NCBI GenBank assembly: GCA_016748015.1
Contig: JAAOMT010000003.1
Location: forward strand, 1,496,147 to 1,560,146
DNA length: 64,000 bases
Direction of reading: 5' to 3'
Source: Geosiphon pyriformis
Taxonomy: Eukaryota > Glomeromycota > Glomeromycetes > Archaeosporales > Geosiphonaceae
In this document: piece by piece, positions 1 through 64,000 of the stretch
How positions within the stretch are numbered: the first letter of the stretch is position 1
How the letters are laid out: each line of letters starts with the position of its first letter
Notes under the pieces: model-generated
Told to the model about the DNA's origin: nothing
The model's input: only the letters and a program-made list of their open reading frames with translations
The model's database searches: none
Made by a program: the position numbers and the translations under genes

Positions 1-2725
1 AGTGGCTACTTTTCATTTATTTTCCGATGGTTATTATTCTCTATTAAAATTAATTTTCTTTTTTTAAAGGACATAGACGGTCTTATTGAACTATCCAAAA
101 GAATATTCCAAGGAAAAAAAAAAGTTGACCAAGACCTTTTTTTATCTCAAGGTTTAGAAATAAATCAAGTTTTTCTTTTTTATGAACCTAAATTTATCAG
201 TTTGCCCAAATTTTATTAAATACCGCACACACATACACACATATCTTATCTTCCCAATAGTATAGTTTTCAAAGTCTGTTACTAACACATATAAAAATAA
301 GATTCAATTTTATGACATTACTTTTTTAAAATATTTTATTAGTTCAGCTTTCAATATAGTTTTTTGATTAATCTAAAACTACTATAACATTTAAATTTTG
401 TGTTAAAGATCATGAAACTTAAGAATGAGAAATATTGAATACAGTAATCCTACCAACGAGAAAATTAGAAATCACGTTGAGTGATTGAAGATAAAAAATT
501 AAATCTTTTGAATAGATTAATTTTTGTATGTATATTATTCAATATAAACCAGGCTTCCAGGTCTGTGATTTATTTCTTTTTTGTCAAGAAATTGTGTTTT
601 TTTCTGAATTATTTAATTTTATTTTCACTAATTGTAATAAAGAACACAAGAATTGGTTTCAAATCAATTATTAATTTTTAAAATAATTGATGAAATAATT
701 TGGAAAATTGTCATGCTAAAAAATAAATAAAATGTATTTCTGCTATTATTGTTACATAATTTTATGTCAAATTTTTTAAATTATAAATTACTCTTATCAG
801 GTATTTTTCTATTTAATAAAAAAATAAATTTGGTGGTTGTTCAATAATAACTATTGGTTCTAAACCTTGTAATAGTTTTTAAGATTAATTAAAAAAAACT
901 GTATACCAATTTGAAATATTAAATTTCTAATAACAAACTAATTGGTGTTACCAAAAATTGTTCAATTTTTTTTACTTTTCAATCTAATTTTAACAAATAC
1001 AAAAGAAAAATATAAATTGGTCAATTTTAATTTGCACGTAAAAAGTCTTAAGAGTGTAATTAATCAAATTTTAATCGATATTTTTAAAGCTTAAGCAATT
1101 TTGTTTGTATATTTAAAAAAAGTAAAGAACAAAGTTAATAATATCAGTATTTAACATAATTAAAAATAAATAAATATTGAAAGTTTTTTATTTTAGATTG
1201 AAATATTCAAATGTAACAATAAAACTACAAAAAAAAAGAATATTATGCAACTTGAAAATAGAATTAATAAAGATTAAAAATTTTGAAAATTATATATATA
1301 TATATATATAAAATGGACAATCAGATTTGTAGTTAAGTTAATAACTTAGTTATTAATCACATTAGCAATGAAGTTAATAAATAATTCTAAAAATAAAATA
1401 GTTAATTAATATAATATAAACATTTAATGTATATATATATTAATAAGATAATTATATTATTGCTAAAACTTTATATCACAAAAACAAAAAATATAGTTTC
1501 AATTTAATAATAAAATATTTTTATGAAAGCAAAAAATTGTGAAGTTATTAAAATTAGAATTAATCAAAAAATAGTTGTATATTAATAAAAAATATTGATA
1601 AAAAAGTTTATTTAGTTTCCAAATTTGGTTAAAAAAATGAATAATTTGAAAAAAAACATATGTTTAAAATGATAAATATTGTTAAAACAAATAAGAATAA
1701 TCAATTAATATTCATTAATTTAAAAAAATTTTAATTGTAACTGTAAATTAATAAGAATTAATATAAAATAAAAATGTATATTATAGAATAATTTTTTACT
1801 TAAAAATATACAATATTTCAATTTTGGCTTGTAAATTTATTGATTGACCTTATTAACTTTCGCTATGAAAAGTTTTAGACGAAATTTCCCATTAATCATC
1901 CGCTATATATATTTAAATTCTCAAGAGTTCACCCGTTTAAATTATTTTTAATGTTATGTATAAATTGGTTATTTTGGTATAAATAATATTTTCTTGGAAA
2001 ATATTAAATATTGACATGTTGATCGTCCGAAATCTTGATTCAATACGATCTTCAAATTCCATATCAACATTTTATGTTTATGTAAAGGATTGAAAATCTA
2101 AATTCAATAAATCACAATACTCGAATAATCAATAGGTTTTTCCTTTTTTCTCAAGGATTTCACGAAAACTCAAGCTTTCAATAGCCAAATTTCTTATAAT
2201 TAGCCATTAGAAAAGAATATGCTAGTTAAAAATTTAATAAATCCTGTTCTATTATTTTCAGGTAAAACATATATATATTTATGATTTTTATACCTTTCAA
2301 TATAAGCAATTTTGTTTACTTTAAATGCCGTGCGTAGAAATAATTAAAAAAAGGAATGTTTTTGGTTTTAAAATTTTCAAGAAAGCTATTATTATAATAT
2401 AATTAATTCTTATTATTTAGATATAATAAAAATCTTTTGAGACTCTAAACAAATCCTGAATAATTTATTTTTTATAAGAAATTTATATAGATGGTAAGCA
2501 ATATTAAAATAAAATTGATATGCAGATACGTCTTAGAAGTTCTAAATCAATATTTATAAATATTTTTTGGGGGCTAACTATTATATTATAATTGTAATCT
2601 CAAGTATCTCTTAATAATTATTAAGAATAAACCATGGTTTCGTATTGTTAGATTTTCCTCAATATCAAGTAAAAACTCAGGTTCTCTCTCCCAAAATAAA
2701 GCATCTCTAATTTTAGTGAGGCGCA
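1..2725. other. AT-rich gene-free stretch
   Basis: No credible coding region. Composition is dominated by A/T runs, with a TA microsatellite at 1291-1311. Short frames, such as the one near 481-681, are stop-poor A/T translations without a domain or a supported start. Confidence 0.6.
1291..1311. repeat. (TA)n microsatellite
   Basis: Uninterrupted alternating T and A for about 20 bases inside AT-rich DNA. Confidence 0.9.
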
Positions 2726-4180
2726 ATGATTCTCAATCATTTTTGGGAAAAAAAGAAAGGGTTCTTTGCAAGACAAATTATATTTCTTTTCATCCTTATT
2801 CTAGTTACTCTCGAAATTCTTATCAATGAAGTCGAAAAATATTACTTAACTAGAGCAAAATTATCTGAAAATAGGTTAACCTGGTTAAATAATCAAGACT
2901 TTTCTTATTTGTGGCCAGCAACACTCCAAAATAATAAGACCTTAAGTAAACGTGAATTAATAGCAGCTGGCCCTTCAAGAGGTTTCGGTGGCAGCTCTAG
3001 AAAGAAATCCCCTCCTAAAACACTAGTTACTGATCCGGAGATTATAAATTTATTAAAAACAATGGCGTTGTGGGCAAATATGCCGTATTGCACTCCTAAC
3101 CAGAAACTTGCAAAAGATTCCTTGGGATTCATTTGTAAGAAATTTCTTTTTGAAGTTTGTAATTATTTGATTCAAGGAAATATTATTTTCAAAGCTTAAA
3201 CTTTAATAATAAAATTTATTTTGCAATGAAAAAGTTGATATTTCACAACAAACAATAGGAAAGAAGGAAGGAATCGTAATATATTTCCGTGGTAGGTTTA
3301 GTAAAACTTCTCATTGATTCACTATAATTCAAGCTTCAATATTTTTTCTTTAAATTAAGGACCTGAACTTACTAGAAAGCAATGGAAGGCCAGAAAATTT
3401 AATTTAAAATCAGATCGTGGAAAAGATGCTTGGCCAGTAGATTCCCAATGGTTTGACGTGGCCAAAAATGGAGCCTTGGAAGTATTGTCACAGCGAATTG
3501 TAAACCTTACTTCCGAGCTTACTGGTGATACACTGTTCACATACTTTACAGGCCATGGAATAGGAGGAGGTAATTTATATGCATTTTGTGTAAAAATATA
3601 ACAAGGCAAATTAATTTTTATGTTTTTTGGATGATAGTATATGCCATATATTTAGCTATGTTAGCTGCAATGTGGGTAAAAGAAGATTTAATAGATCGAA
3701 TAATACGAAATGGTAAAAAAATAGATGTCACAGTTGTTACATTTGGACAACCAAGAGCGGGAAATTTTGATTTTGCACAGCGTGCAAATGCTTACATGAG
3801 GTCGAAATTTCTCAGAATTTATCGTGTGACTTACTCAAATGATCATGTGCCACAGCGACCATATTTAGAGTCGACTTCAAAGCCTTGGTTGCATACCGAT
3901 CGAGAATATTGGATTTCATTGAATTGTGATTGTTCGCAAAAAAAAGAGCCTGAATATGAACTTTTTGAATGTCCAGGATATTCTAATACTGATTCTAAAA
4001 AATACGGAGAAAATAAGGTAATTCCCTCAAGGTATTTTTTTTCGAGAGTTTAACTTTATATTTATTTTCTGACAACTTTAATAGGAATGTAATCTTGGTA
4101 CTGACGGTGCAAGTAACACAGCTAATTATGGTCCATACTTTGGAATCACTTTTGGAAAATGCGATATGCTTTTCCATTAA
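2726..4180 (+). CDS. Secreted class 3 lipase-like protein; nucleophile Ser replaced by Gly (copy A)
   Basis: Five exons can be joined in frame: 2726-3134, 3235-3291, 3360-3569, 3638-4017 and 4085-4180, giving 383 residues. All introns are GT-AG. A hydrophobic segment at about residues 15-30 looks like a signal peptide or anchor. The lipase-fold landmarks run in order: a Cys in ...MPYC (equivalent to AYC in other copies), strand IVIYFRG, the elbow GHGIGG followed by V, TFGQPR, SNDHVP, EYWI, a CDC pair and a final exon with GPYFG and GKC. In Thermomyces and Rhizomucor lipases the elbow is GHSLGGA and the catalytic His lies just before the YFG of the C-terminus. Here the elbow residue 222 is Gly and the His position is Asn366; Asp294 remains. 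An active hydrolase is therefore unlikely. The frame is intact, so I call it a coding gene, probably a pseudoenzyme. The first acceptor (AAAAG at 3234) is weak and was chosen because it alone keeps the frame. Confidence 0.82.
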
Positions 4181-7100
4181 TTTGATTTGTCTTAAAATCA
4201 AGTATTATGTAAGTGAGACGATTATCTAAAGAAGGTTCTAGAGTTATAATAACTTTATATTCTTATGAGAATCCTTTTCAATCTAATAGAATCTGATTTC
4301 ATTTAAATATGTATCATTTTTACATTGACCCAAAAATTCAAATTTACAAAATAGAAATCGTATAAAAGCCAGTTGCAACACTATTTTAATTTATTCAATG
4401 AAATCAAAATTATTATTATAATGTATGACGATTTTGAAAAAATTTTTATTGACATAAAACAGTGGTAATATTTGTTTTATATCGAACCAAGCCTTATGAA
4501 ATTTTTGATATATTTATATATTAATTATTTTAGCATAATAATGAAATACATTTTTAGAATTAAATTAATTTCTAATGCCGCCTCATTTAAAATTTATAAT
4601 CGTCAAAAAGCTTTATTAACAATATCTTTATAAAATATTGTTAAAATAATGTTTTTTTTAATGTATTTTAATTCATTCAATAAGTAACATATATTTAAAC
4701 AATTATTGTTATATTTACAAATTTATTTTTATAAAATTTTGATATTTATAATAAAATTCAATATATAAGTTTTTCATTTAAATTAATAATTATTGAAATT
4801 TTTTAATTTTACAACAGATTTTAAATTTAACTTTTGGAAAATAAATTGCTATTTAATAATACTAATTTTTAATAAAATGTTTAAAAAATTAAAAATAAAT
4901 AACCTTTTTGTTAAAAATACTGTATTTTTTTTATTGTCTATTTAAAAATAGTTTTATATTATTAAATAAAATTTATATAATATATTTTTACATTATTCAA
5001 ATTTCAAAAATAATATATTAATATAGTATTTTAAATTTGAATTATTATTTATGTTAACATATTCGAATATATTGATATTTTATAAATACAAATTTTTATT
5101 AATTGTAATTTCAATATGAATGTTAAAAATTTGATTTATATTAAAAATAACCACCCGAGTGGTTGGTTACGTGTAGAAAATGCATGATTCATGTCTATAG
5201 TAACTTTAATGTGACTAGTATAGTCAATGGAAAGACCACATCTGTCAAAACAATAAAAAAATAAAATCACTGCAACTCAAATATATAAAGAAAATCAGTA
5301 AAAATTAAATAAAGCTCAAAATTTAAATGACCTAAAATTTTAAATCTTTGGACCAAATTGCTTTCGCGTGAAAGAAATATTGAGCCTTGATAAAATTTGA
5401 TAATTCTAACAAATAATGATACTATATATATGCCCATATTTAATTTTCTCATAATTTATGTTTCACAATTGATTGCAATTTTAGAATCTTTTGAACCATT
5501 TTTTCTTCGATTTAATAAATCAAAGAACCCTGATCCTAATTTCCAAGTACAGTTTCCTTTCTCCACTATCTTCTACTTTATCACTATTTATGGGGGAATT
5601 ACTTCCCGTTCAAAAATTGCTTTCCGACGCCCCGAAGGGGTCGTAAAGACGGGATATTGGTTTAGTTTGCAATTAGCAATAATCTAGCTTCGGATAAATC
5701 CTCACTAGCGTAGATAATGCCCGTGCACAAAGATAAGGATAATTAATAGATTTATCCAATAATTTATAAGGATCGATGAAAAACCGGTTGGACTTCGTGA
5801 ATTGTGGGATATTTTGGACAGGATTTTCATGAAATTATCTTTATTAGGAAGAAGAAAAATGGGACACCAACTGTAAATGGGGAAAACGCCACTAATTTTG
5901 TTTCGTATCAGGCCTGATGACTATTAGAATTTGTTTCCTAGAACAAAATATCCCAAGAATGAACAATGTATTTGAACGTAGATTTTCAATATTTATGTTG
6001 CTAAAATGCCATCTATTTATAATTATATCGGCAGATGCTGGGATGCAAAAGATTTCAAACATTAAACGTATTCAAGGTTTACTCTTACTAAATTAAAGCA
6101 ATTAATGAATTCCCTGAACATGAAAACCAAAGAAAGTTTTCAAATAATGGTCTCTAATTTTTAGAAAAATTTGAAGAAATGAGTTGGTTTACGTACAAAC
6201 TTTAACTTAGTACACTTTCTCCAAAAAATTCAATTAAAAATACTTTAGTAAATAATATAAATAGGGAAATTTAAAATCAATTTTATCTATAAATAACGAG
6301 TATGGGATAGTTTGCAAGATTTTTAAATTTACATATTCCATTTTCAAGAAGTCAATTTGCAATCTCCTTTAGGAATCTACTAATAATATTTCGAATTTAA
6401 CCACTTTTTAAAGATTCCCCAATACTGAGTGAATTAAGGCTTTTAATTCTAATTGAAAGCCCGCCGCACAGCTTTACCAATTAAAAGAGAGTCTAAATTA
6501 ATATAAAAATTTGATAATTATAACCAATAAAGCTTTCAATTAAAAATTTTCATTTTCTGTTTGAATATTTTAAAACTCGATTGAAAAAGAGGAGGTGGAA
6601 CATATATTGTATTGAATAAATTTGCACCGATTATTTTTGATGACAAAATATAGTTTTCCTTAAACATTTCTTTCATCAGAAAACAAGAGCTTTTATTTTA
6701 TTATGAAGTCATAGAATGACAGAGGTATTTTCTTTGTGTAACTTTTCCACTGACAAACCTTCCCATTTTAGCTTGCTCGCAAGCGCGAGTATCTTTATGA
6801 TGTAAACTATCCTCTCATGACTATTTCATGCACATAGAGATTCAAAAGATGGAGTCGTAACATTAAGACTTCCTGATATACATAAAAGGGAACATACCAA
6901 TTACCGAGCCCGGAAATTTAAGGCTAAGTATTCATCGCCCTAAAAACTCGTAAACAATTGTTGAATGGTTACGGTAGGCTGCATTGGATATGAGGAGACT
7001 AAGGCCCTTTAGGGCGTTGTTTGATGATAGCATAAAAGGATTCGGCGAGATGTTCCTGGATCATGTGTTAAATATGACTTTATTTTGAAATTAATTGATT

Positions 7101-8203
7101 TCATTATTGAAAATTTGCTATCATAAAATTTGTTGGTATTCAAGTTTCCAATTTTTAGTAATCTAAATTGAAGAAAAGACGATCACAAGTTTATATATAT
7201 GGTTATTCCCAAACCTAATGAAATAAGAGTTTGAAACCTTCATCCGGTGAACCTTAGTAGCGAGACGATATATAACGTAATTTTGGTTCATCTTTAGTGA
7301 AGTGAAAGCACTGTTTGATACTTTTTAAGATTTTAGAACTTACCATAAAAATATTTGTTTATTATGACTCAAGATTGAGGACAATAACTTTTAATGATTT
7401 CTTCAGGGATAAGTTTAATAATTAATAATAAAGAAATTATCCGTGACTTCCAACCAAAGATCGATTTGATAACACTTTAATATGAGAATCTCTTTTTTTT
7501 ATGACTTCAAAAGCCGATAAATTTTTATTTTACAATTAGGATTTCTTTGAGATTGAAAAATTGAGTAAAGCGAAGATAATGATGGCCTTGATGGTTGAGC
7601 TAGCTAAATTTATTTGCATCTCCATTTAATAATTGAAGAGCCAATATAGAATGACCACTTAAATTTTGACTAGCTTGAGACTTGATAATATTGTCCTCAA
7701 TTATAAACAATGTAATGACAACATCGATTTTTCTATTGGTGCATTCGTTTTATTGTCAAAAAGTCTCGGAGCCCTCAATGTCGTAAGCTTTTGGATCAAT
7801 TTAAAGATTGTCTTAAAATATTTGCAGCGAGTTTCATTAGCAATAAGGATAAAATTAATATGAATTATCACAAAGAAATCCTATAGATAGATAAGAAATT
7901 GTTTTTGAACCAGGAAGCTTTGAAAATCGATTATTCTGTTCTTGTTATTCTTAAAATCATGAATTTTGTCAGGTGCAGAAACAGTGAGTTCAGCAAAGAA
8001 CACACAAAAACTCCTTCAATAGAAATAAAAAATGTAAATGTGAGTTTAAAAGTACATCTTTGTAATCAATTTAACCCTCAGAATCAGAAAGTAAAGAAAT
8101 TTACATACCCCACGCATCCAGATTCATCTTGAATTGAATCTGTTGAATTATTAAAAAAGTCATAGTTCACGAATGAATTTGTACCACCATCTAAATTTGT
8201 GAT
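4181..8203. other. Intergenic stretch without a recognised gene
   Basis: From 4181 to about 5150 the DNA is very AT-rich. From about 5380 to 7860 it is more complex, with a few GC-containing words and small hairpins (for example around 5153-5168, 5625-5640 and 7007-7018). Frames at 5397-5687, 7666-7863 and 7899-8132 lack a recognisable domain. The island could be a decayed mobile element, but I could not assign it to one. Confidence 0.4.
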
Positions 8204-8331
8204 ACGAAACGAAATTCCTTATTCCTCAAATTCCTTTATCAACTACTTCACAAATCTCTGGCAAAAATATTTCGCCTCCTTTAAATTTCACATCATACAC
8301 AGACCCAGTTGACCCATCTTCAACATACACA

Positions 8332-9030
8332 ATGCAAATTAGCTCATCAAGCAAAGTTCTTCTCATTGTCTCTATCGCTTTGGTCATTTTTTTCTCTCTG
8401 ATACTCCTCTTTTGCTTTATTTTCTCGTTTTTCCAAAGACGAAATAACAAGATTATGAATCGTAATCAAGGCCAAAATAATTTTGATAAGTGGAGCAGTC
8501 ATTTGATACCATTAGCAGTAATTTCTCGAGCTCATGAAATCGACGAAATGGAAAAATTTTCAATAGCTTCTACCATGCTTAGCGAATCAAGCAGTGAAAA
8601 AAAATCAAAAAAGTTGAAATCATTGCACATTTTAACAAAAGTGAAACGAATAAAAACTTATCCAAAATATAATACGGTCAGTATAGCTTGTCAGAATGTG
8701 AAAATTATTGATGCCGGAAGGATGCAAGGAGAAAGACACAAACCTTTACAAGTTTTAGAAATGAAGCAATCAGAGGAAGTTAATCAAAATGAGAAGGATA
8801 TCCAAATATTTTCGATCTCTCAAAATACATGTGTGAGTCGGACGGTCAATATTCTTGAACCAGCTGTTGTGCGACAAAATTTTATTTTAGCCGAGAGGGA
8901 CAGTTGTAAAACTGTTGATCTATCGGCGACGATGAAAAGAGATGAAAAAGAATATTTAAATGAGTTTTGTGATGAAGAAGTTCCATCTATCACTATAGTT
9001 GATATCATCAAAATGGTGGAAACCGAATGA
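8332..9030 (+). CDS. Single-pass membrane protein, function unknown
   Basis: Open frame of 232 codons from the first ATG. Residues about 8-34 form a strong hydrophobic helix, followed by QRRNNK, a positive-inside stop-transfer. The remaining 195 or so residues are hydrophilic, with Ser, Lys and Glu, and have no recognised domain. The frame stays open upstream of the ATG back to about 8204, and that stretch is rich in Ser, Thr, Pro and possible N-glycosylation sites (NIS, NFT). The real protein may thus have an extracellular N-terminus encoded by an upstream exon, with this ATG internal. I do not recognise the family. Wall-stress sensors and kelch-type surface proteins of fungi have a similar TM-plus-tail layout, but no sequence link is visible. 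Confidence 0.5.
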   Translation: MQISSSSKVLLIVSIALVIFFSLILLFCFIFSFFQRRNNKIMNRNQGQNNFDKWSSHLIPLAVISRAHEIDEMEKFSIASTMLSESSSEKKSKKLKSLHILTKVKRIKTYPKYNTVSIACQNVKIIDAGRMQGERHKPLQVLEMKQSEEVNQNEKDIQIFSISQNTCVSRTVNILEPAVVRQNFILAERDSCKTVDLSATMKRDEKEYLNEFCDEEVPSITIVDIIKMVETE

Positions 9031-12000
9031 AAATCCTACCATTTATCCTCATGCTGGTCATGGTTTTTTGAGATATTTTCGGATTTTTTTTTGTAATTTA
9101 TCAAATTATAAGAATTTGCCGAATAACTTGGGCAATCGCGGCATTTTTCCTTGAAAAGAAATGCAATAAAAAATGCGTTGATAAATAAATTGAGGACAAA
9201 GAATAATTTTCAAATGAACGAGATCAAAAGAAACGTTATTTCAAAATACTATTCCCTCCAATGCTTACGAAGAAATCATTGAAGTCTAAATGACAATATC
9301 ATTGCGTAAGGTTATTTAAATTTCGTAATATAAAAATATTTTTAAATCCTTATATCGATTTCATTTTTTACGAATAATTTTTTTAGAAAATTTAGAACCA
9401 GAATTTCGGATACCAGTTTATAATATAAAGAATTCTAACATTCAAAGATTGATTGCCAATCAGTAGTGAGTCTAAACTACTACCAAATAATTTTTGATAA
9501 GGTTTGAAATAAACATATGTTAAGTAATCTGAAAAAGTTTTTAGAAAGAATAAGTTTTTTTTGCCAATTAAAATAAGTAAAATTTTTAAATTGTTCATAT
9601 ATTTTCTCATTATTTAAAAATTATTAAAATTTGTGTAAATCACTTGGAAAATAAATTTCTTAAAAATTTTTACATTAAATATTAATTAAAATTGGTATTT
9701 TACAACGCAAGTTGTTGATTTTTTTCATAAAACTATATTTTAATTGAATACAAAAAGTTAGAATAATATGAATTATTGGTACATTTCGAAAAAAATTATC
9801 ATGAATATCACAACAAGAAGGTGGAATATGCGTTTTTATTGGTCAAATATAAAATATATATTTTATTTTATTTTTTATTAGTTTTAACAATGTGTAACCC
9901 AATTGTTATTTAATACAATACAACAGTAAATGTTCTAAATTAGATGTCATTTATGCACTTTTTATATGTAACCAATTACCTAAGCCAGTTGAGGCTAAAC
10001 TATAGTGAATTTACAGAAACAAACTTATCTAATACACTAATATTTTGCATAATAGCAACTAAACTATTGCTACCAGAAACTAAACCAACTATGTAGCAGT
10101 TTTGTTTATATTAAACTTAATATTAAAAGTTTGAAGCTTTCAAAGAATTATTATTCTAGCAAAAATTTTTTCAATAACAAAAGAACTTTAATTAACATTA
10201 AACATATCATCATTAAAATACAATTTTTATTATATTTTACTTTTAGATTAATTATTTTTTTGTTCAAATTATTAACAACTTTTTTAAAATGTCAATATTC
10301 TTTTAATTATAAGAATTTTTTCTTTTACTTTAATATTCAAAGAAAAAAACACTCACTAACTTTGTAGTTAAAACAACCAAAAACCAGTAAATTCAATAAT
10401 AGATCTAACTAATTCTACTAAAGCCAACTTGAAGCTAATTACAGAATTAACAATAATAACAAAAGACAAAACCAAAAGAATTACAGTTTTAAATAAAATT
10501 TCGCATTAATAATATGATTTTTCAAAAATCTTCAGACTAATTAAAGACTTAAAAAAAGACTTTAAAGAATAAAAAAAGGACATTTTGCTTTTAAAAGCCA
10601 ATTAATTTGAATTTTAATATCTAACCATTTTTAATAGCCAAAAGTTTTTTATTAGATATGATTTTTTCTTAGGATATTAGTCTTAACAATAGTATTATCT
10701 AATTTAGCTTGAAAACAAAAATATATTTTAATTACTAAGTAGAATTGAAAGATTAAAAAATAAAACAGATATGATTACATACTTAGAAAACAAACTATTA
10801 ATTTTAAAACAATATATTTAAAAAAAAATTATTAATTTAGCTTTAAAAATATTTCTTAAAATGATAATTTTTTTAATAAAAACTAAGCAACAAACCAAAC
10901 CAACATCAAAATTGAAATAAATAACAACATATTGCTATTAATTAACAAACTTTAACTTAACACTAAAAACTTTCCCAAAAATACTTAAGACATTTCTAAT
11001 ATTATTTACTCTAGTGGCTAACAAAACATTATTCAAAACAATAGCAGCAGAAATAAAAAAACCATGTTAAAACTAAAATACACTCTTAATATAAGATAAT
11101 TTAATTTTAACAATTTTATTAAATACCAAAATAAAAATTATTTACTCAAAAATTTTTTAACAACCCATAAATATTTTCCAGATATCACAGTATTTCTAAA
11201 AAACAAGGAAGAAGAAAGTGTTTTAGTTTCTATTGAATTAACTTAATTTTTAAGATTAAATAAATTAATAAACTAATTAGTTGAAGTTGCATATAAAAAT
11301 GCGATTTGTTTATTTTTTAAACAAATAAAAATTGACTAAAATTCAATGTATTAACTTAATTATATATTAATTAGAACTAACTTGGCAGATATGTTACTGC
11401 TACTATTACCTAAATAAAGAAAGAAACTGTTGTTTACAACCAGATTAAAGCCAATATTTCATTTTTTATAAGAAAAATGATGAAATTACTTTGATCCTTT
11501 GGTTTTTTTAGTTATTTGAACAAATATAAGAAGAATAATAACTCGACTATTAATTGCTGTTAAAAGTTCTAAAAAATTTTTATGAGAGTGGTAATTATAC
11601 TAGAACTGGTCTTAATCGACTACTTAAAAAAATTTCAGAATAAGAAAAGACTTTATTCAAAGCCAAAAAAAGCTCTATTGATAGCTAAAAACTGCTTTGT
11701 ATTTATATTATTTAAAAAAAACATCTTCAAAAAAAACTGCTTAGTTAACTCTACCATAAAAAAACTTCTTAAGTATTAGAACTGGTTAAAACAATAAAAA
11801 AAAGTGTGTGTTTTTTTTGTTTTAAGAGTAATCATAAAAATATAAAAGAGAAAAATTTCTATTTTATTTTAACTTATTAAATGATATTTAATTAAATTTC
11901 AATTTTATTTAATTAGTAATTATTTTTATCAATAAACAGCTTTAAATGCACGTAATTTGAATTTTAAAGCTAATAAACCAGATTTGTACAATGTATATTA

Positions 12001-12799
12001 ATTAAAAAAGCACACATAGAATCAACAATACAAAACAAAAATTTGAATGTAAAATAAACAAAGACCAAAAGTTTTTTTGGAGTGTTAAAGAATAAATATG
12101 ATAACATAATTTACATTGAGATTTCACATAAATATTGAACCTATAGTTAAAACATTATCATATTGTATAATGCAAAAAACTACATTCAAATTTATATAAC
12201 ACAGCTATTATTAATAACTTAAAGCAAAATAATAGCACATAACTATATTAACTTAATGACTTTTTATTGTTGTAATTATATTTGCCACAACAAACAGTTG
12301 TAACATAAAAATATAATCAGATTCATTAATCTATGCATAAATACAAAAGATTTGTGCATTGTAATTAATTTATTTAACAATACAACTTTTTGATTACATG
12401 AAAAAAAATCAAAACCTTTATTTAATTAACAAATTAACTTTTAATTTGTTTATTAAAATTCATTACAGCAATTCTGTTTTAATTTTTATTAATTTTGAGT
12501 TTAAATATTGCTTATGTGTATATTAACCAGTTGATTACAATAAATCAATAAATATTTTGATTTTTTTAATTTGTATGCAAAATCAACAACTTTGATCTAT
12601 TATGCATATTTCTTTTGTTCATGTTACAAAAATCAATTTTTTTCTTGTTACAAATATATGATTTCATTTACATCTTGCCTTTTTCACGATTTAATACTTA
12701 CTTTATCATTTTTTCAGATTGTAACAAAAAGTTTTTGGAAATCTACATTCAATTATTTTGGCAAAATAAATTATTCTTTAATAATTTAAATGAGCAAGT
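9031..12799. other. Very AT-rich gene-free block
   Basis: Almost entirely A/T with long homopolymer and TTAA-type words. Frames at 10131-10367, 11582-11779 and 12571-12812 translate to Phe/Lys/Asn/Ile-rich strings without domains and are chance frames. Nothing else was seen. Confidence 0.55.
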
Positions 12800-13271
12800 T
12801 TCAAAATTTTGATTTCTTACGTTTGTGACGGGCGTATTAATGATCCCAAGGTCGTCTTCTATATTCTCATGAGAATCATAATTTTTTTCACATAAACCCT
12901 GATCAGAAATTATGAATAAAATGTCAGAAAAATCAATTTCTCTAGGCTGATTGAGGTAAATATTTTTTATGATTTTATTTATGCCATTCGAAAAAGAAGC
13001 TTTAATAAATTGAATTTTCTTCACCCAAAAAATTAGGCATGCTCTTAAATGAAGGGGAAGGATAATCGATCTAATGAATTATTAAGCTAGAGTCCTTCAT
13101 TTTGGGTTTTGGTGAACTTTCTATCTTATTAAAAATTAATTTGTCATTTTCTGACCCATTGAATGATTTTAAGGAAGCGTCTTGTTTATAAATGAATGAA
13201 ACTGGCGTCTTAAAAACAAAAGTATTTAGATGAAAAGACAGTAAAATATAAAATAAGCTACTTAGTTTCAT
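12800..13271 (-). pseudogene. Signal-peptide exon remnant, possibly from a long-type lipase gene
   Basis: The minus-strand frame from 13271 starts with MKLSSLFYILLSFHLN, a typical secretion signal, followed by a Ser/Asn/Lys-rich stretch. An in-frame stop follows at 13071-13073. The same frame then continues (about 13070-13030) to a further stop, and the open frame resumes in another phase (13024-12810, with NQPREIDFSDILF) up to a GTAAG. The layout resembles the low-complexity N-terminal exon of the long lipase copies at 13617-15137, 21716-23293 and 29284-30835. No lipase core follows, so it is a truncated relic at best. Assignment to the lipase family is by layout only. Confidence 0.33.
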
Positions 13272-13616
13272 TTTTTATTGACTTTAACGGTTGACTTGAA
13301 GTAAAACACTTTTTTTTCGCATTTTAAATTTTTCGTAGTACTAAAACATCTCATTGTTTATTTGCTCCCCGTCAAAGACTTTTAAGGCAGGGGTTGTTCA
13401 GTTTTTAGTTGGGTTTTTATTACCAAATTAAGAAGTGATAATTCGACTCGCCTCTTGGTTCCTGATTATGGTCTATCAGTCGAGATCCAAGATTCATGAA
13501 ATCATCGTTAACTGAAAATGATTGCCAAGGGATGAAACGTAAAGGATTACTTTTAAACGCGTTTATTTTTAATGAACAAAAATTAAAAATTCTCAATAAT
13601 TTATCATTACTAGTTA

Positions 13617-15137
13617 TTAAATTTTCGCCTTTTGTTTTTGACATTTTCCCATCGTAACCCCGAAATAAGGACCAACATGGTTTACTAATGAAGCATTTAT
13701 CTGTGAATTTATGCATCCCTACATAATATCATATGAATACAACTCAATCAACAAAGTTTTAGTTTATAGCTATCTGAACTCAAAAGCCTTGATATTCCAA
13801 AACACTTACATTACTTTCACCAAGCATGAATGGACAGCTATATGCCTTTTGATTATCTTTTTCTTTTATCCAAATCTCCTTTCCAGGATGTTGATATTGT
13901 ATTTCTATATTTTCCGCAGGATTTTCAAATTTAACTGGGTTTCGAGGAACATAATCATCTGCATAGGTCACTCGCCAAGTATTAACCATACTTTCAGCAT
14001 ATAAGACGAACTCCTGATTTCCAATACGAGGCATTCCATATGTGTAGACATTTGTCACAATTGGTCTTGAAATAAGTTTGGTTTTTTGAATCGCTATAGC
14101 GGCTAGTAAGGCATAAACTGTATGAAAAAACCGAAGAAACTTGATTAGCTTCAAAAAAAAGTAAGAAAGAAATGAAATGAAACGAATAAAGCAATGCTTT
14201 TATCTTTCAATTACCACCACCCATGCTAAATCCAGTAAAATTAAAAGTATAGCCCTGGGTGAACTTTAACACTATGTTATTCAAAACATTTAATAAACTT
14301 TTTACGGCGGCAGGACTAAAACTCTCCGAAACTAATTTATTAATTTTCACATTTGCTTCTTGTTCAAATGGTACGAGATTTGTTTGATCATGAATGTATT
14401 TTTGGAGTTTTTTTTCATCTCCATAAAAGGCGATTGTAAGTACACCTTTTTCCACGGACGGTAATACGAGAACTTAAAAGCAACAGAATAAATTTTCAAA
14501 CTTTAATTTACTTAGATGATTTAAATTCTGAAAAACTGTGATTCTAACCTTTGATATTTTTGTTTATAGAAATTATTTTGCTGCTGCAAAAAACCTCGTT
14601 TGCAATTTGAGCATTTCTCTTTAGTATCTTCAATAACTTGTCATCTTTTGAAATTGGCCGAGCATTCTCATCGAAAATAGGATTAATAAAATTTTCTGAT
14701 ATTGTTAAAGGTTCTAAAATATTGAAGTAATCTTTTGATATATTCTGCTGCTCAACTGGTAAATTTATATTTTGAAGGTTTAGAAGTGGAACTGTAAAAT
14801 ATGATGTAGATTCGGAAATACTGAAATCATTTTCGTATGAATTTGGTGTTTCCGAATTCAGTATGTTGCTTGATGACAAGTGATCGTTAGGTAACTTGTT
14901 TTGGAAGATTTCTAATGCTAATTTATTTTCATCTGATTCTTCATTAAAAATTTCGGAATCATTATTGAAGAGTGTCTCGGTCTTATTTTTGATTGAAAAT
15001 AAAACTTCATTATAAAAGCTTGGGCTATAGATATTTTCATCTCTTTCTGAATTCCTTTTATCGTTTTTTGTCATAGGAAAGGCGCCAGTTTTTAAAAATA
15101 CTACTACCACCAATAATAACCATAGACTGATTTCCAT
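13617..15137 (-). CDS. Secreted class 3 lipase, long type, catalytic triad present (copy B)
   Basis: Exons, reading down the minus strand: 15137-14549, 14472-14215, 14117-13810, 13700-13617. They join in frame to 412 residues with GT-AG introns. MEISLWLLLVVVVFLKTGAF is a clear signal peptide. A Ser/Asn/Glu-rich linker of about 150 residues follows, then the lipase domain: a Cys in NEVFC, strand LTIAFYGDE, elbow GFSMGG-V, TYGMPRIGN, ADDYVP, EIWI and a last exon with NHVGPYFG and MGKC. Predicted triad: Ser279, Asp337, His393. The residue before Ser is Phe instead of the usual His. This is one of only three intact copies in the window with the nucleophile, so it is a good candidate for a secreted triacylglycerol or ester hydrolase. 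Confidence 0.85.
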
Positions 15138-15826
15138 CTTTATCAGTGTAAATCGAGAGGATTAAGAATTGATAGAATATCTGTTAGGATTTTCTCTTCC
15201 CAATCCTCGTTCCTATTTCAAGTTTTATTTACAACTTTGCCATAATAATTCAAAACTATTCAGGAGATTGAAGATTAACTTGGCTCGAACTAATTAATGA
15301 GTTGATAGAAACGGCAAACGTTTAAGATGTTTTTTTTTATTAATTACAAAACTTTATCAAATGAAGTAATTATTATTGAACGTTTCATAACTTATCAAAT
15401 TATTAAGACTCACATTACCTGCATGATTATTTAAAAGCCAAAGGGAAATACATGTACATAAAAATAAAAAAATTTTCCGAAATTTGTTTCGTGAACAAAT
15501 CGACAAAATATTCAAACATCCGAAAATCTTTGCCGATAGGAATTTAAAATGAATAACAGATAGAAAAAAACACTTATGAATTTGATAAATAAAAAACCTA
15601 GAAGAATGTTTTGCATGAAAATTAGATGTTGAAGAAGCTGTGAATCTAATCAGGTTTTGTATTACTCATTAAATAATCTTGATTCATGATTTTTATCATA
15701 TCGTTTAAATTATTTTTTTGAATTGATTTTTTTCTTCAACTACATCTATTTGAATTTTAAATTACCATATTGCTAATTTTTTAGTTTTCGAATATTCGAA
15801 ATTATAAAAAAAGACTCCTGGATTCT
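15138..15826. other. Intergenic spacer
   Basis: Separates the start of copy B from the end of the pseudogene at 15827-17000. AT-rich; no gene seen. Confidence 0.5.
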
Positions 15827-17000
15827 TTAAATAGGATATAAATTATGACATGTTCCAAAATATGGTCCATAATGTGCCGTGTTACTTTGTCCTTTCGTTG
15901 AAAGATTACAATCCTAAAAATAAAAGGACTAGTTTTTTGAGTTATCTAATTATTTCAGAAAAATTCTTCTCTTTCAAAAGAATATAATTTTTTTTTAAAT
16001 ATTACCACATTTTCAATAAATTCTTTACTTCTTGTGCTTCAAGGGCATTCAAAAATTTCATAAGGCTCTTCGCTACTTGAATAAACCTGGCAGTCACAAT
16101 TTTTTAGCTATCTAATACTCTGTCTCATGATGCATAATCTTCAAGCGGAGCATAACTTCTCGTTGTTGTTGGGGAACGTGATCGTTTGTATGAGTGACGC
16201 GATATATAGGAAACAATTTGTTTATAAAATTAGCGTATTAATTATTAGCCATCCTTGGTTGACCAAAAGTGACGACAGTTACATCTAAGCTGTTTCCTGA
16301 TTGATTTTTTGTTCTAAATTTAATATTTAAAGATACTGAGAATGCCATCATTGCGAGTAAAACTGCATATACTGGATCAAAAAAATAAATAAAATGAAAT
16401 TGAAATAGCAAGTAATATTTGTTTAAACAAAAATATTTTAATTTTACCTCCACCAACTCCATGCCCAGTAAGAATTATTTTATAAAGTTTTTCCCTTTAT
16501 ATATTTGCTCAAATTGTTAATTCTTGCAATCATTCTATCCTTGATTTTATTAGTTTTCAGCCGTAGCCACTCAGAATCCACAGAGATTTCTTTGTAAGGT
16601 TCAAATTTTGTAAAAGAAAATTTTCTTGCATCCCATTGTTTCCTAGTCAATTCCTTTCCCCTCGCATATACAATTATCGCCTGTAATTCTTCATCTATCA
16701 CTGCATCAGCTGATTCAAAAAATGATTATTAACTTCCTGAAAGTGTCATTATGGTGGGTCTTGAAATAGAAATAAATATTTTAGAAAATACCTATATATT
16801 TTGGCTCGTCACCATCTATATAATAATCTGAAAAGCAGTAAGCTCGGTTGGCATGATGCGCGATCATTTTTAAAAAACTTAAGGTTTCTACATTGGTGAC
16901 CAATTTTTTGTTCGACAAATTTTTTATACTTTTGCCAAACCCTCGTGATGGCCCCATAGCAGTTTTTCTTTCGTGAATTGGGGATGAATATGTGATTGAA
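15827..17000 (-). pseudogene. Class 3 lipase pseudogene, short type (copy C)
   Basis: The minus strand holds recognisable exons in order. First is about 16990-16795, with GPSRGFG and HHANRAYC, very like copy A at 2726-4180. Next is about 16710-16450, with IIVYARG, LTRKQWDARKF and the elbow GHGVGG. Then comes 16370-16060, with VYAVLLAMMAF, TFGQPRM, HTNDHVP and NCDC. The last exon is 15915-15827, with AHYGPYFG. There are two in-frame stops: one right after QPRMANN and one replacing the Trp of EYWI. The end after GPYFG is also degenerate. The elbow already has Gly, suggesting that loss of the nucleophile preceded or accompanied decay. Exact exon limits are approximate. Confidence 0.75.
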
Positions 17001-18739
17001 GGGGAATTGTCCTAATCTTTTTATTCAAGAAATTTCGATTTGAATTTTTCTGTGAAATTTGGGTCTCGTTTGATTTCAAAGAAAAAACTCTTGTGCAGAT
17101 TGTAAAATAATTAAATTTTTAAGAAATATTAAAATGAATGTTGCGGTAACGATAAAAAACTTAAAAGAATCCAAAATTTCATAATGTGAGAAAATAAATG
17201 TATTAATATGATAGGAAATCAGAGAAAATTTTACACTCCAAATTTTTTACCAGCCTGGCTAGAATCGAAGACTATTTTGTATTTTTAATGACCGGTATCG
17301 GATAAACACTCTATGATTACTTAATGATGTTCTTTTTTCACAATGAAAAGGTTATCGCGCGGAATTATTGCTTTATCTTTCGTTTAATTACCGTGGAGAT
17401 GTCCTGTCTACTAACTTTTGAAGATAACCACGTAGGCAAAATTTTATTTAGACATTTTTACTGCCTTATTTTTAGCCCATAGATATCTTTGAATGTAACC
17501 TTGATTATAAAAGAATTTTAAGCCCAATTTATTTCAGACGCTAAAAATCTATTCTTTTTAGACGATAAGAAAATGATTATTTCAAACTTCAAATGAATTT
17601 TTAAGTAATGAACAATTTAAGCCGATGGGCTGCTCGAAAATGGGAATTCATCCTTTGTACAGAGGTCAACTAATTTTCTAGAAACCCAAATCAGATTTGT
17701 GATAAAAGATTTTATGATAATCTGAAGAAAATTTAAAATGTGTCCTCTTTTAAAAATCTCTGATTTTTTAAAATACCTATTTACTCAAAAAATGAAGTAA
17801 TCAATGTATTCTTGGCTGAAACTGAACATGATATTTAACTCACCTTTTCAATATTTTAATATCACAAGTTATTCCAAGTTGATAGTAAAATAAAAGAAAT
17901 AAAAATTAGTCCAAGCTCATAGGAAAACCCTAGCTTGTTAACTTGAAGGTGAGGAGGAGACAAATTTATTTATTCAAAATTTGTTATTTTTCCTCATTCA
18001 TGAGGGATAATAAATATTCCAGATAGTTATATATTTCTATCATTAAGTTTAAAAAAATATTTGTTCCCGAAAGGCTTTAGTTGTATTGGAAGTTTTTTAT
18101 ATTGCCTTTTTTTACTTCATTGATATAGTTTTTTGGGAAACTATAAAACTTTCTCATATTTGATAAATTTATGGAAACTATCCAAAGAGCTAATAAAGTT
18201 TGCCTGCAGATATTCTGTTGGACCGAATCTAAATTCTAAATTCTAAATTCAACCTATACATGTTATAAAAATATATTCTTATGTCATTTGGAAGCGTTAT
18301 TTGCCATTTTAATGCGAGAACTTACAAAAGAGAAACGTCAAGCTACATTTATAAGTATTTGGAAAATCTTGAAACAATTGATCAATTGATCCAGTTTCTA
18401 AACTTCAGATAAAATTTTAATTAAACTAATAAATGTATATATTCTTAATCTTATCGTGAAAACTTCCACTTTCCTAAAAATTAAATCCAAAAATTCGTTT
18501 TGTTTTCACTTGATTTCTTTGATTTACGCCGCCGTTTGGTTTTACCTGTTTTTATAAACTATTAAAGTTAAAGCAGCTGAGATCAAAAAGTATGAGCCCT
18601 GTTTCCTGAATGGAAAATTCTCAGAATCCGGATCAATCTTTTGGTATTAAAATCATCGATACTCGATCTAATTATAGTTCCTGAATTATAAATTTATTAA
18701 ATACTATAAACTTCAACCTAGAAACACCTCACATAAATT
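17001..18739. other. Intergenic stretch
   Basis: No gene recognised on either strand. A short ATTCTAA tandem (about three units) lies at 18226-18250. Confidence 0.5.
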
Positions 18740-19355
18740 TGAGACTCAACCAAAAGGGTTTCAAATTAATCAGTTTTCATCACAAGACTCAAACCTTTTT
18801 CAAGATTTTGACCACAAAATTCTTGCACCAAGTTTAACTTTGGTCCAAACACAAATAAATCAAGAAAACTATTAATTTGAAAAAATTTCAACCACCATCT
18901 TCTAATCATATTTTACCAGATAATAAAATATACGAAAAACCAGAGCGCCATGCAAACTTTGCGAAATCAGATTATTGCCTTTCCGAAAGTAAAAGTGATT
19001 TGGAGGTGGAATTCATGATATATTTTACCTTTTTAACAGTTTTTATTTCAATCCTTTTGACATTAAAGCCCCGAAACCATTTATAGGACTCGCAAGCTTA
19101 GTAGAGATGGGCAAATGGTGTAAACATGCCAAAAGAAAACATTATTGCTTTGAAACCCCAAAACTTTTATAGTATTTCCTTTGAAACTCGATTGACTCGG
19201 CCACAGATTGATGAGTTCCTAGAACTTTCGGGTGTTACAGGGGCACTTTTTAATCGACAAATTTAGGAGGAAATTCAGCCAGCATTTGGGATAAAATGCT
19301 TAGTAATGGGTGGCCTATTCGGATCATTGGAGATAGTTTCGCTTGTGGTAAGATC
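18740..19355 (+). pseudogene. Decayed class 3 lipase N-terminal half (copy D)
   Basis: From 18750 the plus strand reads as a Gln/Asn/Ser-rich linker like those of the long lipases. A stop and frame change near 18870 follow, then HANFAKSDYC (the conserved pre-AYC helix). A second, similar helix with CKHAKRKHYC appears near 19110-19150. Further stops follow. Near 19310-19345 the reading IIGDSFACG followed by GGTAAG has the position and intron of the nucleophile elbow, with Ser kept but the motif degraded. No downstream exons were found. Clearly non-functional. Confidence 0.5.
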
Positions 19356-19823
19356 TAAATAAGTTTCTTTGTTGAACTTTGAATTTAGATAGACCTATTA
19401 AACCATATTAGTATTGTAATTATAATGACCAAAATTTAGACCTTATTTTGGCACCTATATGGGCAATTGCTTGGGAGAAAATCTTTTTAAAAAATCTCCA
19501 ATACCACTTTTTAAACCTATTTTTGGACCTCATTGGTCTTTATAAATTAAAATTGACTGCAGTGAAAATATTAATTGAATTTTTTTATTTTATTCCTTTT
19601 TCTTAATATTATATAAACCTAAATTATCCCATTTTGCGATTATTAAATTTCTTATATTAAATAAATCATTACAAATAACCAATAATTTGAGTTAATCTAG
19701 AATTTCTTAAAATTTAATTCTTTGCGTGGATTTCTTTGAATATCGTACCATTTGAATATTCATAATTCACATTTTTATTAAAATAAATCTGCTGAAAACT
19801 TTTTAAGAGATATTTTTAATGGT
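19356..19823. other. Intergenic spacer
   Basis: AT-rich spacer between two converging lipase relics; no gene seen. Confidence 0.5.
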
Positions 19824-21165
19824 TTAAAAAGAAGGCATAGACGCGAAATTTGCGCAATCTCGGAAAGTTGTTTGAAAATATGGGCCATAATGAACTGATT
19901 CCCCCCTTCCATCAGTTCCGTAGTTGCAATCCTGTTATTATAAAATAAAATATCAAAAATGGTACTTCTCGCAAGCAAAACTTAAATAATTCTTACCATA
20001 CTCTCTCCAACTCTGTCAAGATCATGATTCTAAAACGCGGGACACACATACACTTGAAACTGGCCCGAATTTGTTTCATTTTTCATATATCCCTTATCAT
20101 TTTCTGCAACAACTATACAATTGCAATCTCTTGTAATCCAGTATTCAATTTCATAATTTTTGGTTGATGAGGGACATGATCATTTTCATGAGTTACCAGC
20201 AAAAATTTTATTTGGCTCCTATTGAGATATTTTATAAATCTGATGTCTCCAATTTTCGGTTCACTAAATGTTACAACTGTCCAGTTGATTGTTTGATTTT
20301 TACTTATAGTGAGCGGAGTTGTTGATGCTACTTGTGAAAACATCTTTCTGCATAAGTGCAGTCATTATTGCATATACTAAAAAGAAGTTTTTTTTTTGAA
20401 ATAAAGCCTTGAAACTTTAGTGAAAATCTAATTAAAAAGTTTTATCACAAATTGAAAATAAGCTACACCTCCCCCAATTCCATGTCCAGTCAAAATTATT
20501 GTAAGATCTTCATTTTCATTTTTTCCCTCGTAAAATCAAGAATCGCCTTTTCAACTCAAGATTTCATCCCAAATGATATGTTCCATCCTTCAGTATTCAT
20601 CAAAGCACCCGGAGCTTTATCATTTTTCCCAAAATAGTGATAGATTAGGACGATGACGTTTCCATTCCTGGCGTGAAATTTTCTTGTATTTGCGAAGGAA
20701 ATAATCATTTGACTACTCTTTGGAGGTTCTATGTAGTCAGCTATATCGTAAAGTGGAAAACCAAGAATATAAGGACGCTGTATATTTTTAATCAAAAAAT
20801 TACTTGATCGATATTTAATCATAATGAGAATATCACAAAAATACTACATCGGAAATTCCTTTACCAATTCGATTATCTTGAGGAAAACAATAAGCACGAT
20901 TAGCATAGGATGCCATTCTTTCAAAAAAAATTAAGATATTTGAGTCAGTCACTTCAAGTCTTGGGGGTGGAACTTTCCTTAAACCCCGAAAACTTTTCAA
21001 AACAAAATCTTTGGGATTGTATCTTGAATCGGAAAGAAGAATTGGATGTGATTCTTCTAACGATTTAGGAGAGTCAGACTTTTTATTATCAATTAACTTT
21101 TCTAAATTTTGTATTCGATCATTTAATGAGATTCCCTCTTCATTAATAGCAATGAAGGTTTAAAA
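19824..21165 (-). pseudogene. Class 3 lipase pseudogene, short type (copy E)
   Basis: Minus-strand exons run from a Ser/Asn-rich N-terminus with SYANRAYC (about 21160-20860), through VIVLIYHYF and the elbow GHGIGG (about 20822-20470), then VYAIMTAL (20370), WTVVTF, HENDHVP and YEIEYWI (20310-20110), CNC, and a last exon with VHYGPYF ending at 19824. At least three lesions are visible: a shift in the AAAAAA run before the elbow (near 20520), a shift between DHVP and EYWI (near 20160), and a TAG after CPAF (near 20030). The last exon is open. The elbow has Gly, while Asp and the C-terminal His remain. Confidence 0.7.
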
Positions 21166-21715
21166 TCTGTGAAAGCCTAATTTTATGTGGGATTATTTTC
21201 AGAGATCCATAAACCTGAATTTTATGTTATCGAATTTTGTAAATGAATTATCAGTTCCAGAACTAATTAATCAGGAAAATTGAAACAATTGGGGTTTAAT
21301 TCAGTTTTATATTAATATCAACTATATAGCCAATCAATTAGACCTAATATTGATCATTCAATTGTTTGGTAATTAAATTTGTTCTTTAATAATTCATAAT
21401 TTACTTTAAACTTCTAAAATTTGATCTTTTCTGTTAATTATATAAACAAAATTATTCTTCTTTTTTCTTATAAATTGTGTCAATAAAATTAAATGACTTG
21501 AATAGTAATAAAATTATATTATAATATATTTATAAGGTATTCTTTTATTTTTTAGATTGAGACTATTATCCCAAAATTCATCCTCTTAATTAAATATTTT
21601 TTTTGCTTTCTTTCTTTCTTATTTGATTTTCTTATTATTCTCTCTGCTATTTGCTACCTGTTGTTTTAGCAAGTAATAATATTAAACCAGTTTGAACTTT
21701 TAAGGACGCTAAAAA
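21166..21715. other. Intergenic spacer
   Basis: AT-rich, no gene seen. Confidence 0.5.
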
Positions 21716-23293
21716 TTATTTGCAATTGCCCATCATTACTCCGAAATATGGACCATTGTGTATGTTTGCATACTCGGGATGCTTAATTGAATAATCCGGA
21801 TTAGAATTAAGTGAACAGGTCTATAAAAAAGTTGGAAATGATTAAATGTTTTTTTTACTGTAAAACTATCTAACATTATGTATAAAATTTCACATACCCA
21901 ATTCTCTTTCATTTTCTCTTCATTATAGCAGACTTTGGTGATATTTGAGCTGACGATGAAGTATTCTAATGCATGATGCTTATATTTTCTATTAATTATC
22001 CATGCTTGCCACTGCACTATCCTGTCAAACCGTTGCGTAATCCTGTAAACCATTAGTTTTTTTCGTCCAATTAGAGTATTGATATAGTCTGCAAAAGCCC
22101 TATTGCCAGTACGATATTGGCCGAATGTAAAAACTCGAATTTTTGCATATTTGAATGTTCTCATTGTGGCTAATGCGGCTAATAAAGCATATGCTGGGGC
22201 CAAAAAAATCTATTATAAGTATTTATAGTGCAAAGTTAAACCAAGAAAACAACAAGTGCAAGCTGATAATTTTATACCAGCACCAATGCTATGACCTGAA
22301 AAGTGAAAATCGGGCGCTAAATCCTTGCCGACAAGTTGCTTTAACTTTATTAAAATCTCCTTCTGAGATATTAAGAAGGCCTTATAAGTAAGTTCGTGAA
22401 CAAAGGCATTATTTACATCGGAATAAATTGACTTGTGAAAATCTTTTTCTTGTTCATTTGCTGGCCACTGAATTTGGTGATCTTTCTTTAAAAATTGAGG
22501 CAACATTTTTTCATCACCCCTAAATGCCACAATGATTTTGTTCGTTTGATCTTTAATCATCTTGACTTAAAAAAAAGCAATTTAAATCAAACCTAATTTT
22601 TAAGCAAGAAAATGTCAAATAAAATAGCAAATAAAATGACGTGGCAAAGACTCACAAAAAACTCCTCCCACAGACTGTGTAACGCAATAAGCTGACTTTG
22701 CATATATCGCATATTGCTTGAAAGTATCTAAAAGATACTGAGACTCAACTGATCTTCGATTACCAAAAATGTTATCAAATAACAGATCCCTGGCTGCTTT
22801 TGGATCCTCATTCTCATTGCTTTGTTTCTCTGTTGCTATTAACATTTCAGCCAATTTTTTATGATTGTAAGGTTAAACACTAAAAAAATTGGAAGTGTGA
22901 TTCTTCACCTTTATAAAAAAATGTTTCAGAGGAATCTTTATTCGAGCTACCCGTCAAGTCGCTTGATACTTCATGTTCTAAGTATAGGGATGAACTTTCT
23001 AAGAAATTCTTATCCAGCTTATTTTTATTCCAAGCGTTTTCACTTGCATCGTCAACAGAAAGACTAAAATCATTCAAGTCCAAGCTCTCCTCTATCGAGA
23101 AAAACACAGCGTCATCTTTATTATGTTCAGGATTGTATCCAAGGCCTTCATCCAAGTTTGGTAAAGTGATTTCATTTTGTTGATATGCTTTGAGAATAGA
23201 TAGTGAAATAACTTCTTGATTAGATAAAAAAATTGTTGAATAAGTTAATAAATAAAAAAGAATACGGAATAATTTTTTAATTTTCGGTTCCAT
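21716..23293 (-). CDS. Secreted class 3 lipase, long type, catalytic triad present (copy F)
   Basis: Five exons join in frame on the minus strand: 23293-22909, 22835-22656, 22565-22278, 22193-21898 and 21820-21716, giving 417 residues. The 73-bp first intron is unique to this copy and bridges an apparent stop near 22880. An N-terminal hydrophobic stretch (LFRILFYLLTYSTIFL) is the likely signal. An acidic, Ser-rich linker follows, then AKSAYC, strand IIVAFRGDEK, elbow GHSIGA-A, TFGQYRTGN, a degenerate RFDRIV for the Asp motif, HHALEYF, and a last exon with IHNGPYFG and MGNC. Predicted triad: Ser281, Asp341, His404. Phases are 1,1,1,0, as in the other copies. Probably a functional secreted hydrolase; its substrate is unknown. 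Confidence 0.85.
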
Positions 23294-24055
23294 TTTTAAG
23301 GGTTTTCGTTGTTTAAGATTGTGAACAATAAATAATTTATACTTCTTAGAAAATGGATAACATCATGTGATCGATCAATAAATATCTTTCTCAAATCAAT
23401 AAAATTTTTCCTTAGGCAAATATAGAGCTGAGCAATCTCAAAATCAGCCGCTTAAAGAATGATTTTCACGTTTTTAGTGATTTTAATCAGAAAAAGCTTT
23501 ATTTAAAGTAAGACATATACTAAAAAATAACCCACTCTACGCTTATAATTTAAGAGTCTATGCAAGATCAATTATGAGATGTGGTTTTTTCAAATTTTGA
23601 AGCATTTCATAATCATTATGTGAGGGTGCGTAATATTAGAGTGTTCTAATTCTTGACCGAAAACCCTAAATAACACTTAAAAATAAGACCCGATTACGTT
23701 AAACCGCATTGGTGACCCTTTACTCAATTTATTCGTGGCTATAAACTAAAGTTTTGCGCCACCAACCACAAAGATAATTCAGTTGTCTATTTGCCTGATG
23801 CAACTGCGACTGAATATTTGTACGTTCGATTGAATATCATATTGAATGCAAAATAGAATTTCAACAGTGGCAGGAAATCTTTTGAGAAGCAAATTCAAAT
23901 TAAATATATCGTTCAAAACTTTCCTCTGAATATACTGTTAATAATGGAAAAAAATCTAGAAACTTATTTGTAATTCAAATAGGCAAACACCTTGTCTCAA
24001 GCCCAATTACCTCATGAATTACGCTCCTATTTCCGGCTTTCATTCTTCATAATCT
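23294..24055. other. Intergenic spacer
   Basis: Separates the start of lipase copy F from the end of the kinase-like gene. No gene recognised. Confidence 0.5.
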
Positions 24056-26733
24056 TCATCTTTGGTTTTTTTTTGCGCCACAGTTCAATAAATTTTGAGG
24101 TGAAATCTTTTTCAGAGCACGGCCGATTACTTTAAATCTTAATTTTTGTTTCTTTACATTTCTTGTCGGGGATGGTTCAAGATTTCTTTGATTCAAAGGA
24201 CCGGTAGAGTTTGGAGGGTTATTGGGGGATAAGTTGCCATTATGGGACTCTTTTTTAGCGTTGTCTAAATTTTCTGCATGAAAAGTACGTTATTATTTTG
24301 AGAACCTCTTTAGGATCTGTAAATCACAAAATTTACCATCTATTATAACCCGGTTTTTATCTATTCTTGGTTCATAAGCAATTTTTGAAAAAGTCTTTTC
24401 TTCGTTTTGCTCAATGGAAATAAGGTTTGCTTCAATTTTTTCGCTATCAACCTTGGTGATTGAAGTATTTGGAATAGGTTTCTTAAAATTGTAAAATTTT
24501 GCCGTCGATTGACTGGATACTTTCTCCAAGCCTATTGGGTGACTAGGAATGTTTCCGACAACAACTAATGCAGTTTGAAGATGTAAAAGCATATCAGCGA
24601 AAAGATTCATTACAAAAAATTGAAAAAGGTTCATACTATTTTTCGAGATCTCAAATAAAATTTTAACCACCTTTTAAGGATTCCGACGAGAAATCTTTCT
24701 CGATGCTATTTTTTCCTTTGCACTCTTGAATCTTTTCGCTATTCTGCGAACTAAATGATTGATCAGATCCTGGGAAATCGTTGCTAAATATCTTTGGATC
24801 ACTTGCCCTATCTTGGGTAATAGTATCCTCCTCTTAAGGAAGAAGATATAAAATTAAGATTAAAGTTTAATTGTCTAAATTTACCAAATGTCGCAATCTA
24901 CAAACCTATGAAGCAATTTTGATCCAAATCAATGTTTTTCTCAGATTTTGTCGAGGCTTTTATTTGGTTCGCACAATTAGAACATGTTTGACCTTGAGTT
25001 GACAAAAGAATATCAAAGCTATTTTAGCCTTTGATCATAAAAAATCAAAAGACCAAGTTTCATTTCCTAATTACCTATCAAATTCTCATCATGATAGATT
25101 GTGTCGACTTGCGTCTCGATTCTGATTTTGATGGTCGCAGACGAGTCTTCTAAAAATTCTCTCTGATTAGCCGGCAAAGATTCTAAAATAGAAAGAAATG
25201 AAAAATCCTTCATAGATACACGCGTTCAATTATGTTTAGCCCTTTGAATTACCTTTTTTTGCTTCCGAATCGATAACATTATGATCATTGTCATTCCCAG
25301 TACTCGGAATCGAGGTCACAGAATTAAGCTCGATATGACTACAAGATAATTTTTTTCCTGATATTTTGCGTCGCTTACTTATTTTATTAAAAAATTCTGT
25401 TTGATGATTATCTTCAGCTTCCTCAACTTGACGAAAAATTGCAGCCGCTCGATTATGAAGTCGCAAATCCTCATCCCAAAATAATAAAATTTGAAAAATC
25501 TCTGCAGCCTTTGGCCGATTCAAGTAATCTCCATCCCAACATCGCTTCATTAGCTCAACAAATAATGGTGGTGTTTCTTTATGTACATCCGGGCGAAGCC
25601 CATCGCATATGCTGATGACCAATTGGTCGTCATAAGGAACTTTGCAAAATGGTCGTTTCCCATTGCTGGTCGATTCCCACATAAGAATACCAAAACTGTA
25701 AATGTCAGCGGCTTGTGTGTATTCGAACCCTTCCAAGACTTCAGGAGCTATATAAGGGACCATCTCCTTTAGGTATTTTTTTCCTTTCATATTTATTTGG
25801 TCTAAATATGATTGGGCGTTTTGATGTTCGTCATCGATGTGGATTAATGGTGTTCCATGTACTAGTAGTTCTCCAGAATTCAGGCCTCCATGAACCAGTC
25901 CATTGTGATGCAGAAATTTCAAATCAGAGGCAATGTACAAAAGATTAGCAATGATATTCTTCCAGTTCCAATTGCCAAATCCTCGATATATGTAGTTACT
26001 TAAATTTTCTGGCGTGAGGTTAGGGACATATTGAATTACCATTATATAGCTACTATTGGCCGGATTTCGGGTAACTCCAAGGCATTGAAAGGCCCTTGCA
26101 TGAACTTTGATCGATTCAATTATCAATGATGTCTAGAGAGAATGACAGTAGCATTAATAAGAGAATGGGTCCTGGCATCTTTATTTGATAAATTACCTCA
26201 TGAATAAGCTCTTCATCTTTGTCTGTGACATTAAAAAGTGGTTTTAATGCAACCTCAATACGAAAAGAATTTCGCTGCGATCGATTTTGAATAGTGAGCA
26301 AGTCAGAAGAGCGATTTAAAGTCCAAATTGCTTTATACACTGTTCCATAACCACCACATCCGAGGATTTGGATGCCATCCAAACGATGAAAATCAATCCA
26401 CTGAATAATGTCATTTTGATTGAGGGCCGTAAGTTGAGTATGTTGTATAAATTTATCAATCTCCCGATTACCACTGGACCAGTTTGAGAAAGATGCTGCC
26501 AAGCGTCGGGCATTACATGGCTGACACCACGCGTCGCCAGTCTTAGGTTGATAGCAATCCCCACAAATTCCAAATCTCAATTGTTTTCGTCTCTTTGCAT
26601 CGGTTGGAGCAAGAAAATCACCTTGAAAATGTTTAGGCATAACTTCCGGTAAAATTTTAAAGGGAGAAAAATTTAGAGTTGTAATTTTTAAAGCTAAAAT
26701 TTGCTTTTCAATGGCAAAGTGATAACTATCCAA
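24056..26733 (-). CDS. TKL-like protein pseudokinase with zinc-ribbon-like head and disordered tail
   Basis: Proposed exons on the minus strand: 26733-26197, 26132-25253, 25182-25075, 24832-24671, 24564-24337 and 24273-24056; they join in frame to 710 residues. Residues 57-73 hold CGDCY...WCQPC, a zinc-ribbon-like head, followed by SGNREIDKFIQ, the signature of a kinase family I know from Rhizophagus. The kinase fold follows: Gly loop 125-130, VALK with Lys164, IAPE at 307-310, DIYSFG at 322-327. The catalytic loop is broken. HRD is HGG (260-262), the Asn position is Glu, and DFG is DDE (279-281). Phosphotransfer is therefore unlikely. The tail is polar, with basic stretches near the end. The first two exons are firm (0.85); the tail exons rest on matching phase 1 and GT-AG sites. 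One extra open stretch (about 25010-24905, with CSNC) does not fit the frame and was left out. Confidence 0.7.
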
Positions 26734-27488
26734 TCAAAAAAACAGCTCATAAATTTTTGTTCGGCTTAGACAAAGCCAAATGTAGGTGCAAGGATCAGAA
26801 ATTTAGAAATATACCAAACAAAAATTCGGAATAGAGAGAAAAACTTTAATAGCCTCTTCTAAATTTAATGTTTCCAATATGCTTGGAATCTTGATTTGAA
26901 CAACTTATGAATTCTTTTGATATTGTCGTAGAAAATTATTTAAATAATAAATTTTTTTTATAGCTGACATTAAATAAGCATCTATTTTGGTAGAACATAT
27001 AAATTCTGTTAGTCTCAAAGCGTAATCAAATAAACTGCATAGAAAAAAGTATTCGAAACAGAAAGATGAAATGCCTCATATTAAATTGAATCGACTTTCA
27101 GGACCTTGATCTGAAATTCTAGATAGAACAGCAAAGTTAATGAATTACTTAATCATTTCCCTTCGTCTACAAAACGCCCAATTCAATTTGTCAAACTATT
27201 TTTGCAGAAGCAAATCCTAAGCTACTTTAAATTTTAGGGTACTTTTCTTTCGCTCGTGTATCTTTGCCATAATTTGAAGATGTTTCAGATGATAGCTTTT
27301 CAGCTTATTCAATAGAAACAAGTAGATTTTCATATCCAAATTCATTCCCCATACTTGCATATCTTCCTAATAAAGGACTGATTATCACTAAATTCGTTCC
27401 GAAGATCTATTTCTATTTGCTTTTGTAATAAAATAAATATCAAGCAGCATCGTATAAAATTTGGATTAACAAAGATAATACATGTCTC
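26734..27488. other. Intergenic spacer between divergent genes
   Basis: Lies between the starts of the pseudokinase (minus) and the lipase at 27489 (plus), so it should hold both promoters. No clear element was recognised. Confidence 0.45.
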
Positions 27489-29017
27489 ATGTGGAAAATG
27501 GCATTGTTCGTTATCATCGAATTATCAATTGGTTCATTATTTTTATTTTTTTCAATCTTACAAAAACAAGCTGTGGAAGCCTCTGCAATCGAAAATCGAT
27601 ACTCAACCCGGAAAACAAATTCATTTGAAAGCTCTTTCAACGAGCGAGATGATTCGAATATTTTTCAATATTCTTTGATTGATAAAAATTTGGGCCTTAA
27701 AGAAGAATTTATCGCTAGTGAAGGCTCATTTATTGATTTATCTAAAGAACAAATTAGCCAAAATCCGGATGAATTAATCAAGAATGCTCTGTCATCCGTG
27801 GAAAGCACACAAAATCAATTCAAGATGATTTCTTTAAACACAATAGAGGATTTAATTGTTAAAGACACCAATGACAGAGACGATATATTTTCGGATACCC
27901 CATTGAGTATTTCTTTTGAGCCAGATCAGACCTCAAAGTTGGATATTCCCAAAGAATTGAACCAAAATGACTTTATATTGGAAAGACTTCGTTTTTTCGC
28001 CGAAATATCAAACACAGCGTATTGTGAACCGTCCAAAATCAAATTTCAAGTTTTAGGTAATTTTTTTTATAAATTTATTTCATTTCTCTTTCTGAAACTT
28101 CTCACCAAGAATCTTAATACAGCAACATCACCATCACAATCATCGGATGAAGTGATCATCGCGTTTGGTGGCTTGAAATCAGATTTGATCGACTACATTG
28201 AAAATAACAAGACCGCTCAAATCCGGTATCCTGCTTTTGAAGAAGAAAAGAAATATCAACAAAGGGTATACCTTAATTCGGATAAGCAACTAGTTAACAA
28301 AGCAATATACGAAATATGGGCTTCACGACAGCAAAGTTTTTTCGAGAATATAAAAGAATACTTAACAATTAAAAATTCCGGTTATCGATTTGTGGGACAT
28401 GGACTGGGTGGAGGTAAAAAAATTTTAAATCATAATTCACAGATTATTTTTAACCTGAAAATTTTAAATTTTTAAATTTTTTGAAAACCAGCTTTTGCAG
28501 TATTTGCGGCACTTTCTTTCCTCGCTCATTTTCCCGGCCGAAATATTGCGGTTTATACCTATGGAGAGCCACGTATTGGTAATAATGAGTTTGCTATTTA
28601 TATAGCAAAGCTTATGGGTGATCAAAAGCTTAAAGTGTTTCGCTCAACTCGTACCGATGACCCAATTGTTCATTGGCCTCAGTGGACCAAAGTAAAATGG
28701 GGCGAAAAAAAAATTTATCAAGACAAGATGGGATAGATGATAAGCCATTTTATAATCATCATGGGACTGAGTACTATTACGATGCTGATCAGAAACGAAC
28801 ATTTAAGTGTGATACTGGGCTTGTTGGAAAAGAAAATCCGGTTGGTTTTTGTTTTTTTAGCAAGAGTTCTGTTTACTTGAAACTTTCATCTTCTCATTGC
28901 TTTTTGGTATGAAAAAAGTATTGCTCCAATCGAGATCAGATTGGTCGGTTAAATTTCAAGAAAGAATCTGTTCCTTATTTTGGAGTGTCCATGGAAAAGT
29001 GTCTTCACTTTGAATAG
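27489..29017 (+). pseudogene. Long-type class 3 lipase-like gene with one frameshift; Ser and His lost (copy G)
   Basis: Exons: 27489-28056, 28123-28413, 28492-28840, 28919-29017. Start MWKMALFVIIELSIGSLFLF is a signal peptide. A long acidic, Ser-rich linker leads to SNTAYC, strand VIIAFGG, elbow GHGLGG-A (Gly283), TYGEPRIGN, RTDDPIV (Asp343), HHGTEYYY and a last exon with SVPYFGVS. Exon 3 is one base short: an A-run of nine at 28704-28712 would need ten to link KWGEKK to the frame carrying HHGTEYY. A sequencing error in the run, a polymorphism or true decay would all look alike. The elbow Ser is Gly and no His precedes PYF, so even a repaired frame would lack two triad members. The first intron is 66 bp and has no stop, so retention would also be tolerated. 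Confidence 0.7.
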
Positions 29018-29283
29018 GTCCCAATTATGCAAAAAAAATTTAAATTCACTCTGATAATGTACTCGTTAATTATTTTATACCTGTTTTAATCTGTGAAACG
29101 GCAAGAATTTTAGGAACTTTTTTAAAAAATTCCATCAAGCTCTGTGTTTCATATTTACTGTTTACTCAATACAGGAGAAGTCACAAAATAATCAACAAAA
29201 GATTGAATTCTAATAAATATAGGAAAAAAGAAATATTTTTAACAGTTAATAACAGACAATTAAGGAACAGTAATAAATTTGAA

Positions 29284-30835
29284 ATGACATCTCAAAATGG
29301 ACGAACAAAAAGAGGGAATATGTTACAGGCATACCTTTTCATTATTCTTTTAAGACAATTTTTTATCTTATATATATCTGGTTATGTTCTTTTTGAACAT
29401 CGCGTCTATGCAAAACCATTTTCGTTGCCAGTCGAGGAGCCAGCTGTTAGTAAAAATTTGGACTTGAATCAGCTTCAAAATGTACAAATTGATAATTCCG
29501 AAGCTTTCAGCGTTACTCCTATACCACAACTAGAGACGATGAAGCTTCCTTTAAATTTTTCAAGTATAAATTTCGATGGTAATGAAACATTGGATCAAAT
29601 GTCACCCTCAGATATTTTTGATGGTTTTCCAATTAATGAAATTTCTGCCATTTCACTGCTTGACAATGAACCAAAAAAAAATGAACCCGAGATTTCAATG
29701 ATTCAGTCTCATTCGATCCTCGAACTTGGAGAACCTAATAAATCAAGCTTCAAAAAGATGGAATCTCACTCCTTAGAATCAGTTTTGGAAAATCACAACT
29801 TTATGAATGATGATAGGAATGAAAAGTCGAAAACAACTTATATTTCGTCACTTACACCAGAAAGTTTATTAGCCGAAAGCAAGTTGGCAAATTTGAATCC
29901 TCTTCAATGGTTCAGAGAAGAAATACCAGAAGCTGAGATAGACGAATTCAAAAAATTTGCACAGTATGCTAAACAGGCCTATTGTCTCCAAAACAAGGAT
30001 AAGATTGCAGAGGGCATCTATTGTAAGTTTTAATATTGATTTTGTCAAAAAGAACTTTAAAAAATAATTATGTACATCTTTTTTTCAAATAGGGAAAGTT
30101 CAAAGAGAGCCAAGCTTTGATGACATTGTTGTAAATTTTAGAGGAGATGAAAGGGAACTTCCTAACATTGTTACAAAAAAAAGTTTTGATCCTGAGCTTT
30201 TTGCAAGGTATTTTCCGAATGAAAAAAAGCTTTTTAATCAGATTCAGCGGCTGATGAATCAACATGTGGCTGACAAAATCATATTTGTTGGGCATAGCTT
30301 AGGGAGTGGTAGGTTAATTTTCAATTTCAAAAATCCAAAAAATTGGATTACTTTCTGAAATTTATGATTTTTTTTTCCGAGCAATGGCAGTATGGGCCGG
30401 AGGCCGAGCAATTCAACGTTTCCCTGAATCAAAAATTGAAGTTTACACATTTGCCGAACCGAGAATAAGCATCCGATCATATGCCGTCTCAATGAACGAA
30501 GCAATCAAATCGAACAAAATCAGTGTTTATCGATTCACCATGGCAAATGATTTTTGGATTCAACGACCCGATGGCTTTTTTGTTGATGCGATGCATCATG
30601 GAACTGAATATTTAATTGAATCTAAAAACCGAGTCTTTCGATGTCGTTCATTTGTTTATGATGAATCCAGGGTAAGGGTTTCGATTATTAATAATTGGAT
30701 ATATATATATGTTAAATGAATGCTACTAAACAAGAAATTTTTTTATTCAAGCTTGGTGCCTCCCTAAGTCGAGCCATAACTGATATTGCACATGATGGGC
30801 CTTACTTTGGCTACACAATGGGAAAGTGCCAATAA
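29284..30835 (+). CDS. Secreted class 3 lipase, long type, catalytic triad present (copy H)
   Basis: Exons: 29284-30022, 30093-30308, 30382-30671, 30752-30835; 442 residues from this ATG. A second ATG at 29320 starts directly at the signal peptide (MLQAYLFIILLRQFFILY) and gives 430 residues; I consider it about equally likely. A linker of about 180 residues, rich in Asn, Ser, Glu and Leu, precedes AKQAYC, strand IVVNFRGDE, elbow GHSLGS-A, TFAEPRI, MANDFW, HHGTEYL and a last exon with AHDGPYFG and MGKC. Predicted triad: Ser315, Asp375, His429. The elbow is the closest in the window to the classical GHSLGGA. It lies in tandem just downstream of the inactive copy G, with which it shares gene layout. 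Confidence 0.86.
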
Positions 30836-30893
30836 CCAATGGATGTTTCACGAAATAGGCAATTTAAATATTTCCGTTGCCGAAATTAATGAC

Positions 30894-30909
30894 GGGGGGG
30901 GGGGGGGGG
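30894..30909 (+). repeat. Uninterrupted 16-G run
   Basis: Sixteen consecutive G residues about 60 bases downstream of the stop of copy H, in DNA that otherwise has very little G or C. Confidence 0.95.
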
Positions 30910-31478
30910 ATAAAATGGCAAGCTTTATCGTTTAATTGGGATAGGAATAAGTCCTCATATGCCTTTATATGCTTTGACAATCTGTTTTTTTATTTTTTAA
31001 TAAAATATCAAGTACGTTGTGCATTTACAATCTGTCTTGTAAAAATGCTCATCAGCTCGTTGCAACCCGATTTTAAATAATGAGGAGCATAAGTTTTATA
31101 ATTTCAAAAGCAAATTTCAGGAAATCGTAATATTTAAAAAATTAGCCAGAACGATAAGAATTAAATAATAAATTTTCTAGAATGTATGATTTGAAAAATT
31201 CACGAAATATGAATACATGTATCTTGCATGGATTAAATATTATTCGACTCTTATTAGTTGATAAATGATCTGAAAAGAGGGAAGATTTTTCATACCTTTA
31301 ATAGCTATAATTTTAGCTTCAAAATAAGCTTCAGTTAATTAATTGTTCTATAAACATGTTAGCATACCTTTATGTTTGTTTTGAGATCATTCAAGTTCTC
31401 AGTCAAAGTAATAAGGCTTTTGCAGCCTCGCTGTCATCTGATGAGACACCATCCTTTCGGAGAGTTTAGAATATGAGG

Positions 31479-31735
31479 TTAATATCCTTGATACAAGGTC
31501 AGCCCAAAATATGGAATTAACTTTATATTTGACTCCGGTTAATAAGCTTTAAAAATTTTTAAAGCATAAACTGGGAGTAAAAACAAAAAAGTCCAAAATT
31601 GCATGTAAATTTTATAATTCAAGAATCTTTTGGATAACTTACCTCCACCAAGACCATGACCCGTAAAATTTATCGTGCTACCCTCTTCCATATCATGAGT
31701 TACAACACTTTTGACCCAAGTTTTTGTTAATACTA
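31479..31735 (-). pseudogene. Class 3 lipase relic with middle exon deleted (copy I)
   Basis: On the minus strand, about 31735-31642 reads to INFTGHGLGG followed by the usual GGTAAG donor. About 31515-31479 reads PYFGLTL and then a stop, i.e. the end of the last exon. The roughly 120 bases between cannot hold the usual 300-base exon with the Asp motif, so that exon is deleted. The elbow has Gly. Confidence 0.6.
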
Positions 31736-32065
31736 TCAGCTAGGCCCACGGTATCGAGCTAACTCGGTTTTTCTAAATATCCAATTTTTTTCTCCATAAA
31801 GAATTTATTCTCATAAATTTTTCTACTTGGCAGACAACCTTAAATTTATTTTGATTCCCAATATTTCGGTATAGTCTAGATTATTAACAATAAAATTGGT
31901 TTACAACTGGAAAATTTTCAATAGCATTAAGTTGCTATATTTATAGGAAGTCGCATCAATTCTCTTGTTCTAAATATGAAGAAAAATTCCAAGATCCAAA
32001 ATTAAAGTTTCTTGTAAAAATTCTATAATTGAAAATTATGAACCTCATGGTCTGAGTGTCTAACA

Positions 32066-33555
32066 TCAAAGATCACCACCAAGACATTCGCGCATTGTGA
32101 TGTCAAAGTAAGGTCCATAATGTGAAGCCATATATCGATCATTCGAGGTAGACTGACCAGCATTGCATTCCTTCATGAAAACATGCGAGCAAAAATTCAA
32201 AAATTCAATATTCGAAGCCATATTAAATTTGTCAAAATATTAGTTAAAAGTACAAACCAAATTTTCACCCGTCCTTTCATTTCTATTTCCCTTGAATCCA
32301 CGGCAAACAAAAAGAGCTTTATCATTTTCAATCAATGACATTGGATTTTTAATTGAACCGTCGCAATGACAATCAGGCTCCGAAATCCAATATTCCAATT
32401 CATGATGCTCAAATTCTCCTCTGGGGTTTACGTCTCGTGGCACAAAGTCATCAGCATTTGTAACTCGAAAGATATTCAAGTGTTTGTTCACATATTCTGC
32501 AAACTCAGAAGACCCAATACGCGGTTGTCCAAATGTCACAACTTTAATATCATAAACAAGCTCCGGAAATTTGTATTGGTCGTTGTGAAGAGCGTGTTTA
32601 AACTCTAAAGCTGCAAGTACAGCCAGGGCTTTGTTTTAAGATAAAAAAGTTTAACAGCTCAAATAATTCCAACAAACATGCGAATCATTGATCTTTTTTA
32701 TAATACATGATACATTTACATACCACCACCAATACCATGACCGGTAAAATAAACAGTTGGCAGAGGCTTTCCACTTATATAAAGGTTTTCGGTGGTTAAA
32801 AGGTGGTTAATTTTTCTAAAAAGCTGTTCCCTAATAAGACGAACCTCCGTATACCATTTGGTATCAATGTAACTGATTTTCTTATTTGGAAGTTTCAAAG
32901 AAAACTTCATCAATTGAATATTCCTTGCTTTCCACTCACCAACAGTCATGACTTTGCTTTTGAAATAGGCAACGATCACTTTATCCAGCGAATCAATGAA
33001 AACGTCAGCTATTTAGGAAAAAAAGATTTCAGAAGGGTAAAATAATGTTGCAGAGAGTAATGGATTTTGAGCTAAAACAAAACTATTATAAATTATAACT
33101 GAACCTTTAATATCCTTTCTCCTTATAACTTTTCCCACTTCATTATTATCCAAACAATAGCCCAAATTTGCGTACCTTGCCATATCACGCAAAAATGAGA
33201 TTATTTGACGATTTATAACTATCTGTTTTTTTGGATAAAGTGTCAAAGAACGCTTTTCTTTAGCACTTGTAGAGTTTTCATTTTGGCGTTTACCAAGTCT
33301 AAGATTATATTTAGCAAAAGAAAATCTGAGAGATGACACTTTTTTTCCCTTTCGAGTAATCACTAATGTAGTAAAATTATGTATGGACTGATGAGATATT
33401 TCTGAAAGTTTATGATCACTTAAAGTTATTGTCTTTAACAATTCAAAGTTATGAATTTTAGAGAGTTTCGGATGCAACAATCTGCAAAGGATTATTATAA
33501 AAATAAATTCCAAGGCGTGTAAAAATTTAAATTTCGCAAAATTAAATCCTTCCAT
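32066..33555 (-). CDS. Secreted class 3 lipase-like protein, short type; Ser replaced by Gly (copy J)
   Basis: Four exons on the minus strand: 33555-33105, 33008-32724, 32628-32258 and 32170-32066; 403 residues in one frame. A hydrophobic stretch at about residues 12-27 (LHALEFIFIIILCRLL) is a likely signal. Then a basic linker, ANLGYC, strand VIVAYFK, VGEWKARN, elbow GHGIGG-A, TFGQPRIGS, ADDFVP, HHELEYWI, a CHC pair and a last exon with SHYGPYF. Gly242 stands at the nucleophile position; Asp306 and His386 remain. Compared with copy A, the intron after the IVxYF strand is missing, so two exons are fused. Because the frame is undamaged while the nucleophile is gone, this is a good example of a maintained pseudolipase. 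Confidence 0.84.
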
Positions 33556-34654
33556 GGATGAAACAAAAACTTTTGAGTCTTCAGATCACTGCCTAGTTTA
33601 TTATATTTTTCTGTGGTAATTTTCAATTTTAGGGGTTTAATGTATCTAAGTAGCACTATTTATTTACAGTGATATTGAGTAAAGAGAGATTTGTATTTTG
33701 TTTCAGACATTAAAGAAAGTTTTTTATTTCACTCCTTTAATGTTCTTATATAGTTTAAAAAAATATATGACCCTAAAAATTTTCGATTTCCCTGACCTTT
33801 TTACTTTTAAACTTGATAAAAACAATTTCATATAAAAGATTTTATAGTTGCTGAAAAGAAATTTAAAATATGAACTAAAGAGCTCAAATGCCTCCAAAGT
33901 TTTTGAATCATTTTTGTATTTATTGCTAATTCAATAATTCATTCTATTTACTTTAAAACGTTATAAACCGATTTATACAATGTACCGCATTATAAAGATT
34001 ACATGTTGTTGAAATCCTTATAGGTTTTACAATTCCCGATAGTAATAACCAGATATATGTGTTAGTTGAAATTATTGGAAAAAGTTTATTTATTTAAATG
34101 AGTTTTAGTATATTTATTTGAATTGTTTTCATTTTTTAAATTTGACTCTATTTTGGTATGCAAAATTCAGTTATGAATTATTAGAAAAAAAGTTCCTGTC
34201 AATATTTCAAACAACAGAAAAAAAGTTTAAGATTAGTTTTTTTTGGTGAAATTAATGTTTCTGAATGGGTATTTTTACAATTAATAAAATAATAAGGCTT
34301 TTGCTTACATTTGGGTTCTGTATATATACATTGAATTAGTGATGTATATGTCTCAACTTTTTGCCAATGTGCAAAGAATATTTGTCTTACAGATCAAGAA
34401 AGGGGTACATTTTTTCAAATCAAGGCCTTTAAAATCACAATATCTATTGTTTTTTTACCACAATTTTAAATTTTTCCTTGAAAATGAGCTACTATCAATC
34501 TATGACACTTCAAAAACTTTGGAATCAGTCTTTTTTTACAGAACTGATTATAAATGGACCGAATCCTAAGAGAAATTATGAAAAATTATGAAATTGAACA
34601 AGTAATTTTGTGTGAAGAAGATATTACCAAAATATATATTATGACGTGTTATTT
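33556..34654. other. Intergenic stretch
   Basis: AT-rich DNA upstream of copy J and of the Tc1 relic. A frame at 34339-34569 has no recognisable domain and may be part of the decayed transposon's 5' side. Confidence 0.4.
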
Positions 34655-35130
34655 TTTCAGACGAAACGAGCTTAGAAATGAGAAAAGAATAAAAGTATAA
34701 TATCATATTGGAAAATTAATAATGTAACTCCAACTTTCAAAAGTGGTCGGAGCATCGAAATGTTTTGTAGAAAAAATTTGAGTTTTGCTAGTATTTTTTG
34801 ACAAATACAGCAAAATTCTATTTTAAGTTTTTTTACCATTTTACAAAACAGTGTGTTCATTAGTAAGAAAACATTTTGCGTTTCAACAAATAATACACCA
34901 ATTCATACTTTGAATGCAGTTGTAAAATGGTTCGCAAAAAAACTATTGATTGGCCGGCAACCTCTCCCGACTTTAATCCCATAGAAAATATCTGAAAATT
35001 AATAAAGAATTATATTCAAAAGTGCAAAATTTTTCCAAAAACTGTAAAAGAACTTAATACTGCTTGAAAATAGAAGTGGTCTAATTTTAATACTTCACTT
35101 TTTTGGAAAGTTGTAGATTTAACACTGAAA
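34655..35130 (+). mobile_element. Tc1/mariner transposase relic
   Basis: Plus-strand fragments in the right order for a Tc1-type DDE transposase: FFSDETS near 34655-34675 (first catalytic Asp), PTFKSGR near 34730-34750, NTPIH near 34890 and DWPATSPDFNPIEN near 34947-34990. A base is missing just before NTPIH, which removes the second Asp from frame, and a stop replaces the Trp after PIENI. Further stops follow. No terminal inverted repeats could be fixed by eye. Inactive. Confidence 0.75.
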
Positions 35131-35743
35131 TAAAAATATTAAATCATGCATATATTTAATAAAATTCAAGTATTGTTTTCTAAAACAACTGTACATGCTA
35201 ATTATAACCACAATAGTTTTCTATTAAAACTATATATGCTAATTTTAAAATATATTTTAAAAGCTATATTATATATTGTTGCCGTTAAAAATTATTAGAT
35301 TTATATTCATAATATTGATTTCATTTCTTTTAATTATGTATGGACTAATGATATTATATATTTTTTGAAAATAAATTTTTGCTTTAAAAGTATTTAACAA
35401 ATCTTTATCTATTCAAGTTTTTATGCTAATTGCCAGAGTACTTTCGACAAGGTTAAAACTATTTATCTAAGTCAATCACGCGCTGGAGTATCAAGAGGAG
35501 ACCGATCTTTGTACACTGCTTTGTCAGATTTCCATGACATTTGATTATGTTTTCGTCAGATAAGCTCTTATCTAGAAGATGTTCTTGGTGGCTGTCAAAT
35601 ATTGTGATACAAAATCCAAAATTGGCAGTTCGCGTGATAATAAATTTTGCTTTTGACTAATTCGCAAATCTTCTGAACGAAATTATTTTATTTTTAATCA
35701 GATAATAAACTAGGAACCCAACTTATGCTGCTTGAAGAGCATA

Positions 35744-37184
35744 ATGAATTCTTTTAATGATTTTGCTATGAAAGCTTTCAAAATTTTATGGAGAAAAAGA
35801 ATTATCCCTCCAATATTTATATACTTTGCATTTCACATTCGGTCGCATGAAAATTTTGAAGGCTGGACAGTTTCTCATAAAGCTTTAAATATTCAAAATT
35901 TCTACAAACAGAATAAAAATCTCACTTCTCCCATCGTAGTTGATTGGAAAAATCAAAATATAGTCCCTTTCCATTTCAATCGAATCACAAAACGATCTCA
36001 ATCGCTTCCTAAAACCTTGATGGATCCTGAAAAAAGTTTAATACCGGTTTATAAAAATTTGGCATACCTTGCGAATGACGCCTATTGCGATGCAATAAGT
36101 GACCCCATAAACGGTTTGATCTTTTTAGAATAAAACAATTGATTTAGGTCAACTTCATATTAAACAGTATTTTTAACCAATTGTCATTAATTTTTACTGT
36201 TTAGTCGATTACGGATTTCTCGAAACCAAAACTGGTGGTGCGGCTTTAGTTGTGTACTTTGCAGGACCAGTAATTATTTGTCATTTCCTGAAATAGTATG
36301 TCAAAATCAAATTCACTAAATAGGAATTTCTTGACTTTTTTTTAGAAAAGAAAAAAAATTTTCTGGCGCACTGAGATTGATAGACAAATTTTATTTCAAG
36401 TGAAAGGCTTCCCAACATTTGACGATGATGCCCGTGTTAATAAACCGTTCTTGGAAATTATTGAATCCGTGTTTCCCAGCATTTTAGAGAAGATGCGGGA
36501 ATTGCTAAAAATAAAGCCCGAGACGAGGCAAATTTTTTTCGTTGGACATGCTATTGGTGGAGGTTTGGGGAAACTAAGAAATTTTTTTTTAGTTTCAATA
36601 AGGGAAAATCTGAAATAATTTATATTCTGAATTATCAGCATACGCCTCAATCGCTGGTCTTCGATGGGCTATTCAAAGATATGAGATTACTCAATTAAAT
36701 TTATGGCCTGAAATAAATATGGATGAAATGGGACAACATATTATCACATTTGGAGCTCCAAGAATTGGGAATAGCCGATTCAGTAGATTTGCAAATGGCG
36801 TGATTGACCATCATCGCATAACCCATGGAAATGACCATGTACCACAATCTCCTTTGGATCCATTGAAGTGGAACCATTTTGGGTTTGAAATCTGGATTGA
36901 ACCATTAGAAAATTGCGATTGTCCCGATGATGCTAATTTTCATCGATATTCCTATTGGGATTGTAATAATCAAATTCTTCAAGGTACACAAAGACAAATA
37001 TGGATTGAGAACTGGGCTAGTGAGAATATGGTAAGTTTTATCCAAAGAAAATTTTTAAAACCGATAAAATTTGAAAGAATTTTCTCTTTAGGAGTGTAAT
37101 AAAGGACAATCAATCATCAACGTTCCAGATGATTTGTTCCATGATGGGCCTTATTTCGACATTAGAATGGGTGTTTGTAGTTAA
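35744..37184 (+). CDS. Secreted class 3 lipase-like protein, short type; Ser replaced by Ala (copy K)
   Basis: Exons: 35744-36113, 36205-36269, 36346-36562, 36639-37030, 37092-37184; 378 residues. The ATG was chosen because it aligns with the second ATG of the duplicate at 49445. A hydrophobic stretch near residues 15-30 (IPPIFIYFAF) is a weak signal or anchor. Landmarks: ANDAYC, strand ALVVYFAG, elbow GHAIGG-A, TFGAPRIGN, GNDHVP, NHFGFEIWI, CDCPDD, last exon with FHDGPYF. Ala214 replaces the nucleophile; Asp283 and His365 remain. The long exon 4 carries an aromatic, Asn/Gln-rich insert after CDC. Sits in a 3.5-kb unit duplicated at 49079-52615. Confidence 0.85.
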
Positions 37185-38599
37185 GTCATTTAGAAATTCT
37201 TGAAATTAAAATATTGACTTTATTTTTCAGATGAGTAACAGACCATCCAATAATGCGCGCAATTTTACTATATAAAATTTGTTTTTTAATATATTGTTTT
37301 TAGCGACCCATTTATGTATACATTTCGAATTTTAAGTCGTTCTTTCATTAAATAAAAAATTAAATAAAGACGAATCTGTTGTTATCAAAAATAACCTGCA
37401 GGTCCAATTTTAAGGTTGTTAGCATTAATGCGCTCTTTAAAATTCTTTGCAGTCTTAAGAAATTGTCCTAATTTTATGTCACTCGTCTGTTTATTGTGGC
37501 TTAATTCGCTATTTGAAAACAAAAATTTTTATAAAAGTTTTCATCACATCTTGAAGAGAGAAAGAATATTGAAAAAATTCTTTCAAGAGCTTCATTATTC
37601 GTCTTGTAACATATTTTATATTTTTAAGCGTTGGAATTGATCTCCGATATAATTGCTTTGCGAATCAAGAAATTTATTTAGAAAGCAAGAATTATTTTTT
37701 AAATGTCCTACTTTAAAATGTTCTCATTTGAAAATATTAATAATACTTGAATTTGTTTTTAGACATCAACCAGAGTTTTTTAATCGAGTTTAATAATATG
37801 ACTCATAGGCCAGTTTGACCATGTTCTCAAAATTCATATCTTCACATCTTTGGTCATATGATGAGAAAATTAATGATAATATAAGCAAGAACATGTAAAA
37901 TAAAAAAATTAGTTTTACGATTATGAAAACAAAATTTTATCGAATCTGACATTAAAATTATTCAAATTTTTTTAACATTAAAGCCACTGATAAAATGAAG
38001 GATGTTAAGCTAAAAACGTCTTTATTTATATTCTATTTGATGCTGCTGTTCACATGTTATCAATTTATATAACTCCCATCTCTTGACGCTGTTTATGTTT
38101 TATTATCAAAAAATAATTAATATATTTACCTTGGTCAAATGGAAGTTTTTCTAAAAATACATTTTACTAAATTTTCTTTGGCTTTAAGAAAGCAATCTTT
38201 TGTATCTTCCATCAATAATAAAGGCTATATTTGATTTTAATAATAATAGAATTTAATAAACCTTAGAAAATCTCATAGAATAAGATTTCGTAAACGAACG
38301 AACAGCACTGTATCAAAAAACATAAAAAAGCTAAAAGGCCCCTAACAAATCTTATTCATCCTAAACTCACAGCAAGCAAATTAGAAATTCCTGCTGAAAT
38401 TTTGCAAATATAGGTGCTGCTTATTGGATCAGATTTCAAATTTTGCCTATTGTTTGCCGTAAAATAATATTGGTAAATTTCTTTGAAGATAAAAATATTT
38501 TTAGGTAATTACTTAATTTCAAATTGAGATCTAAAAATGAATTAAACATTTTATATATTTTCTTGGTTGACTCAAAATCCTTCTTTCATAAGCGGATAT
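37185..38599. other. Non-coding part of the duplicated unit
   Basis: No gene seen. Similar throughout to 50900-52340, apart from small gaps. Confidence 0.6.
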
Positions 38600-39085
38600 T
38601 TTTACTAAAAACTTGGAAACTAACGGTTTATATTCACAAAAGAACAATGAGGCAAGATCAATTTATCGCACATCTTTAGAATGGGATAACAACAAGCTAG
38701 TTGGTGAAATTTGGTTGTAAAACATTCTTAAATGATGCCTTCCTTGGTCAGTAAACCGTTCAAGAAAATACTTCAATATAAAGATTCAAATTCCATTTTA
38801 TTGAAAATGAAATTGGGGAGGTAGATTTTCAGTTATTGATATTTCAGATAGATAAATATCACTTATTTAGAAAAAAGAATTATGGAAGCATATGCAATTC
38901 TAGCTGTCATGCAATCTAAATACATGGCGATACATCGGAGCGCCTCGAATTGGCAATTTAAACTTTGCAAAATTAGTCAACTGATTTTCAGCCCACATTC
39001 ATCGAGTGACAAACGCCAATGATTGGTTATCACGAAAAATGATGCCTAAAGGGCTATTTTTACATTCCAAACCGGAATATTGGCA
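38600..39085 (+). pseudogene. Class 3 lipase relic, middle exons (copy M)
   Basis: Matches the relic at 52357-52589, but lacks about 28 bases that encode the VVYFRE strand there. Downstream it keeps a degraded elbow (EIGG before GGTAG), then AYAILAVMQS, IGAPRIGN, NANDW and PEYW before a GTAAG donor at 39085. Stops occur throughout. The expected last exon is found only at 41944, some 2.8 kb away, suggesting an insertion in the last intron. Confidence 0.6.
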
Positions 39086-41589
39086 GGTAAGAGTAAATCA
39101 ATGCTAATGCCAAGAATATTATATCAGATTAGGAAATTCATAGGAAGAACCCAGGGTGAGATTGATGAGAGTCAAGTAATATGTGAATTAAACTTATTTA
39201 ATCAAAACATTTTCCTTGCTATATTTCCCAATCTTTCTATTAAAAAATTTCAGCTTTTTTAGACTTTTTCAGATTGTTTAACTTAATTTAGTCTTTTTAA
39301 TTCATAATGTTCTATTCTGTTAGGAACGTAGTTTAAGAACAGTAGATTTGGAAACTGTTGAAATTGAATGAGTAATGGAAACGAGGAAAAACGATCAAAA
39401 TTTTCAAAGATTTCCGGCAACATTGTTTTGTTTATATTGAATCTACAACTTATGATAATATTTTGGTCGTACTTGATGTGTCAGAGATATGTTTACACTT
39501 TCCAACGCGACTTTCCGAATCTCCCATTTAGTGCAGGATAATTTTTCTTCAATGAAATAAACAACCATAAAATTGTATGTTTGATCATAGATCATTTTTA
39601 AAACCTGAAGCTATTTTAGGTAAATTAATACTCTTGGAATTATTGGTAATTATCAAGATTTTATGCGAATATACCTTCTAATTTTGGCCTAATAACTTTC
39701 ACCTCAATAGGATGACTCTCCTTTTCAGGGCATTAGGCACTATTCGCGTATTGTGCAAGATTATGCATTAACACTTTAAACTCGAAGTTTAAAAATATAG
39801 GTCGATACGATGGAACATCTCAAGTTTGAGAAATTTTGAATAGGTGGAATTAGGAAGATTTTATTGAACAGTAAAGAATTATATTGTGAGAATATTTTAT
39901 ATTGAATGGAATACAACTTAAAAATAAAAATGAGACAAAGAAAATTTGATCATTTGAAAGAATGAAAGGTACAGATATTTGAAAAAATATTTTTTGTGAA
40001 CACATATTTATTCTTTATTTTATGTAGTTGCGACTTAATATCATAATGAGTTGTTTTGATGAATGAGTCTCGAATCTTTATTACAAAAACATTTTGAATC
40101 AACAAATTCTGATCGGAAATGATACATTATTAATAGTATTAAATAAAGTTTCTTTTATCTCTGTTATGCAAATAAATCTTATCAAGAAAGCTTTTGAAAT
40201 AATTATAAGAATTTTTCAACCACTCACTTCTCAAATTATTCAAGGCATTACAACAAATTAAATCTTTACCAAATTTCAAAAGCGTTCAATTATATCATGG
40301 CTATTGCTATTTTGATTGAATTAATGAGGAAAGGGTAAATTCGATTAAAGGTCTAGTTTATGAGAAATCAATCTGATAGGCGTTAAAAACTTATTTTTAA
40401 GAAGAATTTTCAGACGGAATATCTGTGATTTTCGATTTTTTATTTGAGTTAAATCAATTTGTCAATTCTAACCAGATTTAAGAAAACCTGTTTCTTTAGG
40501 GATGTGACGGACAAAATTGATCACAAAGTAAAAGATTTTATTTGTCTATACGATTGTGAAAAATGTAAATTTCTTGCAATTTATAGGCTATGTTTTACAA
40601 AACGATTTAAAATTAGTTTGTTGGATTTTATCATATTCATCATAAACATTTATTTTTCCCTGATTTCTTCACATATAAACTTTAGGCCTGAATTTTTACT
40701 AAATCAACAAAGATTTGGTGTCACAGATAAATTCGGATTGTTTATGTAATAACGTGAATAAAATTTTTATGACTATTTCTATGAAATTTATATCTTAATA
40801 ACATATTCAATGAATCATTTGCAGTAAAATTCTGAGATTTATTTTTAGGCTAAGAGGTTAACTAATAAAACATTTACATCTAAATGAAATATTCAAATTA
40901 AAAAATTGAGAGTATACAGTATAACTTTTCTCTGTGATAACCAAAGAAAACTGTAAAAGGATTAAGTATTTTTTCGTGACAATTAAACAAGCTTAAGCTT
41001 GCTAAAGCATGTGATATGGAAATTTCAACCAAAACTTATTTTGCAGCAAGGAAATTTTTTACTTGCGGTTCAATTGTGCTACAATTTAATCGGTCTAGCC
41101 TTCTGAAAAAGTTTGGAAGTTATATTTTGTTTTTAAGAGATTCTGATTTGCGCATACTAAAATTTGGCGATTGGGAAATTCGTTGAAAACGATGCAACTC
41201 TTCAATGGCTTGAGAAATCCACACAGAGAAATACCAATATTTTAATAATGAATATCTCAAAGTTTTCAGAGAATCCAAGAAGGCATAAACTAACTGAAAT
41301 GAAATGAGAGGATCTACAATAAAAGTTATCCAATAAATCAATTGTATTCTTTTTAAGAAAATGTAAAATTTTATGTTATGTATATAGACCCATTTTTAAA
41401 AAAACTTGATATTAAACTTTTTAGATGGTCGAAAATGTTTTTTCCATCTTAGAATATAGAAATAGAGGCTTTTGACGGCATCAGATTTCTCCAAAATGAG
41501 TTGTAGAGAAAAATGAATGCCAATAGAATATAAGAATTTTACGTTCATTTAAGAAATTTCTTAAATTTTTGTAAATCTGGAACAAGCAT
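39086..41589. other. Possible insertion inside the last intron of copy M
   Basis: About 2.5 kb between the fourth-exon relic and the DNA flanking the last exon. The last intron of other copies is about 60-110 bases. No terminal repeats, transposase or gene recognised; frames at 39080-39262, 40459-40749 and 41120-41341 lack domains. Confidence 0.4.
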
Positions 41590-41943
41590 TTGAGCTATTA
41601 TCAAATTCACCAGAAATTGAAAGTTTTAATGCACAATATAATTTTGTCTTCTGTTATCAAATGAATTGGAAGTAACTAAAAACTCTGAAAAAATTTGAAC
41701 TCTATTAAAATTAATTTTTGAAATCTTAAAAAAATTTTCGCTTATTTTCTTTCAATGAAAAATTTACACATACAAATTTAATTTTCAAAGAAATATATTG
41801 TGAATGTCCGGAAAGCGTCTACTCACTTGTATATGGATGTTATAACATCTATCTATTGGATGAACATCCGGTATAAAATTCGAAAAATTATATATTTTCA
41901 CTAAATGATAAGTATTTAATATAAACATCTAGCCAATTTTTAG

Positions 41944-42045
41944 GAATACAATGCTCGTAATTACGAGTTTGACTTTAAAAGAGAGTCAAGTTATTTCGGA
42001 AAACCAAATGACCTTCGCTATGGTCCATATTTTGAAATTCCGTGA
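41944..42045 (+). pseudogene. Orphan last exon of a class 3 lipase (copy O)
   Basis: Preceded by TTTTAG. Reads 33 codons to TGA in phase 0 with LRYGPYFEIP. The GPYF end is the hallmark of the family's last exon, but Arg stands where the catalytic His belongs, and the final GKC is absent. Probably the displaced end of copy M (38600-39085). Confidence 0.65.
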
Positions 42046-43061
42046 ATTTCAGAAAATTTAACTGGCAAGAAGAGGTTTATTAATTAAATATCTTATGCAT
42101 TTAATTTGTTTTCTTGTTATAAGTTTTTTTAAGGTTTTTTACTTCTGTTATCTGTTAATTTGTTACTCCAACCTGTGACATAAAAATAGTGCTTTTTGTA
42201 AGAGTGTCAAATTTTAATTTATTATTTTTTATATGAGCAATTGCACATTTTCGAAACAAAAACCTGAAATGCATTTTCTTGGCTATTTATTTACTTTTTA
42301 AATTAAAGTTTATATTGAAATAATAAAAAACAATTAAATCAAGTAATTGTTTTCGTATTATAATTTTTTATTAAATATCGCTTCACTTTAATTATCTGAA
42401 TTATTAAATTTATATCTGGATAATTACTGGCCAATTATCTGAATTATCTTTAATGACAAAAAACAAAGTTTTTATTATTGAACTAATTTAAAGCGAATAA
42501 AAAAATGTAGCCTTTTTCCAAAAACCATTAAACTTGTATAATATTATCATTAAATGATAAAAGTATTGACTATTGCAAAAAAAAAGAGAAGGTTTTTATT
42601 TTTGTTTAAGCTGTAAAGATTAAGTTTGTACAATAAAAGTAATTACATTCATAATGTTAAAAAAAATTATCAAAAATTTGATTTGCTATAACTAATGATA
42701 ATATTTTAATTATTTAAAATCTTATTTATGAATATTTTGCGAAATACAAATTATTAATAATTTATGAGTTATAATTTGCAGGTCATTTTACAACTTAAAA
42801 ACAATTTCAATATTATATGATCGCAAATGAGTTGTTACATTTGAAGAAAAATAATATTTGTTTTTTTTAACCAATGTATTTTATTTATTTTTGGCGAGAT
42901 ATTCGAATTACGCCATTTTTTTTCGTGTTCAGTTTCTTCTGTGGGCAACCGTACAGTTAATTCAACTTCGGATTAATGGGAGTAATCTAGAACAGGTTTT
43001 CGATTTTTGTACATTTCCTTTGGAGTAAACTGAGCCTGAGGATCACCACAACTTGCCGAGC

Positions 43062-43874
43062 TCAAATAAACGTATGGTCTATCTTTCTCTCCTTTTTGAT
43101 GACCTTTTCGTTTTCGAGGTTAGCCAGCTGAATCTTGGCATTAAGATCATCACCCGCTGCAGCTTTCTTGTACCAATATAATGCCCGTTTATAGTCCTTT
43201 TTTGTACCCTGTGCCTCTCGAAAGCACTCGGCCAAATTAAATTGAGCACAGGGAAGACCAGCCATGGCTGCTGTTTGATACCAATAGAAAGCTTTGACAG
43301 AATTTTGCCGAGTACCTAATCCTGATTTGTAAAAGCATCCGACGTTATTTTGGGCACCTAAGTGACCAGATTCAGCTGATCTAAGAAACCATTCTAATGA
43401 TTTTTCCATATCCACAGTGGTTCCTATTCCATGATGATAACACCTTGCAAGCCGATATTGAGCATGTCCATTACCATCATTCGCAGACATCCGATACAAT
43501 TTGAAAGCTCTTTCTGGGTCTTTTTCCACGGCAAATTCAGTCTCGAAACAGATTCCAAGGAATAAATGACCATATGAGTAACCATTATCGGAGGCAACCT
43601 CGTAAGCTTCAAATGCCTTTATCGGATCAAAACATTCCTTGATATACTGATGACAGAATCCTAGGAGGCATCTAAACTGTCGAACGTACTGTGTTCTAAT
43701 CGTGAGTTTTTCAATTAGAGATTCCAGTGAAAGGTTATGACTTTCAAGCTGGTTTTGGATATCAAGCGCGATATCACAATAAGTTACCCCACGATTGATC
43801 GAGTCAAGGAAACTTTTTGCGATCTGGTTGAATGGACCATTGGTATAATTTTCTGGATGGAGATTTGAAATCAT
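43062..43874 (-). CDS. Sel1-repeat protein with frameshifted C-terminus
   Basis: 270 codons without an intron. Residues 1-80 form a helical head. From about 83 to 256 there are five Sel1-type repeats of 36 residues with the pattern AFxxY/W...A..G...AQ..L..CY..G.GT (for example AESGHLGAQNNVGCFYKSGLG). Such alpha-alpha solenoids are protein-binding scaffolds; in this fungal group they are common beside or fused to TKL kinases. Compared with the copy at 55372-56271, one G is missing in GGAGGAG near 43090, so the last eight residues here are out of frame. Beyond the stop the lost frame still reads YLSSASC...AQF as in the other copy. The C-terminal truncation is about 30 residues; the solenoid is intact, so the protein may still work. 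Confidence 0.8.
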   Translation of the reverse strand: MISNLHPENYTNGPFNQIAKSFLDSINRGVTYCDIALDIQNQLESHNLSLESLIEKLTIRTQYVRQFRCLLGFCHQYIKECFDPIKAFEAYEVASDNGYSYGHLFLGICFETEFAVEKDPERAFKLYRMSANDGNGHAQYRLARCYHHGIGTTVDMEKSLEWFLRSAESGHLGAQNNVGCFYKSGLGTRQNSVKAFYWYQTAAMAGLPCAQFNLAECFREAQGTKKDYKRALYWYKKAAAGDDLNAKIQLANLENEKVIKKERKIDHTFI

Positions 43875-44400
43875 TTGAATTTGATGGATTTTTTGTTATT
43901 ATTAAGATTTGATGATTTTTGGTTTTCGTTTTATTATTGAAATTACGGCTTTTTTGTTATCATTTGAATCTAAAAAATCAACTATATTTATAGAGGATTC
44001 TTAATAATTCCTAAATAGGCGCGTAAATAATGAAAAGGTACAAGATCCAAGTTGCTGGAGACAGTGAGAAAATTGTCTATTTTCGGTTAGATGTTTCTTT
44101 GTAACGTTGTAGATCTCGGGGTCAAAATTATTAAAATTGTTGCAGCTGGGTTGAGATAAAGCTTAATTTTTGAGCACAATTTTTACAGGAGTAAAATGAT
44201 GATCATACAACAGATATGTTTTGATACTTTATTACCAAAAAGATTTATATTTAATCTTGATAACAGATTGTATTTTTAAAATAATCCTCTACCCATTAAA
44301 AAATGTCAATGGGTGTAACTATTTTTAGAAATTTGGTTCATATTCTAACGTTGCGGGGCCTAGACTTTTCGACAATATGATTTAGATTATAAATCCTTTT

Positions 44401-47400
44401 TTTCTATAATATTACTTTAATAAGCAATCAGATTATCTAAGCACTAATAAAGTTGACGATAAGGGGGAGAGCTATTAACTGCTTTGTTTTTTGTTTTTCA
44501 TTTCTTGAGAACTAGTCTGTAATTATTTTAAAGAAATTTCTCAACTTTTTGTAAATCCCCCGAAAAATTCTATACTGGATGGAAATTTCCAGGTTTTGGT
44601 CTTTTTGGACAAGATGAAATTCTGGTAAATATGCACTGGAATGTTTTTATAGAAACCCTCAGATGGATAACCAATCAAAACCTGGTAAAAGCATTTGAGC
44701 CATTATCAAAACTCAACAGAAATTGGAAGGTTAAATGCACAATATAATTTTTTATTCTGTTATCAAATGAATTGGAAGTAACTATAAACTCTGAAAAATT
44801 TGAACTCTATTCAAACTGATTTTTGAAATCTTAAAAAAATTTTGCTTATTTCCATACAATAACTAATTTACACATGCAGAGTAAATTTTTCTAAAAAGTA
44901 TTATATTTTTGAGATATTGTATTTTTTTTGGTTAACAAATTAACATAAATTCTAAACTAAAAATGAGTGGGATTTGAAAGTCTAACAGGTTTCAAGAAAT
45001 GTTGATCAGCTTAACCTTAATTTACCTAGCCCGAAACAAGTTCATTAATAAAATTTTTTGAAATTCTTGCTTTTTATCCGTTATTTAGCATAATGATATA
45101 ACTTAAAAATTGAAAGAATGAAAGTTAAATATTTTGAAGCTTTATACCAATATACATTACAATAATATATTTTGAATGTGAAACGATAGAATTATTCTGA
45201 ATTCAAGTGATAATTATGTTTAATTGATTGGTAAAATAATATAATTCTCGAGATACAATAAAATAACACCATAAAAAGTATTCAAGTGCTGCTTTTTCCC
45301 AAGATTTGAAATACAAATGTCCAAAACTTTAATTGCTTCTTTGTTTGATTGTGGCTGAAAATGTTATTTATACGGGAATTTTATATTTGGATTATTTGTG
45401 TAAAATAAAGAATAAAGAGAAAGATATTGATAAATATAGAACCTATTTTTGATACGAATCAAACAATAAATTAACTAATTTTAGAGCTAGTTTGTACTCC
45501 ATCATCAGCGATTTTATTATATACACTATCAAGACTATGGTTACTTGTTTTCCAATTTAAAATCAAAGTTAAATCTTATTTATTCAAAAAATGTATAGAA
45601 ACAAAGATAAATTAAGTTGATACTTAAAACTTCTGCTTCACTAATATTTTGTCAGAATCAAAAGAAAAAATTTCAAATAATTCTTAATTTTTTCACATCA
45701 GAGATTTAATTTACTATATTCAACAACTATTTCGTAAAATGGTGCTTACCTATGAAATAAAATGTTCCCTTTTTCTTTAACAATGTTTTTTTGAGAAACC
45801 AGAACCATTCCCTCAGCCAACTGCTTTTACAGAGATGTTAGATTTGACATCATCAGTACAACAATGTTATATCAGTACAACCTTAATATTTCAGAGTCTG
45901 ATTTTGTTCATCTGCACCAGACATTTCAAACAATTAACTTTAGTTTAGACTTAATAGACCTGAGCATCTCTTCTATGCCTTCTGCATGTATTTCAAAATG
46001 TTCAGGAACATATTTGAGAACATCCAAAATTCTCCAATTCTGTTACTGGGCGTCTGTGTAATATTTCATGATGGCCTTGAAGAACCATAAAAAAATTATT
46101 CGTAGTGAAACATGCAAACTTTAAAAATGTAAAGAAACTTGTTGTAAGCATAAAGTAGAGCACTACCAACAACAATATTTTGGTCAAGGATCTTCAACCA
46201 AACACACACAAAAGGAATAAGCAAAAACTGATGCGTCTAGGCAAGTTGATTGAAAGATTCCCAGCTAACCATCGGCCATATGTTATGGAGCTAATACAGA
46301 TGCAGGTTTCTGCCTCTGGAACTGGCGAGGGTTTTCAAGCATGCACACAAAAGGGGAATCAATAAAGATTGATGTATCTAGGAAATTAAATCGAAAGATT
46401 CCCAGTCAAGCATTGGCTATATGCAATCCGTAAAACTATGGAGCCCATATAGGCGTAGGGGTTATTTCATGCTCCTTATAATTGTGGAAATATAAATGAC
46501 CTTCTGTATTAACATTATTGTATAGAAACCTTAAAAAAACATGCTTTTTCTTGCTGTGAGAATTTTAGACCTGCCAATCTAATAGCCGAGTTGGAAGGGG
46601 TTTTTTAAATTAAGCAATCTTTTCTGCAAAGATATAAGCGATATTTTTAGAGGATCTCAATGAAAAAATGATATCTAGCGGTCATTGTAAGCTGGAAAGA
46701 AAGAGGAATTATTCATTCAAAGTTATCAATTTTTGCAAAAGCACGAGATTAAGCAATTTAAAAGAAAGTTTAGAACTGGAAAAAGTTTCTTTAACAGGTG
46801 TTTGGATATATAGAAGGACAATAAAGTCAGAAATTTAATTGTTCATGAGCTTTTTGCTGAAACTCCGGATGATTTGCCAAATTTTCAATAGGCCAATATA
46901 CGTTAATTGCCACAATTTCCTAAAAAATATAATGCAAGTGGAAAATCTTTACACACAGTTTAATCATGTCCAATTTTAATCACGTCCAATTCATCAATTA
47001 ACCCTTCAAGAATCTTGTGCAACACAGTTTCTTTCTACATCATTTTCGACCTTTTCATAAGATTCGACTTTTCATTGTGTTAAAAAACTGTGCGCTTTGA
47101 AGGTAAAACTTAAATAGTACCTAAGAAAAATGTTATTTAAAAGCAAAAATTTGTTTTCTAACCTAACGTCTTTATGTTTCTATAGGATTCACATTTCAAT
47201 TTATTGATAAAATTATTAATTTCGAAATAGTTGTAAACTTTTAGATAAAAAAAAGTCCCGTTTTTGAAGATAATTGAATGCTTAGGACCAAAATGAATTA
47301 TGAAAATATCACAACACATTTTAATCCATTTTAACACATCTGTGAACAATTAATGTGTATTGAGTAATTTCAATGTAAATTTAATAAACGTGAAATTAAA

Positions 47401-49078
47401 AAATAATACAACCTTTTTATACATATCTTTTTCCTGCAAAAAATGCGTCCAAAAATAAAAAGTGGAAAAAAACCTTTTGCATGTACATATTAAAAAAAAT
47501 AAAATAATCACATTAAATATTTATATTTTTACAACATAAAATATTACTCATGTATGTAAATAAAATTTGGTATTTACTTTTGTAAAAATTAAAAGTATTT
47601 TTTTTTAAACATACCAGCATCAGCATTTGGTTAAACTTTTTTTTTTTTAAAAGAATTTTTTATTTTTTTACATAAATATATGTTTGAATTTGTCAAAAAA
47701 AAAAATTTGTTTTAAACCAAGTTTTTATTAAGGGTTTTTTATAATTAATTCATCGAGTGCTTACAAAAGTAAACTAACAGAGTTTTAGTTAGAAAAAAGT
47801 TAAAACAGCATTAAAAATATATATAAAAATAGAATTGATATTAAAATAAAAAAAAGAGTTATTAATAAAAAAGTTATATATATACTTTTTAATAAATTAT
47901 AATATTAATAGATTGCAATCTATAATGTAATTTAAAAAAATAATTAATTTAATAATTAATGAATCAACTAAAGAATAATGATGCATTTATAAATAAATTA
48001 AATGAATAAAAAATTGATAATTTTGACGAATATATTACTTTATTGCTCATTATATATTCTCTGAACTTCTTTTGGCTATTTTATTTACATATATATATTT
48101 TATTGTTCTTTTCCCTAATTTTTTAGAGTTTATATTTGATTGTAAAAATAAAATATGCGTTTTTTTTTGCATTTCATATTCTCTTATTTTAAAAAAGTAA
48201 TAAATTTGGCATCCCATTTTCTCTACTAAAGCTTGAAATTTTGTAAATAAAATTTTTTGAAAAGACAGTGTTGACAAAAACAAATTTTTATTAATTTATT
48301 TTATGTAAATCGGTAAGTTCATAATTGTTTTTATAACTAAAAGCAATTTTCTCAAATCGGACATAACAAAATGCAACTTTTATTTAAAAATAAAAAGCAC
48401 CAATATTGTTTTTCTCCAATTCCAAATGTTAATTAACAAATTTTAATTTTTTTACTTCATAATTTAAATAATATTGAACTTTCAAATTTATATAGTATTT
48501 TATTCAATGACTTAATATTTTAACTGTTCTTAGTTTGAAGTTTTTCAACAATTTATTTTTTTTCTCATATTATTTATTTATTATTATTACTTAAGTAAAC
48601 TTCAATAATACCTGGTTTTGTTCATACTATGGGTACAACATGTCTTATTATATATTGTGTACATTGTTGGGAAATATGATGTTTTAGAGCAATTTATCAG
48701 ATGTGTTAACTATGTTATTTTTATTATTTCTTATATTAATTGACTTTAAATAGCCATAGCAATTAAATATGACATATTAAATTTATCTTAATAGCTGATG
48801 GCTAATTAATTTATTATGAATGTGTACTAAAATTGATTTTTTCATCTGCTACATTAATTGAAAGAGAAAATCTGTTTCAAAGATTTTGAACCTATTAAAT
48901 CAACTTTTTTTTTAGATCAAAAAATCTAATTTTACTCGAGAGCATCCGAATGACAATATTATGATATACAAAAATTATTACTGGATTCTGGATATTTTTG
49001 GCAATTCACGTATCAACCCCTTCTTTGGATATAAGGTTCTTTCTGTCTTTCAAACGGAAAAATAAATTTTACTTAGAA
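44401..49078. other. Long stretch without a recognised gene
   Basis: 44676-44870 repeats 41590-41770. 45700-46500 is more complex and has short frames on both strands (for example 46180-46365) with a local duplication, but no family was recognised. From about 47400 to 48900 the DNA is extremely AT-rich. Confidence 0.5.
46203..46460. repeat. Imperfect tandem duplication, unit about 120-140 bp
   Basis: The segment 46203-46305 (ACACAAAAGGAATAAG... to the GAAAGATTCCCAG stretch and beyond) recurs, diverged, at 46343-46460 in the same orientation. Confidence 0.65.
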
Positions 49079-49444
49079 AGTATTAACAAGTCTTTATTCA
49101 TTCAGAGTTTTTTTGCTAGTTGCTAGGGCACTTTCCACAAGGTTATAACTATTTATCTAAGTCAATGATGTGCTGAAGTGTCAAGAGGAGACCGATCTTT
49201 GCACACTGCTTTGTCAGAAATTCAGCAAGATTTCCATGGCATTTGATTATGTTTTCAAGGATTTTGCATAAGGAAGGCTCTTATTTAGAAGATCTTCTTG
49301 TTGGGTGTTTTAGATTTTGGTATAAAATCCAAAAATGGCAGTTCGCGTGATAATACAAAAATAAATACATAAATAAGTTTGATTTTGGCGGATTTCTTAT
49401 TTATCTCGAAACATAATAAACCGCCGACAAAAAATTAGGAACCC

Positions 49445-50899
49445 ATGTTATGGTGTTTGAAGAGCATAATGAATTCTTTTAAAGATTATGCCATAAAAAC
49501 TTTCAAAATTTTGTCAAGAAAAGAAATTTTCGTCTCATTATTTATATACGTTGCATTTCACTTTTGGGCGCATGAAAATTCTAAAGGCTGGATAGTTTCT
49601 CATAAACCTCTACAAATTCAAAATCTCTTTAAACAAGATGGAAATCTCACCTTTCATATCGTAGTTGATTGGAAAAATCAAATGAGAGTTCCTTTCCAAT
49701 TCAAACGAATCACCAAACGATCTCAATCGCTTCCTAAAATTTTAATAGATCCTGAAAGATCTTTTTTACCACTTTATAAAGAGTTGGCATACTTTGCAAA
49801 TAATGCCTATTGCAATTTAGAAAATGGATTTATAAACGGTTTGATCCTTTTAGAATAAAACAATTGATTTAGGTCAAAAACTATTTTTTGCTATTTATCT
49901 TAAATTTTTACTCTTCAGTTGAATTCGGATTTTTCTCAAGTACAGGCTTTGATACGGCTCTCGTTGTGTACTTTGCAGGATCAGTAATTATTTGTCATTT
50001 CCTGAAATAACATGTCAGAATCAAATTCACTAAAAAGGACTTTCTTTATTTCTTTCTTAGAAAATAAATAAATCTTCCTGGCCTAATGTGATTGATAGGC
50101 AAATTTCATTTCAAGTGAAAGGCTTCCCAATATTTGACGATGCTCGTGTTAGTAAACCATTCTGGGAAACTACTCAATCGGTGTTTCCCAGAATTTTAGA
50201 AAATATTCGGGAATTTTTAAAAACAAATCCAAAGACGACGCAAATTTTTTTCACTGGGCATGCTATTGGTGGAGGTTTGTGAAACTAGGAAATTTTTTTT
50301 AGTTTCGATAAGTAAAAATCTGAAATACTTTTATATTTCTGAAATACCAGCATATGCCTCAATAGCTGGTATCCAATGGGCTATTCAAAGATATGAGATT
50401 AATCAATCGAAGTTATGGCCTGAAATAGATCTGAATAAAATTGGTCACCATATTATCACATTTGGAGCTCCGAGAATCGGGAATAGCCGATTCAGTAGAT
50501 TTGCAAATAACGCCATTAGACATCATCGCATAACTCATGGAAATGACCATGTCCCACACTTTCCTTCGGATCCATTAAAGTGGAACCATTTTGGGTTTGA
50601 AATCTGGATTGAGCCATTAGAAAATTGCAATTGTCCCGATGATGATGTTAATTTTTATCCATATTCCTATTGGGACTGTAATAATCAATTCCTTGAACAA
50701 ACCCAAAGACAAATATGGCTTGAGAAATCGACTAGTGAGAATATGGTAAGTTTTATCCAAAGAAAATTTTTAAAACCGATAAAATTTGAAAGAATTTTCT
50801 CTTTAGGAGTGTAATAAAGGACAATCAATCATCAACGTTCCAGATGATTTGTTCCATGATGGGCCTTATTTCGACATTAGAATGGGTGTTTGTAGTTAA
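49445..50899 (+). CDS. Secreted class 3 lipase-like protein, short type; Ser replaced by Ala (copy L)
   Basis: Exons: 49445-49838, 49919-49983, 50061-50274, 50351-50745, 50807-50899; 386 residues from the first ATG, or 378 from the ATG at 49469 that matches copy K. Landmarks: ANNAYC, strand ALVVYFAG, elbow GHAIGG-A, TFGAPRIGN, GNDHVP, NHFGFEIWI, CNCPDD, last exon FHDGPYF. Ala221 stands in the nucleophile position; Asp290 and His373 remain. The last intron and last exon are base-for-base the same as in copy K (35744-37184), although exon 1 has diverged. All splice sites are conserved between the two, which supports both models and suggests that both frames have been maintained. Confidence 0.86.
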
Positions 50900-52356
50900 G
50901 TCATTTAGAAATTCTTGAGATTAAAATATTGACTTTATTTTTCAGTTGAGTAACAGACCATCCAACAATGCGCGCAATTTTACTATATAAAATTTGTTTT
51001 TTAATATATTGTTTTTGGCGACCCATTTATGTATACATTTCAAATTTTAAGTCGCTCTTTAATTAAATAATAAATTAAATAAAGACGAATCTGTTGTTAT
51101 CAAAAATAACCTGCAGGTCCAATTTTAAGGTTGTTAGCATTAATGCGCTCTTTAAAATTCTTTGCAGTCTTAAGAAATTGCCCTAATTTTATGTCACCCG
51201 TCTGTTTATTGTGGCTTAAATTCACTATTTGAAACACAAAATATTATAAAAATTTTCATCACATCTTGAAGAGAGTAAGAATATCAAAAAAATCCTTTCA
51301 AGAGCTTCAATATTCGTCTTGTAACATATTTTATATTTTTAAGCGTTGGAATTGATCTCGATATAAATGCTTAGTGAATCAAGAAAATTATTTAGAAGCA
51401 AGAATTCTTTTAAATGTCTTACTTTAAAATGTTCTCATTTGAAAATATTAATAATACTTGAATTTGTTTTTAGAAATCAACCAGAAGTTTTTAATCGAGT
51501 TTAAATAAGGTGACTCATAGGCCAGTTTGACCATGTTCTCAAAATCCTCACATCTTTGGTCATATGATGAGAAAAATAATGTTAATATAAACAAGATCAT
51601 GTAAAATATAAAAATTAGGTTTACGATTATGAGATTTTTTTGAACAAGACTCTTCTAACAATGGAAAATAAAGATATTAAGAACATTTAATCGAATCCGA
51701 CAATAAAATTATTTAAATTTTTTAACTTTAAAGCCACCGATAAAATGAAGGATAGTAAGATAAAAGAGTCTTTATTTATATTTGATCCTGGTGTTCGCTC
51801 ACTATTAAAAGAATTAGCCTAAAATGAATATAAGACCATCTCATGTGATCAATTTATATAACTCCCATCTCTTGAAGCTGTTAATGTTTTTTTATCAGAA
51901 AATAATTTATATATTTACCTTGGTCAAACGAGAATTTTTCTAAAATCTATTTTACTAAATTTTATTGATTTTAAGAAATGAATCTTTTGTATCTTACATC
52001 AATAATAAAGGCTATATCTGGTTTTAATAATGATAAAATTTAATAAACCTTAGAAAATCCCATAGAATCTCATTTCTAAAAACGAAAACAGAAAAAGCTA
52101 AAAGGTCCATAAAAAATTTTATTCATCCTAAACTCACTGCAAAAAAATTAGAAATTCATGCTGAAACTTTAAAAATATATCTGAGGCGTATGAATCAGAT
52201 ATCAAATTTTGCCTATTGTTTGCCGTAAAATGATATTACCAAAGTTTTTTGAGGATAAAATATTTTTGGTAATTCCTTAATTTCAAATTGTGATTTAAAA
52301 ATGAATTAAACATCTTATATATTTTCTTAATTGACTCGAATATTTTTACTAAAAAC

Positions 52357-52589
52357 TTGGAAACTACCGGAGCCGTTGTTTATTTCCGAGAGCCTATATT
52401 CACAAAAGGACAATGGAGTGCAAGACCAATTTATCACACATATTTAGAATGGGATAACAACACGCTATTTGGTGAAATTTTGATGCAACATATTCCTAAA
52501 ATGATGCCCTTCTTGGTCAGTAAACTGCTCAAGAAAATACTTCAATAAAAAGATTCAAAATTCATTTGTTAAACATGGAATTGGAGGAG
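52357..52589 (+). pseudogene. Class 3 lipase exon relic (copy N)
   Basis: Open frame with AVVYFREPIF, KGQWSARP and a helix, matching the strand-to-elbow exon of the short type. A TAA and frame shift come before VKHGIGG and the usual GGTAAA donor. Gly at the nucleophile position. No middle exon follows; a matching last exon lies inverted at 57067-57131. Confidence 0.65.
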
Positions 52590-52615
52590 GTAAATTTTCG
52601 CGTTATTGCTATGTC

Positions 52616-53559
52616 AGATTAGAAAGAACCTTGAATTTCACCAAAAATTCAAAACAATAAATTCTTCAAAACACTTGAAAATTAATTATTTTCATAATTT
52701 TAGTTAAAAACAGTTATATTAAAATCATTTATGAAAAGACTAATAAATCAAAAATATTACAACTTCAAATTTCTTTAAGAGATGACTCTAAAAATCCCAT
52801 GGAAATTGTATATGACTTCAATGGATTAATTAAGAATAAATAGGTTCATTCCAAGTAACATTTATTTAAGTACGAATTTTTTAGGTGAGACTTCTGCGTT
52901 TCAAGATAAATGTAAATTAATTATTTAAACTTGATTTTATTAAATTAAATATCATTTAATACTTGCCTTATTTTTTTAGAAAAAAATATTAAGTTAATTT
53001 CAATTTGCTATTATTGCAGTAATATTAAGGCTTTGTTTTTTACCACTAAAAACATTGTTTAAAATTTAAGTTTTTTATCAATCAGAATATTGGTTTTGGC
53101 GATCTTTTTTTTCAATAATTGGCTTGCAAGAAACATTATAATCATAGAAATTATCATAAATAATCAATATGTTTTATAGTTTGGATAATTGATGCTTTAA
53201 ATATCTTATGTTTGTTAATAGTTAGGACTATAACCCTATCAAAAAGAAATGACAGATTAGAAAGGAAAGTCAAAACACAACTAAGCTTCCCAAAATAACA
53301 TTAATAAGCAAACGCTTTGCAGTTAATAACTCTGACACTTGGAAGAATCAAAGTAATCATTTATTAAATCATCATAAATAAAGAAATTATTGCAAATAAC
53401 CAATTTTTCATCTATTTCAGACTATTTTATAATTAAATTTCAAGTGTTTACTGATTTCTACAACTTTATTAGTACTTAGATAATTTGAGTTTTCAGATCT
53501 GAAAAGAGGGGCTTAAATCAAAAAAAATTTCCCTATTAAAATAATAATATATACTTTTA
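52616..53559. other. AT-rich spacer
   Basis: No gene recognised. Lies next to the probable breakpoint of the inversion. Confidence 0.45.
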
Positions 53560-54330
53560 TATCTTTGATAGCATCTTGTGTCTCTTTGGAATTAAGTCTT
53601 TTTTTATGGAAAATTTCATTCAATTTACAGTTATTTGAGAGCAGCAATAGCTTTTTTTTGAATCATTTCCTGAATACATTTAGGTGTATGCTTTTCACCA
53701 ATTGTAGTGCTCTTTCCTTTAAACACTTCAAATTGCACGAGATTCAGATATTTAATATTATTTCAAGGTCTTTCTCTGAAATAATTTCCCATGAATTTGA
53801 TAGCAAAACTGTAAATATTCCTGTGCATGGTATGACGCGACGAGTTCCAAATTTCGGGCGCTAAGTAGTGAATAACACCATGTATATTATTGGGCTGGAA
53901 AGAATAATTGGCAGGATGACAGAGTCTAAGGTCAGTAATGACAACTTTTAAGGCACTTGATTTTAAAAAGAGATGTATTGACAGAATTTAAGTTTCTATG
54001 CACTTTTTCCACTAGTTTATGTTTGAAAAATTGTGAATATTCACAACATTTAGACCAAAGGGGACCTTTTAATATACTATAGCATTCTGAACATTTCGGC
54101 AACCTCCGCTTTAAAAATATTACACTTTTATTACAAAACGAACCTTTAGGTGATCCATTAATGATTTTACAAAATTTTCCACATTTCAGCTACTTAAATT
54201 CATCTGAAAACTGGTTAAAGAAAGCTTCAAAATCTAAAAATTCTCCTTTGGAATTATCTAGACATTTAAAACCTCAATTTTGCAATTATAAAATAAAACG
54301 CTCCAGGTTATCCTAATTAAAATTAGGAAA
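53560..54330 (-). pseudogene. Possible decayed kinase (tentative)
   Basis: Minus-strand pieces: KCSECY followed by WSKCC (about 54100-54050), reminiscent of the CGDCY...WCQPC head of the pseudokinase at 24056-26733, and NIYSFAI (about 53815), reminiscent of the DIYSFG motif. Several stops and frame changes lie between. Assignment is weak. Confidence 0.28.
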
Positions 54331-54389
54331 ATTCCTTTTAAGAACTTAATTTATTTACATAGGCTTTTAGATAGAGTTTAAATCTTTTT

Positions 54390-54767
54390 CTGAATCTCTT
54401 GCTGTTCCCATCCTTTTTTATATAACAAAATCCAAGATTTGATTGTGTTTTTGTGTTACCCGCCTCTGCTGCTTTTGAATAGAATTCAAAAGTTTTTCCT
54501 CATTTTGACGTCATTCTCCATTATTACAACAAATAACAAGATTTTTATTGTGCATAAATTTCTTGCTTTTGCTACTTTTAAATAGCGTTTAAATGCTTTT
54601 TCTTCATTTTTTTTGATTGCGCTTAAGATCCTTTTTGAAAAAATATCTAAACTTTCTTTGATAGCAATGAAGTTTCCTTTAAGAAAATTGGGAGATAAAA
54701 TTGCGTTTTCACTTGATGAAGTAAACGACATGATTTTCAAACAAGGCAAAGGATTATTGAACTTCAA
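54390..54767 (-). pseudogene. Sel1-repeat pseudogene fragment
   Basis: The minus-strand frame from 54767 has a helical head, then EEKAFKRYLKVAKARN. After a stop and frame change it continues EFYSKAAEAGNTKTQSNLGF, a clear Sel1 repeat. Neither frame is long enough for a whole protein. With the kinase-like pieces just downstream it may be one degraded Sel1/kinase locus. Confidence 0.5.
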
Positions 54768-55371
54768 ATAACTTGTATAGGGAAAGAAGGATTTCTATAT
54801 TAATTCAATCTAAATCACATTTCTGAAAAAGGCTAAGACTTGCAACGTTAGAATATGAAAAAAAACTTTGAAAATAGGCAGTTCCCGGATTTGATATTTT
54901 TTTAACGGATAGAGGATTATTTTAAAATATAGCCTCTTATCAAAAAAATTCATTTTTTAATGATAAATTAGCTGTCACTTTGAAAGACAATATAAATAAA
55001 ATCTTGAAACATATCTGTTGTTATTATTATCATATTCCTGTAGAACTGAGCTTTATCTAAATTGGGCCGCAACAATCTTAATAATTTAACCCCGAGATCT
55101 ACAACGTTACAAAGAAACAATACTTAACAAAAATAGACCATCTTCTCATTGTCTCTTCAGCACACAATGCGGGGTATTACTGACAAATTGGCAGAACTCG
55201 GATCATGTACCACCTTTTCTTTGTTTTGTGCCTATTTAGGGATCAATGAGAAGTTTTCTATAAATATAATTGATTTTTTAGATTCAAAAAATAACAAAAA
55301 AACCATCTAATTTCAATAATAATATCAAAAAATCCATTAAATTTCAAAATAAAGAATCATCGAATTTCAAA

Positions 55372-56271
55372 ATGATTTCAAATCTCCATCCAGAAAATTA
55401 TATCAATGGTCCATTCAACCAGATCGCAAAAAGTTTCCTTGAGTCAATCGATCGTGGAGAGATTTATTGTGATATCGCGCTCGATATCCAAAACAATCTT
55501 AAAAGTCACAACCTTTCCCTGGAATATCTAATTGAAAAACTCACGATTAGAACACAGTACGTTCGACAGTTTAGATGCCTCCTAGGATTCTGTCATCAGT
55601 ATATCAAGGAATGTTTTGATCCGATAAAAGCATTTGAAGCTTACGAAATTTCCTCCGATAGTGGTTACTCGTATGGCCATTTATTCCTTGGAATCTGTTT
55701 CGAGACTGAATTTGGCGTGGAAAAAAATCTAGAAAGAGCTTTCGAATTGTACCGGATTTCTGCGAATGATGGTAATGGACATTCCCAATATCGGCTTGCA
55801 AGGTGTTATCAGCGTGAAATAGGAACTATTGTTGATATGGAAAAATCATTAGAATGGTTTCTTAGATCAGCTGAATCTGGTCACTTAGGTGCCCAAAATA
55901 ACGTCGGATGCTTTTACAAATCAGGGTTAGGTACTCAGCGAGATCTTGTCAAAGCTTTCTATTGGTATCAAACAGCAGCCAGGGCTGGTCTTCCCTGTGC
56001 TCAATTTAATTTGGCCGAGTGCTTTCGAGAGGCACAGGGTACAAAAAAGGATGATAAACGAGCATTATATTGGTACAAGAAAGCTGCAGCGGGTGATGAT
56101 CTTAATGCCAAGATTCAGCTGGCTAATCTTGACAAAGAACAGGTCATCAAAAAGGAGGAGAAATATGCACCAAACGGTTATTTGAGCTCGGCAAGTTGTG
56201 ATCCTCAGGCTCAGTTTGCTCCAAAGGAAATGTACAAAAATCGAAAACCTGTTGTAGATCACAAACGGTAA
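55372..56271 (+). CDS. Sel1-repeat protein, full-length copy
   Basis: 299 codons, no intron. Same helical head and five Sel1 repeats as the gene at 43062-43874, with about nine in ten residues alike. Its C-terminus continues in frame through YLSSASC and EMYKNRKPV to a stop at 56271, which is the tail lost by a one-base deletion in the other copy. Probably a scaffold or adaptor protein; partners are not visible, although the Sel1/kinase remnants just upstream at 53560-54767 fit the known association of the two domains in these fungi. Confidence 0.83.
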   Translation: MISNLHPENYINGPFNQIAKSFLESIDRGEIYCDIALDIQNNLKSHNLSLEYLIEKLTIRTQYVRQFRCLLGFCHQYIKECFDPIKAFEAYEISSDSGYSYGHLFLGICFETEFGVEKNLERAFELYRISANDGNGHSQYRLARCYQREIGTIVDMEKSLEWFLRSAESGHLGAQNNVGCFYKSGLGTQRDLVKAFYWYQTAARAGLPCAQFNLAECFREAQGTKKDDKRALYWYKKAAAGDDLNAKIQLANLDKEQVIKKEEKYAPNGYLSSASCDPQAQFAPKEMYKNRKPVVDHKR

Positions 56272-57066
56272 TTCCCGTTAACCCGAAGTTGAATTAACTG
56301 TACGGTTGCCCACAGAAGAAACTGAACACGAAAAAAAATGACGAAATTCGAATGTCTCGCCAAAAATTAATAATATACATTGGTTAAAATGACAAATATT
56401 ACTTTTCTTCAAATACAACAACTCATTTGCAAAATCACCTGCAAATTTTAGCTCATAAACTATTAATAATTTGTATTTCGCACAATATTTAAAAATAAGA
56501 TTTTAAAATAATCATTAGTTATCATTAGTTATAGCAAATCAAATTTTTGATAATTTTTTTTAACATTATGAATGTAATTACTTTTATTGTACAAACTTAA
56601 TTTTTACAGCTTAAACAAAAACAAAAATTCTCTCTTTTTTTTATAATAGTCAATACTTTTATTATTTAATGATAATACTATACAATGTAATAGTTTTTTG
56701 AAAAAAGATAACCTACAAAATATATTTTAGGTTTTTATTTCAAAAATGTGCAATTGCGCGCATAATAAATAAGAAATTGAATTTTGACACTCTTACAAAA
56801 AGCATTATTTTTATCTATAGGTTGGGATATTAAATTAACTGATAACAGGAGTTAAAAAATTTAAATTTAACTAGAAAAATTACAACAAGAAAGCAAGTTG
56901 AATGTAAAAGTAATTTGATTAATAAACTTCTTTTTGCCAGTTAAATTTTTCTAAATGCACGGAATTTCAAAAATCTCGAAACTACTATGTTCACATTTCA
57001 GATTTTATTAATCTCAATTGTTTTTCTCTTTTAACATATCATTGGTTTCGAGGTTCTCACAATGTT

Positions 57067-57131
57067 TCATATTTTTTCAAAATATGGGCCATAACGAAGG
57101 TCATTTAGTTTCCCGAAATACTTTGAATCTC
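57067..57131 (-). pseudogene. Orphan last exon of a class 3 lipase (copy P)
   Basis: Minus-strand reading SKYFGKLNDLRYGPYFEKI and stop; same as copy O at 41944 with Arg in place of the His. It is probably the separated end of relic N (52357-52589), carried away in inverted orientation. Confidence 0.6.
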
Positions 57132-57719
57132 TTCTTATCATTTTCTTAAAATATATAATTTTTCGAGATTTATACCGGATGTTCGTTCAATATGTGGCTG
57201 TTATAGCATTCATATACAAGTGAGTAGGTGCTTGCTGGCCATTCACAATATTTTTCCTAGGAAATTAACTCTGTGCGTGTAAATTTATGACTGAATGAAA
57301 ATGAACGAGAATTTTTGGGGGTTCCAAAAATCGATTTTAATAGAATTTAAATTGATTCCCATTTGATAACAGAAAACAAAATTATATTCCAATTTATAGT
57401 GAATTTGATAACAGCTCAAATGCTTTTTCCAAATTTTGATTGGTTATCTATATGAGGGTCTATCCCCAAGTGAAAACTTTCTCTGAAACTCCATAAATGA
57501 ATAAATACATTCTACAATTTTATATTTGCGATAAATCTCTATGATCACGCTCCTGTTGAGAGCTGATAACAGATCAAATTTTTGGCAATTGTAACGAAAA
57601 TTTGGGACGTACTCTAAGTACCAAAAGTCACGCCCAATTTTTTATTAAAACAAAATTTGAATATATATTTAATTTATTCTATTTATTAATTATAAACCTG
57701 ATTTTTTTAGAATAATTAA

Positions 57720-58620
57720 TATTTTATTGACTCTCCCTCTGCATCTAATACTGCTTCAATTCTTCGTGGCATTGAATCACAACTGTTTGGAGAACTGATA
57801 CATCAAATTTTCACCATCCTAGTCTTAAAGCAGTTTTGAGTTCTTCTATAGTTCTTGGAAAGTTTTATGCTTTCGAATATTGTCCTTTAACAACTTCCAT
57901 CTATTTTAAATAGGGTTAAGGTCCGGAGAACTTGCTGGCCAATCCAAGGTTTTGATTTTTTTTGTTCTTCAACCAATTTTTGACATCTTTTGCAGTGTGA
58001 ATTGGTGCGTTGCCTTGTTAAAATGTTATACTTTTTCCAACCAATGGATGTGCTGCATTATAAAATGATATAAGATTATTTTCCAAGATTTTTAAATAGG
58101 TTTTTGCTGTAATTTTTTCATTTTTTTTTATGTTCATCACACAATACTAATCGATTTTTGATTTCTCCCATAAAACATCTCCAAATCATTAATGATTGTT
58201 TACCACTTTTAAAACTTGGTGCTAAATATTCAGCAATATATTTCTTACCTGTATTACACCATACATTGACTTTTTAAGATTGTTTTCCAATTTCTATACT
58301 TATTTCATCAGAAAAAATGATTTGTTGCCAATTACTTGTAGTTTTATTGTTTTCTGACATGAAGAGCTTCTTTACTGCTATATAAAATTGAATTTCAGAG
58401 TTGCGAAATATTCTAACAGCGGTTGTTAAACTGCAATCCAATCATAAGTCATTAGTAACTTGTTTTGATAATAAAGTTTTTTTGTGTTTGGTAGAACTTG
58501 TGACTGTACAGATTGTGTTAAGTTTTCTATTTTCTCAATCTCCTTATACTTGGCAATAAATTATCGTATTGTGGTATGGCTATAGTTTATAGTTCTTGGA
58601 ATTCATTAGGCATTCATATT
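57720..58620 (-). mobile_element. Tc1/mariner transposase relic
   Basis: Minus-strand fragments in order: WQQIIFSDEIS near 58335-58305 (first catalytic Asp), VWCNTGK, APSFKSGKQS and MIWRCF near 58265-58165, GNAPIHTA near 58000, DWPASSPDLNPI near 57945-57905. In GNAPIH the second catalytic Asp is Gly, and a stop takes the third acidic position after NPI. Many stops and shifts; inactive. Similar in type to the relic at 34655-35130. Confidence 0.78.
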
Positions 58621-58640
58621 ATCCATGTATGCTCGTATAT

Positions 58641-61600
58641 TTTTTCAATAACATTAGTTAATTAAAGTGAGTAGTTACTATATTTTGCAATAATATTTCT
58701 ATAATATGTTTATATAAAATTATGAAAGTAAACATTAAAAACAATTATTAATATAGAAATATTTTAAAAATGGTTATAATTTATAAATATGTTTAAATGC
58801 AAAATATTTAGCTATAATTGTTAATAACAAAAACAAATTAAATTATTGATTTTAACAACAAAAATTAAAAAAGAAAATTTTTTAATAACATTAATAATAT
58901 TTTATTGGTTGATTTTTTTGTTAATTAATAAAATCAAATAATAATTAATATATTAATAATAAGAACTAATTAAAGCTTGGTGAGTTAATAATTAAATTTA
59001 TGACTTCACAAAAAAATAATACAAAAATCAATAAAGATGAAAAATAATTTATTTAAATTACTTAGTACAGAAAATTACAAAAATAAGATATTTAACAATA
59101 TAAATTTTGTATAAATAAATTGTAATATTACAAATAAAATTGAAAATGTAAATAATGGTTTTTTTATTGGTGTTTTTCATATTATAAATTAATTTATATT
59201 TTATAAATTAATTAATTAATACCAATTAACAATTAATTATTTGATTTCGATGTTGAAAAAGCATTATTAAATTAAGAAAACATCGTAATTACATTATTGT
59301 CCCAATTTTTATTAAACAATAAATTTAAATCTTTTTAATTAATTATTTCAAAACATTAGACTTTATGTATAATTTTTTAAACCTAGATAATAAAGCGAAA
59401 CTTTATGTGTTACTATTATATTTATAAATTTTTATTTAACCACTTTATTAGATTGATTAATACAGTATTTTTAATTTTATTTAATCTTTTTTTACTATTA
59501 TTATCCAGACTTGTTTATAATGCAAATTTCCAAACATTTTAATTAAATCAGCAAATCAATTTTAAAAACAAACTTTTTAACCAAAATATATAAGTTGATA
59601 TATTAATATTAATATTAATAATCAATATAAAATATATAAGTTTTGTGAAATTAATAAATGCTAAATTTACATTTGCTCAAAAATTTTGAAATTATATAAA
59701 AAAGAAAATAATATATTTTTTCGCTCAGAAATATTTTTACAAGTTAATTTTAACTTTTATTATTTTCTAATATAACACTCATTTTTTTGGTTTGCTTTCT
59801 TACTTGTAATTAATATTTAATAATAATAACAAAATTATTAATATTAAATAAAAGAGTTTATTAAAAATTAATTATCTACATAACTTTTTTAAACTAAACA
59901 TTATTCCAAATCAGAATAATATGCAATAAAATTGGTCAAAAAATATTTTAAACAAGAAAGCAAATTAAATAAGTAAGTATTTCAATTAATGTAATTAGGT
60001 TTATAAAATTATAGTTGCTGAATTTTTTTAAGTTGAGAAATAGTTTGTAACTATTAAAAAAAATAATATAGTCATTATAATTCTATGGCTTAATTAGAAT
60101 TTTTAGATTCAATAACAGATAGTACTCGTTTTTCAATAATTGTTTATTTAAAAATATTTTTATTAAAGTTAACAATAATACGAATCAAAAAAGGGAAAAA
60201 ATTGCAATTTTTTATTTTAAATATTCAAATTTAGTATAAATTAAAATAAATTGAATGATTAATATTTAAATAATTAGATACTTTTTTATAACTTAAGAAA
60301 ACTTATTTATGTATTTTTTGAAAAAAATTATTAATTAATTAACAATTAAATTAACAATTTAGCCAATAATTAAATTTATAATTAGGTTAATAATTAATTT
60401 TAAAAATAAAATAAATAAAATATGTAATATTATTATAGTTGAATATTTTAGTTTTTAGTTTTTTCTAATATTTAATTTTATTTTATTATCTATATTAGCT
60501 ATTAAGTCATTTAAATTAACCATTCTATTTTTATGATTAATTATTAATATTGTTATAGATCATAATAACACGCTAACAAATAGCAATGAAAAACAAATAT
60601 TGTGTAATAAAAAAATAATTAAAGAGTAAACTCAACTTAAGAAATAAATTAAATTTGTAAAAATTCAATATGCAAAATAAATTTTATAAATATCTTAATT
60701 ACAATTTTTTCCAAAAGTAACAAAATAAAAAAATAATTTGTACTATTAACAAAATAATACATTTATAATTATATATTATGTTAAAATTTATATAATTTAA
60801 TAAAATATATTATTTGAACTTTTTAGCACATATTTATTCAATATGTCCTACAATAATTAATAATATACAAATCAAAAAAATAAAGATTAAAGATATAAGT
60901 AAATTAAAATTGTGGTATTAATTTGTAATTAAAAAATAATTCTAGTTTGAAATAAATTTTAGTTTTAAGAAGTTTTACTTACATATTCTAAAGAAAATGA
61001 ATTATAAAATTAGTAATTATATTAATAATTTAGTTAAAAATTAGACCAATAATTAAATTAATAATCAAGTTAACAATTAAGTTAATAATCAAATTATTAA
61101 TTAAGTTAATAATTATATTAATAACTTATTTTAAAAGTAGAATAGTAATACAAATAACATTAATAACTAATATATATAACTAAATATAATTAAATAATTA
61201 ATATAAATAAAACTAAAAGATTTAATCACAATATTATTAATTTAAAAATATTAAATTCTAGTAAAATAAAATTATCTAAGAAAATTTTTAGCATATTTAT
61301 TTTAAAACTTAAAATTTTTGGATAAAAAAGTGTATAATAACTGTAATAATATTAACTTTAAATTTAAAAAACCAAATCTTTATATAAGTATGTTGACTTT
61401 TTTTACAATAATCTAAATTTTTAGAATATTTTACTATATAATATTTAAGACTTTTATTTGAATTTCTAAAGTTGTTTTCTTTAAAAATTTTATATTTTCT
61501 ATAATTTTACTAAGTTATTTATAATGTTTAAGTTATTTTTATAAAATAAATTTTAGTTAATAAACAAATTTTTTTATTGTTTTTTTAAATATATTAAAAG

Positions 61601-64000
61601 AAAAAATAATTTAGCAGTTATGTATTTAAATATAAATTTATTTATTCTACTGCCAATTTTTTGGGTTTATAACAAAATATACTTTAATTTTGTTTTTAAT
61701 TTTAATTTGTTTTTTTAATAATAAGCAAAATATTAAATGATTTTTTGTTTAATATTCATAAAAAATGGAAAGAGTGTTTTGTACAATTTAATTAAAAAAT
61801 AATTATTTATGTTGAATAAAAATATGTTTGTTTTAAGACTACAATAATTTTATTTATACATGTTTTGGTGTTTTATTGATTAATATTATAAGTATTCCAA
61901 CAATAATAATTATTTGAATCTTTTGTAATACTTTTTAATTTCTGTATTTTAAACAAATTAATTATTAAATATTGTTATATATTAATTTTACAAAATAAAA
62001 TTTGGTATTCAATATTTTGTTTAATAATAAATAATTTTTTATCAACTTAAAAACTTATTGCTAAAAACATTGTTTTGGTTTAAATTGTATTCGAAAACTA
62101 ATATATTAATACATAAAATACAAGATTTTAAAATAATTATAACTTATATATTTTATATATATAACTAGTTATTTAAACCAGTTAAAACTATTTTATGTTA
62201 TATTAATCATAATACTTAATCTATTTTAACATAAAGTTGAGCAACAAAATATAAAGCATCAAAAAAAATTCTAAATTGCTGTTTCAATAAGTGTAAATTA
62301 ATTGATAATATTTTAGAGTTATTATGTCAGATATGATTATTACTTTAATTTAATTGTTGCTGTATTATTTCTAAAAAAGTACTAAATGTTACTAGAAATT
62401 TTTCTACTTTTTTTTAATGTTGTTAATATTATTTTGCTGTTAATTCTGCTGTTAATAGAAGTTGGTAAACCTTTAATAAGTTAATTTTTTTTTAAGTATC
62501 TTTTTATATTTTAGACTATGTATATTATTGTACTTATAATAGAATAACCAGTTTTATATTAATTATTAGTGTAATTATTTTGCAATAAAAGTCAACTTTT
62601 TTACAGAAAAATTTTGTCTGCAAGCTTTTCAAAAATAATATGTAGTTACTTTGCTGTAAAAATCAACTTTTCTACAAGAAATTTCAATTATAGGCTATCT
62701 AATAATATAAAAAAAATAAAAAAATAAAATAAAAAAATTTTTAAAAAAAGAAATAAGAAATATGTTAATAAAATTATTTCAGATCTAAGTCTGGAAGTTA
62801 CTAATAGTTACTGAAATTAGTAGCTAATCAATTTTAGAATAATAGTTTCGAATAGATAAATTTCAAGTGTTTAATACTTAAAAATTTGGTTTTAAAGTTA
62901 TTTTTATTAAATTGATTTGTAAAAACTATTGGTTTTAAGATAAGATTGCTTTTAAGAAAAATATTTGGTAGAAGATACATTTTTTCGAAAAGAAAAATTT
63001 TTTTTTTATACAACTTGTTATAATAATATTTTATGATCTAGCATTTTTTTTTAATTTTTTGGCAAACTACAATACATTTTATTAAACTACAAGTTGTTTC
63101 TGTAAACTATAGAATATTTTAGTAAACTGTTAAATATTTTATCAAATTACTAAATATTTCAGCAAATTTTAAATTTTATATAGTTTAGTGTATTATATAA
63201 TTTGATCATTACAATTTGGTTATATTTGTGTTTTATACAAATTAGGTTATTAATTGAATAATAATTTGGGTAATTTGATAAGATAATAAATGATATATTA
63301 AAACAATAATATATGTTAATTAATGATAAAAATTATAAAAATAATTTTAAGCTAACTAATATCTTAAATTTCAGCTGATAATATTACTTACAAATTAGCA
63401 ACATGTTTTTATTTTAATATAAATAATTGAAAAATTATTTTTTTATTAACTTTGTTTTATTTGGTGTCAAATTTTTTAATATTATTAAACCAATTCTAAA
63501 GACTAATTATTAGTTAAAAAAAATATTATTATGTAAATTATTAATAATAAATTATGAATTATAAGTGAACTTAAATGTATAACAGCTAATTTACCACAAA
63601 AAAATGATTTGGTTAGAATTAAATAATATAAAACAAATTATAAATATCAAATATATAACCAATTTATTAATTTAACATTTAATTATATTGATAATACATG
63701 TTTTTGTTAATATATTAATAAATTGTATACTAAATTAAATAAACACTAAACTAAAGTTCTATATATACAATTGGCAATTTATTATAACTTAACTATATTA
63801 AGTTTTTTTAATAAATTTACTTAGAATTATTATTTGCAAATATTATATGATGTATATTACTTAATATTTAAAAAAACATAAATATTAATAAATTTTATAT
63901 TTAATTTTTTTAACCAAATTAGTGAGAAAACATAAAATATTTATTGACAATATATTAAAAAATCTGTAAAATAAAATTGAATACCAAATTTTTTAATTTA
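58641..64000. other. Extremely AT-rich gene-free block
   Basis: More than 5 kb with hardly any G or C and no coding frame of note. Contains imperfect TTAATAATTAA-type short tandems at about 60327-60400 and 61021-61127. Confidence 0.6.
61021..61127. repeat. Imperfect AT minisatellite
   Basis: Repeating words close to AATTAAGTTAATAATC, spaced about 12-16 bases, with a related patch at 60327-60400. Confidence 0.5.

Follow-up and report, generated by a model that had tools for sequence, protein, structure and literature searches.

A class 3 lipase-fold gene family of Geosiphon pyriformis with a mostly replaced nucleophile serine: candidate maintained pseudolipases

Lipase genes with and without serine in one cluster

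Lipases need the serine of the nucleophile elbow for catalysis. A preliminary description of 64 kb of the Geosiphon pyriformis genome (JAAOMT010000003.1, C401:1496147-1560146; this whole stretch is referred to as the window) reported a cluster of class 3 lipase-like genes, most of which have lost this serine. Are such genes maintained, and if so, for which function? By using HMMs made from other genomic copies together with direct reading of the DNA, 12 class 3 lipase elbows were found in the window: three with Ser (B, GFSMG; F, GHSIG; H, GHSLG), six with Gly (A, C, E, G, I, and J), two with Ala (K and L) and relic N with KHGIGG, exactly the residues reported before. A thirteenth elbow, the degraded GDSFA of a presumed copy D, was not supported, since the string at 19329 (+) lies between stops and gave no lipase HMM match even at E<=10. 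All 12 elbows end in GGT, the last two bases of which are usable as a donor GT, and a phase-1 intron (G before the junction, GT after it) directly follows the elbow; the protein reads GHxxGG and then Ala or Val.

The frames of copies A, J, K, and L had been considered undamaged and, indeed, all four could be spliced into proteins of 378 to 403 amino acids (aa). Copy A (2726-4180, + strand; splice model, Pfam, and alignment) is an intact serine-less gene with five exons (2726-3134, 3235-3291, 3360-3569, 3638-4017, and 4085-4180; the exon 1 donor is uncertain, 3135 or 3159) and codes for 383 aa, with the elbow GHGIGG (Gly codon GGA at 3557-3559), Asp in SNDHVP and His in LHTDREYW. The same evidence gives copy J (32066-33555, - strand) as an intact serine-less gene of 403 aa, with the elbow GHGIGG (GGT at 32734-32736), Asp in ADDFVP and His in EHHELEYW. 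Copy K (35744-37184, + strand; splice model and Pfam) is an intact Ala copy of 378 aa with introns at 36114-36204, 36270-36345, 36563-36638, and 37031-37091, the elbow GHAIGG (GCT at 36550-36552), Asp in GNDHVP and His in NHFGFEIW. Copy L (49469-50899, + strand; splice model; introns at 49839-49918, 49984-50060, 50275-50350, and 50746-50806), also an intact Ala copy of 378 aa with GHAIGG (GCT at 50262-50264), is a recent paralogue of K, the final 300 bp being 96 to 100% identical. According to the splice models and the alignment, Asp is kept in all four, as claimed, and so is the C-terminal His, which had been conceded to only three of them. Introns and Cys are likewise kept across the genes, along with the fold motifs.

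Ser is present in B, F, and H, all three of which had been described as intact. Copy B (13617-15137, - strand; splice model and Pfam) is an intact gene; it codes for 418 aa and has the elbow GFSMGG (AGC at 14225-14227) and FYGD at the oxyanion position. The splice models of F (21736-23303, - strand; GHSIGA, AGC at 22288-22290, FRGD) and H (29313-30835, + strand; GHSLGS, AGC at 30296-30298, FRGD) are only partial, and the last exon of H is present (GPYFGYTMGKCQ). The five spliced proteins of A, J, K, L, and B share the last exon GPYF[DG]I/V.M..C, and the scores against Lipase_3 (PF01764; cut-off, 22 bits) were 66.1 bits for K, 55.5 for A, 76.8 for J, and 70.2 for B.

The other serine-less copies are broken. 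Copy C (16169-16487, - strand; GHGVGG, codon at 16458-16460) is a decayed Gly copy with an interrupted post-elbow exon, and copy E (20158-20520, - strand; GHGIGG, codon at 20479-20481) is a decayed Gly copy as well. Copy I (31641-31679, - strand; GHGLGG, codon at 31653-31655) and relic N (52505-52591, + strand; Gly codon at 52577-52579) consist of elbows downstream of which no lipase exon was found. Copy G (27486-28733, + strand; GHGLGG, GGA at 28401-28403) has lost its frame: the Asp exon hits a stop soon after Asp, and neither sequence reading nor splice modelling found the His downstream of the Asp region; it probably decayed recently. Thus, the intact serine-less genes are only A and J (Gly) and K and L (Ala). 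HMM and frame reading also gave a relic of a post-elbow exon (GAPRIGNLNFAKLVN...NANDWLSRK) at 38937-39032 (+), with which no elbow was found.

Further features of the window are a pair of Sel1-repeat proteins near K and L that closely resemble each other and are encoded in opposite orientations (43065-43895, -, and 55282-56268, +), a protein kinase gene of a type expanded in Glomeromycotina (25239-26733, -), in which the kinase domain was recognized and the upstream part has no Pfam match, and an open frame of 275 aa (8203-9030, +), which contains a single, strongly hydrophobic segment and is without a Pfam match. The Sel1 and kinase genes are in keeping with a genome of the Glomeromycotina. 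The region from 58500 to 64000 has a GC content of 11 to 18% with short AT-rich tandem repeats, the remaining window about 24 to 34%.

Active-site residues across the genome

The AT-rich assembly (124.7 Mb, 406 contigs) was searched for GHxxGG followed by a phase-1 splice donor, a census that includes relics. There were 327 matches, compared to 2 for the reversed pattern used as a control, and an exon with TFGxPRxGN was located about 80 to 270 bp downstream in 88 of 92 elbows examined. Together with the Lipase_3 scores, these numbers demonstrate that the elbows are not chance matches. The nucleophile site was Gly in 224, Ala in 39, and Ser (AGY) in 33 matches; a slightly wider pattern added at most 6 Ser encoded by TCN, giving 33 to 39 Ser in total. 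The remaining 25 to 31 have other residues, the listed ones including Phe, Tyr, Asp, Asn, Ile, Cys, and Glu codons. Hence, Ser is replaced in more than 80% of the strict matches. L037 and L038 on C28 and L051 on C96, in which this site is occupied by Phe, Tyr or Asp, otherwise look intact. The Gly copies L052 and L053 (C96:296163-299183 and C96:318116-321136) lie in opposite orientations and arose by a very recent duplication: a stretch of some 1,400 bases is about 100% identical, and the sequences outside it are unrelated. When copies were taken in contig order and not picked for intactness, 26 of 29 had both exons open up to and including the His motif (25 by the automated count; L040, whose motif reads ETW, was added by hand).

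To see what is left of the active site, 77 copies, 51 of them serine-less, were aligned; Ser copies were sampled preferentially and are over-represented in alignment and tree, and therefore class fractions were taken only from the pattern counts. The triad Asp was kept in 50 of the 51 serine-less rows (42/42 Gly, 5/5 Ala, 3/4 other) and the triad His in all 50 that were readable (41/41 Gly, 5/5 Ala, 4/4 other). Both are among the least variable columns, and the E and W after His are kept as well; none of the conserved columns held an invariant residue that could be a new nucleophile. A profile of the five spliced window proteins, aligned with the lipase of Thermomyces lanuginosus, placed the G/A at the nucleophile, the D of ND.VP at the triad Asp and the H of H...E.W at the triad His. 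Among the profile matches, PDB chain 1gt6 carries GHALGG, so that a lipase structure with an Ala elbow has been solved; we take it to be the oleic acid complex of the S146A mutant.

The oxyanion hole is less well kept. Thr follows FRG in all five copies of one Ser clade (the FRGT clade). Elsewhere, most Ser copies included, the position is occupied by Pro, Lys, Asp, Glu, Ile, and others in a gappy column, with Ser in 2 of 42 Gly rows; the splice models read FAGP in K, FAGS in L, and FRGP in A. The serine-less copies had been placed beside active relatives. Ser copies do exist, but since most of those outside the small FRGT clade lack the usual oxyanion-hole Thr or Ser, the term may cover only a few genes.

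Selection on the two exons and possible functions

Ser and non-Ser copies are interleaved in the tree, and parsimony requires 15 changes, an exact count that is weakened by gene conversion. The idea that Ser was lost just once, long ago, was rejected by the AU test (P = 5e-8 with the non-Ser copies as one clade, P = 4.6e-6 with the Gly copies as one clade); thus, the nucleophile site switched repeatedly. One base separates the codons of the Ser copy L050 (AGT) and the Gly copies (GGT) around it, and the same is true for the Gly copy L033 (GGT) among Ala copies (GCT).

Near-neutral dN/dS, together with missing transcripts, had been named as evidence that would speak against maintenance. For each clade and exon, maximum likelihood codon models with omega free or fixed at 1 were compared in three mostly serine-less clades and the FRGT clade. 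In the second exon, which carries Asp and His, omega was 0.42 in the K/L clade (2dlnL, 6.05), 0.48 in the C96 clade (6.83), and 0.50 in the C100 clade (6.31), and omega = 1 was rejected in all three. This exon is under purifying selection. The elbow exon gave 0.94 (0.05), 0.81 (0.63), and 0.68 (5.34), respectively, and was not different from 1 in the first two clades; since omega is 0.68 to 0.94, this exon is relaxed or diversifying. The FRGT clade had values of 0.18 and 0.13 (2dlnL, 62.9 and 121), a contrast that is only indicative, the clades being of different ages. Pairwise estimates agreed in direction. In some pairs, the elbow exons have diverged but the second exon and the intron next to it are near identical; in L034 and L067, the second exons are identical and the first exons are at a dS of 0.35. 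Such pairs point to gene conversion or exon exchange, which makes trees and omega values approximate.

If the family were only the product of fast duplication under weak selection, with most copies decaying and conversion refreshing the motifs, one would expect broken copies such as C, E, I, N, and G, an elbow-exon omega near 1 and conversion tracts, and all of these are seen. However, about 90% of the copies not picked for intactness are open, Asp and His are invariant across pairs with a dS well over 1 and the nucleophile site is mostly limited to G/A/S, and we regard this explanation as improbable. We give equally little credit to a family that diversifies as surface or recognition proteins (decoys, adhesins, or proteins that recognize self or a partner), for which the fold is only a scaffold and lipid binding irrelevant. 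The higher omega of the elbow exon versus the next exon, the second exons that were exchanged or converted among paralogues (L034 and L067, for example) and the clustered duplications would fit, but a mere scaffold does not need near-invariant active-site Asp, His, Glu, and Trp.

The near-invariant Asp and His could alternatively mean that catalysis is retained. The main alternative to a binding pseudolipase is an enzyme without serine, comparable to those alpha/beta-hydrolase-fold enzymes that do not use serine. The His-Asp dyad would serve as general base, with water or a group of the substrate as its target, and space would be provided by the small elbow residue. The retention of both residues where Ser is lost, the E and W after His and purifying selection on their exon are compatible with it. 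Nevertheless, the usual oxyanion-hole Thr or Ser is missing in most copies, the conserved columns offer no new invariant nucleophile, and Asp and His also serve structural hydrogen-bond roles, so that we consider such enzymes unlikely. Somewhat more doubtful still is the extended version, hundreds of class 3 lipase-fold enzymes with a His-Asp general base in place of the Ser nucleophile and an elbow/lid exon that sets the substrate of each copy.

Asp and His are kept almost without exception though Ser is lost, and the serine-less genes are thus probably kept to do something other than digest fat in the ordinary way. A lost catalytic residue in a maintained gene is one feature of pseudoenzymes, and it was found here: fold motifs, intron layout, Cys, Asp, and His persist in the serine-less genes, most of the frames are open and the second exon is constrained. 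This upholds the earlier view of a maintained pseudolipase family. For a more specific reading, a secreted, fast-diversifying family of pseudolipases to which lipids or esters bind but by which they are not hydrolysed in the ordinary way, we see about an even chance. It would be a lineage-specific, repeatedly duplicated family of the class 3 lipase fold that has mostly given up the Ser nucleophile, with proteins that appear to be secreted, judged by eye from their hydrophobic N termini. A pocket assumed from homology, with the conserved Asp and His in its lining, would bind an acyl chain or ester and hold or deliver it rather than cleave it; the variable, fast-changing elbow/lid exon would tune the ligand or partner, and the constrained second exon could spread between paralogues. 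Against this pseudolipase reading stands the elbow exon, whose omega is not different from 1 in two of the three clades, so that constraint may be absent from part of the protein.

In Glomeromycota, no fatty acid synthase genes were detected (PMC11134847), which makes lipid capture plausible for an obligate symbiont, and we put forward as a hypothesis that the role of the family is tied to this lack. If lipid binding or transport is true, the family may bear on the lipid supply of a cyanobacteria-associated fungus in a lineage without fatty acid synthase. In any case, it parts what selection keeps (Asp and His) from what selection does not keep (Ser), and its many natural Ser/Gly/Ala swaps, close pairs included, are material for probing the remaining lipase active site.

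Comparison with known lipase-fold proteins

In the papers searched on pseudolipases, Geosiphon lipases and Glomeromycotina lipase expansions, with the Geosiphon genome paper outside the scope, the family is not described, and we know of no other genome with a lipase-fold family this large that usually lacks the nucleophile but keeps the remaining triad near invariant. The best PDB profile matches were fungal class 3 lipases, and the family shares fold motifs, motif order, Asp, His, and Cys with those of T. lanuginosus, Rhizomucor miehei, and Rhizopus (PF01764). Unlike them, it is mostly without Ser and usually without the oxyanion Thr or Ser, and it has a long pro-region and a conserved extra last exon (GPYFDI.M..C).

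Insect yolk proteins, neuroligins, and plant EDS1/PAD4/SAG101 are lipase-fold pseudoenzymes in which the nucleophile is changed or unused and the role nonhydrolytic, and they are encoded by single genes or small families. The Geosiphon family resembles them in that the hydrolase fold is kept with a changed nucleophile, and a nonhydrolytic role may be common to both; EDS1 and PAD4 chains were among the PDB profile matches. It differs in having hundreds of copies in one genome with a near-invariant Asp-His pair, and in the window proteins of 378 to 418 aa no EP domain, as in EDS1/PAD4/SAG101, was found, Lipase_3 being the only Pfam match. The alpha/beta-hydrolase-fold dioxygenase HOD works with a His-Asp dyad and without a serine nucleophile. 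As in HOD, His and Asp are kept and Ser is dispensable, but HOD belongs to a different family. In its Lipase_3 score, Asp, and His, the serine-less Geosiphon family is like the class 3 lipases, and in its nucleophile and, mostly, its oxyanion position it is unlike them.
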